Below, piece after piece: positions 1 to 64,000 of a stretch of DNA of 64,000 nucleotides (position 1 is the stretch's first letter; each line of letters begins with the position of its first letter). Below the pieces are notes generated by a model, which was not told where the DNA came from, did not search any database, and saw nothing but the letters and a program-made list of their open reading frames with translations. Position numbers and translations under genes: made by a program. The stretch comes from Novosphingobium sp. CECT 9465 (lineage in GTDB: Bacteria; Pseudomonadota; Alphaproteobacteria; Sphingomonadales; Sphingomonadaceae), in the NCBI RefSeq assembly GCF_920987055.1, contig NZ_CAKLBX010000001.1, positions 1,660,501 through 1,724,500 on the forward strand, written 5' to 3'.

Positions 1-72
1 TTCGAGCAGGTCGAACAAGCGGTCAAAACCCACGGTGGTGCGGCGATAGGGGGTAAAATCAAGACGGTTCAT
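1..72 (-). CDS. ibpA: small heat-shock protein (Hsp20/IbpA family), N-terminal fragment
   Basis: Only the first 24 codons lie in the window; the gene runs off the left edge. The reading MNRLDFTPYRRTTVGFDRLF is the typical N-terminus of proteobacterial IbpA-type small heat-shock proteins, which bind unfolding proteins in the cytoplasm and hold them for refolding. The alpha-crystallin domain is outside the window. The start is fixed by a GAGGAT Shine-Dalgarno sequence at 84-79. That sequence lies in a ROSE-like hairpin, which is the usual leader of this gene family in alphaproteobacteria and supports the identification. Confidence 0.82.
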   Translation of the reverse strand, partial: MNRLDFTPYRRTTVGFDRLFDLLE

Positions 73-184
73 GGCAATATCCTCATCATTTGAGCAATCT
101 GCACTTACCCTTGCCAGCCTGGGAACCCGGCGCTGGCACAGGCGGTTCTTCGGCCATGCCCGACTTGCGGCGCATGACACGAAC
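73..184 (-). promoter_or_regulatory. ROSE-type RNA thermometer in the hsp20 leader
   Basis: The last part of the leader has the ROSE signature. TTGCTC (97-92) can pair with GAGGAT (84-79), which contains the Shine-Dalgarno site. The pairing includes one G opposite G, the unusual pair known from ROSE structures, and is followed by ATTGCC-ATG. Upstream is a strong hairpin, TGCCAGC (138-132) with GCTGGCA (118-112) and an inner GGG/CCC stem. In this family the start region is closed at normal temperature and melts on heating, so translation rises directly. The 5' limit is approximate. The call rests on the motif and the downstream gene; no folding program was run. Confidence 0.75.
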
Positions 185-188
185 AACC

Positions 189-217
189 ATGTGTGTTAGC
201 GAAAACCGCATTTCAAG
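189..217 (-). promoter_or_regulatory. candidate heat-shock (sigma-32) promoter for hsp20
   Basis: Reading leftward, CTTGAAA (217-211) matches the sigma-32 -35 element exactly. ACACAT (194-189) agrees with the -10 consensus CCCCAT at four of six bases. The gap of 16 bases is slightly longer than usual. Its place just before the ROSE-like leader makes it sensible, giving heat control at both transcription and translation, but the -10 match is weak. Confidence 0.4.
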
Positions 218-238
218 ACCCCAAATTCAGAGGTTTCC

Positions 239-505
239 ATGGCCGATACACGCAAGGTTGAGATTTATACCAAATGGGGTTGCCCCTATTGCTTCCGCGC
301 CAAGGCGCTGCTCGATGGCAAGGGCGTGACTTATGAAGAAATCGACGTGACCATGGGCGGGCCGAAGAAGGCAGAGATGCTCGAACGCGCGCCGGGACAT
401 GCAACGGTTCCATCGATCTTCATTGATGGCGCGCATGTTGGCGGGTCTGACGATCTGGCTGCGCTTGAAGCCGCGGGCAAGCTGGACGCGATGCTGGCGC
501 CGTGA
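239..505 (+). CDS. grxC: glutaredoxin 3
   Basis: An 88-residue glutaredoxin of normal length. The active site CPYC is at Cys15-Cys18, after a beta strand (VEIYTKWG), and the glutathione-binding TVPSIFIDG and GGSDDL segments follow. It reduces disulfides and glutathione mixed disulfides in the cytoplasm using glutathione. It is the first gene of a three-gene unit: its TGA overlaps the GTG start of the nitrilase gene (GTGA). The grxC-nitrilase-DUF1178 order is common in alphaproteobacteria and suggests a shared link to glutathione or thiol housekeeping. An AGAGG ribosome site precedes the ATG. Confidence 0.95.
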   Translation: MADTRKVEIYTKWGCPYCFRAKALLDGKGVTYEEIDVTMGGPKKAEMLERAPGHATVPSIFIDGAHVGGSDDLAALEAAGKLDAMLAP

Positions 506-1347
506 GCGTCCCGTCGGCGCGCGGTCCGGCCAGGGTCGCGCTGTTCCAGATGACCAGCGGCATCGATCCGCAGGCAAACGCAATCGCTATCGCCGATGCG
601 GCACGGCGGGCAGCGGCTGGCGGCGCGGTTATGCTTTTCACGCCGGAAATGTGCGGGTTGCTTGATCGCGACCGGAAGCGGGCGGCGCCCCATATCGTCG
701 TCGAAGCGGACAACCCTGTGCTGTTGGCCGCGCGCGAGACTGCGCGCGAACATGGCATCTGGATCGACCTTGGATCACTGGCGGTTCTGCGCGAGGACTG
801 CAAGTGGGCCAACCGGGGGGTCGTGATCGACCCCGAAGGCGCGATCGGCGGCCGTTACGACAAGATCCACATGTTCGATGTCGATCTGGCGACGGGCGAA
901 ACCTGGCGCGAATCAGCGGCCTACACGCCGGGCGAAGCGGTGGTTACGGTCGACACGCCGATCGGGCGGCTTGGGCTTGCCATCTGTTATGACGTGCGGT
1001 TTCCGGCGCTGTTCGAAGAACTGGGGCGGCGGTGCTGCGATGCCATCCGCATTCCGGCCGCGTTCACCGTGCCAACCGGCAAGGCGCACTGGCACCTGAT
1101 GCAGCGCGCGCGCGCGGTCGAGGCCAGCGCGTGGGTGATTGCCACCGCGCAGGCAGGGCGACATGAGGATGGGCGAGAGACGTTTGGGCATTCGCTGGTG
1201 ATTGATCCATGGGGTGAAGTGGTGCTGGACATGGGCGATGCGGCAGGGCTGGGATTTGCCACCATCGATCCTGCGCGCACGGCTGAGGTGCGCGCCCAAT
1301 TGCCCAGCCTTGCCAACAAGCGCGAAATCCCTAAGTCGGACGCATGA
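502..1347 (+). CDS. carbon-nitrogen hydrolase (nitrilase superfamily, Nit1-like)
   Basis: The 281-residue protein has the nitrilase catalytic triad in the expected order: Glu49 (in FTPEMCG), Lys121 (in YDKIHMFD) and Cys162 (in AICYDVRFP). It fits the Nit1/deaminated-glutathione amidase branch, which removes a toxic side product of glutathione transamination. The glutaredoxin gene directly upstream agrees with that role, but the substrate is inferred. Translation starts at GTG 502, overlapping the grxC stop, and its own stop overlaps the next ATG (ATGA at 1344-1347), so the three genes are probably translationally coupled. Confidence 0.88.
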   Translation: MSVPSARGPARVALFQMTSGIDPQANAIAIADAARRAAAGGAVMLFTPEMCGLLDRDRKRAAPHIVVEADNPVLLAARETAREHGIWIDLGSLAVLREDCKWANRGVVIDPEGAIGGRYDKIHMFDVDLATGETWRESAAYTPGEAVVTVDTPIGRLGLAICYDVRFPALFEELGRRCCDAIRIPAAFTVPTGKAHWHLMQRARAVEASAWVIATAQAGRHEDGRETFGHSLVIDPWGEVVLDMGDAAGLGFATIDPARTAEVRAQLPSLANKREIPKSDA

Positions 1348-1856
1348 TTGTCTTCGATCTGCAATGCACGCCACTGGGGCACCGGTTTGAAGGATGGTTC
1401 GGCTCGTCATCCGACTATGAAAGCCAGCAGGCGCGCGGGCTGGTGTCGTGCCCGTCGTGCGGATCGCTTGACGTGAGCAAGGCAGTGATGGCCCCCCATG
1501 TGGGACGCAAGGGCAACCAGATTGCTGCGCCATCGACCAGACAGGAAAAGCCCGCGTCGGAAGCGGACCAGTCTTCATCCGTTCCTGTATCGCAACCGAT
1601 GGCCAACATCCCCATTCCGCCGCAAGCCGTGGCCATGCTGAAGGCGGTGGCCGCAATGCAGGCCGAGGCGCTCAAATCATCGACATGGGTGGGCGAAAAG
1701 TTTGCCGACGATGCCCGCGCAATGCACTACGGGGAAAAGGATGTCGCCCCGATCCACGGCCGCGCCACCTTGAAGGAGGCGCAGGAATTGGCTGAGGAAG
1801 GTATTCCGGTCGCTCCGGTACTGGTCCCGGTGATTCCCCCCGAAGAAGCGAACTGA
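1344..1856 (+). CDS. DUF1178 family protein
   Basis: A 170-residue protein of a conserved alpha/betaproteobacterial family of unknown function. The N-terminus (MIVFDLQCTPLGHRFEGWF) and the CPSCGS motif near residue 35 are diagnostic. The cysteines look like a zinc-ribbon site. The middle is rich in Ser, Pro and Gln and is probably disordered; the C-terminal helix region ends in an acidic Pro/Val-rich tail. It overlaps the nitrilase stop by four bases and ends the grxC unit 61 bases before tRNA-Arg. The family and operon place are secure; the function is not known. Confidence 0.85.
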   Translation: MIVFDLQCTPLGHRFEGWFGSSSDYESQQARGLVSCPSCGSLDVSKAVMAPHVGRKGNQIAAPSTRQEKPASEADQSSSVPVSQPMANIPIPPQAVAMLKAVAAMQAEALKSSTWVGEKFADDARAMHYGEKDVAPIHGRATLKEAQELAEEGIPVAPVLVPVIPPEEAN

Positions 1857-1917
1857 GGCTGGATTTGCGCCAAAAGCGCGTTGCCAGCGTGAGTGCCGCT
1901 GCCTAAAGGAGAGGCGG

Positions 1918-1994
1918 GCACCCGTAGCTCAGCAGGATAGAGCACCAGATTCCTAATCTGGGGGCCATGGGTTCGAATCCCGTCGGGTGCACCA
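1918..1994 (+). tRNA. tRNA-Arg (anticodon CCU)
   Basis: A full 77-base cloverleaf. GCACCCG (1918-1924) pairs with CGGGTGC, the anticodon stem is CCAGA/TCTGG with loop TTCCTAA (anticodon CCU), the T loop is TTCGAAT, and CCA is encoded at 1992-1994. It reads AGG codons. Its 3' part (1948-1994) is the integration target of the neighbouring element. The element carries a copy of this part, so the tRNA remained whole after insertion, and the displaced original end lies at 19251-19299. Confidence 0.97.
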
Positions 1995-1996
1995 TT
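1948..1996 (+). repeat. attL: 49-bp direct repeat inside tRNA-Arg
   Basis: These 49 bases, from the anticodon stem through CCA plus TT, are identical to 19251-19299. The flanks differ at once on both sides (A versus C before, A versus T after), which sets the repeat limits. Use of the anticodon-to-3' end of a tRNA gene as attB is classic for tyrosine-integrase elements. Confidence 0.95.
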
Positions 1997-2122
1997 AATT
2001 CTCTTTATATTTCAGATATTTATCTCACGCCAAACAGCGAGGCAGGGCCGGAATTGAGTTGCGTCCGTGTTGCACTGAATACCACTGATTTTCTTGGTTT
2101 CCCACCGCGTCCCGGCGAGTCC

Positions 2123-2144
2123 ATGCAACACAGATGCAACACGG
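2123..2144 (+). repeat. tandem 11-bp repeats, candidate integrase arm-type sites (left)
   Basis: ATGCAACACAG (2123-2133) is followed at once by ATGCAACACGG (2134-2144). An inverted copy of the core, TGTTGCA, is at 2068-2074. A matching pair built on the same TGCAACA core and the same 11-bp step lies at the right end, next to attR. Direct repeats one helical turn apart inside both ends are typical of the arm sites bound by the N-terminal domain of integrases. The binding protein is inferred. Confidence 0.55.
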
Positions 2145-2155
2145 TGGACAAGGCT

Positions 2156-2446
2156 TCACTTCGCCATGCGGCCAGCGCTGTCCGTTGATTTGCGTTTGCG
2201 CCAGTACTGGCCGGAGCGTACCCAAACGAGGTCAAGATCACCCCCGCTGGTCAACTTGTTGAACTCGACCAGAACAGCCTTGGCGATACCCCAGTTGCGC
2301 TGCTTATTGCGGTAAACAAAAGCTTCGCCAAACTGGACTTTGATCTTATGCGCGACACTCTGTTGATAGAGATTCCCGGTTGGGCTGATCATGCCCACCA
2401 TAAATTCCGCTACGTCGCGTGCGGTCGGCTCTACACTGTCCGTCAT
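2156..2446 (-). CDS. small accessory protein, DUF6953-like
   Basis: A 96-residue soluble protein at the left end of the element, downstream of the giant ejection-like gene. The pattern, an N-terminal helix (VAEFMVGMI), a short middle part with FGEAFVYRN, then AKAVLVEFNKLT and a C-terminal LVWVRSGQYWRKRK, resembles the small DUF6953 family as I remember it; no search was run. No catalytic motif is visible. The position suggests a late or cargo gene. The stop lies 160 bases from attL. Confidence 0.55.
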   Translation of the reverse strand: MTDSVEPTARDVAEFMVGMISPTGNLYQQSVAHKIKVQFGEAFVYRNKQRNWGIAKAVLVEFNKLTSGGDLDLVWVRSGQYWRKRKSTDSAGRMAK

Positions 2447-2598
2447 CGAATGCCCCCATTACTCTGGTCCTACCGAGATGGGCGATGTTGAGCGCAATAC
2501 AAGTGAAGTGAACACCAACTGTGGATAACGCAGCAAGGGCACCAACCATAAGCCGATGCCCTTGCGCCACACGTGTTCTCAGGACACGAAGAATACAC

Positions 2599-5500
2599 CT
2601 ATCCGCCGTCGTCTTCAATCCTCCCGGTACGCACGCCCTCCCACCAGTCGCCCATATCTTGCGGCGCAGCGTCACCAGACATCACGTCCATAAGGAACTG
2701 TGCCGACGCCGCACCCTGTCCCGGTACAAGCCCGGTGACGTAGCCAGCAGCCTCCAGCGTGTTCCGTGTGGCGCGCGTAGTCTCTTTGCCCTGTGCGACC
2801 TTGCGCACGTCCCCTGCGACCCGCTCCAGCGATTCGCCGATGCCCTGCACAGGTGTGAAGCGGTAGCCGAACGACTTGTCGCCTGAGAGCTTGCGACCGA
2901 CGACGGGCACGATGTCGCGCAACAGCGGTATCGGCGCGGCCAAGTTATAGACCGACTGTTTCGCCGCCCATTCGGTCCAGCTTTCCTCGTTGTCATCGTC
3001 AGGGCCGTTGCCCGTCAGGATCGCGGGCAGGACCGGCGAAATGACGCCAATCAGCAGGCCGCGCATCGCGAGTTCCGGGATCATCTTTTTGTTCCGGCTC
3101 CGCCGCGCATCGCCAACGTCCCAGCCCAACTCAATGAACCGCTGGAGGCTGGCAGACTGGAACGAATAGAACTGCGTCAGCACCTTGCCGAGTTCACCGG
3201 CAGGACCGCGCCCGCGCTGGATTGCCGCCAGATCCTTTGCAGCGCCCGCGCCTTGGCTTTCACGGACAGCCGAATCCGCTTCGTGCACGGCCTGGTCCTG
3301 TTCCATGCCCGCCGCGATGGCCTTGTTATAGGCACCAATCCACGTCGGGATGACGACAATGCGGTCGAACATACTGATACCCGAGAACGCGTAGCGCTGG
3401 ACCATCGAAGCGAGGTCAGTCTTACCGGCGAACCGGCGCACGTTTTCGCGAATGTCACGGTCGAGCGTATCGAAACGGCTTTGCAGTTCGAGACTGCGCT
3501 CCAATGCAAACGCGCTCGTTTCGCGGGGATGGCGCAGCGTGGCATTCATCCCGGCCGCAAACCACTTCGGGCCGACGCGCTCGACGGACATTGCATAGCC
3601 GCCAAGCTGAGAGATCATCGTCCCGATCCGGTAGGCCATGCCCACGAACGTGGTGTTGCGCCGCGCCGCCCGCATGAAGCTTTCCAGCTTGCTCATACCC
3701 GCACGGTCATAAACCCATTCGTTCGCGATGAACTGGAGCCACGGGCGGAACAGGCCCGACACGTCAGGCCCCATAGTTTCGTCAACGGCATCCATCAGGC
3801 GCTTGTCGCCAAGGAAGCGCCAAGCCTGCATGACGGCTTCGCGATGCGTCAGGTCGTGCACCACTTCGGCAACGTGCCGATTGATGACATCGAGCGAGAG
3901 CAGCACGGGCCGCTGCACTTCGGTGCGTTCTTTCGTGAAGCCGCGCGAGGTCGAGGGGCGCGTATATCCGTTCTCGTAAAGCTTGCCTTCGCCCTTGGCC
4001 GCGTGTTCATTGGCGGTGCGGCTGCGGGCAGGGTCATAAACAACCGGGAAGTAACCACCACGCAGCACACCCGCCGACGTGGTCAGGACGCGCGGGCGAA
4101 CCGCATCAGGCTCAATGCCGTTAACCCGCTTTTCGAGTTCGACAATGCGCGGCCAGAACTTGCCGATGGTATCCCATACCGCCTGGACATAGCGCCACTC
4201 TTCGGACTGCAGTTCGGCATCGAGGACGCGCATGACTTCAGCTTCCCGCCAGCCATAGCCACCGGCCAGCTTGGACGCGTTGCCTTCGTTACCCATGTTG
4301 AGCGCCATCGATATCAGGCGCGACCGAGGCCCCTGCATAGGCTCCCGCGTACGGGGATCGAACAGGCTCGCAACCGTTAGCGGGTCGTTCCACGTCGCGA
4401 GGATTTTGGGGGGAACCTTGCCAAGGTGCCCGTCCAGTTCGTCCAGCACTTCGCGCATCTGCTTATGTTCGTCGGCCTGAGCCTTGGCGAGAGGCTGGAA
4501 CACCACGCGGTTGAACGCCCCGTGACGGCTACCGTCGAGCCGATGGAACACGGTTTCCATCTTGAGCAGGGCAGCGCCGATACCGAGCGCACCGCTCTTG
4601 ATGTCGTCCCACTTCGAAGGATCATCGAAGCTTTTGACCTTGCGCAGCGGCAGGCGTTCCATCGTCTTGACGGCTTCACCGACCAGCGCGTCAAGCTCCC
4701 GCTGTTCCTGATTATCGAGCAGCGTCTGCTTGAGCCGACCGAGATGGAGAATCTGCTTTACTGCGTCATCAAGGCCGAGCAGTTCTTCCGCCGACAGCTT
4801 CGTCCAATGCGTCTTGCCAATCATCGTGGCGAACGATTTGGGAACCGCGATGGTGTGGCCTTCGTCCTCGCGAGCATTCGCCCACGCTTCGAACGACTGC
4901 TTGCGGTCTACCGCCTTGCCCGTCCGTTCCTTGAAATCGACCTGCGATAGAAGCTCATGCGCCTGGTCTAGATATTCCGCATCGACCCCGGCAATCTTCT
5001 TGCGAGACGCCACGCGGTCAAGCCGGGTTATTGCCGTGTCGATTTCCTGAGCAGCATCGCGCGCTTCACGAACCAAGGCGTTGTTCAGCAGTTGGGCTTG
5101 CTTGTGGCGGAATGCCAGATCGACCTTGCCCGCCGCCAGCGCCTCGAATGCCGCCTTCGAGTTCATCGCAGCCGTGCGCCGGTATTGCTGGATTGCAGCG
5201 CGGCTAATGTGATCGCGGACTTCGCCCGACCGTACACGGCGACGTGCCCACTCCCGCGCCATGCCGTAAGGGGTAGGACGCTTGGAGGTGCGCCGAGCCA
5301 GTGCCCGCACTTCCGCCGCGATGACTTCGCCCTGTAGATCGTTGTGGACCGCCGCGAGCGCTTCCTCTTCGATCTTGCCCGTCGTGAAGGGGTCGCCATA
5401 GCGCTCAGCCATCACGTCATGGGTTTCGGCATCGATGGTCGCTTGTCGGACGGTACGCTTGTCACCCGCCGCCCGCAGGCCCTTGCGCTGCTTTTCCAGC

Positions 5501-8500
5501 CCCATCAGCGTCTCGACAAGGTTGCGCCCATCCCGCAGCCCCAAGGCTTCAGCGAGACTGTCAGGATGGACGCCGCCCTCCCGGTAGGCTGGAGGCACCG
5601 ACGCGGGAAGGAGTTTCAGGGAATCGGCCCCGAAACGGTCTATGACCCAATCGCGGTTAAGCGGCTGAGTGCGGATCGCTTCAAGGGCACGGAACGCAGG
5701 GCGAGCATCGACCGACCGCGACACTTCCGCCCGGGCCTCATTTTCCCAAAGGCGATACTGGTCAGTCTGCCGAGCCTTGAGAGCGCGAAGCGACTTTGCC
5801 AGCAGTTCGCTGTTAGCGGTCGATTTGGCCTGTGCGACCAGATCCATATAGGCATCGAATTCTTCGCGCGTCATGCCGCCCGAGGCAGCATCGGCGAACA
5901 CCGGGTCCAGACCTTGCGCTTCGCTCTTTTCGGCAATCTCCTGATCGGTGGCGAGCAGCCGGTCCATCACGCGGCGTACGTCGTCCGAGATAGGCGACTT
6001 GAGATTCTGCACCCGGCGATAGAGGCCGACCATCCAGGCGCGCATGGTCTCGAACACTTTGAGCAGCGCCGAGGATGGCGACTTGCCTTCCATGAGATAG
6101 CTCTCAAACCCCCGCGCCCACAGTTCGTGGGCACCGACAGGAATGTCCTTACCGACCTTGTGACCGTTGGCAGAGAACCAAGCCTGCACGGCCTTCCAAT
6201 CGGCCTTGAGCTGTTCCGGCGCGTCGGGAAGAGCCGCGTCTGCCTTCAGTTCCTCAAGCCACAGATGGCCGCTTTCGTGCAAAAATGTGCTTAAATTTCG
6301 CGATTGAAACAATTGAACGACCGCCTTGCCGTCAGCAGTGAAGCTGATCTTGCCGCGCTCGCCGCTGTTGTACGAACGGCCCGAACTGTCGCCCTGAGTG
6401 TATCGACCGATGAAGTCCCGGATTTCGCCGTCCGACATCGAAGCCGGATCACGGCCAGCGTCGGTCAGCATTTGCCCCAGCTCTTCCGAGGCTGCGCGCA
6501 TGGCGTCAACCTTGGGATCGCTGGCGTAACGTGCATTTCCAGCAAGTTCATCACTGATTGCGGATATGAGTATCTGTGTGTCGAGCGTGCCCGTGTCCTG
6601 TCCTGCAAGCTCCGGAAAGAAGCCCGCTTCGACAGCTGCGCGCAACGTGGAGTCGTGACCGTAATCACCATTGCCGCTAATGCCGCCCATCGACGCCGCA
6701 GGGTCGAAGTCCCGAATAGCCTTGCGCCGGAACGGCCTTTCCTTGTGCCAATCAGCAAGCCCGACCGCCTTCAGATCGCCGCCGAGGTCGTTGATGCCGC
6801 CGCGCTGCACGATCCATTCAACCAAGCTAGGCCCGCTCTGGACGGTCGATGGCTGGCCACGACGTAGCGCATTGATGACTAGGTCGGTTGCATCGGCCTT
6901 GGTCGCCTCCCGCAGCTTTTCCGGCAGGACTTGTTCAATCCCGACGTGATCGAACTCCGTACCGGTCACAGCGCGTCCGAGCCGGTCGGACCGTGACATA
7001 TAGCGTTGCGTCACTAGTTCGGCCTGCACCCGCGCCGTGTTGGGACTGAATCCGGCACCGGCCAGCTTTTCGAACGCCGACGAGAACAGGCGCGTGCGAG
7101 CCTGCCCACTTGAAGCATCGACCAGCACCGACAGGTCGCTTTCCATCAGGCCTTGCTCATCGGCCAGTGCGAGCGCTTCGGATCGGCTCACACCGCCCGC
7201 CGACATGCGCATGTCATTGCGCAGCGCATCCCATGCAGGCGTCCCCGCAATATGCGTCATCGCCGACGACACCGGCAGCACGACATCGCCGCCCGTGGCT
7301 TCAGCGCTGGCAAGGTCGTCTTCCAGCGAACGCCAGAAGTCGGAGTCCTCAAACCCCGGCGACTGCATAAATTCGCGGATCTTCTCAGCCGGGACATAGA
7401 CCCTGTCACCCGTCATACTCTCGGTCAGGTGATCCATCATGGCTTTGAAGCCGTCCGGATCGCGCGCGCGCAGTTTGGATTCGCCCGCGCCTTCGCCAAG
7501 CCGATCTAGGAAGATGCCTTCCGCCTCAGCCTGTGCGCGCATGGTGTGCCGCTGTTCGGCCTTGCTTGCGACCGCATGCAGCCCGCCCAACGTCCCGGCA
7601 GCGACGAGCACGCCCAGCGCTGTTTGATAAGCCGCTTCGGGGCGTTCTGCGATGAACTGCCCCCAAGTCTTGTCAGGGTTGGCAATGGCCGTATCGACCG
7701 CGTCCTGCGCGAACGTCGTCGCCTGTTCCGACAGCATTTCTTTGGCAAGCACTTCACCAATGAATTTGCCGGTTGCACCCTTGCCGAACTTCGACACGAC
7801 AGCCGCCATGGGGATCGCTTCGAACCCGGCTTCGATAGTGCCTTCCAGCAGCGCGCCCGTAGCAGACTCAGCACGAGTGCCACCGCGAACACGATACTTG
7901 CCGTATGCGGTTCCGCCCGTCTGAATACCGGCAACCGCCATCGCGGGGACCGGCGAGCGCGTGATGATCGACGCGGCCACACCCGGAGCCATCTGAGCGA
8001 CCGAGGCGAAACCACCATATATGCCGCGCGCCGTCTCAGATCGAAACGCAGGCGTTGAGGTCTCCACGTCATCTTGCGCCTGCACGATGTCCGAACGCAA
8101 GCGGTCAGAGTACGCGGTCCCGCCCTGCAGCCACTTCGGCGCGGGAACCCAATCGTCGATTGCCAGCGACAGGCCAGCATCCATCTGTTTCCAGCCACCG
8201 ACGAGGCTCGACCATACGCCTTTGACGCTGTTGACGAACGTCGGGTCTACCGGCTCAGGCGCGCTGATCGACCAACCGCGCGCAAGCTCTACAGGATCGA
8301 AGGCACGGCCCATCTTGCCCAGCGCTCGCGTATCATCTGCCGCCGCAGCTGCATCGCGCGGGTTGGCTTCGGCCCATGACCCGATGCGCGGAAAGATGCC
8401 CATCGTGTTGATGAAGCTGGTTGCCTGGTCGGCAATCTGAATTGCCTGAAGTTTGGGATCGACAGCCGCAGCAGGCAGGCCCCGCGCACGAGCGATCCTG

Positions 8501-8691
8501 TTTGCCTGTGCCGCCGCATCAGGGGCAGGGGCAGCACGCAGGATCGCACCGACCTGCCGATTGCGCCGCCGCGCGATGATGTCGTCATAAGGGTTTGCCG
8601 CCTCAGGGACAGGCTCGGGCTGGAAGGTGTGGAACGTGCTGGCCGGTCGCGCCTGCTTGCGCCGAATGATGTCGTCGTAAGGGTCGCTCAC
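2599..8691 (-). CDS. giant phage virion-type protein (2030 aa) with HExxH zincin motif, gp16-like ejection protein candidate
   Basis: An unbroken 2030-residue reading frame starting with GTG, which overlaps the upstream stop (GTGA, 8691-8688). The N-terminus has two copies of a PYDDII motif followed by Arg/Lys. A hydrophobic Ala/Gly-rich stretch lies around residues 220-380, and a zinc-protease-like HESGH is at residues 805-809. The middle is long, charged and helical. The C-terminal part (QGAGAAKDLAAIQRG, then a hydrophobic segment with ISPVLPAILTG) resembles the ends of very large podoviral and polyvalent phage proteins. Together with the two upstream genes it looks like a T7 gp14-gp15-gp16-type set, whose proteins leave the virion to form a channel through the cell envelope. 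Family identity is by pattern only. Confidence 0.7.
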   Translation of the reverse strand: MSDPYDDIIRRKQARPASTFHTFQPEPVPEAANPYDDIIARRRNRQVGAILRAAPAPDAAAQANRIARARGLPAAAVDPKLQAIQIADQATSFINTMGIFPRIGSWAEANPRDAAAAADDTRALGKMGRAFDPVELARGWSISAPEPVDPTFVNSVKGVWSSLVGGWKQMDAGLSLAIDDWVPAPKWLQGGTAYSDRLRSDIVQAQDDVETSTPAFRSETARGIYGGFASVAQMAPGVAASIITRSPVPAMAVAGIQTGGTAYGKYRVRGGTRAESATGALLEGTIEAGFEAIPMAAVVSKFGKGATGKFIGEVLAKEMLSEQATTFAQDAVDTAIANPDKTWGQFIAERPEAAYQTALGVLVAAGTLGGLHAVASKAEQRHTMRAQAEAEGIFLDRLGEGAGESKLRARDPDGFKAMMDHLTESMTGDRVYVPAEKIREFMQSPGFEDSDFWRSLEDDLASAEATGGDVVLPVSSAMTHIAGTPAWDALRNDMRMSAGGVSRSEALALADEQGLMESDLSVLVDASSGQARTRLFSSAFEKLAGAGFSPNTARVQAELVTQRYMSRSDRLGRAVTGTEFDHVGIEQVLPEKLREATKADATDLVINALRRGQPSTVQSGPSLVEWIVQRGGINDLGGDLKAVGLADWHKERPFRRKAIRDFDPAASMGGISGNGDYGHDSTLRAAVEAGFFPELAGQDTGTLDTQILISAISDELAGNARYASDPKVDAMRAASEELGQMLTDAGRDPASMSDGEIRDFIGRYTQGDSSGRSYNSGERGKISFTADGKAVVQLFQSRNLSTFLHESGHLWLEELKADAALPDAPEQLKADWKAVQAWFSANGHKVGKDIPVGAHELWARGFESYLMEGKSPSSALLKVFETMRAWMVGLYRRVQNLKSPISDDVRRVMDRLLATDQEIAEKSEAQGLDPVFADAASGGMTREEFDAYMDLVAQAKSTANSELLAKSLRALKARQTDQYRLWENEARAEVSRSVDARPAFRALEAIRTQPLNRDWVIDRFGADSLKLLPASVPPAYREGGVHPDSLAEALGLRDGRNLVETLMGLEKQRKGLRAAGDKRTVRQATIDAETHDVMAERYGDPFTTGKIEEEALAAVHNDLQGEVIAAEVRALARRTSKRPTPYGMAREWARRRVRSGEVRDHISRAAIQQYRRTAAMNSKAAFEALAAGKVDLAFRHKQAQLLNNALVREARDAAQEIDTAITRLDRVASRKKIAGVDAEYLDQAHELLSQVDFKERTGKAVDRKQSFEAWANAREDEGHTIAVPKSFATMIGKTHWTKLSAEELLGLDDAVKQILHLGRLKQTLLDNQEQRELDALVGEAVKTMERLPLRKVKSFDDPSKWDDIKSGALGIGAALLKMETVFHRLDGSRHGAFNRVVFQPLAKAQADEHKQMREVLDELDGHLGKVPPKILATWNDPLTVASLFDPRTREPMQGPRSRLISMALNMGNEGNASKLAGGYGWREAEVMRVLDAELQSEEWRYVQAVWDTIGKFWPRIVELEKRVNGIEPDAVRPRVLTTSAGVLRGGYFPVVYDPARSRTANEHAAKGEGKLYENGYTRPSTSRGFTKERTEVQRPVLLSLDVINRHVAEVVHDLTHREAVMQAWRFLGDKRLMDAVDETMGPDVSGLFRPWLQFIANEWVYDRAGMSKLESFMRAARRNTTFVGMAYRIGTMISQLGGYAMSVERVGPKWFAAGMNATLRHPRETSAFALERSLELQSRFDTLDRDIRENVRRFAGKTDLASMVQRYAFSGISMFDRIVVIPTWIGAYNKAIAAGMEQDQAVHEADSAVRESQGAGAAKDLAAIQRGRGPAGELGKVLTQFYSFQSASLQRFIELGWDVGDARRSRNKKMIPELAMRGLLIGVISPVLPAILTGNGPDDDNEESWTEWAAKQSVYNLAAPIPLLRDIVPVVGRKLSGDKSFGYRFTPVQGIGESLERVAGDVRKVAQGKETTRATRNTLEAAGYVTGLVPGQGAASAQFLMDVMSGDAAPQDMGDWWEGVRTGRIEDDGG

Positions 8692-10760
8692 TGGCCAGAT
8701 ACTCGCTCGACAAAGAGGGTGACACGGTTGGCGTCATTCACCGGCAGGCCGTTCCGGCGCAGAGCGGCATCGATTTGATTGAGTGTGGTTGAGGGTATGT
8801 CCGCGACCGAAACGTCATGCGCGCGCACGTCTGTTTCGTTCGACCCCCACAGAATACCGGGCCGCTTGACCGTGACGGAACGCGTTGCCAGCGCGAAAGC
8901 GTCATCCAGTTCCTTATCCGTTGGCATGCGCTTGCCGCCCGTGCCCTGCGATACCGCTGCTTCCATCAGGCGGTAGACTTCCAGCCAGTCCGACTTGTTG
9001 CCGCTGCCGGTCAGGTTCATGTCGGGTGTCGCGAACGTGTTGATATGGCCCGCGATGGCCGTGCGGATGCTTACCTCTTTGGTTCCACCAGTCTTGATGC
9101 GCGACCGGTCGGCATCGAGGCGGGCGAACTCTCCCGGCGTAAGCTTCGCGGCAGAGCCATTGATATCCATTGCTGCAAACTGTTCGGGCGCTTCGATTGC
9201 GAGCCGTTGCAGGCGCAGGAATTCAGGCCCGTTTGCCTCTATGGGCTTGGGCGCTGAATTAGCCTTCGCCATATCCGAGAACGACGATACCGCGTCGATG
9301 CTCATACGGTCACGAACGTCTTTTGGGATTTGATCGAGAGACTTGAAACCATCGCCTAGGCCGACAACCACCTTCTTGGCTTCGTCATCTGCCTCGCGTT
9401 CCTCGCGTGCGTCGATGGAATCTTTGCGGGAGAATTCCTGATCGACCCACTGCTTGGCCCGTTGCTTCCGCTCAAACGACCACTCAGCATTGCTGTCGAT
9501 CGACGCATAGGCAGAGCGTTTGTCCCACTCCCCCGCCGCTTGGGCCGAGGGTGCATTGCGCCCGATGTACTGCATCGGATCCACCGCCTTGCCGTTCTTG
9601 CGCGCCACGACGTGGACATGTGGGCCGGTTGTGTTGCCGGTCATGCCGACAGGGCCGAGCGTTGTCGTGCTGGTCACCTGATCGCCACGCTTGACGCTAT
9701 GTGTCCCGAGGTGGGCATAGCTGGTCGTGACGCCGTCGCCATGATCCACGATCACAAAGTTGCCCGACCGTGCATCCGATCCGACCGCAACGACAACACC
9801 TCCAGCAAGAGGAGAGACCGCCGAACCTTCCGGCGCAGCGAAGTCTACCCCGTTGTGCGCACGACCCTTGCCACGCTCAACCCCATAGGCCGACGTAATG
9901 CGTCCATTCTTGACGGGTGGGGTAAACTTCGCGCCGGGTGACGATGCTGGCACTGGACCACCCTGACCAATCGCCCACTGTGCGTCAGTGGAGGCCTGCC
10001 GGGTTTCGATTGCCCCGCGCATGCCCGACGACACCGCCGTCAGATCGCCGAGCGACATGCTCCCGAGGTGGGCCATGCCGTAATCAAGTGCGCCGTCCAC
10101 ATCGCCCTGAGCTTGCAGGGATTCGACAACGCCGCGATGCACCGAGCTTTCGTATTCGTGTTCCGCCTGGGCGATGCTTTCGTCAGATGACCCGGCCAAC
10201 CGCTGCTTTTCGCGGATCGCTTCCCGGCCAAGCTGGACCTGTGCCGCCACCGCTTCGGGCTGTTGCCACATGCGGGCCGCTTCTTCGCGGGATTTGACCG
10301 CCTGCGCGCCAAAGGTCTCGCTTGCCGCCGCTCTGGTCTCTGTGACCTCGTGTTCCGCCAGTTCGGCACGGTACGAGGTCATGTAAATGTTCGTCTTTTC
10401 CTCAAGCAGCTTGCGCGCACGAGGGCTGCGGGCTTGTGTCAGCAGCGTTTGCCGCGTCTTGAGCAACTGTTCCTCTGCCGACTTGAACGCCTTGCCCGCA
10501 TCAACGCCGCGCGAGGCTTTGGCATTCGCCAGCACTTCACCGGCTTCGTCCTGAAACGTCAGCGTGCTGTTGCCGACATCGGTCTTATCCTGCTCCAGTT
10601 CGAGGCCGTCTTTCATCTCAGCATATTTGCCGAGTATCTTGGCAGCACCACCGAGGGCAGCAGCGAGCGGGCTGTCTCCGAACTCTGGCGTGCGCAAGCG
10701 GGCGTTCGTGGCTTGGACCGAGCCGACCTGATTGGGGTTGTAAACCGGAGCGCGTGGCAT
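8688..10760 (-). CDS. phage virion protein with M23 endopeptidase domain, gp15-like ejection protein candidate
   Basis: 690 residues. The N-terminal 270 or so residues are helical and charged, as in phage internal core proteins. A LytM/M23 zinc peptidase domain follows, with His302 and Asp306 (HNGVD) and His381-x-His383 (GPHVHVV), so all metal ligands are present. The C-terminal 300 residues are again helical. M23 enzymes cut peptide cross-bridges in murein, which suits local wall opening during DNA entry. It sits between the gp14-like gene (2 bases upstream) and the giant gene (4-base overlap), so the three are surely co-expressed. The peptidase domain is secure; the ejection role is inferred. 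Confidence 0.8.
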   Translation of the reverse strand: MPRAPVYNPNQVGSVQATNARLRTPEFGDSPLAAALGGAAKILGKYAEMKDGLELEQDKTDVGNSTLTFQDEAGEVLANAKASRGVDAGKAFKSAEEQLLKTRQTLLTQARSPRARKLLEEKTNIYMTSYRAELAEHEVTETRAAASETFGAQAVKSREEAARMWQQPEAVAAQVQLGREAIREKQRLAGSSDESIAQAEHEYESSVHRGVVESLQAQGDVDGALDYGMAHLGSMSLGDLTAVSSGMRGAIETRQASTDAQWAIGQGGPVPASSPGAKFTPPVKNGRITSAYGVERGKGRAHNGVDFAAPEGSAVSPLAGGVVVAVGSDARSGNFVIVDHGDGVTTSYAHLGTHSVKRGDQVTSTTTLGPVGMTGNTTGPHVHVVARKNGKAVDPMQYIGRNAPSAQAAGEWDKRSAYASIDSNAEWSFERKQRAKQWVDQEFSRKDSIDAREEREADDEAKKVVVGLGDGFKSLDQIPKDVRDRMSIDAVSSFSDMAKANSAPKPIEANGPEFLRLQRLAIEAPEQFAAMDINGSAAKLTPGEFARLDADRSRIKTGGTKEVSIRTAIAGHINTFATPDMNLTGSGNKSDWLEVYRLMEAAVSQGTGGKRMPTDKELDDAFALATRSVTVKRPGILWGSNETDVRAHDVSVADIPSTTLNQIDAALRRNGLPVNDANRVTLFVERVSGQ

Positions 10761-10762
10761 CC

Positions 10763-11257
10763 TCAGTTACCCTTTTTGTATTTGTTGTATTGCTGAGCGC
10801 CACCCAAGATTGTGGACCCCATGTCAAACACGCCCTTGACCAGAGCAGCCGTGCCCGCCGAACGAGCGGCATTGGCTTCACCGACGTAGTTCGACGCGGC
10901 GATGTCGCGCCCGCGCATCTTCTGAAAGCCGGAACTGTAAATGCGACCGACGTCTTCGCTGCCCAGCGCCTTGGTATCCGCCACGACATCGGCAGCGGTC
11001 CCAAAATCAATCGCGACACCGTTCGCACCGGCAGCAACACGCTGTTGGCCCTGCAGCTTCGCCATCTGGCGATACTGTGCCTGAGCTTCACCGCGTGTGT
11101 TTTGCTGGTCCTGCAACCATGCTTCGCGCTCAAGACCCGCGTTGCGTTCCGCAATCTTGGCCTTGTAGTTGGCTTGGGCATTGGCTTGCAGTGCCCCGAC
11201 GCCGGTTCCAAGAGCGGCCATGCCCGCTGCGATCAAAGGTAGGGCCGGGGCGCACAT
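10763..11257 (-). CDS. internal virion protein, T7 gp14-like
   Basis: 164 residues, beginning MCAPALPLIAAGMAALGTG, a hydrophobic Ala/Gly-rich segment that could insert into a membrane. The pattern NYKAKIAERNAGLE, then QGQQRVAAGANGVAIDFGTA and a closing VGEANAARSAGTAAL follows the gp14-type virion core proteins of podoviruses. In T7 gp14 goes into the outer membrane as the first part of the ejection channel. The ATG at 11257 follows the previous stop (11259) directly, with GGTGG just upstream; a longer frame exists upstream but overlaps the previous gene completely. The following M23 gene starts two bases after its stop. Confidence 0.75.
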   Translation of the reverse strand: MCAPALPLIAAGMAALGTGVGALQANAQANYKAKIAERNAGLEREAWLQDQQNTRGEAQAQYRQMAKLQGQQRVAAGANGVAIDFGTAADVVADTKALGSEDVGRIYSSGFQKMRGRDIAASNYVGEANAARSAGTAALVKGVFDMGSTILGGAQQYNKYKKGN

Positions 11258-11258
11258 A

Positions 11259-11540
11259 TCAGACCACCCAACCAGACGTAGGGAAGCGGGGGAGTTCGGC
11301 CCCGCCATCGGGTGCAAAGACGCTCTCGCCATCAGGGAACGCCCCACCGATGGCGGTACGGCCCACAGCCTCAGCCACGCGGTCAGGGTCGCTGATCGTG
11401 CGTTCCCATGCTTCACGCTGGACGGGGTCGAGCGGCTCAAGCTTCCAGTTGTCAGGCCCGTCGTAATCAACGAGCGCACCAGCACGCCACCAGCTGAAGT
11501 CGGGTGCCTGCATCATCACCAGGATACGGTGTGTCGCCAT
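11259..11540 (-). CDS. hypothetical phage protein (93 aa)
   Basis: A 93-residue acidic protein with many Trp and Pro residues (FSWWRAGALVDYDGPDNWKL). I do not recognise it. It has no signal peptide or membrane segment. It sits directly before the gp14-like gene and three bases after the coiled-coil gene, in the late operon, so it is probably a small virion or assembly protein. Confidence 0.65.
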   Translation of the reverse strand: MATHRILVMMQAPDFSWWRAGALVDYDGPDNWKLEPLDPVQREAWERTISDPDRVAEAVGRTAIGGAFPDGESVFAPDGGAELPRFPTSGWVV

Positions 11541-11543
11541 GTT

Positions 11544-12179
11544 TTAGCCCTCCGTTTTCGGAGCAAAGGACGCCACTTGCGCGCGAATGATTTCGTGCTG
11601 CCGTTCTTCCAATTGAGCCGCCGAACGGTCACCGAGAAGGAAGCGGTCGCCGCCCAAGAGAGATGTTTGAATGCCGTTTGCAGAAAGGACCGACCCCGCG
11701 ACCGCATACGGACCAAATCCGCCCGACAGTACGGCGAACAACGGATCGAGGTTTGCTTTGCTCGCGTGCGCGGAGCGATAACCAACAGCTTTGGCGCGGA
11801 TTGTTCGTGTCAATTCGACGTGCGCATTAACAGCAGCGGCAAGATCTTGAGCGGCTTGGAGAATGGAGGCCAGCTTCTCAGCTCGTGCCTTAAGCAGCTT
11901 ATCCACGTCTACCGTGAGTGCAGCGAATGCCGCATCGCGGTCGGCTGCGATGCCATCCTTTCGGGCCTGCTGAGATCCACTCCAGGCCGCGTGCAATCCT
12001 TCGAGCGCAGCGTTGAGTGCGTCGAGATGATCCTTTGCCGCCTTGGTGCCTTTATCGTCACCTGCGCCCGTCTGGGCCTTGAATGCCGACGAGTGATATT
12101 CCGCTTCAGCATGCGAGATTGCGCGTTCCAAATCGGCGCGCTGGACGTCGTAATCGTCCTGACTGACAAGCTTCGTCAT
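11544..12179 (-). CDS. coiled-coil phage structural protein candidate (211 aa)
   Basis: 211 residues, mostly helical with heptad-like Ala/Leu/Asp patterns from about 10 to 130. A Gly-rich hydrophobic stretch (VLSGGFGPYAVAG) follows, then a charged helical tail. The start at 12179 has a very good ribosome site (GGAGGGA, seven bases ahead). It is the first gene of the ejection-type late block. It could be a scaffold-like, adaptor or core protein; no family was recognised. Confidence 0.65.
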   Translation of the reverse strand: MTKLVSQDDYDVQRADLERAISHAEAEYHSSAFKAQTGAGDDKGTKAAKDHLDALNAALEGLHAAWSGSQQARKDGIAADRDAAFAALTVDVDKLLKARAEKLASILQAAQDLAAAVNAHVELTRTIRAKAVGYRSAHASKANLDPLFAVLSGGFGPYAVAGSVLSANGIQTSLLGGDRFLLGDRSAAQLEERQHEIIRAQVASFAPKTEG

Positions 12180-12222
12180 GTGTGTCCCTCCAGACGGAGG
12201 AAGCTGCACCGCGCACCTATCG

Positions 12223-12241
12223 ACCGTCGTTTCGCGACGGT
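12223..12241 (+). other. perfect 7-bp inverted repeat in a divergent intergenic region
   Basis: ACCGTCG and CGACGGT are separated by TTTCG. The repeat lies between the coiled-coil gene (reading left from 12179) and the secreted-protein gene (reading right from 12302). No T-run follows on either strand, so it is more likely an operator or a leader hairpin than a terminator. Confidence 0.45.
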
Positions 12242-12301
12242 AGGGTTGATGCATATGCGGTTGAATCGCGGTACAGGTGGCGAAGCAATCAGGGGATCGA
12301 G

Positions 12302-12649
12302 ATGATAGCTTTCGTCATGGCCGCACTACTCGGAGCGTCCGAGCCTGCCAGTGCCTCACTCTCGACCGGCGACATGCTGCCCGTGGCGTCCGCGAAGTTG
12401 AGCGATTGCATCGTCTACAATGCCGTCAGGGCAGATGATGGAACGTCTGATGTCGCTGGCCTTGTCGAAGGTGCCCGTATCAGTTGCGCCACGAAGCTGG
12501 GAATCTGGCGGTACGTCGCGCGAGCGTACATCGTCGCACAACATGGAGCGGTGGACACCGACAAGATCACCGCCGGTTCAGAGCGCTCATTCTTCGACAC
12601 GGTCAACACGAAGGTTGCAACCCTGATCGAGGCTGGCCGGAAGAACTGA
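12302..12649 (+). CDS. small secreted protein on the opposite strand (moron candidate)
   Basis: 115 residues with an N-terminal hydrophobic signal (MIAFVMAALLGASEPASAS) and a likely cleavage site after ASA, so it is probably periplasmic. Two cysteines (in DCIVYN and ISCATK) could form a disulfide. It reads against every neighbouring gene and sits exactly where the element goes from packaging-type to ejection-type genes, the place where terL, portal and capsid genes would be expected. Independent orientation is typical of lysogenic cargo genes, for example superinfection exclusion, but the function is unknown. Its 3' end overlaps the HGG-protein gene tail to tail. Confidence 0.6.
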   Translation: MIAFVMAALLGASEPASASLSTGDMLPVASAKLSDCIVYNAVRADDGTSDVAGLVEGARISCATKLGIWRYVARAYIVAQHGAVDTDKITAGSERSFFDTVNTKVATLIEAGRKN

Positions 12650-12802
12650 GAACCGACCGTGCTTCCAGTTGGGGTTATCCGCCCCACGCGGCGCGCCGGG
12701 TGACTTCCCGCCGTGGCGATGACAGCGCCCGTTGTGCATTGCCCGTGCACCACAGACGCCGCCGTCCCGCCGACGTGCCCCGCAGGGATTACGAGAACAC
12801 AT
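12587..12802 (-). CDS. HGGxSxG-motif phage protein
   Basis: 71 residues from ATG 12802, or 84 from an upstream start at 12841. It carries the cysteine-rich head CSRNPCGARRRDGGVCGA, then GRCHRHGGKSPGAPRG and WKHGRFS. This is the short HGGxSTG-type phage protein often found near terminase genes and sometimes misnamed as a glucan-synthesis protein. The cysteines and histidines suggest a zinc site. The shorter start just overlaps the end of the upstream gene (12789), as is usual in this operon. The function is unknown. The 3' end overlaps the opposite-strand gene by 63 bases. Confidence 0.7.
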   Translation of the reverse strand: MCSRNPCGARRRDGGVCGARAMHNGRCHRHGGKSPGAPRGADNPNWKHGRFSVLPASLDQGCNLRVDRVEE

Positions 12803-13172
12803 CGCGCACGGTAACGTCACTATCAGGGACCGACGAGCCATCGCAAACGGCGATGCAGTATTCCTTTACAGTCCTGCCGTCGCTACGCCGCTTGAGTTCG
12901 GCTTCGATCAACTGTTCGTGCCCCATGCCATCGGCGCGAAGCCCATCACTGAGCGCATGGACACGCTTGCGGCTCGATTGAACGCGCTCCTGCATGTCCG
13001 CCCATATCGCCTTAAGGCTCTGGTCCCGTGGATCAGCATAGCGGTTCATCACCATATCCAGCGTGGCGCGCACCTCAGCCTCATCGCCTGCGTCAGAGAA
13101 GTGGGTGAATATCTCGCCAATCTCACGCCGCTCAGCCGGTGAAGCTCGTTTCAATATCTCTAACAGATGCAT
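12789..13172 (-). CDS. hypothetical phage protein downstream of terS
   Basis: A 127-residue charged, helical protein that begins three bases after the stop of the small terminase gene. The N-terminal part (EILKRASPAERREIGEIFTHF) looks like a helical bundle. I see no catalytic motif and recognise no family. In full phages this position is normally taken by, or leads into, the large terminase gene, but the protein is far too small and has no Walker A motif. Confidence 0.65.
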   Translation of the reverse strand: MHLLEILKRASPAERREIGEIFTHFSDAGDEAEVRATLDMVMNRYADPRDQSLKAIWADMQERVQSSRKRVHALSDGLRADGMGHEQLIEAELKRRSDGRTVKEYCIAVCDGSSVPDSDVTVRDVFS

Positions 13173-13175
13173 GTC

Positions 13176-13688
13176 TTACCCTTTCCGTTTTTCTGCCGCG
13201 TGCATGATTGCCGCCAGCCTCACTGCAATGTCTTCGGTGCTCATCTTGCGCGCACGATTATCCAGGCCATCCATGCCGCCGAGGCGTAGGGCGGTTGAAT
13301 CCCCGTAGCGCTTGGGGGCCAGCTTCCCGGCCAACCACTTGCGGCTATCGACGCGAAGCCTTGCCCGCTGGACGTGCTCAGGGACGAACGTCTGCCCGTC
13401 TTCGCCCTGCACATAGTCCGCGCCGGAATCGTCGCTGATTTCGATCACGTCTTCTGCTAACGTCTCGGCAAGCAGTTGCTTGGCAATCTGGTACGCCGTC
13501 CGGAACTCGACATCGGTCGCCAGCCATTCGAACACCGTCGTTTTCGAAGGCATGTCTTCGTCCAAGCATATCTTGCGGACGCTCTCACCCAGCATGAGCC
13601 GCTTGCAGATCGTCACCTGTACGGGCGTCAGTTCCTTTTCCTCGCGTGCGCGCGCGGGCGCGGGGGCGTAATGGTCCGGTCCCGCCAT
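13176..13688 (-). CDS. terS: phage terminase small subunit (Sf6-type)
   Basis: 170 residues. The N-terminal half has a helix-turn-helix-like segment (QVTICKRLMLGESVRKICLD, then MPSKTTVFEWLA). It is followed by FRTAYQIAKQLLAETLAEDV and, near residue 110, RARLRVDSRKWLAGKLAPKR. This is the usual layout of the Sf6-like small terminase/DNA-recognition family. Such proteins pick the packaging site and hand DNA to the large subunit. No large-subunit gene follows. In phage satellites a stand-alone TerS redirects a helper's packaging motor, so this gene matters for judging the element. The start overlaps the upstream stop (TAATG). Confidence 0.8.
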   Translation of the reverse strand: MAGPDHYAPAPARAREEKELTPVQVTICKRLMLGESVRKICLDEDMPSKTTVFEWLATDVEFRTAYQIAKQLLAETLAEDVIEISDDSGADYVQGEDGQTFVPEHVQRARLRVDSRKWLAGKLAPKRYGDSTALRLGGMDGLDNRARKMSTEDIAVRLAAIMHAAEKRKG

Positions 13689-13963
13689 TATCTGCCCCCG
13701 ATGTCGCTGATGTCGTCGTCCAGTTCACCCGGAGCGAGGCGCGAGGCGCGGGGAGGGCGCTCTGCCCGTGCATGGCGAGGGGCGCGCCGAGATGCACCGT
13801 CCTGCTTGGGTTGCGAGACGTAGACCTGCCATGTCGGCTCCTCTGCCTCGCGATCAAGGAACGCCACCACAGACGCCTTGCCCAGCCAGCCCGACAAGTA
13901 GCGATTACCGCTGGCACTGATCCGCTCGCGCAGATCGAACAAATGTACCTTGCTATCCATCAT
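13688..13963 (-). CDS. hypothetical phage protein (91 aa)
   Basis: A 91-residue protein: a globular first half (KVHLFDLRERISASGNRYL, ending with WQVYVSQPKQ) and a basic then acidic tail (RRAPRHARAERPPRASR, then DDDISDIGG). The first half looks like the small single-strand-binding-like or modifier proteins common in sphingomonad prophages, but the match is only an impression. The ribosome site GAGGAG lies ahead of two ATG codons at 13963 and 13960. The stop overlaps terS (TAATG). Confidence 0.6.
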   Translation of the reverse strand: MMDSKVHLFDLRERISASGNRYLSGWLGKASVVAFLDREAEEPTWQVYVSQPKQDGASRRAPRHARAERPPRASRLAPGELDDDISDIGGR

Positions 13964-13976
13964 GTCATTTCACTCC

Positions 13977-14858
13977 TCATTGCGCGGGGACCAGAGCGTC
14001 CGCCGACAGTTCCAAGCACGCAGCTTCGAGTTGATTGAAGGGGAGCATCCGCCCGCAGGCTTCTTGCAGGGGGATGCGGTAATGGTCGGGCAGGGACCGG
14101 CCAGCGCGGAACCGTGACAACGCCGCCTCCGGTATCTGAGCATTGTGAGCCAGACGCCGAGCGCCGCCATATCCAACCATGTCGATGATGGTCCGTGACC
14201 ACCGCCGCAGTTCGGTCAGTTCGAGGCGCAAATCGGCCCGCCGTAGTTTCTCACCTTGAGACGGCAGACTTTCAGACCCCGACGACCCAGCCCCATACTG
14301 GTTATCTATAAGCAGTGTTGTATTCACACCGACACATGGGGTGCAAAACTCAGGACTTGCCGCATCATCAGTTGTGAAAACAACAACGGAGTTTTTCACC
14401 ATCGTTGTTGTTTCAACACCGGAAAGGGGGTCCTGCGTTGTTGTTCTCACACCGCCGAATTTCCGAGTTTTTCCAGCAGCAGGCCTCCAATCGCGATAGT
14501 CATTGGTCGCCTTCTCGATGTTGCGCGGCTTTCCCGTGGACACGAACGTCAGGCGGTACTCACGAACTTTCGCGTGCTGGCGGTCAGCATCCGAGACGCA
14601 TTCGAGGAAGCCGTGCTGTATAAGCTCTGCCACCGCCTTGGCGTTCGGGCCGTGGTTCTTGTTGCCCAGCCTCGCGCCGATCGCATGAATGCCGAGGCCG
14701 AGATGCCCGTTGTTGTAACCGTCGTGGCGGTCCTGGAATACCTGCAGGACAGCGCGCGCACGAAAGCTCAGATGCTTCCATGCGACGCTGTCGATGACAG
14801 CGCGGGGCGTCTGGAAGAAGTTTCCATTGACGTCGGCTTTCTGAGGTCCTCCAGCCAT
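13977..14858 (-). CDS. winged-helix replication-type phage protein
   Basis: 293 residues. The N-terminal 110 or so resemble phage replication and helix-turn-helix proteins: FFQTPRAVIDSVAWKHLSFR, then HAIGARLGNKNHGPNAKAVA and a closing wing strand (VREYRLTFVS). A Thr/Val-rich, probably flexible linker with repeated TTT segments follows, and a C-terminal helical domain with another HTH-like segment (LAHNAQIPEAALSRFRAG). It is likely to start replication of the element or regulate it. The start overlaps the previous stop (TAATG). The linker (about 14260-14480) is less GC-rich than its surroundings. Confidence 0.6.
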   Translation of the reverse strand: MAGGPQKADVNGNFFQTPRAVIDSVAWKHLSFRARAVLQVFQDRHDGYNNGHLGLGIHAIGARLGNKNHGPNAKAVAELIQHGFLECVSDADRQHAKVREYRLTFVSTGKPRNIEKATNDYRDWRPAAGKTRKFGGVRTTTQDPLSGVETTTMVKNSVVVFTTDDAASPEFCTPCVGVNTTLLIDNQYGAGSSGSESLPSQGEKLRRADLRLELTELRRWSRTIIDMVGYGGARRLAHNAQIPEAALSRFRAGRSLPDHYRIPLQEACGRMLPFNQLEAACLELSADALVPAQ

Positions 14859-15100
14859 TAGCCGGTTGCCTGCAGCCAGTGAGGCGTTTCATGCGGTACA
14901 ATGGGCAAGCCTTGGCGAACCAGCGGGTGCAGCATCAAGGCGGTCACCTCAGCGAGCGAGCCTTCCTCTGTCAGCACTGGTCGAGGGTCAGCAGGATCGC
15001 GTTCACCCCGGAACACGCCGCAGATCACTCCCTCATCGACTTCGATCATCACCCACGCGCGCACAGGCATGCCGGGGAATATCCGGACGGTTGCTGTCAT
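14858..15100 (-). CDS. hypothetical early phage protein (80 aa)
   Basis: 80 residues, compact and acidic, with beta-strand-like segments (RAWVMIEVDEGVICGVFRG) and a C-terminal RQGLPIVPHETPHWL. I do not recognise the family. The ATG at 15100 overlaps the stop of a possible 40-residue ORF (ATGA) and its own stop overlaps the next start (TAATG), so it is in the middle of a coupled operon. Confidence 0.6.
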   Translation of the reverse strand: MTATVRIFPGMPVRAWVMIEVDEGVICGVFRGERDPADPRPVLTEEGSLAEVTALMLHPLVRQGLPIVPHETPHWLQATG

Positions 15101-15219
15101 CGCCGCACCCCCAGCATGGGGCGCAACCGGCGAGCGGCGAGCCTTGCCCCAAGGCGTCCAATGTCGTATGGGTTGCCCTGTCCCGTCGCCTGCCAGCATG
15201 GAACAGCGAGGCCCCTCAT
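15097..15219 (-). CDS. possible small ORF (40 aa), coupled to the next gene
   Basis: A 40-codon frame beginning MRGLAVPCWQATGQG and ending in an Arg/Leu-rich helix (RLGARLAARRLRPMLGVRR). GAGG lies five bases before the ATG, it begins 16 bases after the previous stop, and its TGA overlaps the next ATG (ATGA). This spacing is exactly that of real genes in this operon. The sequence is short and a hairpin covers its start, so it may be a leader peptide or chance. Confidence 0.4.
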   Translation of the reverse strand: MRGLAVPCWQATGQGNPYDIGRLGARLAARRLRPMLGVRR

Positions 15220-15232
15220 CGGGCCTCGTTTT
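15207..15232 (+). terminator. terminator-shaped hairpin on the non-coding strand
   Basis: CGAGGCCC (15207-15214) pairs with GGGCCTCG (15221-15228) around CTCATC, and TTTT follows on the + strand. It would stop rightward transcripts, yet all genes here read leftward. On the leftward mRNA the same hairpin covers the ribosome site and ATG of the small 40-codon ORF, so it may act on translation instead. Confidence 0.45.
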
Positions 15233-15235
15233 CGT

Positions 15236-15511
15236 TCAGGGGGTGCCATCGTTTGCGCCCTCCTCATCGCTGGAGAGGCGAAGGAACGGCAAACCGCTGC
15301 GGTAAAGGTCGGCACCCTTCGTAAGCATGCTGACATGGTGGCGATGCCATTCGCGCGCGTAGTCATTCGCCCCCTTCGCAGAGAGCGTGAAGTGTTCAGC
15401 CTGATGCAAATCAGGATCCCCATCGATTGTGGGAATGTGTGTCAATACCTCGTAACCAGCGCCCAGCCTTGAGGGCCGCACTTCGACGCCGAACAGTCGA
15501 TTGCGCGTCAT
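15236..15511 (-). CDS. hypothetical early phage protein (91 aa)
   Basis: A 91-residue protein with an N-terminal beta-rich part (RNRLFGVEVRPSRLGAGYEV) and a charged helical second half (NDYAREWHRHHVSML). No family was recognised. It starts inside the stop of the HTH gene (ATGA at 15511-15508), so the two are coupled. It sits among the early genes between the regulator-like and replication-type genes. Confidence 0.6.
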   Translation of the reverse strand: MTRNRLFGVEVRPSRLGAGYEVLTHIPTIDGDPDLHQAEHFTLSAKGANDYAREWHRHHVSMLTKGADLYRSGLPFLRLSSDEEGANDGTP

Positions 15512-15690
15512 GCTGTGACACCCCTTCCTGCGACCCAGCGGTCGAGGTCGGCCAGACGGTAGCGAACGCCCCGGCCATCACGATGGAGGCGGGTGAATTC
15601 CGGCCCGTCTCCTCGTGCGCGCATTGCGGCGAGAGTGCGCTCAGACAGCTTGAGATAGCGGGCCGATTCAGGTGAAGTCATGAGTTCCAT
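15508..15690 (-). CDS. excisionase/AlpA-type HTH DNA-binding protein
   Basis: 60 residues, the size of one winged-helix domain. SPESARYLKLSERTLAAMRA is the helix-turn-helix (HTH_17/MerR-like), and the wing has GVRYRLADLDRWVAGR. Proteins of this type are recombination directionality factors or small regulators in integrative elements. AGGGG is placed seven bases before the ATG at 15690. It is the second such protein in the element (the other at 17025-17201), so one may serve excision and the other regulation. Confidence 0.75.
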   Translation of the reverse strand: MELMTSPESARYLKLSERTLAAMRARGDGPEFTRLHRDGRGVRYRLADLDRWVAGRGVTA

Positions 15691-15763
15691 AGGACACCCC
15701 TAAGTTGATTGTGCATGCATGCAGGAGGCTACCGCTTGAATGAATCGCGCCGCATGCCCATGC

Positions 15764-16021
15764 TCAAGCCCCCTTCGGATTGAAGCGAAAGTTCATCATG
15801 GCGGCGAGATAGCCAGCATCTCGCGATGCCTCGCAGTCTGGCGTCCGCTCACTCATCATCATCACTTGAAGCAGGACGCGGCTGCGCTGCTTGGCTGGCA
15901 AGCTGCCGACCAGTGCGAGGATGAATGCCATCTCGGGCGTGCGGGTGAAGTCGGGCTTGCGCGGCTCTGATACCGGCTGCTTGGCGGCACGGTGCGCGGC
16001 AAGGTTTATGACGGTGCCCAT
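15764..16021 (-). CDS. hypothetical early phage protein (85 aa)
   Basis: 85 residues beginning MGTVINLAAHRAAKQPV, a short N-terminal tag widespread in small sphingomonad phage proteins. A helical middle (FILALVGSLPAKQRSRVLL) and a Met-rich segment follow. No known domain. The ATG at 16021 is chosen over the GTG at 16027 because GGGGAGG lies seven bases before the ATG and only one base before the GTG. It follows the 99-residue gene directly. Confidence 0.6.
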   Translation of the reverse strand: MGTVINLAAHRAAKQPVSEPRKPDFTRTPEMAFILALVGSLPAKQRSRVLLQVMMMSERTPDCEASRDAGYLAAMMNFRFNPKGA

Positions 16022-16023
16022 GG

Positions 16024-16323
16024 TCACGCCTCCCCGATCAGGCGGCGAATGTCAGTTGACACCTGCCGGATATGGTCGGGTGACAGAGACGAGCCGTTTG
16101 CATCGACCTCCAGCCTGTCCAGCTTCCACAAAATGGCTCGCAAGTGCGGAGCGTCGAGCCGAAACAACGCATCTTCGGCGTCCGTCATAGCGTTGCACAA
16201 GTCATCAAGTGCGAAGCTACTTGGCGTGATGGCTTCTTGATCCGCGAATGCTTTGGTCGCCTCGGCATAGGTCTGCATCGCTGCGTCCCAGATGGACAAG
16301 TTTGCGGCGTCATTGCTAGTCAT
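16024..16323 (-). CDS. hypothetical protein sharing a C-terminal module with its upstream neighbour (99 aa)
   Basis: A 99-residue helical protein. Its last 40 residues (APHLRAILWKLDRLEVDA, then SLSPDHIRQV and RRLIGE) line up with the end of the 182-residue protein encoded just upstream (APDRPALLWKLEYLFQG, then SLDPYNIELL and RRLLVE). The two are therefore related by duplication or fusion. The function is unknown. Confidence 0.6.
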   Translation of the reverse strand: MTSNDAANLSIWDAAMQTYAEATKAFADQEAITPSSFALDDLCNAMTDAEDALFRLDAPHLRAILWKLDRLEVDANGSSLSPDHIRQVSTDIRRLIGEA

Positions 16324-16326
16324 GGC

Positions 16327-16875
16327 TCAGCCCTCCACCAGCAGGCGGCGGCAATCCGCGAGCGTCTGCGCCAAAAGCTCTATGTTGTAGGGGTCGAGCG
16401 AACCGCTGGAGCCTTGGAAAAGATATTCCAGCTTCCATAGAAGAGCGGGGCGATCCGGAGCAGGCATGCCAATTAACTCCCACCGGATATCGTTCTCGAT
16501 ATCGCAAAGCCGGTCGGCTTCGTGATCATCCAACGACGCGCTGGCTGCTATTGCTTCGTAAGCGTGTAGCGCGATGGTATGGCGGCGCATGGCCTGCGTC
16601 CAACCGACACGGGTTTGGTCATCACCATTCAGCCGTGCGGTGATATGGTTCTTTATCCGCTGCGCGTCATCGGTGCCAATCTGGCGCATGAGTTGCGCAG
16701 CAAGTCTGCGGTTTGCTTCTTTGGCATTGGTCTGCAAAACCCCAAGCAAGAGTTCGCCATCCGGCGTGAGCCAATAGCCCCCGCCAAGTTCGGTAAAGTA
16801 AGCAAGGAAGCTTGCCGGATCGGTTCCGAGATCAGTTTCGCAGGCAAAGTTCGCCCGATGCTGGAAATCAGCCAT
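16327..16875 (-). CDS. hypothetical early phage protein with duplicated C-terminal module (182 aa)
   Basis: 182 residues from ATG 16875, preceded by AGGA; the frame stays open to 16935 but without a better start. The first part (GGGYWLTPDGELLLGVL) is a small beta-rich unit. The middle is helical, and the C-terminal 45 residues match the next protein's tail. I know no function for this type, which I associate only with sphingomonad phage islands. It is the first of a run of small leftward genes after the HTH gene. Confidence 0.6.
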   Translation of the reverse strand: MADFQHRANFACETDLGTDPASFLAYFTELGGGYWLTPDGELLLGVLQTNAKEANRRLAAQLMRQIGTDDAQRIKNHITARLNGDDQTRVGWTQAMRRHTIALHAYEAIAASASLDDHEADRLCDIENDIRWELIGMPAPDRPALLWKLEYLFQGSSGSLDPYNIELLAQTLADCRRLLVEG

Positions 16876-16983
16876 TTCGTCAGTCCTTTCAATGGTGGCG
16901 CGCCTGTGCGCCGATGGAACTACTTGAGTTCCCACACGAATTGGCTTAGGACTGAGGCGTCAGGTCTCAATTGACACCCCCAG

Positions 16984-17012
16984 CCCTCGCACCTCACCGT
17001 GCGGGGGTTTTT
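16984..17012 (+). terminator. intrinsic terminator, rightward-facing
   Basis: CCCTCGCAC (16984-16992) and GTGCGGGGG (16999-17007) form a nine-pair stem with one T-G pair and loop CTCACC, followed by five T. It acts on the + strand, though the flanking genes read leftward. It may block read-through of antisense RNA toward the regulatory region at 17.2 kb. Confidence 0.6.
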
Positions 17013-17024
17013 GGTTTCAGGGCA

Positions 17025-17201
17025 TCAAGCCGCAACTGAGCGGAATGCAGCCTCCAGTTCCGACTTGCGGAAATAGAGCTTGCGGCCTTTGCGGATCACC
17101 GGGAGCAAGCCTTGTTGAACCATGTGATATATGGCGCGGTCGTTCTGGCCGATGTATGCCGCCGCCGCCTTCGCTCCGCCCAAAAGATCATCACTAAGCA
17201 T
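17025..17201 (-). CDS. small HTH DNA-binding protein (excisionase-like, 58 aa)
   Basis: A 58-codon gene running from ATG 17201 to TGA 17025. The protein begins MLSDDLLGGAKAAAAYIGQN, continues DRAIYHMVQQGLLPVIRKGR and ends KLYFRKSELEAAF. This is an HTH_17/MerR-like winged helix in which IGQNDRAIYHMVQQG is the recognition unit. It is the first leftward gene and faces the 241-residue rightward gene across a 121-base divergent region with a palindrome. That is the normal place for an excisionase or early regulator. Confidence 0.8.
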   Translation of the reverse strand: MLSDDLLGGAKAAAAYIGQNDRAIYHMVQQGLLPVIRKGRKLYFRKSELEAAFRSVAA

Positions 17202-17226
17202 TTACGTGGCCTCCGTTTAGTGTGAT

Positions 17227-17253
17227 GTGCAACCTTCCTATGCAACGTTGCAC
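17227..17253. promoter_or_regulatory. palindromic operator candidate in the divergent control region
   Basis: A perfect 12-bp palindrome TGCAACGTTGCA (17241-17252) lies 13 bp after another TGCAAC (17228-17233). The whole stretch starts GTGCAAC and ends GTTGCAC. It is located between the leftward HTH gene and the rightward 241-residue gene. The TGCAAC core is the same as in the end repeats of the element, so the integrase, an excisionase or the regulator could bind here. Confidence 0.5.
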
Positions 17254-17322
17254 AAGCTAGACTTATGCCATGCCATCCTCTAACGCAAGGTTCCTTAGAA
17301 ACTTTTCTTTAGTGGGGGCGAT

Positions 17323-18048
17323 GTGCCTGATTCTTGGCAATTCGGTCAGCTTGAAGGAGTGCTCGCCGCGCTCCACCTAATCCACCCGTCCAAGCGTACA
17401 GCCTTTCAGGCACGCTTAAAAAACTTTCATCGCCTTGGATTTCCGGGAGATTTCAGAGCGATAAAGGGCCGAGCCGCACAGTACACCGCAGGTCAGTGTT
17501 TCCAAATCGCGTTGGCAGTAGAGCTGACCCAGCTTGGCCTACCGCCTGAACGAGCAACCACCATTATCTCGCGTAACACGTTCCCAGTTGCGTCCGCAGT
17601 TACGTTGGCCGCTCAATCGTTGATCTTGGCGGAGCATGGCAAGATCGAGGAGGGAGACGATATATTACAGATGTACGTCTATTTTGACCCAAGATCTTTA
17701 GATGCTTTATGCGATGAGACGGAGCAGGATAATATAAGCGACCTCGAATCGTTCTTCTACGGCGGGGCAGAGCTAGTTTCGGAGCTTCTTAAAAGGTCAT
17801 CATTCGAAGATTCGCCTAGGCTTTCGCTTGTCAACATAACTCGAGTTCTTGCGACTGTGGGAGCACTGCTCCCGGGGAACTTCTTGGAGCCCCTGCTGGA
17901 CTGGTCGGATGCTGCCGTCCGATCTATTGATGAGTTCGAGGCCGAAAATGCGTTGGTTAAGCAAACCTACCGGGATGAGGGCAAGAGCGACCGCTATTAC
18001 GACGTTTTAAGGGAACTGTTCAGAAAGCACTCCAATGGCAATCCGTAA
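17323..18048 (+). CDS. probable element regulator, MerR-like N-terminal region (241 aa)
   Basis: 241 residues starting at GTG 17323. Residues 35-85 (HRLGFPGDFRAIKGRAAQYT, then ALAVELTQLGLPPERATTII) resemble the MerR-like regulators found in many alphaproteobacterial islands. The rest is helical and unassigned. It overlaps the integrase start by 14 bases and is divergent from an HTH gene, as a lysogeny regulator would be. The second half (17640-17780) has more A and T than anything nearby (for example GATATATTACAG), which fits recent acquisition. The function is inferred. Confidence 0.55.
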   Translation: MPDSWQFGQLEGVLAALHLIHPSKRTAFQARLKNFHRLGFPGDFRAIKGRAAQYTAGQCFQIALAVELTQLGLPPERATTIISRNTFPVASAVTLAAQSLILAEHGKIEEGDDILQMYVYFDPRSLDALCDETEQDNISDLESFFYGGAELVSELLKRSSFEDSPRLSLVNITRVLATVGALLPGNFLEPLLDWSDAAVRSIDEFEAENALVKQTYRDEGKSDRYYDVLRELFRKHSNGNP

Positions 18049-19192
18049 GCGCGCCTGGACCGCGCCGGACGGCAGCGAGAAAACGGCTTGGCTGGTCGAT
18101 TACAAGGATCAGGCCGGGAAGCGCCGCGCCAAGCAGTTCGCCCGCAAGAAGGATGCGGAAGCGTGGCGGGTAGGTGCTGCATGGCAGGTGAGCCAAGGCG
18201 TGCACACTGCCGACTCGCAATCTGTGACTGTCGCCGCCGCTGCCGATCTGTGGATCAAGAAAGCAGAGGCAGAGGGCAGGGAGCGCGGAACCATCGCTCA
18301 GTATGGCCAGCTTGCCCGAAAGCACATCGTGCCCTTCCTTGGCGCTGAGAAGCTGTCACGCCTCACCCGGCCCGCCATCGAGGCATACCGCGATGAACTT
18401 ATCGCAACGCGATCCAAGGCCATGGCAGGCAAGGCGGTGCGTGCCCTGTCCAGCATCTTGACCGAAGCGCAGCGCCGGGGCCTCGTTGCGCAGAACGTAG
18501 CCAGTGGCGTCAAGGTAATCCGGCAGGCCCGCGAACGCGCCAAGATTACCATTCCCGACAAGACCGAGCTAAAAGCGATTCTTGACGCTGCTAGCGACGA
18601 TCTACGGCCCATGCTGCTTACCGCCATATTGACGGGTCTGCGTTCATCCGAACTGCGGGGGCTGCGCTGGTCGGACATCGACCTAAAGCGCGGTCGGCTT
18701 TCGGTAAACCAGCGCGCCGACAAGTTCGGAGAGATTGGACCGCCGAAGTCGGGGGCTGGTTATCGCACGATTCCGATAGGGCAGGCGTTGGTCAAGGAAT
18801 TGACCGCATGGAAACTGCGCTGTCCGAAGGGACCGGAGGGGCTGGCGTTCCCGAACACTGAAGGCGGTGTTCAGCAATACGGCCACCTGTTGCGCCGGAA
18901 GTTTCTGCCCTTGCAGGTCAAGGCGGGCGTCTGCGATCCGGTGATCGAGGATGGCAAGCCCAAGCTGGACAAGAAGAGCCTGCCAACGATGCAGGCCCGC
19001 TACGGCTTCCACGCTCTACGCCACGCCGCCGCGAGTGCCTGGATAAAGCAGAAGATCGACTTGAAGCGCCTGCAGGTGTGGATCGGGCACGAGAGCATCC
19101 AATTGACGCTGGATACCTACGGCCACCTTATCACGGATGCGAGCGGGGACGCGGCTATTATCGCTGCTTCACAGGCCGAATTGCTGGCTTAA
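18035..19192 (+). CDS. int: tyrosine integrase
   Basis: 385 residues with every catalytic residue of the lambda-integrase family: Arg203 (TGLRSSELRGLRW), His326 and Arg329 (FHALRHAAASAW), His352 (IGHESIQLTL) and the nucleophile Tyr362 (DTYGHL). The N-terminal 60 residues (GSEKTAWLVDYKDQAGKRRA, then QFARKKDAEAW) are an arm-binding domain, and the core-binding SAM-like domain spans about 70-165. The gene ends 58 bases before attR and points at it. It should catalyse integration into and, with a directionality factor, excision from tRNA-Arg(CCU). It is intact, so the element may still be mobile. Confidence 0.95.
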   Translation: MAIRKRAWTAPDGSEKTAWLVDYKDQAGKRRAKQFARKKDAEAWRVGAAWQVSQGVHTADSQSVTVAAAADLWIKKAEAEGRERGTIAQYGQLARKHIVPFLGAEKLSRLTRPAIEAYRDELIATRSKAMAGKAVRALSSILTEAQRRGLVAQNVASGVKVIRQARERAKITIPDKTELKAILDAASDDLRPMLLTAILTGLRSSELRGLRWSDIDLKRGRLSVNQRADKFGEIGPPKSGAGYRTIPIGQALVKELTAWKLRCPKGPEGLAFPNTEGGVQQYGHLLRRKFLPLQVKAGVCDPVIEDGKPKLDKKSLPTMQARYGFHALRHAAASAWIKQKIDLKRLQVWIGHESIQLTLDTYGHLITDASGDAAIIAASQAELLA

Positions 19193-19213
19193 GTGCAACA
19201 CCAGTGCAACATG
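19192..19213 (+). repeat. tandem 11-bp repeats, candidate integrase arm-type sites (right)
   Basis: AGTGCAACACC (19192-19202) and AGTGCAACATG (19203-19213) lie directly after the integrase stop codon and about 40-60 bp inside attR. They share the TGCAACA core and 11-bp step with the left-end pair at 2123-2144. Arm-site function is inferred. Confidence 0.55.
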
Positions 19214-19250
19214 GACCGAGAAATCCTAATTAAATCAAAGTCGCGCGGAC

Positions 19251-19299
19251 GATTCCTAATCTGGGGGCCATGGGTTCGAATCCCGTCGGGTGCACCATT
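19251..19299 (+). repeat. attR: displaced 3' half of tRNA-Arg
   Basis: A 49-bp perfect copy of 1948-1996 (anticodon loop to CCA-TT). The 5' half of a tRNA is absent, so this is the original chromosomal tRNA end pushed aside by insertion, not a functional tRNA gene. Confidence 0.95.
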
Positions 19300-19332
19300 T
19301 TTCAGAATTTTCGATGGCAATTCGCGGTCTGA

Positions 19333-20148
19333 TCAGGGACGGCCGAGTGCGACTTTTATCTTGGCGCTTGCCCCGCGCGCCTGCGCGATGTCTGCGAAGA
19401 GCCGTCGCCATTCGTGTAGGGCGATGTGCACGGGATTGCGGGAATCGAGATCGTGGACCAGTCCGTAGCGCAGGGCGCGGTCATGCGGTTCTGCGCGGAA
19501 AGTGCCGAACAGGCGGTCCCACACGATCAAGATGCCGCCGAAGTTGCAATCGAGATAGTCGGTCTCGCTCGCGTGGTGAGCACGGTGGTGCGAAGGTGTG
19601 TTGAACACCGCTTCGATCCACTTTGGCAGGCGGCCCACGGCCTCGGTATGCAACGGGAACTGATAGATCAGGTTGGCACCCAGCAGCACCGCGACGACCA
19701 TAGGCGGAAACCCGATCAGCACCAGGACGGCAAAGAAGACCCAGCCCAGCGAGAAAAATTCCGTCCAGCCCAGGCGGATCGCGCTGGGCAGGACATATTC
19801 GCGGGCGGAATGGTGCACAGCGTGGGTTGCCCACATCCAGCGGACGGTGTGGCTGAAACGGTGGAACCAGTAGTACGCGAATTCGAGAGCGAAAAATCCG
19901 GCGACCCATGTCCGCCAGTTGTCCGCAGGCAACTGAACAGGCGAAATGTCGGCCAGCAGCAGAAAGATCGCGCCGGTCAGGAGGCCGGTGAGCGGACGGA
20001 AAATCGCCTGCCCCACCGCCACGCCGAGACTGGCGGCCGCAGCACCGCCATCATAGCCGCGCCCCTTGCGCAGCCGCCAGCCGATCTCTCCCAGCACCAG
20101 CGCGAGCATGATCGCGACAATCCACGGATGTTGAAACGCAAGACGCAT
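19333..20148 (-). CDS. sterol desaturase / fatty acid hydroxylase family membrane protein
   Basis: 271 residues, with several hydrophobic segments in the first half and the di-iron histidine clusters of the family: HRFSH and HAVHHS in the middle, and HRAHHASE followed by NFGGILIVWDRLFG. These integral membrane oxygenases hydroxylate or desaturate lipids or carotenoids. The exact substrate cannot be read from the sequence. It is the first chromosomal gene right of the element, ends 33 bases from attR, and is followed upstream by the EF-hand gene on the same strand with a four-base gap. Confidence 0.88.
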   Translation of the reverse strand: MRLAFQHPWIVAIMLALVLGEIGWRLRKGRGYDGGAAAASLGVAVGQAIFRPLTGLLTGAIFLLLADISPVQLPADNWRTWVAGFFALEFAYYWFHRFSHTVRWMWATHAVHHSAREYVLPSAIRLGWTEFFSLGWVFFAVLVLIGFPPMVVAVLLGANLIYQFPLHTEAVGRLPKWIEAVFNTPSHHRAHHASETDYLDCNFGGILIVWDRLFGTFRAEPHDRALRYGLVHDLDSRNPVHIALHEWRRLFADIAQARGASAKIKVALGRP

Positions 20149-20152
20149 GGTT

Positions 20153-20602
20153 CTAGCTTTGTTTGAGGGCGGAAATCGCTGACTTGATTTCAGCTTCGGT
20201 CACGCGGCCATCGCGATTGGCATCGGCCATATCATAAGCTGGCGTAGGGCCGGACGAGAACTCCGCGCGACTGATGCGCCCATCACGGTTCGTGTCGTAT
20301 GTCTGGCGCATGGTAGCGAGACGTCCGCTGTCCCAGCGGCTTCTGGCGAAGCCGGGCAGATCTTCCTTGCTGAAGTAGCTATCGCCATTGCGATCGAGGC
20401 GCGGCCATTCGGCGGTGCGGTGCTTCAGCAGTTCGGGGCGGGTTATCACGCCGTCCTTGTTGGCATCGGCTGCACGAATACGTTCGAGCGCTTCTTCTCC
20501 GCCGAAATCGTGGGAAGGGCGGCCCGATGGGGCTGCCTGGACAGCAGCGGGCATCACGGCCACCAGGGCCAGGGCGGAAATGATGTTGCGAGCGAAAGGC
20601 AT
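20153..20602 (-). CDS. secreted EF-hand calcium-binding protein
   Basis: 149 residues with an N-terminal signal peptide (ISALALVAVMPAAVQAAPSG) and four EF-hand loops: DANKDGVITRPE, DRNGDSYFSKED, DTNRDGRISRAE and DANRDGRVTEAE. All carry acidic residues at calcium positions 1, 3, 5 and 12, so it should bind calcium in the periplasm or outside. The ATG at 20602 is chosen because the signal peptide begins there; the frame stays open upstream. The role is unknown. It is close enough to the sterol-desaturase gene to be co-transcribed. Confidence 0.82.
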   Translation of the reverse strand: MPFARNIISALALVAVMPAAVQAAPSGRPSHDFGGEEALERIRAADANKDGVITRPELLKHRTAEWPRLDRNGDSYFSKEDLPGFARSRWDSGRLATMRQTYDTNRDGRISRAEFSSGPTPAYDMADANRDGRVTEAEIKSAISALKQS

Positions 20603-20735
20603 GGGATCGGGATCCATCGGAAAGGGGCATGACGCGACGCATCGGGGGGGCTTCATCCAGGGTGGGATGAGCGCCGCGCCATGCCAGGTTGAAGGACGTC
20701 CGACAAACGGCAGTCCAGGGGTTATGGCGCAGCGC

Positions 20736-21236
20736 TTAACGGCAGGCGATCGTTTCGCCCGCAGCGTTGGTGCAGGTGCCGGAATGGCTGAGGGCGCCAT
20801 CGCTGAGCGTGGTGGAGCCGGAATAGCTGTTGCCGGTGGTAGCGTTGGTGGCATTGGTCGAGCGCGAACCGCTGGCGGTGCCATCTGCACTGCGGGTGAA
20901 GTTGCCCTGCGACGATGCACTGCCGCGCGCACCGCTGGTGGATGCCCCGGCATTGCGCGTTACGGTGCCGTCGGGCGAGACCGAGGTGGTCGAGGCCCGG
21001 CCGCCGCGCGCACCGTTGGCGCCCCGGAAGCCCGATGCGCTGGCACGGGTTACGGTGCCATCTTCTGCAGTGGTGGTGCCTGCCGCACGACCGGCGACGC
21101 CCTTCTTGCCCGCAACGGCGCCGGCAGAGCCGTTCTGTCCGCGCAGGCGCACACCGCCGCTGGCATCGGCGGTGGATGCAAAGGCGAGCGCGGCAACGGC
21201 GGTAAACGCGGTCAGGGTGGTGCGAAGTTTCGTCAT
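20736..21236 (-). CDS. secreted Gly/Ser/Thr/Ala-rich repeat protein
   Basis: 166 residues: a signal peptide (FTAVAALAFASTADAS) followed by low-complexity sequence with degenerate repeats built on DGTVTR and on G-A-R-G units. Two copies of DGTVTRxA occur about 35 residues apart, and weaker relatives (NFTRSADGTAS, STTLSDGALS) follow. Two cysteines near the C-terminus (TCTN, IACR) could form a disulfide. It is probably exported and surface-associated or periplasmic; no family was recognised. The ATG at 21236 has GGAG seven bases ahead. Confidence 0.68.
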   Translation of the reverse strand: MTKLRTTLTAFTAVAALAFASTADASGGVRLRGQNGSAGAVAGKKGVAGRAAGTTTAEDGTVTRASASGFRGANGARGGRASTTSVSPDGTVTRNAGASTSGARGSASSQGNFTRSADGTASGSRSTNATNATTGNSYSGSTTLSDGALSHSGTCTNAAGETIACR

Positions 21237-21447
21237 GTCCAATCTCCTTCAAACTGGCCCGCGGCGAAGTTGCACTTGTGTTTGCGGGCGACAGGAGGTT
21301 TTCTGCCTGCAAGATGCATCACCGCAATGTCGGGAAACGGCAAAGTCGTGGCAGGGCATGACAGCGGCAGCCTGTTGTAACGGTTTGTCACACCTTGCCC
21401 GCCGGGCCGACTGGCTGATCGCGAACGGCAATGGCAGGAGTCCGTCC

Positions 21448-22170
21448 ATGACCGAACGTCCGCACCGCCTGCTTGTCGTCGATGACGATCCCGAACTGCG
21501 CAATCTTTTGCAGCGGTTCCTTTCCGAACACGGCTTTGCCGTGCGCGCGGTGGACGGTGGCAAGGCGATGGACGTGGCGCTGCAGCGCGAACCGGCCGAT
21601 GTCATCGTGCTGGACCTGATGATGCCCGGCGAGGACGGGCTGGCCATCCTGCGCCGCCTGCGCGCCAATGGTGAGCAGGTGCCGGTGATCATGCTGACCG
21701 CGCGCGGCGATCCGGTTGACCGGGTTCTGGGGCTGGAAATGGGTGCGGACGACTATCTTGGCAAACCGTTCCTGCCGCGAGAACTGGTGGCCCGGATTGC
21801 CGCGCTGCTTCGCAGGATAGCACCGGCGCGCGGTGCAAGCAGCGACGAGACGGTGACTGTCGGTCCTTTCGAGGTCAACTTTTCAGCGATGACGGTTTGC
21901 CGTGATGGTGCGGCGTTGCCATTGTCATCGCGCGAATTTGCGCTGATGGCGGCGCTGGCGCGCAGCCCCGGACGCCCGCTCAGCCGCGCACAACTGATCG
22001 ACCGGGCGCTGGGCCGCGACGCAGAAGTGACCGATCGCGCCATCGATGTGCAGGTGGCGCGCCTGCGCCGGGCCATAGGCGACGATGCGGGCGAGCCGCG
22101 GTATATCCGCACGGTATGGGGCGTGGGCTATGTTCTGGCACCTGAAAGCAGCGGGCCGGGACCGGCATGA
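21448..22170 (+). CDS. OmpR-family response regulator
   Basis: 240 residues. The receiver domain has the acidic pair DDD near residue 12, the phospho-acceptor Asp56 (VLDLMMPGEDG), the Thr in MLTARG and the Lys in GKPFLPREL. The C-terminal OmpR/PhoB winged helix ends in RYIRTVWGVGYVL. It is the DNA-binding partner of the kinase encoded next, whose ATG overlaps its stop (ATGA). The frame is open far upstream, but AGGAG just before 21448 and the family's normal start fix the beginning. The regulon is unknown; the pair resembles OmpR/EnvZ-type osmotic or envelope sensors. Confidence 0.93.
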   Translation: MTERPHRLLVVDDDPELRNLLQRFLSEHGFAVRAVDGGKAMDVALQREPADVIVLDLMMPGEDGLAILRRLRANGEQVPVIMLTARGDPVDRVLGLEMGADDYLGKPFLPRELVARIAALLRRIAPARGASSDETVTVGPFEVNFSAMTVCRDGAALPLSSREFALMAALARSPGRPLSRAQLIDRALGRDAEVTDRAIDVQVARLRRAIGDDAGEPRYIRTVWGVGYVLAPESSGPGPA

Positions 22171-23519
22171 ACTGGAAGCTTCCTGCATTCGCGCTCCCGC
22201 GCAGCCTGTTGCGCAGGAACGTGGCCCTGATGGTTGGCGTGGTGCTGGCCGGGCAGGTGGTTGCCGGGCTGCTGGTGATGACGCTTGTGATCCAGCCGCA
22301 AGTCAACCGGATCGCACAACTCACCGCAGACATGGTGTCCGTGCTTGCACAGGTCATGGACGAGCTGCCGGAATCGCAGCGCGAGGAGATGCTGGCGCAG
22401 ATCGGGCGCAGCGGTAACGTGCTGGTCAGGCTGGAGGAGCCAGTGATGCACAGTGGCCAAACCGGTTTGCGCAATCGCCTGCCAAGCTTCATCGAGCGTC
22501 AGTTCATCCGCGCCCTTTCCGGCAGGCTGGGCATGAACGGCAATCTGGACTGGCGGCGTGGCCGCGACAATCGGCTATGGTTCCAGTTGAAGATCGGTTC
22601 CCGCATGGTGTGGATAAGCGTCACCCCGCCATCGGGCCGCAGCGCGATGCAGACGCTGCTTTATGCCTTGATCGTCGCTTTCATCGTCGCGGCCGCAGCA
22701 GGGCTGATGTTGCAACGACGGCTCGATGCCCCGCTCCGGCGGTTGGCGGCGCAAGTCGATGCCTTTGCGCCGGAAGCTGTAAAGCAGGGGCAGATACTGC
22801 CCTTGCTGGAAACGTCCGGGCCGCAGGAAGTCGCCGCAGTCGCCAGCGCCTTCAACCGGCTGACGGAACGCCTTGCGCAGGACGAGGCAGAACGATCGCT
22901 GATGCTGGCAGGCGTCAGCCATGATCTGCGGACGCCATTGACCCGGTTGCGGCTATGTCTGGAAATGATGGGCGGCAGCGATGCTGAAATTGAGGCAACC
23001 GCTGCGCGTCAGGTCGATCGCATAGAGGCAATGCTCGAACAGTTTCTCGATTTCGCACGAGGGTTTGCCGATGAGCGGGTAGCGGACTGCAATGTTGCGG
23101 AACTCCTGAAAATCGTGGCGCGCGATTGCGATCCGGCGGGGGAAACCGAAGTGAAAGCCGATGCCGCGCTGCATGCGACGCTTCGGTGCCTGGCCGTTGC
23201 GCGGGCGGTCGGCAATCTGCTGGGCAATGCGCTGCGGCATGGGCGGCGCCCGGTCCGTCTGACCGCTCACGCCGTGGCTGGAGTCCTCCGCATAGAGGTG
23301 AGCGACGCTGGCGCAGGGTTTGATCCGGCCCAGGCACAGCAACTCCTGCGGCCCTTTGCGCGAGGTGACAGCGCGCGCGGCGGTGATGGCGCCGGGCTTG
23401 GTCTTGCGATTGCAGAGCGCGTCGCGCTGGCGCATGGCGGCACTCTGCGTTTCATGGCGCGAAATGACCGTTTTTGTGCCGTGCTGGAACTGCCTGATGT
23501 GCAAGCAAACGTCCGCTGA
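22167..23519 (+). CDS. EnvZ-type sensor histidine kinase
   Basis: 450 residues: a transmembrane helix near 20-40, a periplasmic domain of about 130 residues, a second helix at about 165-190, HAMP, the H-box with His252 (GVSHDLRTPLTRLRL) and a HATPase domain (GNLLGNALRHG, DAGAGFDPAQ, GAGLGLAIAERV). It autophosphorylates and passes phosphate to the regulator encoded directly before it, with which it is translationally coupled. The signal is unknown. Confidence 0.92.
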   Translation: MNWKLPAFALPRSLLRRNVALMVGVVLAGQVVAGLLVMTLVIQPQVNRIAQLTADMVSVLAQVMDELPESQREEMLAQIGRSGNVLVRLEEPVMHSGQTGLRNRLPSFIERQFIRALSGRLGMNGNLDWRRGRDNRLWFQLKIGSRMVWISVTPPSGRSAMQTLLYALIVAFIVAAAAGLMLQRRLDAPLRRLAAQVDAFAPEAVKQGQILPLLETSGPQEVAAVASAFNRLTERLAQDEAERSLMLAGVSHDLRTPLTRLRLCLEMMGGSDAEIEATAARQVDRIEAMLEQFLDFARGFADERVADCNVAELLKIVARDCDPAGETEVKADAALHATLRCLAVARAVGNLLGNALRHGRRPVRLTAHAVAGVLRIEVSDAGAGFDPAQAQQLLRPFARGDSARGGDGAGLGLAIAERVALAHGGTLRFMARNDRFCAVLELPDVQANVR

Positions 23520-23624
23520 GGTGCGGGCGGGCCGACGGAACTGGGAAAGCATCCGGTAAAATCGGCCAGGTGGTTCAGCTTGCGGGTATTACGGCTTGAA
23601 TCGACCCGACAATTGTGATTCAGT

Positions 23625-23942
23625 ATGAACATGCAATCACGACGTTCACCCATGCTGCCGAACGACAGTCTGACCCAGTCTTTTGCGCTGGTGGCTTTGC
23701 TGGTGCTGGGTGCGATCGGCGTTGCCGGGCCAAGCGGCTTGCTGGCCTGGGGCGAGAATGCGCGCCTGCTTGAACAGCGCGAGGCTGAAATTGCGCAATT
23801 GACGGCAGAACGGGATCGGATGAAGAACCGGGTGACGCTGCTTGATCCCCGACAGGCAGACCCCGATCTTGTCGGTGAACTGCTCCGCAGCAATCTGAAC
23901 ATGGCCCACCCAGACGAACTGGTGATTTCCGTACCGGACTGA
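23625..23942 (+). CDS. ftsB: FtsB/DivIC-family septum formation protein
   Basis: 105 residues (96 if ATG 23652 is used): a short basic cytoplasmic end, one membrane helix (SFALVALLVLGAIGVAGPSG), a coiled coil (LLEQREAEIAQLTAERDRMK) and an end with DPDLVGELLRSNLNMAHPDE, the usual tail of alphaproteobacterial FtsB. FtsB joins FtsL and FtsQ at the division site. The gene stands alone between the kinase and the phospholipase-family gene. In many relatives it lies near eno or pdhA, so the location is slightly unusual. Confidence 0.75.
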   Translation: MNMQSRRSPMLPNDSLTQSFALVALLVLGAIGVAGPSGLLAWGENARLLEQREAEIAQLTAERDRMKNRVTLLDPRQADPDLVGELLRSNLNMAHPDELVISVPD

Positions 23943-24120
23943 TTTAGCGCGCGCGCAGCGCGATGTCGGGCGACTTTCGGGAACCTTCATATTCTTTGCA
24001 CGTTGCCCTGCAATAGAGCAGGCATGCCAGTGTGCTGACGTTGTGTCGCCAGCTGACCTTTATCGCAATTGCGATCGCGCGAGCTTGGAGTGACACAGAT
24101 ATGCGGTGGGCGGGGGTTTG

Positions 24121-25644
24121 GTGACGCGCGACGAGGCCCCGGACGAGAACCCGTCTGTTCCAGAAGATCAGGTCGATCACGCAGGCGAATCGCCTTCGGT
24201 TTGGCGCTATGCCATGGCAAGCCGCGCGCATGCGGTTATCGACGCGGCCGACTATTTTTCCCTGATGCGCGAAACCATGATGCGGGCGCAACAGCGGATC
24301 ATGCTGATTGGCTGGGATTTCGATACGCGGATACTTATCGGCGGTGGACGGCGGTGGTGGAACCTGCCGCGCCGTAAGGTATCGCCCGCACGCCTTGGCG
24401 CCTTCGTGGTGTGGCTGGCCAACCGGCGCAAGACGCTTGATGTGCGCGTACTCAAGTGGAATTTCGGTGCGTTGAAAGCGGTGTTTCGCGGATCGATGAT
24501 GCTTGATCTGCTGCGCTGGTGGCGGCATCCGCGCATCGTGTTCAAACTGGACAGCGCGCATCCACTGGGATGCAGCCACCACCAGAAGATCGCGGTGATC
24601 GATGACAGGTTTGCCGTGTGCGGCGGAATCGACATGGCGGGAGACCGCTGGGACACGCGCGAGCATCTTGATAATGACAAGCGACGCAGGCGGCCGCGCG
24701 GTCAGCTATATGGTCCATGGCATGATTGCACCATGTTGATGGAAGGCGAAGCTGCGGCGCTGCTTGGCAAGTTCGGGCGGACGCGGTGGGTTCAGGCCGG
24801 TGGCAAGCCGATGTTGCCGTGCCTTCCACAGGATGCATCGCCCTGGCCTGGCCAGGTTGAGGCGGAATTCCGCAATGTGGAGATCGGAATCGCGCGGACC
24901 CGCTCGCAATATGCCGATGCGGGTGAAATCCGCGAAATCGAGGCGCTGTTTCTTGAGCATATCGCACGGGCAAGGAAGTTCATCTATTTCGAGAACCAGT
25001 ACTTTGCATCGCGCAAGATTGCCGAGGCGATTGCATTGCGCATGGGTGAACCCGATCCGCCGGAGGTGATCCTGATCAACCCGGAGAGTTCTGACGGGTG
25101 GCTGGAGCAGACCGCGATGGACGGGGCGCGCATACGTCTTGTCCGGTCGATCGACGAGGTCGATCACAAACGCCGGTTTTCGGTTTGGCATCCGGTAACT
25201 GCAGGCGGAACGCCGATCTACGTCCATTCGAAGCTGACGATCATTGATGATGAAATATTGCGGATCGGGTCGGCCAACCTCAACAACCGGTCGATGGGGC
25301 TGGACAGCGAATGCGATGTCTTCATCGACAGTGCCAGACCGGCGAACGGCCATTGCGCGAAGACAATCCGCGACTTACGCATTTCGCTGCTGGCAGAGCA
25401 TTGCGGTGTGACGCCTGACCGGGTAGCGGAACTTCTCGACCAGCATGGCGGGATGGCGGCGATGATCGCGGCGGTGCCGCAGGATGGCAAGCGCCTGATA
25501 CCTTTCGTTCCGCGCGAGCTGAGCGATGCGGAGAAGGCGCTCGCCGACAACGAGGTGCTGGACCCTGAGCGACCGGAGGAGATGCTCTCGTTCTATCGCA
25601 GGGGGTTGTTCAAGAGCCGGATCCTGCGGCGGCCGATGCGATAG
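24121..25644 (+). CDS. phospholipase D / cardiolipin synthase-like protein
   Basis: 507 residues with two HKD motifs: [19 protein letters not shown] near residue 155 and [20 protein letters not shown] near residue 370. They form one active site that cleaves or transfers phosphodiester groups. Cytosolic, with no clear signal peptide. The family includes cardiolipin synthases and PLD-type hydrolases, so phospholipid remodelling is likely but the substrate is not proven. GTG 24121 has a purine-rich site ahead; GTG 24106 is an alternative. It ends 11 bases before folE. Confidence 0.82.
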
Positions 25645-25655
25645 TGAGGGATGCG

Positions 25656-26270
25656 ATGAGCAGTCTTGTTGGACCGGATGAGGACGACGATCTGGCGCGT
25701 GGCAAAGTGCCCGTGCCTGCCGATGTGCAGGAGGCCATTCGCACATTGATCCGCTGGTCTGGCGACGATCCATCGCGTGAGGGGCTTCTCGATACGCCAA
25801 AGCGCGTGGCGCGGGCGTGGAAAGAATACTGTCTCGGTTATGGAGAAGATCCCGCCCGGCATCTTGAGCGGCAGTTCGAGGAGGTGGGCGGTTACGACGA
25901 GATCGTGCTGCTGAAGAACATCCCGTTCCAGTCGCACTGCGAACATCACATGGCACCGATCATCGGCAAGGCGGCGATCGCCTATCTGCCGCGCGACAAG
26001 GTTGTCGGCATATCGAAGCTGGCGCGTGTGTTGCACGGCTTCGCCCGCCGCCTCCAGATACAGGAACGGCTGACCGCCGAAGTCGCGCAATGTATCTGGG
26101 ATAATCTGCGGCCGCACGGCGTGGCGGTGGTAATCGAGGCGAGCCATGCCTGCATGACTGCGCGCGGCGTTCGCACACCCGGCGTCGGCATGGTGACGAG
26201 CCGGATGATGGGCACGTTCCTGGAAGATACACGCAGCCGCAAGGAAGTGCTCAGCCTGATGGGATATTGA
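25656..26270 (+). CDS. folE: GTP cyclohydrolase I
   Basis: 204 residues. It converts GTP into 7,8-dihydroneopterin triphosphate, the first step of folate synthesis. The zinc-binding segment [12 protein letters not shown], the GTP-site segments ([30 protein letters not shown]) and the C-terminal [11 protein letters not shown], which holds the second zinc cysteine, are all present. The ATG at 25656 has GAGGG five bases ahead. It follows the phospholipase-family gene by 11 bases. The thyA gene later in the window uses the folate cofactor but is not linked. Confidence 0.95.
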
Positions 26271-26386
26271 TCGATACAGCGGCAAAGAAACATTACAATT
26301 CCGCGTCTTGGGTTGGCCTGCGGGCCGGTCTAGGTTGCTCAGGTCACTGGCAGGAACAGGCCGGGTCAAAGCAGGAGACCGTGGAA

Positions 26387-26839
26387 ATGAAATGCTTCGC
26401 TATCGCCATGCTCACGTTCGGCGCGATTTTTTCCGTGCCTGTACAGGCGCTGGAACATCGTGAAACGATCGATCATCCGGCAGCCGGACCGATTGCCGCA
26501 GACTATCGTGGAGCCACTGCGATTGCGACAACGCAGACAGGTACGACCGGTCCCGGCGGTCGTGCGACAACGCTGCGGTGCAACTGGTCAGTGTCCTTGA
26601 CAGTCGAGCGCACTGCGATTGCCGGATCGGGATTGCAAGCCTCACGCGCGATGACGCGCGACGGTGCGCTGAAGGGATCGCTGCCGGGGTGGTGTTCATC
26701 CAGCGGCAAGGAGATCGGTCGCATCGTCGAGGCGAGACGTGCCGCATTGCGCGAGGCGATGATGGCCATGGTGGCGCAGGATCGTGCGGTGATCCTCGTT
26801 GAAGCAGACGGGGCGCAAAAGCGCGCCCGTGAAGGATAA
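26387..26839 (+). CDS. hypothetical periplasmic protein (150 aa)
   Basis: 150 residues with a signal peptide (FAIAMLTFGAIFSVPVQA) and two later cysteines (LRCNWS, GWCSSSG). The C-terminal third is a basic, helical segment (IVEARRAALREAMMAMVAQD). I recognise no family. AGGAG lies ahead of ATG 26387. It ends 15 bases before the porin gene, so the two form a transcription unit and may work together in the envelope. Confidence 0.65.
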   Translation: MKCFAIAMLTFGAIFSVPVQALEHRETIDHPAAGPIAADYRGATAIATTQTGTTGPGGRATTLRCNWSVSLTVERTAIAGSGLQASRAMTRDGALKGSLPGWCSSSGKEIGRIVEARRAALREAMMAMVAQDRAVILVEADGAQKRAREG

Positions 26840-26854
26840 GGGGTTTTCCAGATT

Positions 26855-27598
26855 ATGATCGGTGTGAACGCGCGGATCGGGTTGGCGCTGCTGGTTGCGG
26901 GGGCATATGTCCCCGCAGCCCATGCGCAATCGGTGGATTTCGGCGTGGAGGCGACAACCGACGAAGTGCGCCGGGGTCTGAGCTGGAGCGATGGCGAGAT
27001 TTCGGCGTCGAGCGATGCCTATGTCGGGTTTGCCGGGCTGGACGCAGCGGTGCGGGTTTCGGCCCTGCGCAAGTCCGATCGCCATGCCAATGCAGATGTC
27101 GTGGCCGATCTGGCACTGGGCAAGGATTGGGATGCGGGCGCATTCACGCTGCGGACCGAGGCCATCGGTCATGTATTTGGTGGTGCGGACACCGGCATGA
27201 ACTATGCCGAAGTGGGGCTGGGCGCCCGCTATTCGATCGGGCCGTTGCAAGTGGGCGCAAATGCCTATTACGCGCCGGGACAGGAAGCGATCGGTGGCGA
27301 TAACCTGCATCTGCGCGCATCGGCGCTTGCGGGCATACCAGCGTTTCCCCTGAGTGTTTCGGCATCGGTCGGCTACACGTCAGGCGATGCCGACAATGCG
27401 GTCCGTGCGGCGCGGTTGCGCCCGGTGGGCAGTTATTCAGACTGGAAGGTAGGGCTGGAATACAACCAGTATCCGTTCACCGTCGGTCTGGATTACGTGG
27501 GTACGGATATCGACACCTCACGCGTGGTCGCATCGCCCTTTGCGGATGTGCGCCATGCCGGAGACAAGGTCGTCGGGCGCGTCAGGCTTTCATTCTGA
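26855..27598 (+). CDS. TorF-type putative outer-membrane porin
   Basis: 247 residues: a signal peptide ending AAHAQS, then alternating beta-strand segments and a C-terminal Phe (VGRVRLSF), the outer-membrane signature. The N-terminal pattern VDFGVEATTDEVRRGLSWSD is that of the TorF/TIGR02001 family of proteobacterial outer-membrane proteins of unknown cargo. It probably forms a beta-barrel. It is co-transcribed with the small periplasmic protein upstream and ends at a strong hairpin. Confidence 0.8.
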   Translation: MIGVNARIGLALLVAGAYVPAAHAQSVDFGVEATTDEVRRGLSWSDGEISASSDAYVGFAGLDAAVRVSALRKSDRHANADVVADLALGKDWDAGAFTLRTEAIGHVFGGADTGMNYAEVGLGARYSIGPLQVGANAYYAPGQEAIGGDNLHLRASALAGIPAFPLSVSASVGYTSGDADNAVRAARLRPVGSYSDWKVGLEYNQYPFTVGLDYVGTDIDTSRVVASPFADVRHAGDKVVGRVRLSF

Positions 27599-27605
27599 CA
27601 GGTAG

Positions 27606-27633
27606 CGGCCCCCGCGCGCACGTGCGGGGGCCG
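27606..27633. terminator. bidirectional terminator candidate between converging genes
   Basis: CGGCCCCCGC (27606-27615) pairs perfectly with GCGGGGGCCG (27624-27633) around GCGCACGT. It lies between the stop codons of the rightward porin gene and the leftward peroxiredoxin gene. There is no clear T-run, so efficiency is uncertain. Confidence 0.5.
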
Positions 27634-27640
27634 GACCGGA

Positions 27641-28120
27641 TCAGAGGTTTTCGAGCATGTGTTCGGCCGAGGAGACCTTGAAGTCGCCCGGTGCTTCGAC
27701 GAACAGCTGTTCTACCACGCCATCGTTGACGACCATCGAGAAGCGCTGGCCACGCTTGCCCAGACCAAAGCCCGAACCGTCCATGGTCAGGCCGAGAGCT
27801 TCGGCAAGATCGCCGTTGCCGTCTGCCAGCATCGTCACTTCAGGCGAACCAGTGGCAGCACCCCATGCCTTCATCACGAAGGGATCGTTGACGGCGGTGC
27901 AGGCGATTTCGTCAACGCCCTTGGCCTTGAGGTCAGCCGCCTTTTCGACATAGCCCGGCAGGTGCTTGGCCGAGCAGGTGGGCGTGAATGCGCCAGGCAC
28001 CGAAAACAGGGCGACCTTCTTGCCCTTGAAGTAATCGGCGGCCTGCACGGCTTCGTTGCCTTCTGCGGTTGCCTTGACGATCTTCACGTCGGGCAGCTTG
28101 TCTCCAACAGCGATTGTCAT
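27641..28120 (-). CDS. peroxiredoxin, Prx5 type
   Basis: 159 residues with the peroxidatic cysteine in PGAFTPTCSAKHLPGY, the typical Prx5 active site. AWGAATGSPEVTMLADGNGD and GFGLGKRGQRFSMVV are also diagnostic. It reduces hydrogen peroxide and organic peroxides in the cytoplasm, using glutathione/glutaredoxin or thioredoxin as electron donor; both kinds of donor protein are encoded elsewhere in the window. ATG 28120 is preferred over the TTG six bases upstream. Confidence 0.92.
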   Translation of the reverse strand: MTIAVGDKLPDVKIVKATAEGNEAVQAADYFKGKKVALFSVPGAFTPTCSAKHLPGYVEKAADLKAKGVDEIACTAVNDPFVMKAWGAATGSPEVTMLADGNGDLAEALGLTMDGSGFGLGKRGQRFSMVVNDGVVEQLFVEAPGDFKVSSAEHMLENL

Positions 28121-28218
28121 CCCCAAATTCCTTTCATGGTGCTCAATTGGCGGGTCTTGCCGCAGGGATATAGGTGGCTTGCGCGAAGGCGCAACGGGGC
28201 AGGCGGGGGGATAGTCCT

Positions 28219-28247
28219 CAACAGCGATATAAAGAAGTCTTTATACT
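28219..28247 (+). promoter_or_regulatory. SahR-type operator over the ahcY promoter
   Basis: TATAAAGA (28228-28235), two bases, then TCTTTATA (28238-28245) form a perfect 8-2-8 inverted repeat. This agrees with the alphaproteobacterial SahR operator type, as I recall it. SahR is an ArsR-family repressor sensing S-adenosylhomocysteine and controlling methionine-cycle genes. The right arm overlaps a -10-like TATACT (28242-28247), with a weak -35 TCAACA at 28218-28223, so a bound repressor would block RNA polymerase. The SahR name rests on motif memory and on the downstream gene. Confidence 0.7.
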
Positions 28248-28326
28248 ATGTTTGCACGATGGGCACAGGTTCGCTAAGGGGCGGACATGGCGCAGATGCG
28301 CAGACCGGAATTCAGGAGAATGCCTC

Positions 28327-29742
28327 GTGGCCAGCGTGATTGACGCCAAGAACGACTATGTGATCGCCGACATCGGCCTTGCCGACTTTGGCCGCGCCGA
28401 AATCCGCATCGCCGAAACCGAAATGCCGGGACTGATGGCCCTGCGTGAGGAATTCGGCGCATCGCAGCCGCTCAAGGGCGCGCGCATCACCGGATCGCTG
28501 CACATGACGATCCAGACCGCCGTGCTGATCGAAACGCTGGTGGCACTGGGCGCTGACGTGCGCTGGGCCACGTGCAACATCTTCTCGACGCAGGATCATG
28601 CTGCCGCCGCGATTGCCGCCGCCGGTATCCCGGTGTTTGCGATCAAGGGCGAAAGCCTGGCCGAATACTGGGATTATGTCGGTTCGATCTTCGATTGGGA
28701 CGACGGCACGGGCCGCACCGCCAACATGATCCTGGATGATGGCGGCGACGCCACGATGTTCGCGCTGTGGGGCGCGCGCGTTGAAGCGGGCGAAGATCTG
28801 TTCGAGCCGAGCAACGCCGAGGAAATCGAATTCGTCCGCGCGCTCAAGGAATTCCTCAAGCGCAAGCCGGGCTACCTGACCATGTCGGTCGCGCACATCA
28901 AGGGCGTGTCCGAGGAAACGACGACGGGCGTCCACCGTCTTTACCAGATCGCCAAGGACGGCAAGCTGCCGTTCCCCGCGATCAACGTGAACGACAGCGT
29001 GACCAAGTCGAAGTTCGACAACCTCTATGGCTGCAAGGAATCGCTTGTCGATGCCATCCGTCGCGCAACAGACGTGATGCTGGCGGGCAAGGTCGCTTGC
29101 GTGGCTGGGTTCGGCGATGTGGGCAAGGGTAGCGCGGCGTCGCTGCGCAACGGCGGTGCCCGTGTCATGGTCACCGAAGTCGATCCCATTTGCGCGTTGC
29201 AGGCGGCAATGGAAGGCTATGAAGTCGTCACCATGGAAGAGGCGGTTACCCGCGCCGACATCTTCGTGACCGCGACCGGCAACGAGGCCGTGATCACCGC
29301 CGAGCACATGAAGGCGATGAAGCCGATGAGCATCGTGTGCAACATCGGGCACTTCGACAGCGAAATCCAGATTGCCGCGCTGGACAACTACAAGTGGACC
29401 GAAGTGAAGCCGGGCACTGATCTGGTGGAATTCCCCGACGGCAAACAGATCATCATCCTTGCCAAGGGCCGTCTGGTGAACCTCGGCTGCGCGACCGGCC
29501 ACCCCAGCTTCGTGATGAGCGCCAGCTTCACCAACCAGACGCTTGCGCAGATCGAACTGTTCACCAAGAACGCGCAGTACAAGAACGAAGTCTACGTTCT
29601 GCCCAAGCATCTCGACGAGAAGGTGGCCGCGTTGCATCTGGAAAAGCTGGGCGTAAAACTGACCAGGCTTTCGAAGAAGCAGGCCGACTACATCGGTGTT
29701 CCAGAACAAGGTCCGTTCAAGCCGGATCATTACCGCTATTGA
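28327..29742 (+). CDS. ahcY: adenosylhomocysteinase (S-adenosylhomocysteine hydrolase)
   Basis: 471 residues starting at GTG 28327, with AGGAG eight bases ahead; a longer frame exists upstream. The enzyme splits S-adenosylhomocysteine into homocysteine and adenosine using bound NAD, so clearing the inhibitor of methyltransferases. Visible are the substrate site ([17 protein letters not shown]), the NAD Rossmann loop ([14 protein letters not shown]) and the C-terminal KPDHYRY tail typical of the enzyme. The insert of about 40 residues around positions 150-190 is normal for bacterial forms. It is probably repressed by the SahR-type operator upstream. Confidence 0.97.
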
Positions 29743-29753
29743 TGGTGGCTGGC

Positions 29754-29832
29754 GTCCCCGCGAAAGCGGGGACCTCAGGCGTATTGCGCGATGGCGGTTT
29801 TATCTGTCCTGAGGCCCCCGCCTGCGCGGGGG
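29754..29832. repeat. compound palindromic intergenic repeat, copy A
   Basis: Two GC hairpins in one element: GTCCCCGC-GAAA-GCGGGGAC (29754-29773) and CCCCCGC-CTGC-GCGGGGG (29815-29832). They are joined by CCTCAGG (29773-29779) and CCTGAGG (29808-29814), which pair with each other. The whole can form a three-arm structure. It lies between ahcY and divL and may also end the ahcY transcript. A second copy is at 41261-41335. Confidence 0.75.
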
Positions 29833-29897
29833 GGCGCATGCCGGGTTTCGCGCGCTTGGCATTGTAATTCGCCCGGCCAGACCGTAGCGAGTGCAGG

Positions 29898-32246
29898 ATG
29901 CCGTTGCTTAACCAGACCGCTTTGGTGCTGATCGGACTGCTGCTTGCCACTTGGACCGTGGGGGCAGGCTGGTTCGTGCTGGAGGCGCGCAAGCGGGCGC
30001 GGCGCGGCGAAGCGGTGCAGCGGCAGGCGCGGCGGCTGGCGCGGATGATCGACGAATCGCCCGCACTGCCGCTGCTGGTGCGCGCGGACGGACGGATTGA
30101 AGGGCCTGCGCGGCTGGCCGGATGGCTCGGTTTCGAGGCTATGCCGGGCTACCTTTCCGAACTTGACGCGGGTGAGCGCGGATTGGACGAAGTACAGCTT
30201 TCGTGGCTGAGCGATGCCGTGCGGCGCGCCCAGAAGACCGGCACACCATTCCGTCTGGCGCTGACCCCGCGTGGTGGCACACGCAGCCTTGCAGCGCACG
30301 GGCATCTGGCTGATCCGCAAGTATCGCCGGGCGGCGCAGCGCTGGTGTGGCTCTTCGACTTTTCCCAAAGCGAGGCCGAACTGGTGCAACTGCGCGCCGA
30401 GACGGCCAGCGCCAAGGCCGATTTTGCCGGGCTTTCGGGCCTGATCGAAGCCGCGCCCTTGCCGATGTGGTTTCGCGGGCCGGATTTCCGCTTGCGGCTG
30501 GTCAACAGTGCCTATGTGAAGGCAGTCGGTGCGGCCAGTGCCGAGGCGGTCATCGCGCAGGGCATCGAACTGATCGAGCCGGTGGATGGGCTTTCGGCGG
30601 CGCAAGTGGCGCGACAGGCACATTCGCGGCAAGTTCCGGTCGAAAGATCGTTGCAAGCCACGATCAAGGGTCAGCGCCGGGCGCTGCGGGTAACCGACCT
30701 GCCGCTGGGCGAAGAAGGCGTGGCAGGATACGCCGTCGATATAGAGGAAATGGAGGAGCTGATCCGCCAGTTTCGCCGGTTCCGTGAAGCGCAACGCGAA
30801 ATGCTCGACACGCTGTCCGCCGGGATCGCGCAGTTCGACGACAAGCGCAATCTGGTGTTTGCCAACCAGCCATTTCTGCGCATTTTTGCCGTGCCGCATG
30901 CCTGGGTGATCGATACGCCGCCATTCGATCGCGTGATCGACAGGATGCGAGATGCCGGGCGCCTGCCAGAAGTGCGCGATTTTCCCGAATGGCGGCGTGA
31001 ACGGCAGGGCTGGTTCCTGGCGCGCGAACCGATGGAGGAATCGTGGCACTTGTCTGACGGTACGCATCTGCGCGTGATCGGCCAGCCCATGCCCGATGGC
31101 GGGCTGTTGATGATCTTCGAGGATCGTACCGAACAACTCCAGCTTTCCGCCACGCGCGACACGCTGCTGCGGACGCGCACGGCAACATTCGACAATTTGT
31201 TCGAATCGCTGGCGGTGTTCGCTCCCGATGCCAAGTTGCAGTTGTGGAACCGGCGTTTTGCCGCTGACTGGGGGCTGGACGAGGCGTTTCTGGGTACGCA
31301 TCCGCGGGCAGATGTGCTGCTGAACCAGATTGCATCGCAATTGAAGCGTCCGGCGCAAGTCGGCACGATAGCGCAAGTGATTCAGGGGGCAACGCTGGAG
31401 CGCAAGCAGCGCAGCGGGCGGCTGACGCTGGCCGACGGGCGGCATCTGGCGATTGCGGGTGTACCCTTGCCCGATGGCAATGGCATGCTGACGGTCCTTG
31501 ACATTACCGACAGCCAGAAGGCCGAGGCGGCACTGCGTGAACGCAATGCCGCGCTGGTCGAGGCAGACGCCGTGAAGACGCGGTTCATCGCCAACATGAG
31601 CTATGAATTCCGCACGCCGCTGACCTCTATCGGCGGTTTTGCCGAACTGTTGCAGAGCGGCCTTGCCGGGCAACTGACCGAGCAGCAGAACGAATATGTC
31701 GCTGCGATTCTTTCTTCGGTGGAGCGGCTGGGCGAGCAGATCGAAAATGTGCTCGACCTTTCGCAAAGCGAGGCCGGAACGCTGCCGCTGGCGCAGGAGC
31801 AGGTCGAGATGTTCCCCTTGCTGACCGAAGTGGTGCATGAACGCGAGGAGCGGCTGGTTGCCGCGGGCCTGACGCTCGATTTGCGCGGCGACAAGTCTGC
31901 GGGACTGGTGACCGGCGATGCGCGGCGGTTACGGCGGGCTTTCGGACAATTGATCGACAACGCGATTGCGGCGACCCCTGAAGGTGGTCGCATCCTGGTG
32001 GAAGCCGCGCGCAAGAAGGGTGCGAAGCTGCAAGTCGTGGTTTCCGACAATGGTCGGGGCATGGAACCCGCCGTGCTGGCGCGAGCCATGGAAGGACTGA
32101 AAGTCAGCGCCGATGGCCGCGCTGTGGAACGGCGGCAGGGGCTTGGCCTGCCCTTGGTGCGGCAACTGGTCGAGGCGCATGGTGGCACGCTGGAACTGAT
32201 GTCCGAACCGGGGCTGGGGACAAGCGCGATCGTGGTTCTGCCGTGA
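29898..32246 (+). CDS. divL: DivL-type cell-cycle pseudokinase (PAS and histidine-kinase-like)
   Basis: 782 residues: a membrane helix near the N-terminus (LVLIGLLLATWTVGAGWFVL), a long PAS-like region (about 50-530), then a dimerisation box and an ATPase-like domain. The phospho-acceptor is not His but Tyr569 (NMSYEFRTPLTS), the hallmark of DivL. The ATPase motifs (DNAIAATPEGG, DNGRGM, GLGLPLVRQLV) are kept. In Caulobacter DivL controls the CckA phosphorelay and so CtrA activity and polarity. Gene order (divL-tsaE-amgK-murU-addB-addA) supports the call. Its stop overlaps the tsaE start. Confidence 0.9.
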   Translation: MPLLNQTALVLIGLLLATWTVGAGWFVLEARKRARRGEAVQRQARRLARMIDESPALPLLVRADGRIEGPARLAGWLGFEAMPGYLSELDAGERGLDEVQLSWLSDAVRRAQKTGTPFRLALTPRGGTRSLAAHGHLADPQVSPGGAALVWLFDFSQSEAELVQLRAETASAKADFAGLSGLIEAAPLPMWFRGPDFRLRLVNSAYVKAVGAASAEAVIAQGIELIEPVDGLSAAQVARQAHSRQVPVERSLQATIKGQRRALRVTDLPLGEEGVAGYAVDIEEMEELIRQFRRFREAQREMLDTLSAGIAQFDDKRNLVFANQPFLRIFAVPHAWVIDTPPFDRVIDRMRDAGRLPEVRDFPEWRRERQGWFLAREPMEESWHLSDGTHLRVIGQPMPDGGLLMIFEDRTEQLQLSATRDTLLRTRTATFDNLFESLAVFAPDAKLQLWNRRFAADWGLDEAFLGTHPRADVLLNQIASQLKRPAQVGTIAQVIQGATLERKQRSGRLTLADGRHLAIAGVPLPDGNGMLTVLDITDSQKAEAALRERNAALVEADAVKTRFIANMSYEFRTPLTSIGGFAELLQSGLAGQLTEQQNEYVAAILSSVERLGEQIENVLDLSQSEAGTLPLAQEQVEMFPLLTEVVHEREERLVAAGLTLDLRGDKSAGLVTGDARRLRRAFGQLIDNAIAATPEGGRILVEAARKKGAKLQVVVSDNGRGMEPAVLARAMEGLKVSADGRAVERRQGLGLPLVRQLVEAHGGTLELMSEPGLGTSAIVVLP

Positions 32247-32692
32247 TCGTCGAACTGCCCGATCTCGACGCCTCGCAAGCGCTGGCGCATCGGATCGCTG
32301 CGGATTTGCGTAGTGGCGACGTTGTGGCGCTGACCGGCGGACTGGGGGCGGGCAAGACCACATTGGCGCGCGCCATTATCGCGAGCCTTGGCCATGACGG
32401 CGAAGTGCCCAGTCCCAGTTTTGCGATCATCGAGGTGTACGATCCGCCATCGGTGCGCCTGCCGCTGGTGCACGCCGACTTCTATCGGCTTGAGCATCCA
32501 TCGGAAGCCGACGAGATCGGGCTGGACGATTACCGGCAGGGTGCGGCACTGCTGGCGGAGTGGCCTGAAAATGCGGGCGGCTTTGCGCATGAGCCGGGGT
32601 GCCTGTCGATCACGCTTGAATCCACGGAAAACGGGCGGCGGGCCATTGTGCGCGCGGGGATGGATTGGCTAGGGCGGGGTTCATGGACCTGA
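32243..32692 (+). CDS. tsaE: tRNA threonylcarbamoyladenosine biosynthesis ATPase
   Basis: 149 residues with the Walker A motif LTGGLGAGKTTLARAII near residue 31 and PSPSFAIIE and HADFYRLE after it, all typical of TsaE (YjeE). It is the small ATPase that, with TsaB and TsaD, puts the t6A modification on A37 of tRNAs reading ANN codons. It starts at GTG 32243, inside the divL stop (GTGA), and overlaps the next start by 10 bases, so translation is coupled to divL and amgK. Confidence 0.92.
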   Translation: MIVELPDLDASQALAHRIAADLRSGDVVALTGGLGAGKTTLARAIIASLGHDGEVPSPSFAIIEVYDPPSVRLPLVHADFYRLEHPSEADEIGLDDYRQGAALLAEWPENAGGFAHEPGCLSITLESTENGRRAIVRAGMDWLGRGSWT

Positions 32693-33681
32693 CCATCCCT
32701 TTGGGCACCGAGGCTTTCCTGAACAACGCAGGCTGGGTCGGCGCGACGATAGAGCCTTTGCCGGGGGACGCATCGTTCCGCCGCTATTTCCGTATCCGCC
32801 ATACGAAGGGCACGGCCATGCTGATGCATGCACCGCCGCCGAACGAGGACCCGGAACCGTTCATCCGCTCGGCCAGATGGCTTGAAGGCAATGGCATGCG
32901 CGCGCCGATCATTCTGGCCGAGCAGGCCGAGGACGGCTTCGTGCTGCTGGAGGATTTCGGCGAAGTGCGGATGCGCGAATACCTCGACGCCTGGCCGCAG
33001 GATGAGGAAGAGATTTACCGCGGCGCGATCGATGCGCTGATCCGGTTGCGCCGCCTCCCGCCGGGACCGTTCACCGGCTATACGCTGGCCGAATACCAGC
33101 GCGAGGCAAAGCTGTTCATCGACTGGTTCGTGCCCGCGCGCGGGCTGTATGTCGATGGGCGCAGCTGGACGAACGCCTGGGAAGATGTGCTTTCGCCCTT
33201 GCTCGGAAGGCAACGGCCGGGTGTGACGGTGCTGCGCGATTATCATGCCGAAAACGTCATGCTGGTGGGCGGGCTGGACAAGCAGGGCCTGCTTGATTTT
33301 CAGGACGCGCTGGTGGGCCATGCCGCCTATGATCTCGTTTCGCTGTTGCAGGATGCGCGGCGCGACGTATCGCCGGAGCTTGAGGCGAAGATGCTCGACT
33401 ATTATCTGGCGCAGTCGGGTGTTCAATCGGCAGGAGAAGGCGATGACTTCCGGGCTGATTATGCCCGGCTTGGCGCACAGCGCAACGCCAAGATCGTCGG
33501 CATTTTCGTGCGGCTGTGGAAGCGTGACGGCAAGCCGCGCTATCTCGATTACATCCCGCGCGTGTGGGCGCTGATGGAGCGCGATCTGGCGCACCCCGCG
33601 CTGGCACCTGTGGCTGCGTGGTTCGATGCGAATATTCCGGCTGACGTTCGCGCCAGCCTGGGGGGCAGGTTCGCGGTATGA
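32683..33681 (+). CDS. amgK: N-acetylmuramate/N-acetylglucosamine anomeric kinase
   Basis: 332 residues of the aminoglycoside-phosphotransferase fold. The catalytic loop VTVLRDYHAENVMLVG and the metal-binding Asp in GLLDFQDAL are seen. In the recycling route found in Pseudomonas and Caulobacter, AmgK phosphorylates MurNAc at the anomeric position and MurU then makes UDP-MurNAc, bypassing de novo synthesis and giving some fosfomycin tolerance. murU directly follows with an ATGA overlap, which strongly supports the function over an unspecified phosphotransferase. Confidence 0.88.
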   Translation: MDLTIPLGTEAFLNNAGWVGATIEPLPGDASFRRYFRIRHTKGTAMLMHAPPPNEDPEPFIRSARWLEGNGMRAPIILAEQAEDGFVLLEDFGEVRMREYLDAWPQDEEEIYRGAIDALIRLRRLPPGPFTGYTLAEYQREAKLFIDWFVPARGLYVDGRSWTNAWEDVLSPLLGRQRPGVTVLRDYHAENVMLVGGLDKQGLLDFQDALVGHAAYDLVSLLQDARRDVSPELEAKMLDYYLAQSGVQSAGEGDDFRADYARLGAQRNAKIVGIFVRLWKRDGKPRYLDYIPRVWALMERDLAHPALAPVAAWFDANIPADVRASLGGRFAV

Positions 33682-34400
33682 CGAAACCGCTGGCGAGCGA
33701 CGTGGCGATGGTGCTTTCGGCAGGCCTTGGCAAGCGCATGCGGCCTTTGACGGCATCGCGCCCCAAGCCACTGGTGCAGGTGGCGGGCAAACCGCTGATC
33801 GACCATTGCCTCGACAAGCTGGAAGAAGCGGGCGTGGCGCGGGCGGTGGTGAACGTACACTATCTGGCCGATGCGATGGAGGCTTATCTGTCGCGCCGAC
33901 AAGCGCCGACGGTCGCCATTTCGGACGAGCGTGACCTGTTGCTGGAAACGGGTGGTGGCATGGTCAAGGCGCTGCCGCTGATCCGCAGCGATCCGTTCTT
34001 TGCGCTGAACAGCGACAACATCTGGCTGGATGGGCCGCGCAACGTGTTCGAGCATCTGTCCGATGCATGGGATCCTGATCGGATGGACGCGCTGCTGTTG
34101 CTGGTGCCCCATGCACGCGCATTCAATTATCGCGGCAAGGGCGATTTCCACATGGACCCGATGGGCCGGATTTCCCGGCGGCGCACCGGGCGGATCGCTC
34201 CGTTCATCTACAGCGGCATCCAGATCGTTTCGCACCGCCTGCTGCGCGATGCACCGGAAGGATCGTTTTCGACCACCAGGCTGTGGGACCGCGCGATAGC
34301 CGAGGGACGACTGTACGGAACGTCGCACCTGGGCCTGTGGTACGAGGTGGGCGAGCCGGGCATGATCGCGCCGACCGAAACCGCATTGCGGCAGGATTGA
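33678..34400 (+). CDS. murU: N-acetylmuramate alpha-1-phosphate uridylyltransferase
   Basis: 240 residues with the nucleotidyltransferase signature VLSAGLGKRMRPLTASRPKP at the N-terminus and FALNSDNIW (metal-binding Asp) near residue 115. It makes UDP-MurNAc from UTP and MurNAc-1-phosphate, completing the peptidoglycan-recycling pair with AmgK. The start overlaps the amgK stop and addB begins one base after its stop. Confidence 0.9.
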   Translation: MTKPLASDVAMVLSAGLGKRMRPLTASRPKPLVQVAGKPLIDHCLDKLEEAGVARAVVNVHYLADAMEAYLSRRQAPTVAISDERDLLLETGGGMVKALPLIRSDPFFALNSDNIWLDGPRNVFEHLSDAWDPDRMDALLLLVPHARAFNYRGKGDFHMDPMGRISRRRTGRIAPFIYSGIQIVSHRLLRDAPEGSFSTTRLWDRAIAEGRLYGTSHLGLWYEVGEPGMIAPTETALRQD

Positions 34401-34401
34401 G

Positions 34402-37389
34402 ATGAACGAAGCGGCCGCCCGCCCGCGCGTGTGGTCCATCGCGGCGCACCGTGGCTTTGCCGATGCACTGGTGGCGGGCCTGATCCCGCGATACCGCGAG
34501 GACCGTTTCGGCCTTGCCCGCCTGACGCTGCTGCTGCCCAGCCAGCGCGCTATTCGCACGGTGACCGAAGCCTTCGTGCGGGTCAGCGGTGCGGGCTTGC
34601 TGCTGCCGCGCATGGCGGTGGTGGGCGATCTCGATCTGGACGAGACGCTGGGACCGTTGCTCGATCCGATCGGCGCAGGGCTGGATATTCCCGAAGCCGT
34701 CGATCCGGTGTGGCGGCTGTTGCGACTGGCGCGCATTCTGGGTGATGTGCTGGGGACCGAGGCGCCGGGCGAAGCGGCGCTGCTGCGGCAGGCGCGGGGG
34801 CTTGCGCAAGGGATCGACCGTCTGCTGGTGGAAGGGATTCACCCCCTGCAACTGCTGGACGAAACCGTTGTCGGAATTGCGTCCGATCTGTCGGTTCACT
34901 GGATCGAAAACACGCGCGTCTTCGCGTCGGTGTTCACGATCTGGCAGGCCGAACTGGAATCCATGGGGCAGATTGACGCGCCTGACCGGCGCAACCGGCT
35001 GCTCGACCATGCTGCGAAAACATGGCGGGACCGTCCGCCTGCGCATCCGGTGATTGCGGCAGGCGTCACCTCGGCATCGCCCGCAGTGGCAAGGCTGCTG
35101 CGCACGGTGGCGGACATGCCCGATGGCGGGGTGATCCTGCCCGATCTCGATCTGGCGCTGGACGCGGGCGTCTGGGATGCATTGGGCAGCGCGGGCGGGC
35201 CGGATGGCGCCGTGTTCGAACGCGGCGATGTGGTGACCCATCCGCAATATCACCTGAAGTTGCTGCTGAACCGCATGGGCATTGCGCGCGGTGAGGTGCA
35301 GCCGTGGCACCGCGCGGGCCTTTCGCCTGCGCCGCCTGAGCGCAGCCGTGCTATTTCCAATCTGTTCCTGCCGCCCGATGCAAGCGCGGCGTGGGTTTCG
35401 CTGGAGGCAAAAGACCGACGGCTTTCGGGCGTTCGGGTAATGGAATGCGCCAACCCGGAAGAGGAAGCGCAAGCCATCGCGGTACTGGTGCGCGAAGCCC
35501 TGGAGGTTCCCGAACGGCGGGTGGCGGTCATCACACCGGATCGCAGTCTGGCCGCGCGCGTGGTGGCCCATCTTGGTCGCTGGAACGTGGTGGCCGACGA
35601 CACGGCGGGCAAGCCCTTGCCGCAGACGGCAGCGGGACGGCTGCTGCTGCAACTGGCTGAAGCGGTGGCCGAGCGGGTCGCGCCGGTGCCGCTGGTGGCC
35701 TTGCTGGGGCATCCGCTGGTGCAGGCTGGCGAGAGGCGACCGCGATGGCTGGAGCGTGTGCGCCAGCTCGATCTTGTCTTGCGGGGGCCAAGGCCGGGAC
35801 CGGGATTGCCTGCGATCCGGCAATCGGTGGAGAAGTTCGAAAAGCGCTTTGCGGGGCTGACCGAATGGTGGTCGGGCGTGGAGGATCTGCTGTTTCCGCT
35901 GGTCTCGCTCGAAGGGGCGTTGCCGCTCGATGCCGCGCTGGTTGCGCTGGGCGAGGCGGGCGAGGCTTTGTGCGGTATCGGGCTGTGGGCGCAGGCCGAT
36001 GGGCGCTGTCTGGCCCAGTTTGTCGAGCGCTGGCGCGAGGCTGCGGGCGGTGTGCCGACGATGATCGAATGCGCCGAACTTCCCGCCTTGCTGCGCGATG
36101 CGATGGACGAGATTTCGGTGCGCCCACCTTATGGCAGCCATCCGCGACTGGCGATCTACGGCTTGCTGGAGGCGCGGATGAGCCGCGCCGATCTGGTGAT
36201 CTGCGGGGGACTGACCGAGGGCACTTGGCCGGGCAATCCCGCGCCCGACCCACTGCTCGCCCCGCCGATCCTGCGGGCGTTGGGCATTCCCGGCGCAGAT
36301 TTTCGCATTGGCCTTGCCGCGCACGATCTTGCCGCAGCGCTGGGCGCGCCCGAAGTGGTGCTGAGCCACGCGCAGCGCGATGCCGCCGGGCCTGCCATTC
36401 CTTCGCGCTTCCTTTTGCGCATTCAGGCGATGCTGGGCGAACAGTTGCGCGTGGAAAGCCGCGCGGTGGACTTTGCCAGGGCATTGGCCCATGCCGAGCC
36501 TGCGCCACACTATCCGCAGCCAAAGCCGATGCCGTCGGCCGACCAACGGCGCGTACCGATTGCGGTGACCGCGCTCGATCGGCTGCGCGGCGATCCGTAT
36601 CAGTTCTATGCCTCGGCCATCCTCGGCCTGCGCAGCCTTGATCCGCTTGATGCCGACCCGACACCTGCGTGGAAGGGCACGGCGGTGCATGAGATTCTGC
36701 AGGATTGGCACGAGGCTGGCGGTGTGCCCGGTGAACTGGTCCCGTTTGCCGAAAGGCGCTTCTCCGAAATGAGCGCACACCCGTTCATGCGGACAATGTG
36801 GAAGCCGCGCCTGATCGATGCGCTGCACTGGATCGAAGAAGAGACCGACCGGCTTGCGGACGAAGGGCGCGAAGTTCTCGCAGTGGAGCGCAAGGGCGAG
36901 ATCGTGGTCGATGGCATCCGTATCCACGGACGCGCGGACCGCATCGACAGGCTGGCCGATGGCACTCTTGCGGTGGTCGATTACAAGACCGGGATGCCGC
37001 CCTCCGGCAAGATGGTGGAGCAGGGCTTTTCGCTGCAACTGGGCCTGATCGGGCTGATCGCGCAGGGCGGCGGCATGGATGGGGTGGCGGGCGAACCCTC
37101 GCGTTTCGAATACTGGTCCATGGGGCGCAACAAGGAACGCGGTTTCGGCTACATGAAGTCCCCGGTGAAGACGACTGCGCGCCAGTCGGGCATCCCGCTG
37201 GAGGATTTCCTTGTAAAAACCGAGGATTTCCTACGCGAAGCCATTGCGCGGTGGCTGCTGGGCACGGAACCGTTCACCGCGCGGCTCAATCCTGATCTTC
37301 CGGGCTATTCCGACTATGACCAGTTGATGCGGCTTGATGAATGGCAGGGGCGTGAGCGCAAGGGCGATTCCGGCGAGGACGCTACATGA
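34402..37389 (+). CDS. addB: double-strand break repair protein AddB (alphaproteobacterial type)
   Basis: 995 residues. The N-terminal part (LTLLLPSQRAIRTVTEAFVR) is an inactive helicase-like region lacking a clear Walker A, as usual for alphaproteobacterial AddB. The C-terminal RecB-type nuclease has GRADRIDRLADGTLAVVDYKTG, with the catalytic Asp and Lys. With AddA it forms the helicase-nuclease that resects DNA ends for RecA-mediated repair. Its stop overlaps the addA start (ATGA). Confidence 0.93.
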   Translation: MNEAAARPRVWSIAAHRGFADALVAGLIPRYREDRFGLARLTLLLPSQRAIRTVTEAFVRVSGAGLLLPRMAVVGDLDLDETLGPLLDPIGAGLDIPEAVDPVWRLLRLARILGDVLGTEAPGEAALLRQARGLAQGIDRLLVEGIHPLQLLDETVVGIASDLSVHWIENTRVFASVFTIWQAELESMGQIDAPDRRNRLLDHAAKTWRDRPPAHPVIAAGVTSASPAVARLLRTVADMPDGGVILPDLDLALDAGVWDALGSAGGPDGAVFERGDVVTHPQYHLKLLLNRMGIARGEVQPWHRAGLSPAPPERSRAISNLFLPPDASAAWVSLEAKDRRLSGVRVMECANPEEEAQAIAVLVREALEVPERRVAVITPDRSLAARVVAHLGRWNVVADDTAGKPLPQTAAGRLLLQLAEAVAERVAPVPLVALLGHPLVQAGERRPRWLERVRQLDLVLRGPRPGPGLPAIRQSVEKFEKRFAGLTEWWSGVEDLLFPLVSLEGALPLDAALVALGEAGEALCGIGLWAQADGRCLAQFVERWREAAGGVPTMIECAELPALLRDAMDEISVRPPYGSHPRLAIYGLLEARMSRADLVICGGLTEGTWPGNPAPDPLLAPPILRALGIPGADFRIGLAAHDLAAALGAPEVVLSHAQRDAAGPAIPSRFLLRIQAMLGEQLRVESRAVDFARALAHAEPAPHYPQPKPMPSADQRRVPIAVTALDRLRGDPYQFYASAILGLRSLDPLDADPTPAWKGTAVHEILQDWHEAGGVPGELVPFAERRFSEMSAHPFMRTMWKPRLIDALHWIEEETDRLADEGREVLAVERKGEIVVDGIRIHGRADRIDRLADGTLAVVDYKTGMPPSGKMVEQGFSLQLGLIGLIAQGGGMDGVAGEPSRFEYWSMGRNKERGFGYMKSPVKTTARQSGIPLEDFLVKTEDFLREAIARWLLGTEPFTARLNPDLPGYSDYDQLMRLDEWQGRERKGDSGEDAT

Positions 37390-40300
37390 GCAAGGTCTAT
37401 CCGCTGCGGGACAATCAGGCACATGCCGTGGATCCGGTCCGCACTGTCTGGCTCTCGGCGTCGGCCGGCACAGGCAAGACGCAGGTGCTCTCGGCGCGCG
37501 TATTGCGGCTGCTGTTGCAGGACGGCGTCGAGCCTGAGCAATTGCTGTGCCTGACCTTTACCAAGGCCGGCGCCGCCGAAATGGCAACGCGCGTGAACGA
37601 AGTTCTGGCGGGCTGGGTACGGATGGACGATGCCCGTCTGGCGCGCGACCTGATGGCGATTGGCGCGCCGTTTGATCCGGCAACCGTGGCGCGGGCGCGA
37701 AGCCGCTTTGCCGCCGTGCTCGATTGCCCCGGTGGCGGTTTGCGGATCGAGACGATTCATGCGTTCTGCCAGTGGTTGCTGGCGTCCTTCCCGGTCGAGG
37801 CTGGATTGCGCCCCGGAACACGCGCGATGGAAGACCGTGATCGCGCGCTGCTGGTGCGGCAGGTACTGGCCGAACTGCTGGTAGAGGCCGAGGCGCGCGG
37901 CGATGAGGCTTTGCTGGATGCACTGGCCGCGCTTTCGCTGCGGATGAGCGAGGATCAGGTCGAGGCGTTCCTGCTGCGTTGTGCGGGCGCGCGTGATCTG
38001 TGGTGGGGACCGGGTTCGTGGCTTCCGCCCCTGCGGCCAAGGATCAACAGCGTACTGGGCTTGGGGGAGGACGACGGCGAGGCCAGCCTGGCCGCCATCT
38101 GCGCGGACGGGGCGTTCGATGCGGCGGCCCTGCGATCCTGCCTTGAAGTGCAACTGGACTGGGGCACCGCCAACGGGGCCAAGATGGCCGAGCCTATCGC
38201 ATCCTGGCTGGCGTCGACGGCGGAGAACCGGGCGCGCGGCATCGAGGACATGGCCAGAGCGCTGTGCAACGCCGAGGGCGAGCCGAAGTGGCTGAAGAAC
38301 CTGCTCAAGATCGATGCCGCCTATGGCGAGGCGGCAGGTCGGGTGATTGCTTCGATCGAGGCGGTGCGCGAACTGAAGGCGAAGCTGGATCTGGCGGACC
38401 TGCTGGATACCGCGCTTACCGTGGGGCGGCGGTTTGCGCTCGCTTGGGACGAAGCCAAGACGCGCGAAGGGTTCATCGATTTTGATGACCAGATCAGGGC
38501 AGCGGCGGACCTTTTGACCAAGCGCACAACGGCGGACTGGATCCGGTTCAAGCTGGACCGGCGGTTCGATCACATTCTGGTGGACGAAGCGCAGGATACC
38601 AATGCCTCGCAATGGGAAATCGTGCTCGACGGACTGGTTTCCGATTTCTTCACCGGCGAAGGGCAGCGCGGGCCGAAGATGCGCACGCTGTTCGTGGTGG
38701 GCGATTACAAGCAGGCGATCTTCGGATTTCAGGGGACCAGCCCGGAAAATTTCGCAAAGGCCAGCGGCAAGGTCAAAGGCCAGCTTGATGACGTGGCGGC
38801 GGTGCTGCGTGACCCGGAACGGCAATTGCTGGAACTGGGGCTGGGCCAATCGTTCCGCACCGCCAATCCGATCCTCGATTTTGTCGACAGCGCGATTTCC
38901 CGGATCGGTTGGGACCGCTTTGGCCTGAGCCAGCCGCCGGAACCGCATCGCGGGCTGGATATACCCGGCACAATCGGGCTGTGGCGCGTGGTGGGTGACG
39001 AGGAAAAGCTCGAAGAGGCGGGTGAGGATGGTGACGAGGGCGAGGAGGGCTGGCTCTCGCGCCCGGACCGCGAACTGGCCGACCGCATCGCGCGGCAGGT
39101 TCGCGCCTGGATCGACAGTGGCTTTCCGCTCTCGAAGGGTGGGCCGAATCTGGCCGATGCAGGCGATGTGATGATCCTTGTGCGCAAGCGCAAGGAACTG
39201 GCAGGGTTGATCGTGGCGCGGCTACATGCGCGGGGCGTTCCGGTGGCGGGCGTCGACCGGCTGCGGCTGGGCGCGCCGCTGGCGGTGAAGGATCTGGTGG
39301 CGGCGCTGCGTTTTGCCGGGCAGCCGCTGGACGATCTCAATCTGGCGGGGCTGCTGGTTTCGCCGCTGATCGGGTGGACGCAGGAAGACCTGCTCGAACA
39401 CGGTTATCGCCCGCATGGTGAACGGCTGTGGAATTGGCTGCGGCGCAACGAAGGGCCAGCCACGTTTGCGGCAATGGAGCGCTTGCGCAGTCTGCTGGCG
39501 CGGGCCGATTATGATCCGCCGCAAGTGTTGCTGCACTGGTTGCTGGTCGGGCCGTGGGACGGGCGGCGCCTGCTGGTGGCACGGCTTGGGCGCGAGGCGA
39601 ACGACCCGATCGATGAACTGCTGAACACGACCATGGCCTATTCCAGCGCCAATGTGCCAAGCCTTGTCGGATTCCTGCAATGGTTCGATGCAGGTGAGGG
39701 CGAACTGAAGCGCGAGGCTGGCAAGAGCGACGGTCTGGTGCGGGTGATGACCGTGCACGGATCGAAGGGCCTGCAGGCACCCATCGTGATCCTTGCCGAT
39801 GCGGCCGATGACCCGGATCTTTCGCCCCCGCGCGGGCTGTCGCTGGTCGAGGATGTGATCGGTGCCCGTCGCAAGGTGCCGCTGCCACCCCTGCGCAAGG
39901 AAGAGAAAGCGTCCGCCGTGCTGGAAGCCGAGGCCGAGGCGAAGCGGGCCGAGCGCGAGGAGCACTGGCGATTGCTCTATGTCGCCATGACCCGCGCGGA
40001 AGAGGCGCTGTTCATTGCCGGGGCCAAGGGCAAGAAGCGCAGGCAGAGCGGCGATGAACTGCCCAAGGACAGCTGGTTTGCGCAGCTGGAGCCGCTGTTT
40101 GGCGATAATGGCTGGGAAGACTGTGCATTGTGGGGCGGTCGCAAGACCATTGGTGCGCCACTGTCCTTCCCGATAAAGGCGGCACTACCGGGCGATTTGG
40201 TGCGGGCGGTACTGCCGGATGTGCTGCTGACGCCTGTCGGTGCCGAACCAAGCCCGCCGCGCCCGCTCGCGCCGTCGTCACTGGGCGATGACGATGCGTC

Positions 40301-40862
40301 CGATCCGCCAGCGCCTTCGGGACCGGGCGCGATACTGGCGGCGCGACGCGGGACGCTGCTGCATCGTTTGATCGAGCGGTTGCCCGAAGTCGCTGCCGAC
40401 GCGCGCGCCGAAGCGGGGCATGCGTGGCTGTTGCGGGCCGGCAGCGAATTTGCCGCCGATGAGCGTGACGCAATGGTTCGCTCGGCGCTGGCGGTGCTGG
40501 AGCATCCCGACTGGGCGGACGTGTTCGGGCCGGATTCGCTGGCCGAGGTGCCACTGGCGGCGGTCGTTGGCGGGCGCGTGGTGAGCGGAACGGTGGACCG
40601 GCTGGTGATCGGGGGCGAGCGCATCCGCATCGTCGATTTCAAGACCGCGCGGCGTCCACCGCAGACATTTGCTGAAATTCCTGTGGCCTACGTGCGGCAG
40701 ATGGCGGCTTATGTGGCGGCGCTGGAAGCAATTCATCCGGGGATGCCGGTGGAGGCTGCGCTGCTTTACACTCACAGGCCCGAATTGTTCGTGGTGCCGC
40801 GCGATGTGATTGAAGCGCAGAAGTTGCGCCTTGCCGGGCAGCAGGAATCCTTTTCCGCATGA
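37386..40862 (+). CDS. addA: double-strand break repair helicase-nuclease AddA
   Basis: 1158 residues, a UvrD-family helicase with Walker A (SASAGTGKTQVLSARVLR, near residue 25), LTFTKAGAAEMATRV, a DEAQDTN Walker B and the motif VMTVHGSKGLQAPIVILAD. A C-terminal nuclease domain has GTVDRLVIGG and RIVDFKTARRPP. It is the motor and second nuclease of AddAB. The length and domain order are normal for the family. It starts inside the addB stop and is the last tightly coupled gene; trxA follows after 60 bases. Confidence 0.95.
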   Translation: MSKVYPLRDNQAHAVDPVRTVWLSASAGTGKTQVLSARVLRLLLQDGVEPEQLLCLTFTKAGAAEMATRVNEVLAGWVRMDDARLARDLMAIGAPFDPATVARARSRFAAVLDCPGGGLRIETIHAFCQWLLASFPVEAGLRPGTRAMEDRDRALLVRQVLAELLVEAEARGDEALLDALAALSLRMSEDQVEAFLLRCAGARDLWWGPGSWLPPLRPRINSVLGLGEDDGEASLAAICADGAFDAAALRSCLEVQLDWGTANGAKMAEPIASWLASTAENRARGIEDMARALCNAEGEPKWLKNLLKIDAAYGEAAGRVIASIEAVRELKAKLDLADLLDTALTVGRRFALAWDEAKTREGFIDFDDQIRAAADLLTKRTTADWIRFKLDRRFDHILVDEAQDTNASQWEIVLDGLVSDFFTGEGQRGPKMRTLFVVGDYKQAIFGFQGTSPENFAKASGKVKGQLDDVAAVLRDPERQLLELGLGQSFRTANPILDFVDSAISRIGWDRFGLSQPPEPHRGLDIPGTIGLWRVVGDEEKLEEAGEDGDEGEEGWLSRPDRELADRIARQVRAWIDSGFPLSKGGPNLADAGDVMILVRKRKELAGLIVARLHARGVPVAGVDRLRLGAPLAVKDLVAALRFAGQPLDDLNLAGLLVSPLIGWTQEDLLEHGYRPHGERLWNWLRRNEGPATFAAMERLRSLLARADYDPPQVLLHWLLVGPWDGRRLLVARLGREANDPIDELLNTTMAYSSANVPSLVGFLQWFDAGEGELKREAGKSDGLVRVMTVHGSKGLQAPIVILADAADDPDLSPPRGLSLVEDVIGARRKVPLPPLRKEEKASAVLEAEAEAKRAEREEHWRLLYVAMTRAEEALFIAGAKGKKRRQSGDELPKDSWFAQLEPLFGDNGWEDCALWGGRKTIGAPLSFPIKAALPGDLVRAVLPDVLLTPVGAEPSPPRPLAPSSLGDDDASDPPAPSGPGAILAARRGTLLHRLIERLPEVAADARAEAGHAWLLRAGSEFAADERDAMVRSALAVLEHPDWADVFGPDSLAEVPLAAVVGGRVVSGTVDRLVIGGERIRIVDFKTARRPPQTFAEIPVAYVRQMAAYVAALEAIHPGMPVEAALLYTHRPELFVVPRDVIEAQKLRLAGQQESFSA

Positions 40863-40922
40863 TCGGTTGTGCCGACGGCTGCGTTCCCTAGATTAGATGC
40901 AAATTGAGACAGGAGTCATTCG

Positions 40923-41243
40923 ATGCCGACCAAAGCCGTAACCGACGCCAGCTTCGCCAGCGAAGTGCTGGGCAGCGACAAGCCCGTGCTGGTGGATTTC
41001 TGGGCCGACTGGTGCGGTCCGTGCAAGATGATCGCCCCGGCGCTTGAGGAAATTTCGGAAGAACTGGGTGATCGGGTCGGCATCGCCAAGGTCGATATCA
41101 TGGAAAACCCTGGGGTTGCGACCCAGTTCGGTGTGCAGTCGATCCCGCTGATGATCCTGTTCAAGGATGGCAAGCCGGTTGCGCAGAAGCTGGGTGCCGC
41201 GCCCAAGAGCCAGCTCAAGGGCTGGCTGGAAAGCGTACTCTGA
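40923..41243 (+). CDS. trxA: thioredoxin
   Basis: 106 residues with the WCGPC active site at Cys31-Cys34 (FWADWCGPCKMIAP), the cis-Pro loop SIPLMILFKDG and the acidic residue (VDFWADW) of TrxA. It reduces disulfides in cytoplasmic enzymes such as ribonucleotide reductase and peroxiredoxins. AGGAG precedes the ATG. It is placed after addA, as in many alphaproteobacteria, and is followed by a palindromic repeat that probably ends the transcript. Confidence 0.97.
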   Translation: MPTKAVTDASFASEVLGSDKPVLVDFWADWCGPCKMIAPALEEISEELGDRVGIAKVDIMENPGVATQFGVQSIPLMILFKDGKPVAQKLGAAPKSQLKGWLESVL

Positions 41244-41260
41244 CGCAATAACTTCATTGC

Positions 41261-41335
41261 GCCCCCGCGAAAGCGGGGGCCTGATGAGGACTGCGTGATC
41301 GCAGGTTGTGCAATGAGGTCCCCGCCTTCGCGGGG
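41261..41335. repeat. compound palindromic intergenic repeat, copy B
   Basis: The same design as copy A at 29754: GCCCCCGC-GAAA-GCGGGGGC (41261-41280), a central hairpin CTGCG-TGAT-CGCAG (41291-41304), and CCCCGC-CTTC-GCGGGG (41320-41335). It lies between converging trxA and the inositol-phosphatase gene, where it may serve as a two-way terminator. Confidence 0.75.
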
Positions 41336-41343
41336 ATGCGATG

Positions 41344-42165
41344 TCACGCTTGATCGGACGGTATCTGCGCCATTCGCCCGGCCAGTTCATCGAACAGGGC
41401 CGGACTGGCCGCGCCGATCAGGCCGGGTTCAAGATGCCGGTCCACGCGGAACGGCGTTCCATCCGGGCGTGCCGCTTTGCCGCCGGATTCATTGAGGAAC
41501 AGCACGCCCGCCGCATGATCCCACGCATATGTCCGCTCGAATAGAGACACGTCGTTCACGCCAAGGCCGATGCGCGGATATTGTTCGGCGGCGCACCGTG
41601 GAATGTCGACCAGGGTATAGTGCGGGGCAATATGCTCCAGTAGGCTAACGCGCTTCGCTTGATCGACAAAAACCAGCGAAATGGCAGCAACAGGCTTGGC
41701 CTGCCCGCTGGTTCGCGCGGTGAAGCGATCGCCGTTCAGCCATGCGCCCTGGCCGCGATGCGCGGTACACAACCGGCCTGAGAGCGGATCGTAGATCCAG
41801 CCCGCCACCGTCTCGCCCTTTTCCGCCAGCGCCAGCAGGATGCCGAAGGGCGGTTTGCCCACGGCGTAGTTGTTGGTCCCGTCGAGCGGGTCGATGATCC
41901 AGCACAGCCGGTCCGACAGGCGTTCGAAGATAGCCGGATCGGCGTGGGCGGCTTCTTCGCCGACAATCGCCGCTTCGGGCAGGATTCTGGCCAGCCCTTC
42001 GGCCAGCATGATTTCACTTTCGGTATCGGCGATGGTCACCACATCGTCGGCAGCCTTGTCGGTGATGTCGACGGTATCGAGCCGTTGGTAATGCTTGAGC
42101 AGCGTCTTTTCCGCAGTGTCGCGCATCAGCGCGGCGACGGCAATGTCGAGGGCGGTTTCGGCCAT
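41344..42165 (-). CDS. inositol monophosphatase family phosphatase
   Basis: 273 residues with the metal-binding motifs of the family: IVGEEAAH and WIIDPLDGTNNYAVGKP, and, near the C-terminus, the second DHAAG motif (in YAWDHAAGVLF). Mg-dependent, it removes phosphate from sugar or inositol monophosphates; some relatives act as histidinol-phosphate or 3'-phosphoadenosine phosphatases, so the substrate remains open. It lies downstream of the GST gene (8-base gap) on the same strand, so argJ-gst-phosphatase may be one unit. Confidence 0.88.
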   Translation of the reverse strand: MAETALDIAVAALMRDTAEKTLLKHYQRLDTVDITDKAADDVVTIADTESEIMLAEGLARILPEAAIVGEEAAHADPAIFERLSDRLCWIIDPLDGTNNYAVGKPPFGILLALAEKGETVAGWIYDPLSGRLCTAHRGQGAWLNGDRFTARTSGQAKPVAAISLVFVDQAKRVSLLEHIAPHYTLVDIPRCAAEQYPRIGLGVNDVSLFERTYAWDHAAGVLFLNESGGKAARPDGTPFRVDRHLEPGLIGAASPALFDELAGRMAQIPSDQA

Positions 42166-42173
42166 GGTAATCC

Positions 42174-42779
42174 TCAGGTGAGCGGAATCATGACCTGGCT
42201 GCTATAGCCCGGCCGCGTCCGCAATTTGCCGTACCAGTTTTCGAGATGGGGTAGGAGCGGACGGTCGACAGGAATCGTGAAGTAGGTATGGGCATAGACA
42301 CCCATCGGAATGTCCGCGATGCCAAATCGATCTCCTGACAACCACGGGCGGCGGGCCAGTTCAGCATCAAGAATGGCCATCATCGTGCTGGCTGCTTTGG
42401 CAGATTGTGCCACGCCTGGATTGCTGCCGTCCTTGCCTTTGCGCACACAGCCGAGAAACGCATCGCGCTGGGCATCGGCAAAGTGGAACTGCCAATCCAT
42501 CCATTTATCGCCCGATGCGCGGATCGCGGGTTCATCGCTGCGGAATGCAGGGGCATAAGCGTCCGCAAGATAGCGCAAGATCGCGTTCGATTCCCACAAC
42601 GAGAAAGCGCCATCCTCGATCATCGGAATCATGCGATTGGGATTCAGCGCAAGATATTCAGGAGTGTAGCCGAACTTGCCGCCGATATCCTTGCGTTCGA
42701 ACGGCAGATCCATTTCGATCAGCGCCCATGCAACCTTTTTGACGTTGTGGGAGTTAAGGCGGCCCCAGAGCGTGATCAT
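42174..42779 (-). CDS. glutathione S-transferase family protein
   Basis: 201 residues. The N-terminal thioredoxin-fold domain begins MITLWGRLNSHNVKKVAWAL and has NPNRMIPMIED plus SLWESNAILRYLAD, the glutathione site. The C-terminal helical domain has DRFGIADIPMGVYAHTYF. It conjugates glutathione to electrophiles or uses it in reductions; the substrate is unknown. ATG 42779 lies 11 bases after the argJ stop, with AGGGG ahead; the longer frame that overlaps argJ is unlikely. Confidence 0.88.
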   Translation of the reverse strand: MITLWGRLNSHNVKKVAWALIEMDLPFERKDIGGKFGYTPEYLALNPNRMIPMIEDGAFSLWESNAILRYLADAYAPAFRSDEPAIRASGDKWMDWQFHFADAQRDAFLGCVRKGKDGSNPGVAQSAKAASTMMAILDAELARRPWLSGDRFGIADIPMGVYAHTYFTIPVDRPLLPHLENWYGKLRTRPGYSSQVMIPLT

Positions 42780-42790
42780 AGGAATAACCC

Positions 42791-44017
42791 CTAGCTGCGG
42801 TAATCCGCGTTGATCGAGATGTAGCCGTGCGTCAGATCGCAGGTCCACACCGTCGCGCTGCCATCGCCCAAGCCGAGATCGACTTCGATGGATATATCCC
42901 GGCCCTTGAGGTGCGCGGTAACGGGGGCTTCGTCATAATCTGCAAGCGGTTGTCCGTTGCGTGCGGCCCATGTCCCGCCAAAGCCGATGGACAGGCGATC
43001 GCGGTCTGCCGGTTCGCCCGCCTTGCCCACGGCCATGACCACGCGGCCCCAGTTGGCGTCCTCTCCGGCGATGGCGGTCTTTACCAGCGGCGAATTGGCG
43101 ATGGCGAGACCGACCTTGCGCGCGCTTTCCTCCGAGACCGCACCTGAAACGCTGACGGCGATGAATTTCTGCGCGCCTTCGCCATCGCGCACGACAAGGT
43201 GGGCCAACTGGCGGCAGATATCGTGGAGCGCGGCGGCAAAGGCGTCGGCACCGGGACTGTCGAAGCCTGTTAGCGGCGCATTACCCGCCTTGCCGGTGGC
43301 GAAAGCCAGCACGGTGTCGCTGGTCGAGGTGTCGCTGTCGACCGTGATGCATGAGAAGGTGCGCTGATTGGTGGCCGACAGGCATTCCTGCAGGAACGCG
43401 GGGCTGACGGTGGCATCCGTGAACACATAGCCCAGCATCGTCGCCATATCGGGCGCGATCATGCCGCTGCCCTTGATGATTGCGCTGAAGCTGACGCGCG
43501 TGTCACCGATCATGGCCGAGGCGGTTGCCCCCTTGGCGAAAGTATCGGTCGTGCCGATGGTGCGCGCGGCGTCCTCCCACGAGCATGGCTCGGCTTGCAA
43601 CGCCGCCTCGATGCCCGCGCGGGCCTTGTCCTTGGGCAGGGGAACCCCGATCACGCCGGTAGAGGAGACGAAGACCTGCTCCTTGGCGCAGCCGATGTGA
43701 GTGGAAACCTGCTCCATGATCTGCTCGACCGCCTCGCGTCCGCGATACCCGGTAAAAGCGTTGGAATTGCCGGCGTTGACCACGAGGGCGCGGGCCTTGC
43801 CTTGCACGATATTCTGGCGGCCCAGCTCGACTTCGGACGAGCAGCACACATTGCGCGTGAACACGCCCGCAACGGTCGTTCCCTCGACCAGTTCTACATA
43901 AGTCAGGTCGCAACGCCCCCAGTCCTTGTATCCCGCGCGCGCGATATGCGGCGTGACGCCCGCAATGGCGGGCATGGCGGGGAAGGGGGTGGCGAGCGGC
44001 GAGATGGCTTCGGACAT
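42791..44017 (-). CDS. argJ: bifunctional ornithine acetyltransferase / N-acetylglutamate synthase
   Basis: 408 residues. ArgJ recycles the acetyl group between N-acetylornithine and glutamate in arginine synthesis. The precursor is self-cleaved before Thr193 in DMATMLGYVFTDA, giving two chains, and that Thr becomes the nucleophile. Other marks are VVNAGNSNAFTG, GATASAMIGDTRVS and CITVDSDTSTSD. It is the first gene of a leftward group with gst and the phosphatase. The spacing to secA leaves room for one small gene on the other strand. Confidence 0.95.
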   Translation of the reverse strand: MSEAISPLATPFPAMPAIAGVTPHIARAGYKDWGRCDLTYVELVEGTTVAGVFTRNVCCSSEVELGRQNIVQGKARALVVNAGNSNAFTGYRGREAVEQIMEQVSTHIGCAKEQVFVSSTGVIGVPLPKDKARAGIEAALQAEPCSWEDAARTIGTTDTFAKGATASAMIGDTRVSFSAIIKGSGMIAPDMATMLGYVFTDATVSPAFLQECLSATNQRTFSCITVDSDTSTSDTVLAFATGKAGNAPLTGFDSPGADAFAAALHDICRQLAHLVVRDGEGAQKFIAVSVSGAVSEESARKVGLAIANSPLVKTAIAGEDANWGRVVMAVGKAGEPADRDRLSIGFGGTWAARNGQPLADYDEAPVTAHLKGRDISIEVDLGLGDGSATVWTCDLTHGYISINADYRS

Positions 44018-44126
44018 GGGACAAGCGCCTAGCGCGGGTGAGAGCGGGGTTCAACTGCTCCGGGAGCGCGAGAGGATGTGTTTTCAAGATGGACGAAACG
44101 CGCTGGAGTGCCTATCTGTTGCGGTA

Positions 44127-44393
44127 ATGCGCATTCTGCTCGCTCTCCTGGCCATGATCACAGGCCTTTCCCTGCCTCAGGCGGCGTTTGCCGTCTCGCG
44201 CACGGAAATTGCGGATTCGGGCGTGACGGTTGGCGCCACGGCCTCTGCCCAGAAGCGACAGCAGCGCTGCGCGGAACGGGGTGGCGCGGTTCCGCAAAAG
44301 CGCACCAGCACCCGCCGAAAGACGGTGTGGCTGCCCGCTCCGGCCATGGGTCGGCCCTGCGACATTGAATTGAGCGACCGCGCGCGCGAATAG
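44127..44393 (+). CDS. small secreted basic protein (88 aa)
   Basis: 88 residues with a signal peptide (MRILLALLAMITGLSLPQAAFA) followed by a basic, Thr/Arg/Pro-rich part with two cysteines (QRCAERG, RPCDIE). No family was recognised. It sits between divergent argJ and secA; in some relatives a peptidyl-prolyl isomerase gene lies there, which this protein is not. The reading frame has normal codon use, but no strong ribosome site is seen. Confidence 0.5.
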   Translation: MRILLALLAMITGLSLPQAAFAVSRTEIADSGVTVGATASAQKRQQRCAERGGAVPQKRTSTRRKTVWLPAPAMGRPCDIELSDRARE

Positions 44394-44496
44394 CCGCACG
44401 TCCGTCTGCCATATCCCGGCAAGTTTCTTGCCACGCCCGGCGCGCTGATGGCGCGCCGTTTTGCACCACCATAGATTCGACAGGATTGTTCCGCTC

Positions 44497-47232
44497 ATGT
44501 TCGGTTCCATCGCCAAGGCGCTTTTTGGTTCTTCCAACGACCGTTACGTTAAATCACTCGACAAGATCGTGCGCCAGATTGCCGCTTTCGAGCCGCATCT
44601 TCAGGGCCTTTCGGACGAGGAACTGGCGGCGCAGACGCCCAAGTTCCGGCAGATGCTGGCTGAGGGCAAGACGCTCGACGATATCCTGCCCGAAGCCTTT
44701 GCCACGGTGCGCGAGGCGTCAGTCCGTACCTTGGGCCTGCGCCACTTCGACGTGCAGATGATCGGCGGCATCGTGCTCCATCGCGGCGAAATCGCCGAAA
44801 TGCGGACGGGTGAGGGCAAGACGCTGGTGGCGACGCTGGCGGTCTATCTCAACGCGCTGGAACGCAAGGGCGTTCACGTTGTGACGGTGAACGATTACCT
44901 CGCCCGCCGCGATGCCGAAACGATGGGTGTGCTTTACAAGTTTCTTGGGCTGACTGTGGGCGTGATCGTGCCCAACCTCAACGAGGAGCAGCGCCGCGCG
45001 GCTTACGAGAGCGACATCACTTACGCTACCAACAACGAATTGGGCTTCGATTACCTGCGCGACAACATGAAGCACTCGCGCGACCAGATGGTGCATGTGC
45101 CGTTCAATTTCGCGATCGTGGACGAAGTCGATTCGATCCTGATCGACGAAGCGCGCACCCCGCTGATCATTTCCGGGCCGACCGACGACAAGAGCGACCT
45201 TTATCTGTCGGTCGACGCGGTGGTGAAGACGATCAGCCCCGATCTTTATGAGGCTGACGAGAAGACCAAGAACATCACGCTGACCGAAGATGGCGTGGAA
45301 TGGGTCGAGCGCGCGCTGGAGGACGCCGGGCTGCTGGTCGGTTCGAATCTCTATGATGTCGAGAACACGATGGTCGTCCATCACCTCGATCAGGCGCTGA
45401 AGGCGAATGTCATGTTCAAGCGGGACATCGACTACATCGTCAAGGACGACAAGATCATCATCATCGACGAGTTCACCGGGCGAATGATGGATGGCCGGCG
45501 CTGGTCGAACGGATTGCACCAGGCGGTCGAAGCCAAGGAAGGCATGCGGATCGAGCCTGAGAACCAGACGATGGCCTCGATCACGTTCCAGAACTACTTC
45601 CGCATGTATCCCAAGATTTCGGGCATGACCGGCACGGCTGCGACCGAGGCGCCCGAATTTTTCGACATCTACAAGATGAACGTCGTCTCGATCCCGACCA
45701 ACGTGCCGGTGCTGCGCATCGATGACGAGGACGAGTTCTACAAGAACACGATGGACAAGTTCCAGGCCATCGCCAAGCTGATCCGCGAAAAGCACGAGAT
45801 CGGCCAGCCGGTGCTGGTGGGTACGGTTTCCATCGAGAAATCCGAATTGCTGTCCGAATTCCTGACCAAGGAAGGCGTGACGCACAACGTGCTCAATGCG
45901 CGATTCCACGAGATGGAAGCCCATATCGTCGCACAGGCCGGCCGCCTTGGCGCGGTGACCATCGCCACCAACATGGCCGGGCGCGGCACAGACATCCAGC
46001 TTGGGGGCAACATCGATTTCCGCATCGACGATGAATTGCGCGATATGCCCGACGGGCCGGAGCGCGAAGCCGCGATTGCCAAGATCCGCGCCGAAGTGGC
46101 CGAAGACAAGCGCAAGGTGCTGGAAGCGGGCGGGCTGTGCGTGATCGGCACCGAACGGCATGAAAGCCGCCGTATCGACAACCAGTTGCGCGGGCGTTCG
46201 GGCCGTCAGGGCGATCCGGGCATGAGCAAGTTCTACCTCTGCCTTGAGGACGACCTGCTGCGCATTTTCGGACCGGACACGCTATTTGCCAAGATGATGA
46301 ATTCAAACCTTGCCGATGGCGAGGCGATCGGGTCCAAGTGGCTGTCGAAGGCCATCGAAACCGCGCAGAAGAAGGTCGAGGCGCGCAATTACGACATCCG
46401 CAAGCAGGTTGTCGAATACGACGACGTGATGAACGACCAGCGCAAGGTCATCTACGAACAGCGCGCCGACATCATGGATGCCGATGCGGTGGCCGATGTG
46501 GTGGTGGATATGCGTCACGATACGGTCAACGCCATCGTCGGCGATGCCTGCCCGCCGGGATCGTACCCGGAACAGTGGGATGTGGAAGCGCTGAAGGCAC
46601 GGGTGCGCGACGTTCTCGGCCTCGAAATCCCGTTGCAGGATTGGCTTGAAGAAGAAGCGATCGAGCCTGACATCATCGAAGAGCGCATCCAGACGCTGGC
46701 CGATGGTCACATGGACACGAAGATCACCGAGGTTGATGCCGCTGCATGGCGCGGCCTTGAAAAGTCGATTCTGCTCGAACGGCTCGACCATCACTGGAAG
46801 GAACATCTCGCCACGCTAGACGCGCTGCGTCAGGTGGTATTCCTGCGCGCCTATGCGCAGAAAACGCCGATCAATGAATACAAGCAGGAAGCATTCGGCC
46901 TGTTCGAGAAGATGCTCGACGCGATCCGCGAGGACGTGACGCGCATCTTGATGACCAGCGAGATTCGCATGCGCTCTGCCGATGAATTTCAGCTGCCCGA
47001 ACTGCCGGACTTCCTGACCAGCCATATCGATCCATTTACCGGCGAGAACGACGCCCTGCCGCCGGCACCGGCCCCGGCGATGTTTGGCGCCCTGCCGCCC
47101 CAGGCTGGCGGTTCGCTGACCATGGAAGCTGCTGCTGCCGATCCTTTCGCCGGGCAGGGGATCAGCCGCAATGCGCCGTGCCCTTGCGGATCGGGACAGA
47201 AGTACAAGCACTGTCATGGTGTTGCTGCCTGA
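44497..47232 (+). CDS. secA: preprotein translocase ATPase SecA
   Basis: 911 residues. It drives export of unfolded proteins through SecYEG at the inner membrane. The start [20 protein letters not shown], the ATP site ([20 protein letters not shown]), [13 protein letters not shown], the NBD2 motifs ([35 protein letters not shown]) and a C-terminal zinc-binding SEC-C motif ([16 protein letters not shown]) are complete. The ATG at 44497 agrees with the normal SecA start. A hairpin with TTTT follows 30 bases after its stop. Confidence 0.98.
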
Positions 47233-47263
47233 TATTCCGGCGGTTGCGCGTTTGCATTCGATG

Positions 47264-47293
47264 GCGGCGCGGGGTGATCTCCGCGCCGCTTTT
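47264..47293 (+). terminator. intrinsic terminator of secA
   Basis: GCGGCGCGG (47264-47272) and CCGCGCCGC (47281-47289) pair perfectly around GGTGATCT, followed by TTTT. The position directly after secA fits. Confidence 0.75.
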
Positions 47294-47408
47294 GCATCGG
47301 TGTTAGGTAGGAACACGCAGGCGGCCACTATCACGCCCTGCCGGGCTGAATTTGCTGGTTAACGCACCGTCCTTTTCTTCAGGACCAGTACGGTACCGGA
47401 GACGGACG

Positions 47409-47732
47409 ATGTGGCTTGATCGCGACGCAAACAATGCCGTGCAGCAGTGGCAATCCGCCAACCCGATGGCGCCAATTCGCGCCGCATACCGTCGGGGCAT
47501 CCTGCGCGCCAAGGTTAACGTACACGAGCTTTCCTGTTCCTTTGCCACGATCGATTGCATGGACAGCCCGCCCGTCGGCACAATGGTCTGGCTGACATTG
47601 CCCGGCCTTGAAGCACGCCGCGCCGTGATCGAGATTTGCGAAAGTTTCCGCGCGTTTGTGCGCTTTGCCGAACCGTTTCATCCGGCAGTGCTGGACGCGG
47701 TGATGAACGGCACGATCATCCGCTATCACTGA
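47409..47732 (+). CDS. PilZ-like domain protein
   Basis: 107 residues with the core of a PilZ-like beta barrel: RAKVNVHELSCSFATIDCMD, then VGTMVWLTLPGLEARRAVIE and CESFRAFVRFAEPFHPAVLD. PilZ domains usually bind cyclic di-GMP, but the RxxxR and DxSxxG binding residues are only partly preserved here, so binding is uncertain. A longer frame from 47352 exists; ATG 47409 starts at the conserved part. A GGDEF-EAL protein that could set the nucleotide level is encoded 1 kb away. Confidence 0.6.
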   Translation: MWLDRDANNAVQQWQSANPMAPIRAAYRRGILRAKVNVHELSCSFATIDCMDSPPVGTMVWLTLPGLEARRAVIEICESFRAFVRFAEPFHPAVLDAVMNGTIIRYH

Positions 47733-47747
47733 CGGGAGCTGCAACGC

Positions 47748-47773
47748 AAAAAGGCCGCATTACGGCGACCTTT
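47748..47773 (-). terminator. intrinsic terminator downstream of tRNA-Asn
   Basis: Reading leftward, AAAGG, a three-base bulge, then CCG pair with CGG-CCTTT around a TAATG loop, and five T follow (A-run 47748-47752 on the + strand). It also faces the PilZ-like gene, for which the T-run is only three. Confidence 0.5.
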
Positions 47774-47795
47774 GCACTTTCCCGATGGAAAGAAA

Positions 47796-47870
47796 TGGCT
47801 CCCTGAGTAGGATTCGAACCTACGACCAAGTGATTAACAGTCACCTACTCTACCGCTGAGCTATCAGGGA
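47796..47870 (-). tRNA. tRNA-Asn (anticodon GUU)
   Basis: A 75-base cloverleaf: acceptor TCCCTGA/TCAGGGA with discriminator G and encoded CCA, the anticodon loop in GTGACTGTTAATCAC (GUU) and T loop TTCGAAT. It is transcribed leftward, away from nadK. Confidence 0.97.
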
Positions 47871-47949
47871 GCAGCCTCGGTTGCCCAAGGCAGGGCCGTG
47901 CTAATAACAGCCGTTTCCGGTTTGGCAAGCACCTGTTTCCAAAAAATCC

Positions 47950-48729
47950 TCAGACCATGAACTGTTCCGCGAAGATGCGGTCTTCAAGGCTTTGGCCGCG
48001 ATCGAACATCAGGGTAAGGCGGTGTTCGGGCCAGGCCTTTACCCGCACCTCGCTGACATCGCGCACCTCCTTCTGGTCGGCAACGACGAGCACGGGGCGC
48101 TTGACCGATTCCAGCGCCTTGAACACGATCTCATAAGTATCCGGCAGGATCGCACCTCGCCAGCGCCGGGGACGAAACGGGCTGATCGGGGTCAAGGCCA
48201 GCATGTTTGAAGAAAGGGGAAGGATCGGGCCATTGGCCGAGAGGTTGTAGGCAGTGGAGCCAGCCGGTGTTGCTACCAGCACACCGTCACAGGCAAGTTC
48301 GGGCATGCGTACCTTGCCATTGACGCTGACTTCAAGCTTCGCCGTCTGGCGCGTCTCACGCAGCAGCGATACCTCGTTGATGGCGCAGACAGAGTGCACT
48401 TCACCCGCGTTGGTGGTGGCGGTCATCCTGAGCGGCGATATGGCGATCTGCGTGGCCTTTGACAGCCGTTCCTCGATCGATCGGCTGGAACGATATTTGT
48501 TCATCAGGAACCCGACCGAGCCGAGGTTGAGACCGAATGCAGGAATGATGTGATCGATATCGATCATGGCATGAAGCGTCTGCAACATGAAGCCGTCACC
48601 CCCGACGACGACCGCCACGTCGGCATCTTCGAGCGCGACCCATTCGCGGCTGTTGCGCAAGCCTTCACATGCTTCCTGCGCGCGATCGGTGGGCGAGGCG
48701 AGCAAGGCCATGCGGGAAAAATCAGGCAT
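47950..48729 (-). CDS. nadK: NAD kinase
   Basis: 259 residues. It makes NADP from NAD and ATP. The GGDG motif (VVVGGDGFMLQTLHAM) near residue 42, the NAD-binding GLNLGSVGFLMN and NEVSLLRETRQ and the C-terminal VATPAGSTAYNLSANGPIL are the family's landmarks. It has a stand-alone position, divergent from the GGDEF-EAL gene. Confidence 0.95.
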   Translation of the reverse strand: MPDFSRMALLASPTDRAQEACEGLRNSREWVALEDADVAVVVGGDGFMLQTLHAMIDIDHIIPAFGLNLGSVGFLMNKYRSSRSIEERLSKATQIAISPLRMTATTNAGEVHSVCAINEVSLLRETRQTAKLEVSVNGKVRMPELACDGVLVATPAGSTAYNLSANGPILPLSSNMLALTPISPFRPRRWRGAILPDTYEIVFKALESVKRPVLVVADQKEVRDVSEVRVKAWPEHRLTLMFDRGQSLEDRIFAEQFMV

Positions 48730-48759
48730 TGTCGGTCAGGCCCCCGGTAACTTGTGCGC

Positions 48760-50163
48760 ATGAGATATGAGCCGCAGGGGGCGGGCGCAATGCGCAAAAG
48801 GAATGGACCGCAATCCGACTGTCCGGTGACAGACACGCTTTGGCAAGAGTTGCCACGCTATAGCGCGCCGATGGTGCACCCTGTTCCTTCATCCCGCAAC
48901 ACCGGCGGACCGCGCGACCGGTTGACCGGACTTCCCGGAGCGAGCGATGCCTTGGCCTGGCTCGACAACGCCGGGACGGGCGGGTTCGTCCATGCCATGC
49001 TGGTGGGATTGCATCGCTTTCAGTCGGTCAACCTTGCTTATGGGCAGACGGGGGGCGATCTGGCGCTGACCGAGATTGCCCGCCGCATAAGGGATTGCGT
49101 GGCCGATGAACTCGGTGGCGAGGCCCTGATCGCGCGGGTTGGCGGCGGCGAGTTCCTTGTCGCCAGCACAGGCGCCATGAGCCGCGAACGCTGGCAGTGG
49201 CTGGCCGAAGCGCTGGCGCGCACCGTTGCCAGGGCACTGCCCTTGCGTGGCGAGGTGCTGCACCTTTCGCCCCGCACAGCACTGCTCCGCGGGCAGCCGG
49301 GCGAGGGTGGCGCGGCGCTTCTGGACCGGCTTGATCAGGCGCTGTCATCGTTGCAGCAGCAGCGCGGGCGGCGGCTACTGTGGGCCGATGGTTCGCATCG
49401 GGCACGCGGGCGAAGCGCAGCGCGGCTTGAAGCGGACCTGATCGGCGCAATGGCGCGCGACGAGATCGGGCTGGTATTCCAGCCGCAATATGACGTGGCT
49501 TCGGGGGCACTGGCCGGTGCCGAAGCGCTGGCGCGATGGGATCATCCGCAACTCGGCCGGATTGGCGCGGAAACGCTGTTCGCGATTGCCGAACGCGGCG
49601 ATCATGTTGCGCAACTTTCCCGCCATATTGCGCGGCGGGCATTGGCGATTGCATCGGGTTGGCAACTGCCGTTGGCGCTTTCTCTGAATGTGACGGCGGA
49701 GGATCTGGGGGATGAAAATTTTGCCAGCGACATTCAAGCGATCCTGACCGCAACCGCGTTTGCACCGGACTTGCTTACCTTGGAAGTTACCGAACATGCG
49801 CTGGTCGCAGACTTCACCCGGTCGGCGCAGGCATTGGGCGAACTGGCATCCATCGGAGTGCGAATTGCGCTGGATGATTTCGGCACCGGCTATGCCAACT
49901 TCCAGACGCTCAAAGCGCTGCCGATCGATACGCTCAAACTCGACGCATCACTGGCGCGGGACATCGATCATGACGCGCGCGATCGGGCGATCCTGCGCGC
50001 CATTGTCGCCATGGCACGTGCGCTTGGCCAGAAGGTCGTTGTCGAAGGTATTGAACGCGAAACCCAGCTTGCCGTTCTGGCCCAGGAGGGCTGCGATACG
50101 TTCCAGGGCTTCCTGCGCGCTGGACCTCTCCCTGCCGAAGCGATTGCAGCAATGCCGCGCTAG
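48760..50163 (+). CDS. GGDEF-EAL protein with degenerate cyclase site (c-di-GMP phosphodiesterase candidate)
   Basis: 467 residues from ATG 48760 (GTG 48754 is also possible). The first half is a GGDEF domain whose signature reads RVGGGEFLV: the key Asp is Gly, so cyclase activity is doubtful. The second half is an EAL domain with AEALARW, SLNVTAEDL, LEVTEHALV and LDDFGTGYANF, so the metal-binding acids are present and it should cleave cyclic di-GMP. No membrane segment is seen. Its TAG overlaps the mfd stop on the other strand (CTAG at 50160-50163). Confidence 0.85.
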   Translation: MRYEPQGAGAMRKRNGPQSDCPVTDTLWQELPRYSAPMVHPVPSSRNTGGPRDRLTGLPGASDALAWLDNAGTGGFVHAMLVGLHRFQSVNLAYGQTGGDLALTEIARRIRDCVADELGGEALIARVGGGEFLVASTGAMSRERWQWLAEALARTVARALPLRGEVLHLSPRTALLRGQPGEGGAALLDRLDQALSSLQQQRGRRLLWADGSHRARGRSAARLEADLIGAMARDEIGLVFQPQYDVASGALAGAEALARWDHPQLGRIGAETLFAIAERGDHVAQLSRHIARRALAIASGWQLPLALSLNVTAEDLGDENFASDIQAILTATAFAPDLLTLEVTEHALVADFTRSAQALGELASIGVRIALDDFGTGYANFQTLKALPIDTLKLDASLARDIDHDARDRAILRAIVAMARALGQKVVVEGIERETQLAVLAQEGCDTFQGFLRAGPLPAEAIAAMPR

Positions 50164-53100
50164 GCGGCCTTGCGCGCGCGCCGGGCGATGGCTGAGAGGC
50201 CCTTGGTCATCTGCACAAGACCATTGAGTCGGCCTTCCGGGGTGCCCCATGCGCGGGTAATGACCAGCTTGTTGTCAGGCCGCAGCTTGGCGATACCGTT
50301 CAACCGCTCGACATAGCCGATCAGGCCCATTGGATCGGGGAACGTGTCCTTGTGGAAGCTGACGAGCGCACCCTTGGCACCCACATCGATCTTGGCGATG
50401 TTGGCTTCTATCGCCTGACGCTTGATCTCGATCAGGCGGAGCAGGTTCTGCGTGGGTTGTGGCAACGGACCGAAGCGGTCGATCATCTCGGCGGCAAGCG
50501 CTTCGACCGCATCGGGGCCTTCGGCGTCGCTCATCCGGCGGTATAGCGCCATGCGGACGGCCAGATCCGGGACGTAGTTTTCAGGGATCATGATCGGTGC
50601 ATCGACCGTGATTTGCGGGCTGAGCGCATCGCGTTCGCGCGCCAGGCTGATATCACCTGCCTTGGCCGCAAGGATCGCATCTTCCAGCATCGACTGGTAA
50701 AGTTCGAAGCCGACTTCCTTGATGTGGCCCGATTGTTCATCGCCCAGCAGGTTGCCCGCACCGCGCAGGTCGAGATCATGGCTGGCAAGCTGGAAGCCCG
50801 CGCCAAGGCTGTCGAGATCGCCCAGCACCTTCAGCCGCTTTTCGGCGACTTCGGACAGCGCCATGTTTTCAGAATGGGTAAGGTAGGCGTAGGCGCGAAT
50901 CTTGCCGCGCCCCACGCGTCCGCGAAGCTGGTACAACTGGGCAAGGCCGAAGCGGTCTGCACGGTGGATGACGATGGTGTTGGCCGAAGGAATGTCGATG
51001 CCGCTTTCCACGATGGTGGTGGAGAGCAGGACTTCGTACTTCTTTTCATAGAACGCGCCCATCCGATCCTCGACCTCGGTCGGGCTCATCTGGCCGTGCG
51101 CGGTTACGAAGCGGACTTCGGGTACGTTCAGCCGCAACCATTCTTCCAGATCGGCCATGTCCGAAATGCGCGGCACGATGATGAAGCTCTGCCCGCCGCG
51201 TTGATGTTCGCGCAGCAAGGCCTCGCGCATGACCATGTCATCCCACGGCATGACATATGTGCGCGTGGCGAGGCGATCGACCGGCGGCGTCTGGATCGTG
51301 GACAATTCGCGCAGGCCCGACATGGCCATCTGCAACGTGCGCGGGATCGGCGTGGCGGTAAGCGTCAGGACGTGGACATCGGCCTTCAGTTCCTTGAGCT
51401 TTTCCTTGTGCGTGACGCCGAAGCGTTGTTCCTCGTCAACGATGACAAGGCCAAGGCGCTTGAACTCGATCGATTTCGACAGCAGCGCATGCGTGCCGAT
51501 GACGATATCGACCGTGCCATTGGCAAGGCCCACTTTCGTCTCCGCCGCTTCCTTTGCGGGCACGAGGCGGGACAGGCGGCCGATTTCGAGCGGGAAGCCG
51601 TTGAAGCGTTCTACGAAGTTGGTGAAGTGCTGGCGCGCAAGCAGCGTGGTGGGGGCAACGACCGCGACCTGCATCCCGGCCATCGCTGCCACGAATGCGG
51701 CGCGCAGGGCCACTTCGGTCTTGCCGAATCCGACATCGCCGCAGACCAGGCGGTCCATCGGCTTGCCGCCCGCCATATCGTTCAACACATCGTCGATGGC
51801 GCGTTCCTGATCGTCGGTTTCGTCCCACGGGAAACGATCGACGAAGGGACCGTAGCTGGTGGGATCGGCGGCCAGCACTGCACCTTCGCGCAGTGCGCGG
51901 TGCGCGGCCGTGGCCATGAGCTGGCCCGCCATTTCAAGGATGCGTTCGCGCATCCGCGCCTTGCGGCGCTGCCAAGCTTCGCCGCCCAGCTTGTCCAGCC
52001 CGACGCCTTCGCTGTCCGAGCCGTAGCGTGACAGGACGTCGAGATTTTCGACCGGGATGTAAAGCTTGTCACCGCCTGAATATTCGAGCTGGACGCAATC
52101 GTGCGGGCTGTCGCCCACCGCGATGGCCTCAAGCCCGATATAGCGGCCGATGCCGTGGTCCATGTGGACGACGAGATCGCCGGGGGTGAGCGCCGAGAGT
52201 TCGGCAAGGAACGCGTCGGCGTCCTTGCGCTTTTTCTTGCGGCGAACGAGGCGGTCGCCAAGAATATCCTGCTCGGTCAGCAGTTCCAGTTCGGCGTTGG
52301 CAAAACCCTGTTCGAGCGGAAGCACGACGGCGACGGGCTTGCCACCGGCTGCAAGGCCAAGCGCTTCCTGCCATGTATCGGCCATGATCGGCGCGGATTT
52401 GCCGGCTTCTGCCAGCAGCGAGGCAAGGCGCGAGCGCGAGCCGGTGCTGTAGGCCGCGATGATCGGCTTGAGGCCGCGCGTACCGAGCGCCGCAATGTAT
52501 TTTGCAGCGGCTTCGTAGATATTCGTGCCGCCGCTGGTGGCAGCGGCCCGTTCTGGCGTGAAATCGTGAGCCGAGGTGAAGGCGAAGTCGATGACTTGCG
52601 CGGATTCTGGTTCAGCGAACAGCGTGGTGCGGTGAACCGGCCAGCCCAGCAGCGCGCGGTCGATTTCGTCGCGCGTCAGATAAAGCGCGTTTTCGGCAAG
52701 CGGGCGGTAGCTTCCGGGGGCCTTGGAGGAACTGTCGAGCCGCGACTGGTGGTAATCGACGATATCGGCGATGCGCTGTTCGGTGGCTTTGGCTGCCGAT
52801 GCGTCGATCACGACAAGGTCGTCTGCGGTCAGGTGATCGAACAGCGTAACGAGGCGGTCTTCGAACAGGGGAAGCCAGTGCTCCATCCCGGCCAGGCGGC
52901 GGCCTTCGCTGATCGCCTGATACAGAGGATCGCCGGTAGCGTTGGCGCCGAACTGTTCACGATAGCGGCTGCGGAAACGCTTGATGCTGTCTTCGTCGAG
53001 CAGGGCTTCGCTGGCGGGGAGCAGCAGATGTGTATCGACCGGCTGCACCGAACGCTGCGTGTTCGGATCGAACAGGCGCATGGTTTCGAGTTCGTCGCCG

Positions 53101-53654
53101 AAGAAATCGAGGCGAAGTCCGTGATCCAGCCCGGATGGGTAGATATCGAACACCGATCCGCGCACGGCATATTCGCCTGCGTCGACCACCGTATCGGTGC
53201 GCGAATAGCCCTGCCGCTGGAGCAGCGCGATCAGGCTCTCCCGGCCGATTTCCGCGCCCGGCGTCAACAGGCGCGTGGATTCGCGGATGCGGAACGGGGT
53301 GAGAACGCGCTGGAGCACCGCATTGATCGTGGTGACCAGCAGTTGCGGCCCGGCGCGCTTGTGCTGCAACTTTTGCAAGGCGGCAAGGCGGCGCGCGCTG
53401 ACCGAAAGCGCCGGAGAAGCGCGGTCGAACGGCAGGCAATCCCACGCAGGAAAATCGATGACTTCGAGATCGGGCGCGAAAAACGCAGCGCTATCGGCAA
53501 TCGCGCGCATCGCGGCGTCATCGGGCGCGATGAACACCGCGCGGCCCTTCGCAGTGCGGGCAAGGTCTGCCAGCACCAGTGGCTGTGCCCCGCGCGCGAC
53601 CGAAGACAGGGTGAGCGGCGTCGTGGCCGAAAGAATGCGGTTCAGATCGGGCAT
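50160..53654 (-). CDS. mfd: transcription-repair coupling factor
   Basis: 1164 residues. It frees RNA polymerase stalled at DNA damage and recruits UvrA. N-terminal UvrB-like domains, the polymerase-interacting domain (about 470-540) and the RecG-like motor with GDVGFGKTEVALRAAF, DEEQRFGVTHKEK and TATPIPRTLQMAMSGLR are seen; the C-terminal TRCF domain follows. It lies 30 bases after the sdhE stop on the same strand. Confidence 0.97.
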   Translation of the reverse strand: MPDLNRILSATTPLTLSSVARGAQPLVLADLARTAKGRAVFIAPDDAAMRAIADSAAFFAPDLEVIDFPAWDCLPFDRASPALSVSARRLAALQKLQHKRAGPQLLVTTINAVLQRVLTPFRIRESTRLLTPGAEIGRESLIALLQRQGYSRTDTVVDAGEYAVRGSVFDIYPSGLDHGLRLDFFGDELETMRLFDPNTQRSVQPVDTHLLLPASEALLDEDSIKRFRSRYREQFGANATGDPLYQAISEGRRLAGMEHWLPLFEDRLVTLFDHLTADDLVVIDASAAKATEQRIADIVDYHQSRLDSSSKAPGSYRPLAENALYLTRDEIDRALLGWPVHRTTLFAEPESAQVIDFAFTSAHDFTPERAAATSGGTNIYEAAAKYIAALGTRGLKPIIAAYSTGSRSRLASLLAEAGKSAPIMADTWQEALGLAAGGKPVAVVLPLEQGFANAELELLTEQDILGDRLVRRKKKRKDADAFLAELSALTPGDLVVHMDHGIGRYIGLEAIAVGDSPHDCVQLEYSGGDKLYIPVENLDVLSRYGSDSEGVGLDKLGGEAWQRRKARMRERILEMAGQLMATAAHRALREGAVLAADPTSYGPFVDRFPWDETDDQERAIDDVLNDMAGGKPMDRLVCGDVGFGKTEVALRAAFVAAMAGMQVAVVAPTTLLARQHFTNFVERFNGFPLEIGRLSRLVPAKEAAETKVGLANGTVDIVIGTHALLSKSIEFKRLGLVIVDEEQRFGVTHKEKLKELKADVHVLTLTATPIPRTLQMAMSGLRELSTIQTPPVDRLATRTYVMPWDDMVMREALLREHQRGGQSFIIVPRISDMADLEEWLRLNVPEVRFVTAHGQMSPTEVEDRMGAFYEKKYEVLLSTTIVESGIDIPSANTIVIHRADRFGLAQLYQLRGRVGRGKIRAYAYLTHSENMALSEVAEKRLKVLGDLDSLGAGFQLASHDLDLRGAGNLLGDEQSGHIKEVGFELYQSMLEDAILAAKAGDISLARERDALSPQITVDAPIMIPENYVPDLAVRMALYRRMSDAEGPDAVEALAAEMIDRFGPLPQPTQNLLRLIEIKRQAIEANIAKIDVGAKGALVSFHKDTFPDPMGLIGYVERLNGIAKLRPDNKLVITRAWGTPEGRLNGLVQMTKGLSAIARRARKAA

Positions 53655-53684
53655 GATGGCTGGTTCAACGCGCGAATTGGCAAT

Positions 53685-53966
53685 TCAGCGCGGGATCACG
53701 ACGTAATCGAGCTTGCGCATCTCGTCCATCATGGCCCCGGCGTATTTTTCGGGAACCGCCTGGGTTCCGAGCGCCCAGGCCATGATCTCGACATCGTCCT
53801 CGTCGATCAGTTCTTCGAACCATGCAACTTGCGCAGGCGTCCACTGCGCATGGAAACGGTCGAAGAAACAGCCGATCATGTAGTCCGCTTCGCGGGTGCC
53901 ACGGTGCCAAGCGCGAAAGTGCAATCGGCGCAAGGCGGCGGGGTCAATCGGAGCAGCATCAGTCAT
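53685..53966 (-). CDS. sdhE: FAD assembly factor SdhE (succinate dehydrogenase)
   Basis: 93 residues with the family signature RRLHFRAWHRGTREADYMIG (RGxxE) and the helical core WFEELIDEDDVEIMAWALG. It helps attach FAD covalently to SdhA. It is placed with mfd (next gene downstream) and divergently close to recG, as in many alphaproteobacteria. Confidence 0.93.
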   Translation of the reverse strand: MTDAAPIDPAALRRLHFRAWHRGTREADYMIGCFFDRFHAQWTPAQVAWFEELIDEDDVEIMAWALGTQAVPEKYAGAMMDEMRKLDYVVIPR

Positions 53967-54008
53967 GCTTGGCCGTTAGGCGTTTATCCTCTTTGAAACA
54001 AGCATGCG

Positions 54009-54050
54009 AAAAGGCATCCCGGTGCCCGTCCTTCCCCGCACCGGGATGCC
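54009..54050 (-). terminator. strong intrinsic terminator
   Basis: GGCATCCCGGTGC (54013-54025) and GCACCGGGATGCC (54038-54050) form a perfect 13-bp stem. Read leftward it is followed by TTTT (54012-54009). It ends the host-attachment-family gene and shields the sdhE-mfd unit from its transcription. Confidence 0.85.
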
Positions 54051-54071
54051 CCTCACCAGCGTTGCGATCGA

Positions 54072-54476
54072 CTATTTGGCGCGCAGCGCGGCGAGGATCT
54101 GGGCAGGCTGCCGGTCCATGAAGTCCTTCGCCAGTTCACCGATCACGGCTTGCTGCACGGCCTTGCTGTAATGGTGGCGCAATTCGCCCAATGTGCGTGG
54201 CGGAGCGATCACGACCAGCTTTTCGATCTTGTGCGCCTGCACTTGGCGATTCAACCAATCGCCGACCGCCGCCGCATGGGCATCTTCATCGCGCTGATGG
54301 CCCGAAGGGTTGGCCGAACTGACCTGATGGCGGCCGCCTGAGCTGTGATTGGTTTCTGCAAGTTGCGGCGTTGGCAGCACGGCAAGGTCAGGTTCCGCTT
54401 CGGTGCCGCCGTTGCGCAGAATCTGCCAGTCCTCACCGTCGACAAGGGCGATGACGGCGCCATGGGGGATCAACAT
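54072..54476 (-). CDS. host attachment family protein
   Basis: 134 residues. The beginning MLIPHGAVIALVDGEDWQIL, the central SSGGRHQVSSANPSGHQRDE and the end KLVVIAPPRTLGELRHHYSK match the 'protein required for attachment to host cells' family found in plant-associated bacteria. The fold is like eRF1 domain 1. The name comes from an Agrobacterium gene; a general role is unknown. AGGAG lies nine bases before the ATG. It is inserted between sdhE and recG and has its own terminator, so it forms a separate unit. Confidence 0.82.
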   Translation of the reverse strand: MLIPHGAVIALVDGEDWQILRNGGTEAEPDLAVLPTPQLAETNHSSGGRHQVSSANPSGHQRDEDAHAAAVGDWLNRQVQAHKIEKLVVIAPPRTLGELRHHYSKAVQQAVIGELAKDFMDRQPAQILAALRAK

Positions 54477-54618
54477 CGTATCAGACTCCTGTTTGTGTTC
54501 TGGCCGAACGATTGAAGCGCCGACTTGGGACCATCTTCCATGCGCTGGGTCAAAATTGGCGTGAATTTCCCGATCCGTGCCATTGGCGAAGGCGGGTTGT
54601 TCCGCCTATGTCCGCGCG

Positions 54619-56676
54619 ATGCGTCCCGATGTGCTCAATCCGCTGTTCGCCGAATCCGGCAGCCTCAAAGGCGTGGGGCCGGGCCTTGCGCGGCCACTGG
54701 AAAAGCTGGGGCTGACACGGGTCAAGGACCTTGCCTATCATCTGCCCGACCGCTTCGTGATCCGACGTTCCGTGGGCAATCTGGACGAAGCGGGCCTTGG
54801 CGAACAGATAGTGGTCGCGCTTACCCCGCGCGAATACAAGCAGGCGGCCGGACGCGGGCCGTTCCGGGTGATGGCCGAAGATGCGGTGGGCAATTACGTG
54901 GCGCTGACCTATTTCGGGCGGGCGGCCTATACCGGCAAGAAGCAGCTTCCGCTGGGTGAAAAGCGCTGGGTGACAGGCAGGCTCGACCAGTTCGGCCAGA
55001 CCTGGCAGATGGTCCATCCCGATCATGTCAGCGATGATAGTGCAGGGCTGCTGGGGCAATTGAACGAGCCGGTCTATCCCTTGTCCGAAGGGCTGACGCA
55101 GGGGCGTTTGCAAGGGCTGGTGCAGCAGGCGCTGGGCAGCTTGCCGGAACTGCCCGAATGGATCGAGCCGGGTCTGCTGGCGAAAATGGATTGGCCGCGC
55201 TGGCATGAGGCGCTGCCGCTGGCGCACAAGGCCCAGCACGCTGCCGCGCGTGACCGATTGGCCTACGATGAATTGCTGGCAAACAGCCTTGCATTGATGC
55301 TGGTGCGCGAAAGCAACCGCAGCAGGCAGGGCACACCACTGCATGGGGACGGGCGGATACGGGCGAAGCTGAACCTCCCGTTCGCGCTGACCGGGGCGCA
55401 AGCCCGCTCGATTGCCGAAATCGAAGGCGATGTGGTGCAAGGCGCGCCGATGTTGCGCCTGCTTCAGGGCGATGTGGGATCAGGCAAGACCGCTGTGGCG
55501 CTTCACGCGATGTTGATCGCGGTGGAGGCAGGCGGGCAGGCGGCGTTGCTTGCGCCCACGGAAATCCTGGCCCGGCAGCATGCCGATACATTCGCGCGGA
55601 TGGCAGCGGGAACGGGCGTGAATATCGCGCTGCTGACCGGACGCGACAAGGGCCGCGCGCGTGAATCGATTCTGATGGGACTGATCGACGGCAGCATCGA
55701 CATCTGTGTTGGCACTCACGCCATTTTTCAGGACACGGTAGCCTATCGCAACCTGACACTGGTGGTGATTGATGAGCAGCACCGCTTCGGCGTGGGCCAG
55801 CGCCTGATGTTGAGCCAGAAGGCGCGGCGCACACCCCATTGCCTGGCGATGACCGCCACGCCGATCCCGCGCACCCTGACGCTGGCCCAATATGGCGAGA
55901 TGGACGTGTCGCGGCTCGACGAGATGCCGCCGGGGCGCCAGGCCATCGACACGCGGGTTATCGCTCTCGAACGGATCGGCGATGTTGTGGAAGGGGTGGG
56001 GCGGCACATCGCCAGGGGCGCGCAGGCCTATTGGGTCTGCCCGATGGTGCGTGAGCTGGAAACCGAGGATATTGCCGCCGTCGAAGCCCGCCACGCCGCC
56101 CTGAAAGAGCGGTTCGGCGATACCGTGGTGATGGTCCACGGCCAGATGCGCCCGGAGGCCAAGGACGCGGCGATGGAGCAGTTCGCGCGGGGCGATGCGA
56201 AGCTGCTGGTGGCGACGACCGTGATCGAGGTCGGGGTCGATGTGCCCAATGCCACGCTGATGGTGATCGAGCAGGCGGAAAGGTTCGGCCTTGCCCAGTT
56301 GCACCAGCTGCGCGGCCGGGTGGGGCGAGGCAGCCAGCAATCGACATGCCTGCTACTGCGCGGTGAGGCGCTGTCCGAAACAGGGCGCGAGCGACTGGCG
56401 CTGATGCGCGAAACGCAGGACGGGTTTCGTTTGGCCGAGGAAGATTTGCGGTTGCGCGGTGGCGGCGAACTGCTCGGCACCCGGCAGTCCGGCGATACGC
56501 CGTTCAAGGTGGCCGATTTCGAACAGATCGCAAGGCTGCTGCCGCTGGCCCATGACGATGCGCGCTTGCTTATGGAGCGTGATGGCGGCCTGTCATCCCC
56601 GCGGGGCGAGGCCGCCCGGTTGTTGCTTTATCTTTTCGAACGCGATTGGGGCGTCCAGCTGTTGCGCGGAGGGTAA
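54619..56676 (+). CDS. recG: ATP-dependent DNA helicase RecG
   Basis: 685 residues. It remodels stalled replication forks. The start PLFAESGSLKGVGPGLARPL leads into the N-terminal wedge domain; motor motifs are LLQGDVGSGKTAVALHAM, DEQHRFGVGQR and TATPIPRTLTLAQYGEMDVS, and FGLAQLHQLRGRVGRG follows. The ATG at 54619 fits the family N-terminus; the frame extends upstream to 54577. Confidence 0.96.
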   Translation: MRPDVLNPLFAESGSLKGVGPGLARPLEKLGLTRVKDLAYHLPDRFVIRRSVGNLDEAGLGEQIVVALTPREYKQAAGRGPFRVMAEDAVGNYVALTYFGRAAYTGKKQLPLGEKRWVTGRLDQFGQTWQMVHPDHVSDDSAGLLGQLNEPVYPLSEGLTQGRLQGLVQQALGSLPELPEWIEPGLLAKMDWPRWHEALPLAHKAQHAAARDRLAYDELLANSLALMLVRESNRSRQGTPLHGDGRIRAKLNLPFALTGAQARSIAEIEGDVVQGAPMLRLLQGDVGSGKTAVALHAMLIAVEAGGQAALLAPTEILARQHADTFARMAAGTGVNIALLTGRDKGRARESILMGLIDGSIDICVGTHAIFQDTVAYRNLTLVVIDEQHRFGVGQRLMLSQKARRTPHCLAMTATPIPRTLTLAQYGEMDVSRLDEMPPGRQAIDTRVIALERIGDVVEGVGRHIARGAQAYWVCPMVRELETEDIAAVEARHAALKERFGDTVVMVHGQMRPEAKDAAMEQFARGDAKLLVATTVIEVGVDVPNATLMVIEQAERFGLAQLHQLRGRVGRGSQQSTCLLLRGEALSETGRERLALMRETQDGFRLAEEDLRLRGGGELLGTRQSGDTPFKVADFEQIARLLPLAHDDARLLMERDGGLSSPRGEAARLLLYLFERDWGVQLLRGG

Positions 56677-56725
56677 GGGGCGGCGCGAAAAGGGGGGCAA
56701 AACGCGCCACCCGCTCCCTGACAGA

Positions 56726-57298
56726 TTACTTGCTGGACGATGGCGTGGATGCGCTCTTGGTCGCATCGGCGAACTGTTGCGCCGTCATGCCGATCATCAG
56801 GCCACTGTCGCCCTTCGCAACCGAGGTCTTCGGCAGCTTCACGCGGGTTTTACCGGTGTCGAGAATGAAGTCGGTTTCGCTGACTTCAGCGATCTTGCCC
56901 AGGACAGTGGTGCCGTCTGACGCGTGTACCGGCGCATCCACCACGATGGCAGCGGCCAGCGCGGCGGCACCGTCTGCCAAAGCCTTTTCAGCGGCGGCAT
57001 CAAGTTCAACGCGGGTCAAGCCGAGAACTGGCCCCTTCGGACCCGTGCCGAGCGCGGTCAGCGCCAGAGTTGCGGTGTTCTTGCCGGTGTCGATCACGAA
57101 GTTGGGCGCAGCAACGCTCTTTACCCTGCCCACTTCGGCCCCGCTCGCGTCGTAGACGGTAGCTCCAACGGCCACTTCCGTTGTTGCAGCAGCAGTTGCC
57201 GGTGCGGCGGCGGTAGCAGCATCCTGCGCCGATGCGCTGACGCTCATCAGGGCGAGAGGTGCAGCGAAAGCCGCAAGGGTAGCGATTGTCTTTTTCAT
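56726..57298 (-). CDS. periplasmic protein with two PRC-barrel-like repeats
   Basis: 190 residues: a signal peptide (TLAAFAAPLALMSVSASAQD), an Ala/Thr-rich linker and two related units, first TVYDASGAEVGRVKSV with FVIDTGK, then PVHASDGTTVLGKIAEV with FILDTGK. Each resembles a PRC-barrel half. The role is unknown; PRC barrels often bind partners. ATG 57298 has GAGGA ahead. Confidence 0.7.
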   Translation of the reverse strand: MKKTIATLAAFAAPLALMSVSASAQDAATAAAPATAAATTEVAVGATVYDASGAEVGRVKSVAAPNFVIDTGKNTATLALTALGTGPKGPVLGLTRVELDAAAEKALADGAAALAAAIVVDAPVHASDGTTVLGKIAEVSETDFILDTGKTRVKLPKTSVAKGDSGLMIGMTAQQFADATKSASTPSSSK

Positions 57299-57455
57299 CG
57301 TGTCATTCCTCGTAATTGAACGGTGCATGACAGGACAATGGGGTGGCGCTTTGCGGGCGGCACCCCCTGTTGCGTTGAATCCATTGATTTTTAGGATCGT
57401 TTGAAGATGAAAAACGGTTTGTCAGCATGTCTTGCACGGTTCGTCGCACGGCTGT

Positions 57456-57965
57456 TCAAGTGCTTTGTGCGGCATCGACGAAGTTCATGTCCCAATCGGG
57501 AAGATCATCTTTCGCAAGCTGTGCCCGCAGCTCGTCTTCACGCTTCGTCATGGCGTCAAGCATGGCGACGAGATCGATATCGGCCCTGCGCGCCTGATCG
57601 AACACGCCCTTGCCGTCCTGTTCTTCTTCCTTGTGATGGTGTTCCATCTGTTCGCCAAGGACCTGCACCTTGGGACCGAACGAATCGTCGTCGGTATCGG
57701 CTGAAAGAATGTCGTTGATCAGGAACTTGCCGGCATCATGCTCGACAAGACCTTCGGTGATCTTGTCGTCGTCACCCTTGCCGCGCAGCGCCGGATAGAA
57801 GAACTCCTCCTCCAGCGTCATGTGAATCTTGACGAGGTTGGCGGCGTGAATGCCAAGACGGCGCTTGTCGGCACCGCTGGCCTTGTCCACCTTTTCGAAC
57901 AGGCTTTCGATGCGGTCGTGATCGGCTTCAAGCTTGGCGACGGCGTCTTTGTAAGTATGGGCCAT
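57456..57965 (-). CDS. hemerythrin-like domain protein
   Basis: 169 residues forming a four-helix bundle with metal-type residues His16 (EADHDRIESLF), the H-x4-E pair in KIHMTLEEEFFYPAL, His in GLVEHDAGKF and HHHKEEE. Such proteins bind a di-iron centre and deal with oxygen, nitric oxide or iron. It is cytosolic, and similar stand-alone forms often belong to the general stress response of alphaproteobacteria. A short hairpin (CCGGGAA/TTCCCGG) lies just ahead of the ribosome site. Confidence 0.85.
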   Translation of the reverse strand: MAHTYKDAVAKLEADHDRIESLFEKVDKASGADKRRLGIHAANLVKIHMTLEEEFFYPALRGKGDDDKITEGLVEHDAGKFLINDILSADTDDDSFGPKVQVLGEQMEHHHKEEEQDGKGVFDQARRADIDLVAMLDAMTKREDELRAQLAKDDLPDWDMNFVDAAQST

Positions 57966-58056
57966 GGTGCGCTCCGGGAAAAGGGTTCCCGGCCAGAAAC
58001 CGCGAAGGCCGCCGACGTTCCCGTCAGCGGCCTATAAGCCTTATCAAAGGCTGAAT

Positions 58057-58133
58057 TGGTCGGGGAAAGAGGATTCGAACCTCCGGCCCCTGCCTCCCGA
58101 AGACAGTGCTCTACCAGGCTGAGCTATTCCCCG
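58057..58133 (-). tRNA. tRNA-Pro (anticodon CGG)
   Basis: A 77-base cloverleaf: CGGGGAA/TTCCCCG acceptor, discriminator A, encoded CCA (58059-58057), anticodon loop TTCGGGA (CGG) with stem CTGTC/GGCAG, and T loop TTCGAAT. A small hairpin AGCCTT-TGAT-AAGGCT lies just downstream (58052-58037) without a T-run. Confidence 0.97.
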
Positions 58134-58271
58134 ACCGATCAGCTGCCGGTCTCCCGGCTGCAAGGCAGGCGCGCCCTATACGGGGCGGTTCCGGGGCTGG
58201 CAAGCGGGTCAAAGCAAGTTTTTTCATGGCCCGCTTTGCGCCGCGGCGCGCGCGCAGATAGAAGCGCTGCG

Positions 58272-59216
58272 ATGTCCAGTGCTACCGATTCCGCCCGCCA
58301 TTACGAATGGCAATATCTCGACCTCATGCGCCGGATATGGGAACAGGGGGATGAACGGATCGACCGGACGGGCGTGGGCACACGATCGATTTTCGGTGCG
58401 CAATTGCGCTTCGATCTGTCCGGTGGGCGCATGCCGCTGCTGACGACGAAACGCGTGTTCTGGAAAACCGCGACGCGCGAATTCCTGTGGTTCCTGACCG
58501 GCGATACCAACATTCGCGATCTGTGCGCGCAAGGCGTACAGATCTGGACCGACTGGCCGCTGGACAAGTATCGCAAGGCGAGTGGCGACGCCATCACCCG
58601 TGAAGCGTTTTCCGCGCGGATCGTGGCGGACGATGCCTTTGCGCGCGAATGGGGCGATCTTGGCCCGGTCTATGGCAAGCAATGGACCGATTGGCCTGTC
58701 TATGAACCGGCGGGCGGCGGGCTTTTCAGGCAACGCCCGGCTGGCGTCAATCAGGTGGCCGAAGTCGTGGAATCGCTGCGCGTCAATCCGGGGAGCCGCC
58801 GACACATCGTCGAGGGGTGGAACGTGGCCGAGATCGGCCAGATGGCGCTGCCACCGTGTCACAAGACATACCAGTTTCACGTAAGCGGCAACCGGCTGAA
58901 CGGATTGCTGTATCAACGCAGCTGCGACGTGGCGCTGGGCCTGCCGTTCAACTTGTGGGGTGGCGCGCTGTTCCTGCGGCTTCTGGCGCAGCAATGCGAT
59001 CTTGAACCGGGGGAACTGGTGTGGATGGGTGGCGACACGCACCTTTATCTGAACCACGCGGAACTGGTCGAAGCGCAACTTGCGCGGGAACCCGAAGGCG
59101 ATCCGCGGCTTGCCATCCTGCGCCGCCCCGATAGTATCTTTGGCTACCGGATCGAGGATTTCGAAGTGACTGGATATGCACCGCAAGGGCATTTGAGCGC
59201 CCCCGTGGCCGTCTGA
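58272..59216 (+). CDS. thyA: thymidylate synthase
   Basis: 314 residues. It methylates dUMP to dTMP with methylene-tetrahydrofolate. The catalytic Cys196 is in LPPCHKTYQF. Also seen are the folate and dUMP sites (RTGVGTRSIFGAQLRFDLSG, YQRSCDVALGLPFN) and a C-terminal GYAPQGHLSAPVAV. It is about 50 residues longer than E. coli ThyA because of an insert around residues 95-160, as in some Bacillus-type forms. The ATG at 58272 matches the family start. It is divergent from tRNA-Pro. Confidence 0.96.
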   Translation: MSSATDSARHYEWQYLDLMRRIWEQGDERIDRTGVGTRSIFGAQLRFDLSGGRMPLLTTKRVFWKTATREFLWFLTGDTNIRDLCAQGVQIWTDWPLDKYRKASGDAITREAFSARIVADDAFAREWGDLGPVYGKQWTDWPVYEPAGGGLFRQRPAGVNQVAEVVESLRVNPGSRRHIVEGWNVAEIGQMALPPCHKTYQFHVSGNRLNGLLYQRSCDVALGLPFNLWGGALFLRLLAQQCDLEPGELVWMGGDTHLYLNHAELVEAQLAREPEGDPRLAILRRPDSIFGYRIEDFEVTGYAPQGHLSAPVAV

Positions 59217-59226
59217 TCAATCTTGA

Positions 59227-59255
59227 TTGACTCGTAAAGGCGCGTGAAATAAAAT
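59227..59255 (+). promoter_or_regulatory. sigma-70-type promoter of the bkd operon
   Basis: TTGACT (59227-59232), 17 bases, then TAAAAT (59250-59255): each hexamer has five of six consensus bases at the ideal spacing. The stretch is the only AT-rich one nearby and lies 91 bases before the bkdA1 ATG. CGTG and CACG (59242-59262) flank the -10 as an imperfect inverted repeat, a possible operator. Confidence 0.6.
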
Positions 59256-59345
59256 AACACACGTCTAAAATATTGCCTCGTTGCGGCATTGGCTTATGCT
59301 GGACCAATCGGCGCGGGAGAGTCAACGGATGCAGGCGTTCCAGTC

Positions 59346-60644
59346 ATGACGAGTGACGCTTTCGCAGGCAGGGCGCGCGGCAATCTGCCGCCGCTGTCGC
59401 TGCACGTGCCTGAGCCGAAATTCCGGCCCGGCGACACAGTGGATTATTCGCATATTGCGATTCCGCCCGCCGGAGCACAGCCCCGGCCGGACGAGCAATG
59501 TGCGGCGGCCGAAACACATGCGCTCTGTCTCGACATGGTGCGGGTGCTGGATGAAGATAACCTTGCGGTAGGTCCCTGGGATCCAAGGCTTGATGCCGAA
59601 ACGCTGCGCCGGATGCTGCGCACGATGGCGCTGACCCGCGCCTTCGATGACCGGATGTATCGCGGGCAACGTCAAGGCAAGACCAGCTTCTACATGAAAT
59701 GCACCGGCGAGGAGGCGACCTCGGTCGCGCCTGCCATGGCACTGGCGCATGATGACATGGTGTTCCCAAGCTATCGCCAGCAAGGCATCCTCATTTCGCG
59801 CGGGTATCCCCTGGTCGAGATGATCAACCAGATATATTCGAACCGCGCCGACAAGTTGAAAGGCCGCCAGTTGCCGATCATGTATTCGGCACGCGAAGCC
59901 TCGTTCTTCACGATCAGCGGCAACCTTGCCACGCAATATCCGCAGGCCGTGGGCTGGGCGATGGCCAGCGCGATCAAGGGCGACACCCGGATTTCCGCTA
60001 CGTGGATCGGCGAGGGATCGACCGCCGAGGGGGACTTTCATTCGGCAATGACCTTTGCCGCCGTCTACAACGCGCCGGTCATCTTCAACGTCGTCAACAA
60101 CCAGTGGGCGATTTCCAGCTTTTCGGGCTTTGCCGGGGCTGAGCGCACGACCTTTGCCGCGCGCGCCATCGGTTATGGCATTGCCGGAATCCGGGTTGAT
60201 GGCAACGATCCGCTGGCAGTCTACGCCGCGACCGAATGGGCCGCCAACCGCGCGCGCTCCAATGCCGGCCCCACGTTGATCGAACACTTCACCTACCGCG
60301 CCGAAGGGCATTCCACCTCGGACGATCCGGGCCAGTACCGTTCCGCCCATGAACGTGAGGAATGGCCGCTGGGCGATCCGATCAACCGCCTCAAGAAGCA
60401 TCTGATCGCGCTGGGTGAATGGTCCGAAGAACGGCACGAAGCGATGGATCGAGAACTGGTGGACGAAGTGAAGGCCGCGACCAGGGAGGCCGAGAAGAAC
60501 GGCATTCTTGGCCACGGTCTGCACCACCCGTTCCACACCATGTTCGAGGACGTGTTCGAGGAACTGCCGTGGCATCTCAAGGAGCAGAGCGAGCAGGCGA
60601 TCCGCGAGCGCCGGATCAAGTGGCCCGAATGGAAAGAGTCATGA
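59346..60644 (+). CDS. bkdA1: branched-chain 2-oxoacid dehydrogenase E1 alpha subunit
   Basis: 432 residues. With the beta subunit it decarboxylates the 2-oxoacids of Leu, Ile and Val on thiamine diphosphate. The TPP motif GEGSTAEGDF to VVNNQWAIS and the phosphorylation-loop-type EGHSTSDDP are present, as is the long N-terminal extension of bacterial BCKDH E1 alpha. ATG 59346 is taken; the frame is open upstream only to a TTG at 59289. Its stop overlaps the bkdA2 start (ATGA, 60641-60644). Confidence 0.94.
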   Translation: MTSDAFAGRARGNLPPLSLHVPEPKFRPGDTVDYSHIAIPPAGAQPRPDEQCAAAETHALCLDMVRVLDEDNLAVGPWDPRLDAETLRRMLRTMALTRAFDDRMYRGQRQGKTSFYMKCTGEEATSVAPAMALAHDDMVFPSYRQQGILISRGYPLVEMINQIYSNRADKLKGRQLPIMYSAREASFFTISGNLATQYPQAVGWAMASAIKGDTRISATWIGEGSTAEGDFHSAMTFAAVYNAPVIFNVVNNQWAISSFSGFAGAERTTFAARAIGYGIAGIRVDGNDPLAVYAATEWAANRARSNAGPTLIEHFTYRAEGHSTSDDPGQYRSAHEREEWPLGDPINRLKKHLIALGEWSEERHEAMDRELVDEVKAATREAEKNGILGHGLHHPFHTMFEDVFEELPWHLKEQSEQAIRERRIKWPEWKES

Positions 60645-61696
60645 TGGTGGAAGAAGCTCCGGTGAGCCTGGCCGATGCGCCGACCCGCCGCCTCAACATG
60701 ATCGAGGCGATCAACGACGCGCTCGACATCATGATGGAGCGCGATCCCAATGTCGTCGTGATGGGCGAGGACGTCGGATATTTCGGGGGGGTGTTCCGCG
60801 CGACGGCCGGCTTGCAGAAGAAGCATGGCAAGACGCGTGTGTTCGACACGCCTATCAGCGAGTGCGGGATCATCGGGGTGGCTGTCGGCATGGGGGCGTA
60901 CGGGCTGCGTCCCGTGCCCGAAATCCAGTTTGCCGACTATATCTATCCGGGGCTGGATCAGCTTGTTTCCGAGGCTGCGCGGCTGCGGTATCGCTCGGCG
61001 GGTGAATTCATTGCGCCGATGACGGTGCGCTCACCATTCGGCGGGGGCATTTTCGGAGGGCAGACGCACAGCCAAAGCCCGGAGGCGCTGTTCACACATG
61101 TTTCGGGGATCAAGACAGTGATCCCCTCGACGCCGCATGATGCCAAAGGCCTGCTGATCGCGGCGATCGAGGACAACGATCCCGTGATCTTTTTCGAGCC
61201 GAAGCGAATCTACAACGGGCCGTTCAACGGCTATTACGACAAGCCGGTCGAGCCATGGGCAAAGCATGCCGACAGCGTCGTGCCCGAAGGATATTACTCG
61301 ATACCGCTGGGCAAGGCGCGTATCGTGCGGCCCGGACAGGCTTTCACCGTGCTGGCCTATGGCACCATGGTCCATGTCGCCGCGGCGGTCTGCGCTGAAA
61401 AGGGTGTGGATGCGGAAATCATCGATTTGCGCTCGCTGGTGCCACTGGACATCGAGACTGTGGAAAAGTCGGTGGAAAAAACCGGCAAATGCCTGATCGT
61501 CCACGAAGCCACACGGACATGCGGCTTCGGGGCAGAACTCTCCGCGCTGGTGCAGGAACGCTGCTTCTATCACCTCGAAGCCCCGATAGAACGGGTGACC
61601 GGTTTCGATACGCCTTATCCTCACAGCCTCGAATGGGCCTATTTCCCCGGCCCGGTCCGCATCGGCGAGGCCATCGACCGTCTGATGAAAGCCTGA
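60641..61696 (+). CDS. bkdA2: branched-chain 2-oxoacid dehydrogenase E1 beta subunit
   Basis: 351 residues beginning near MMVEEAPVSLAD. MIEAINDALDIMMERDPNVV, VMGEDVGYFGGVFR and FDTPISECGIIGVAVGMGAYG are the E1 beta landmarks. ATG 60641 has GGAAAGAG ahead and overlaps the bkdA1 stop; ATG 60629 and 60644 are alternatives. It forms an alpha2beta2 core with BkdA1. Confidence 0.94.
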   Translation: MMVEEAPVSLADAPTRRLNMIEAINDALDIMMERDPNVVVMGEDVGYFGGVFRATAGLQKKHGKTRVFDTPISECGIIGVAVGMGAYGLRPVPEIQFADYIYPGLDQLVSEAARLRYRSAGEFIAPMTVRSPFGGGIFGGQTHSQSPEALFTHVSGIKTVIPSTPHDAKGLLIAAIEDNDPVIFFEPKRIYNGPFNGYYDKPVEPWAKHADSVVPEGYYSIPLGKARIVRPGQAFTVLAYGTMVHVAAAVCAEKGVDAEIIDLRSLVPLDIETVEKSVEKTGKCLIVHEATRTCGFGAELSALVQERCFYHLEAPIERVTGFDTPYPHSLEWAYFPGPVRIGEAIDRLMKA

Positions 61697-61700
61697 AGCC

Positions 61701-63056
61701 ATGGCAACTTACACATTCCGCCTGCCCGATATCGGTGAAGGCATTGCCGAGGCCGAGATCGTGGCCTGGCACGTCAATGTGGGCGACCGGATCGAGGAAG
61801 ACGGCCGGGTGGCCGACATGATGACCGACAAGGCCACGGTCGAGATGGAAAGCCCTGTGACGGGCACGGTCGTCTCGGTCGCGGGCGAGGTGGGCGATGT
61901 TATCGCCATCGGTTCGGCGCTGGTGGTGATCGAGACCGCGGGGGAAGGGGAGGCTGAGGCGCCTGCGCCCAAGGCTGAAGTCATGGCTGAGCGCATCGAG
62001 GCTGAGAATCCTGACGCTGGCGATGTGGCAAAGATCGAGGCTGCGGCTCCCAGGCTCACGCCAGACCCGGTCGTGTCGCAGGAAGTCGAGACACCGCGCG
62101 CTCCGCCGACCCAAAGCGTGTCCGCCCATCCCAGCAAGAGTGTCTCGCCTTCGCTCGACACGAACGGGGGCGGTGCAAGGGGCGCGAAGGTTCTGGCGAG
62201 TCCCGCCGTTCGTCAGCGCGCGAAGGATCTGGGGATCGATCTGAGCGAGGTACGGCCATCAGACGAAGGTCGCATCCGCCACGCCGATCTGGACCAGTTC
62301 CTTTCTTACAATGCACAGGGCGGTTACCGCTCGGCAGGCGCAGAGCGCGGCGATGAGGTGATCAAGGTCATCGGGATGCGCCGCCGCATTGCGGAGAACA
62401 TGGCGGCGTCCAAGCGCAACATCCCGCATTTCTCCTATGTCGAGGAGTGTGATGTAACCGCGCTGGAAGCCATGCGCGCGCAGCTGAACGCCAATCGCGG
62501 GGAGAAGCCGAAGCTGACCCTCTTGCCGCTGCTGATCACCGCGACCTGCCGGGCGCTGCCGCAATTTCCGATGATCAATGCCCGCTATGATGACGAGGCT
62601 GGTGTGGTCACGCGGTACGGCGCGGTGCATCTGGGAATGGCGGCGCAGACCCCTGCAGGACTGATGGTGCCGGTAATCCGCAATGCCCAGTCCCTGAACC
62701 TGTGGCAATTGGCGCGCGAGATAGCCCGACTGGCCGACGCTGCCCGTAACGGTAGCGCCAGGTCCGACGAATTGTCCGGTTCGACGTTGACGGTGACGTC
62801 GCTGGGACCGTTGGGGGGCGTCGCAACGACGCCGGTCATCAACCGCCCGGAAGTCGCGATCATCGGGCCGAACCGTATTGTGGAGCGTCCGATGTTCGTG
62901 CCCGACGGGATGGGCGGGGAGCGGATCGAGAAGCGCAAGCTGATGAATATCTCGATCAGTTGCGATCACCGCGTCGTTGACGGTCATGATGCGGCCAGCT
63001 TTGTTCAGGCGGTTAAGATGCTGATCGAAACGCCGGTACTGTTGCTGGCCGATTGA
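61701..63056 (+). CDS. bkdB: branched-chain 2-oxoacid dehydrogenase E2 (dihydrolipoyl acyltransferase)
   Basis: 451 residues in three parts: a lipoyl domain with Lys44 in DKATVEMESPV, a linker rich in Ala, Glu and Pro, a small E1/E3-binding domain (VLASPAVRQRAKDLGIDLSE) and the catalytic domain with the HxxxDG motif (DHRVVDGHDAASF). It carries the acyl group from E1 to CoA. It starts four bases after bkdA2. No E3 (lpd) gene follows, so a shared dihydrolipoamide dehydrogenase must be used. Confidence 0.94.
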   Translation: MATYTFRLPDIGEGIAEAEIVAWHVNVGDRIEEDGRVADMMTDKATVEMESPVTGTVVSVAGEVGDVIAIGSALVVIETAGEGEAEAPAPKAEVMAERIEAENPDAGDVAKIEAAAPRLTPDPVVSQEVETPRAPPTQSVSAHPSKSVSPSLDTNGGGARGAKVLASPAVRQRAKDLGIDLSEVRPSDEGRIRHADLDQFLSYNAQGGYRSAGAERGDEVIKVIGMRRRIAENMAASKRNIPHFSYVEECDVTALEAMRAQLNANRGEKPKLTLLPLLITATCRALPQFPMINARYDDEAGVVTRYGAVHLGMAAQTPAGLMVPVIRNAQSLNLWQLAREIARLADAARNGSARSDELSGSTLTVTSLGPLGGVATTPVINRPEVAIIGPNRIVERPMFVPDGMGGERIEKRKLMNISISCDHRVVDGHDAASFVQAVKMLIETPVLLLAD

Positions 63057-63084
63057 TTCGTCAGGATCGGAGGCGGAGGTAGCC

Positions 63085-63664
63085 ATGGCCAAGCTTGACC
63101 CGCGCATCGGTGACTATAGCCAAGGCAGGGGCATTCGCACAACCGATCCTTTCGCATTTCCGTGCGCTGGTGCATCGGACTGTCCCCGGCTGCGAAGAGG
63201 CGATCAAGTGGGGCATGCCGCATTTCACTCTGGGCGGGCGCAATCTGGCGGGAATGGCCGCGTTCAAAAAGCATGTTTCGATCTTTTTCCATCATGACGA
63301 GCAGCCCGGCGGGACCGGCAAGTTCCGCAAGATTGCATCGATCCAGGAACTTGCCGACGATTCGGTGATCGAGGAGCGCTTGCGCGCGGCGGTGGAGCGC
63401 TTGTCGTTGCCGCCTGCCGCAAGGACGACAAAGGCAGCAGCAGCGCCGAAGCCTGTGCCGGAAATTCCTGCGGCGTTCGCAGCGGCGTTGGGCGCAGCAT
63501 CGTTGACCGAGCGTTTTGCCGCAATGCCACCCGGTTATCGGCGGGAATACATCGAATGGATCGTCGATGCGAAGACCGAGGTGACGCGCGACAAGCGCAT
63601 CGTTCAAGCCGTCGCATGGATTGGCGAAGGCAAGCACCGCAACTGGAAGTACCGGAAGTGCTGA
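63085..63664 (+). pseudogene. DUF1801 family gene split by a frameshift
   Basis: The start (ATG 63085, ribosome site GGAGG about five bases ahead) reads MAKLDPRIGDY, the normal family N-terminus, but the frame then runs into unrelated sequence and ends at 63297. The expected continuation (IAKAGAFAQPILSHFRALVH, EEAIKWGMPHF) lies in another frame from about 63114 to 63664. GACTATAGCC would read through if it were GACTATATAGCC, so a 2-base TA loss is the simplest cause. The second half (YdeI/OmpD-associated-like tail) is open. It may be a true pseudogene or a sequence error. Confidence 0.75.
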
Positions 63665-63668
63665 TCGA

Positions 63669-64000
63669 TCAGCGCACCACCCCGCGATAGGTCAACTGCC
63701 CACTGCCGCGCAGGGCAATTTCGCCCGGAACGCGCCAGCGCAGATGCGTGACGTCCTCAGGCGTTGCGGATCGGAGCGATCCGTCACGGTCACGCAGGCG
63801 CATCGTTTCGATGTTGCCCCACGTGCGCCCGCCATCGACAGATACCTCTTCGGTGCCATCCATGCTGCGCTGGAATGCCACTGCGCGCGGCATCGGGTTG
63901 GTCACGGTAAATTCCTGGCCACGCAGCGCCGTCCAGTTGACGACGAATATCACACGGTCACCAGGGTTGAGGCGGTCGGCGCGGGCAAGGATTCGGCTGG
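63669..64000 (-). CDS. hypothetical protein, DUF11-like beta-sandwich, C-terminal part
   Basis: The frame enters from the right edge (ADRLNPGDRVIFVVNWTALR) and ends at 63669, so only about 110 C-terminal residues are seen. The pattern NPGDRVIFVVNW, TVTNPMPRAVAF and HLRWRVPGEIALRGSGQLTY is that of repeat-type secreted proteins in which a conserved domain handles surface structure. The N-terminal signal and start are outside. It converges on the broken DUF1801 gene with only four bases between stops. Confidence 0.65.
   Translation of the reverse strand, partial: SRILARADRLNPGDRVIFVVNWTALRGQEFTVTNPMPRAVAFQRSMDGTEEVSVDGGRTWGNIETMRLRDRDGSLRSATPEDVTHLRWRVPGEIALRGSGQLTYRGVVR

Follow-up and report, generated by a model that had tools for sequence, protein, structure and literature searches.

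The 17.3-kb element integrated in the tRNA-Arg(CCT) gene of Novosphingobium sp. CECT 9465, a member of an environmental genus, probably belongs to a long-established, mobile line of phage satellites with a BPP-1-like podovirus as their ancestor; it would be packaged by a helper phage and would supply ejection proteins of its own. Somewhat less than an even chance is given to a fuller account, in which the element belongs to a new satellite family that borrows the whole outer particle from a helper podovirus, keeps its own ejection machinery and descends from a BPP-1-like prophage that long ago lost its head-tail block in a single event. A BPP-1-like podovirus is the parent type. Judging by sequence comparison, the reduced form occurs in other elements too and did not arise recently.

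Organization of the element

Within the window (the whole 64,000-nucleotide stretch that was analysed), the element is bounded by two identical 49-bp direct repeats on the forward strand, attL (1948-1996) and attR (19251-19299), the former containing the 3' part of a tRNA-Arg(CCT) gene located by ARAGORN at 1918-1994. These repeats and an intact integrase had been claimed in a sequence-only reading of this DNA, and both were borne out: the tyrosine integrase gene (18035-19192, forward strand) is open and matches PF00589 (2e-18) and phrog_1 (3e-68). As for the empty site, its left flank is conserved in relatives, but the adjoining 1.5 kb contained none of the genes of the right flank, so that no empty site came to light. 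A 241-aa gene upstream of the integrase (17323-18048, forward strand) accompanies the same integrase type in other islands too, and the pair was therefore ruled out as a satellite marker.

An integrase with a specific attachment site is a PICI trait, as is an AlpA-like regulator beside a replication gene. Of the latter pair, the reverse strand carries an excisionase/AlpA-like HTH_17 gene (15508-15690; PF12728, 2e-10; phrog_66, 3e-9; 63% identical in a related element of genome G338) and a 293-aa gene (13977-14858) that occupies the place of a replication gene. The same reading had named two excisionase-like HTH genes, the second of which found no support, and had called the 293-aa gene replication-type, a label now withdrawn: the gene has no significant family match in Pfam or PHROGs and its role is suggested by position only. 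Also on the reverse strand are a 202-aa gene (16327-16935; G338 homologue, 5e-33) and a small DUF6953 gene (2156-2446; PF22266, 2e-20; phrog_10782) that phmmer did not match in any of the compared prophage stretches.

The ejection cassette (2599-11257, reverse strand) spans 8.7 kb, all of its genes being open and matched, in agreement with the earlier claim of intact ejection-like genes. A gp14-like internal virion protein (10763-11257; phrog_418, 6e-27) stands in the place of BPP-1 Bbp12, its match to the Pfam T7_gp14 family (PF24072, 7e-4) lying under the family cut-off. This gene probably starts at 11257 (residue 77 of the ORF as listed) rather than at 11485 as first read, to judge by the point where its homologues begin. 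It is followed, in the place of the BPP-1 endolysin Bbp11, by a gene for a 690-aa M23 peptidase protein (8688-10760; PF01551, 3e-27; BPP_lysoz11, 2e-7; 70% identical in G338) and, finally, by one for a 2030-aa large internal or ejection-type protein (2599-8691; phrog_9880, E=0) homologous to BPP-1 Bbp10, Carin1 gp32 and PfDIW6 gp16. The M23 protein had no match in IMG/VR; it is useless as a marker, since all 195 of the 195 genus genomes match it, nearly all through the peptidase domain alone.

Upstream of the cassette lies the predicted small terminase gene, now confirmed as an Sf6-type terS (13176-13688, reverse strand; PF20901, 2e-35; phrog_1482, 2e-34). Around it, on the same strand, are a 91-aa gene (13688-13963; 82% identical in G338), o127 (12789-13172; shared with an element of genome G183 at 38-40% identity, 3e-26), an 84-aa gene (12587-12841; shared with G338, 52% over 52 aa), o236 (11544-12254; matches in G183, G338 and G308) and a 93-aa gene (11259-11540; 43% identical in the G338 element). 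A forward-strand ORF without family match (12182-12649) is a possible cargo gene. Searches of the prophage and IMG/VR stretches matched none of the 93-aa gene, o236 and o127, and scans of IMG/VR with o236 and o127 likewise came back empty.

The o236 product, a predicted long-helix protein (AF2 model, pLDDT 88.6, helix 42-138), might be guessed to be a candidate capsid or packaging modifier. Its gene was seen solely in elements that are reduced or headless. The matches comprised four of full length and a partial one (G176) across 195 genus genomes, the window itself plus six partial matches to longer proteins across 397 family genomes, and six proteins, the window's own among them, in a large protein collection. 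The model had no match in PDB or BFVD at E <= 0.001, and the best hit of a PDB sequence search had an E of 0.035, the rest being weaker. That o236 is a known phage protein in disguise was rejected after profile comparisons gave nothing, either with the scaffold/protease family or with the gene that full prophages carry ahead of their gp14-like gene. Nor is it the defining gene of the family, because the IMG/VR contig described below, L197, has no match to it; o127 likewise finds none there.

Missing head, motor and tail genes

The earlier statement that large terminase, portal, capsid and tail genes are missing was upheld by two approaches. Pfam and PHROGs scans of the 20 ORFs accepted as genes gave none of them the name of a large terminase, portal or capsid; the sole tail or head names obtained (tape measure, minor head protein) are due to the M23 peptidase domain. 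Furthermore, phmmer searches with proteins of BPP-1, UFJF_PfDIW6 and Carin1 found TerS and the cassette in the element and gave no match there for terL, portal, capsid, connector or nozzle, which the same queries do recover in same-genus prophages. The element resembles these podoviruses (BPP-1 being a Rauchvirus) in its TerS, a homologue of Bbp26, and in the cassette order Bbp12-Bbp11-Bbp10, but differs in that neither the terL-to-nozzle block nor the tail-fibre gene after Bbp10 has a match; the complete terS-terL-portal-capsid-nozzle-ejection module of a BPP-1-like temperate phage was thus not found.

A reduced temperate phage with unrecognised head, portal and TerL proteins is a very improbable explanation. 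Several ORFs do lack a family match, yet those unassigned among the 20 measure at most 293 aa, and the cassette already occupies 8.7 of the 17.3 kb. TerL and portal proteins are normally longer than 293 aa. It is just as hard to credit that head genes come from elsewhere in this genome, for instance from a gene transfer agent or a different prophage. A cluster of TerL, portal and HK97-family capsid genes does exist at ~2.824-2.828 Mb of the same genome (G000:C1), but the 40 kb compared at that locus yielded no match to a portal, capsid, nozzle or connector of BPP-1-like type, and ejection proteins would presumably need the portal and tail with which they belong.

Related prophages and reduced elements

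Prophages of ten same-genus genomes carry head-tail genes beside the same cassette, although some are degraded or cut by contig ends. The sequence-only reading had weighed such full prophages, together with uniqueness and a deletion scar of the present element, against a satellite; the prophages exist, but uniqueness fails, with the same plan and open genes in G183 and L197 and a truncated version in G338. A recent prophage deletion in a single genome is likewise at odds with these three. The same-genus G183 element (15.9 kb) lies in tRNA-Arg(TCT) between att repeats at 17133-17182 and 33022-33071 and carries nothing but small genes from TerS to its intact cassette; it is without the M23 gene and retains a cement-protein gene. 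Its integrase is only distantly related to that of the present element (24% over part). L197 (IMG/VR contig 3300026115_000231) likewise keeps an intact cassette, separated from TerS by small genes alone, in the order int, HTH_17, AAA_25 protein, terS (6054-6578), two small ORFs, gp14-like gene (7318), lysozyme and a 2040-aa protein; a second, broken integrase lies at the contig end, and no tRNA was found that would place its borders. The related 16.6-kb element of G338 has the same gene order, a truncated large protein and a tRNA-Cys att site. Only three members, the present element, G183 and L197, have an intact cassette. An IMG/VR scan with the large protein as single query gave nothing, while two-row and three-row alignments of it each gave 54 loci, with identical locus names. 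The genomes of CECT 9465, G183 and G338 contain no complete phage that has a homologue of the large protein, and hence no resident helper of this type.

In the large-protein tree, the present element, G183 and L197 form a clade (100/100) with no sampled full phage inside. The TerS tree groups the same three (99/99, and 100/100 after addition of six of the closest phage-record TerS proteins). Trees of both flanking genes show, for the sequences sampled, a common ancestor of these elements that is shared by no full phage; as the two lie on either side of the missing block, a single ancient loss is the best fit. In the gp14-like tree, where most branches lack resolution, the reduced elements do not come together, and the cassettes may therefore be mosaic. 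A phage of G191 appeared nearest in TerS in a smaller tree (fork 91/97) and was dropped when more phages left this fork unresolved; once the TerS set was widened, no phage TerS stood out as nearest, so that the type of helper is not pinned down. Compared by parts in these few sequences, the TerS proteins of the window and the G191 phage share 22 of 66 N-terminal and 24 of 40 middle residues, a pattern that a changed DNA target would give, the sequences being too few for a claim.

The large proteins of the present element and G183 are 63% identical over 2007 aa (dN 0.31, dS 1.72) and the M23 proteins of the present element and G338 give dN 0.21 and dS 1.58, these dS values being near saturation and part of the constraint possibly dating from phage ancestors. 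All of these frames are open. Different integration sites in the present element, G183 and G338, together with different integrases, imply movement after reduction. Trees and att sites support persistence and movement, which, beside the lack of essential virion and packaging genes, would mark a phage satellite in the broad sense if a helper does transfer the element. Open frames had earlier been ascribed to selection or to very recent loss. Monophyly of both flanking genes and the non-unique reduced plan favour a long-lived satellite-like lineage over very recent loss.

That these are instead defective prophages, relics without transfer from which separate deletions removed terL to nozzle, appears unlikely. 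Cryptic prophages are likewise phage-derived by gene loss, and the group does show deletion and decay (a relic in G307, broken genes in G210, a terL-portal fusion in G159, a broken gp14-like gene in G308, which has a TerL, and the truncated G338 element); the ungrouped gp14-like genes also fit separate deletions. In contrast, three elements ~60% identical in an open gene of 2030-2040 codons form one clade in both flanking genes, with dN low against dS, and integrases are open at different att sites in the present element, G183 and G338.

Proposed transfer and relation to known satellites

The satellite reading, as far as it concerns a long-lived reduced lineage, is supported by relatives and trees; packaging by a helper is what we infer. 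During growth of a related complete phage in the same cell, the satellite would excise, and its TerS would mark satellite DNA and hand it to the helper large terminase, which would fill helper-made heads bearing a portal and tail that also come from the helper. Into these particles would be built the gp14-like, hydrolase and 2030-aa proteins of the satellite, which would later aid DNA through the envelope; the satellite itself would thus control the passage of its DNA across the envelope of a new host cell. More speculatively, element lengths of 15.9-17.4 kb, ~37-41% of a 42.5-kb helper, hint at small heads, for whose redirection o236 may be one candidate, though L197 is without a match.

Alternatively, the ejection-type proteins of a satellite or island might hinder related phages, as false core proteins or through a superinfection block, rather than serve its own transfer. 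This is quite improbable, even though phage interference is among the PICI features listed in part of one account (PMC6092414) and gene content varies between TerS and the cassette: the ejection proteins are full length and keep the phage gene order, and a PADLOC scan of 10 accessory ORFs (ejection genes left out) gave nothing. Neither that scan nor an NCBIfam scan of nine proteins, one from elsewhere in the genome, returned satellite names.

As a putative satellite, the element resembles PICIs of the SaPI type with their own TerS in its site-specific integrase, AlpA/excisionase-like HTH protein, lone TerS without TerL and lack of capsid genes. The gene sets of PICIs, in the portions of the literature drawn on, comprise int, a regulator, rep and interference functions, with TerS or capsid-redirecting genes in some cases, whereas this element has an 8.7-kb virion-type ejection cassette. 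Satellites are described, in part of one source, as having no virion structural genes (PMC13376191); here gp14-like, M23 and 2030-aa virion-type genes are present. Capsid-forming PICIs and Mulch/Flayer satellites also bring part of the virion themselves, but what they bring, in the passages drawn on, is terminases, portal and capsid, with tails coming from the helper in capsid-forming PICIs (PMC10690885, in part). Of the capsid, protease, portal, connectors, TerL and TerS that characterize capsid-forming PICIs, only TerS was found here. A limited search of open-access literature found no such satellite described.

The element would be an inverse of the capsid-forming satellites, the container being borrowed and the entry machinery kept. 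The same loss, common to elements ~60% identical in their largest protein and lying in different integration sites, defines one lineage for testing. If the proposed transfer is true, this lineage could be used to test whether podoviral ejection proteins are exchangeable between particle and cargo.

The element and phages of the BPP-1 type

The 17.3-kb integrative element at window positions 1948-19299 is bordered by a perfect 49-bp repeat, whose left copy falls within the 3' portion of tRNA-Arg(CCT). Its right end holds the integrase and a 241-aa gene, with small genes on the opposite strand, including one excisionase-like HTH_17 gene. Next, going left from the HTH_17 side, come a gene for 293 aa, terS and further small genes, followed by three virion-type genes whose cassette reaches the left end. 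The spot that tail-fibre genes occupy in full phages, here between attL and the large ejection gene, is taken by a DUF6953 gene (window:2156-2446).

The 2030-aa protein of the cassette matches 42 phage records, including Bordetella phage BPP-1 Bbp10 and the corresponding proteins of UFJF_PfDIW6 and Carin1; identity is below 60% in every case. A BPP-1-like podovirus is taken as the parent type. In BPP-1 the order is terS, terL, portal, protease, capsid, cement, two tail genes, internal virion protein, endolysin and Bbp10, with small genes interspersed, and six prophages of the same genus (G191, G199, G201, G212, G239 and G313) carry terS, terL, portal, protease/scaffold, capsid, cement, connector and nozzle as one block. 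The window order is terS, small genes, a gp14-like internal virion protein, an M23 protein and the 2030-aa protein. When the proteins of BPP-1, UFJF_PfDIW6 and Carin1 were used as queries for the block genes, TerS alone of the terS-to-nozzle block was matched in the window element, as the sequence-only reading had rightly observed in describing a headless element with terS and ejection genes. The gene preceding the gp14-like gene in full prophages (stretch L064, 16908-17399, and counterparts) appears acetyltransferase-like by eye and has no Pfam match; the reduced elements, which lack the head-tail block between terS and the cassette, gave no match to it.

Full, reduced and partial relatives

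Homologues of the large protein occur in 19 of 195 genus genomes, and the surroundings of all 19 were read. Twelve have a tail-nozzle gene of BPP-1-like type, which adjoins the large gene in G157, G159, G191, G199, G201, G202, G210, G212, G239 and G313, lies on a separate contig in G264 and is of a distant type in G214; contig ends cut G157, G202 and G264, and G210 and G159 are degraded. One ORF in G159 (C44, 52630-53406) matches both terL and portal proteins; it is probably the scar that a deletion left in a prophage of this type. The reduced form was found in three of the 19 (the window's genome G000, G183 and G338) and a relic in one (G307), while three others (G215, G222 and G301) gave short weak large-protein matches only and could not be placed. 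A profile from the aligned large proteins of the window and G183 found 54 IMG/VR loci. A nozzle-type gene is present on 34 of these, two (L203 and L221) start inside the large gene, 17 (L232 and L235-L250) match solely within residues 124-389, and one, L197, is reduced. Furthermore, a three-row large-protein profile matched 19 of 397 family genomes, mostly over short stretches; the two whose surroundings were read, G122 and G017, are full prophages.

The G183 element (C59) spans 15.9 kb between repeats in tRNA-Arg(TCT), with one mismatch in 50. It carries terS (27191-27772), an o127-like gene, a weakly ribbon-helix-helix-like gene, a cement-protein gene, an o236-like gene (o numbers name small genes of the window element by amino acid length), a gp14-like gene, a 2035-aa large gene, an anti-repressor, an O-like replication gene and an integrase differing from the window's. 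The M23 gene is absent, and terL, portal, capsid and nozzle gave no match. The cement gene (Bbp16, PF21190; head decoration; stretch L063, 5805-6233) is kept without a capsid gene; the cement protein of BPP-1 is described in PMC3863775.

On the 20,057-base contig L197, read without its first 1,453 bases, the order is integrase, HTH_17, AAA_25 protein, terS, two small ORFs, gp14-like gene, Phage_lysozyme2 protein and a 2040-aa gene; all of these frames are open. A second integrase, which is broken, lies at the contig end. Being an IMG/VR entry does not make L197 a particle, and it may be an integrated copy. An AbiJ/HEPN-type defence-like gene adjoins the integrase (L197, 295-1221).

The 16.6-kb tRNA-Cys element of G338 (C22) has int, xis, o91 (82%), o84, o236, o93, gp14-like and M23 (70%) genes and a large gene cut to 466 aa; no TerS is among the matches listed for this genome. 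A 17.4-kb tRNA-Cys element in G308 (C36:195927-213393; L090/L091) carries int, Prim-Pol, a TerL of PfDIW6 type, an o236-like gene and a broken gp14-like gene, with no large gene and no portal or capsid match: a headless island that bears a TerL.

One loss of the block or several

A recent deletion private to the window's genome is contradicted by the relatives that share the reduced form. The bolder proposal of the sequence-only reading, a satellite, is better supported than its rival, a prophage that lost the head genes in one deletion. The large proteins of the window, G183 and L197 form a clade (support 100/100; a two-member clade in an earlier tree), with 59-63% identity among the three and 40-47% to the branch's twelve other members, which are phages or prophages. 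G313, PfDIW6 and the incomplete proteins of G338 and G307 are outside this tree, and no large-protein tree includes the broken or partial proteins of G210, G264 and G214 or most of the 54 IMG/VR loci. The three TerS proteins also form a clade (99/99). Since that first set held only two named phages of 140 matching records, the tree was repeated with six more TerS from the top rows of phage searches with the window, G183 and L197 proteins, and the clade persisted (100/100). Both TerS trees omit eight weaker genus matches and include genus rows G194, G195, G157b, G200 and G173 without a phage-context check. As terS and the large gene flank the missing block and each is monophyletic in the three, a single loss before their divergence is the simplest history. 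Three observations count against a simple version of it: the reduced elements stand apart in the gp14-like tree, L197 yields no match to o236, o127, o93 or o84, and G183 keeps its cement gene.

Substitution rates, with dS near saturation throughout, were dN 0.31 and dS 1.72 for the large protein (window/G183), 0.21 and 1.58 for M23 (window/G338) and 0.39 and 1.11 for TerS (window/G183). The three genes look constrained, and part of this constraint may stem from phage ancestors.

Candidate helper and proposed packaging

A limited search of the open-licence literature on phage satellites found no satellite of this kind described, which is weak evidence of absence; cf-PICIs and Mulch/Flayer satellites are treated in PMC10690885 and hitchhiking elements in PMC11389934.

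Since the closest TerS among genus prophages is that of G191 (45%), which has a BPP-1-type TerL, a G191-like phage is a guess at the helper; once the TerS tree is enlarged by further phages, no single nearest phage TerS stands out. In the genomes G000, G183 and G338 no large-protein homologue belongs to a full phage, so a helper would have to arrive from elsewhere or belong to a different type. Elsewhere in G000, Phage_capsid (PF05065), portal and TerL genes cluster (L094 8581-13272; C1, about 2.824-2.828 Mb), possibly a gene transfer agent.

At 15.9-17.4 kb, the elements of the window, G183, G338 and G308 are 37-41% of the 42.5 kb of BPP-1; some Gram-positive PICIs direct the formation of heads a third as large as those of the helper (PMC6092414). 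The o236 product is predicted to be a long-helix protein (pLDDT 88.6), and its predicted structure gave no structural match; that it acts on head size is a guess.

Internal proteins of T7-type phages enter the particle and are ejected. If the element is packaged by a helper, as we infer, its DNA would be picked by TerS for the helper's motor, a mode of DNA selection found in some PICIs (PMC6092414), and its own internal proteins would go into the particle and then be ejected.
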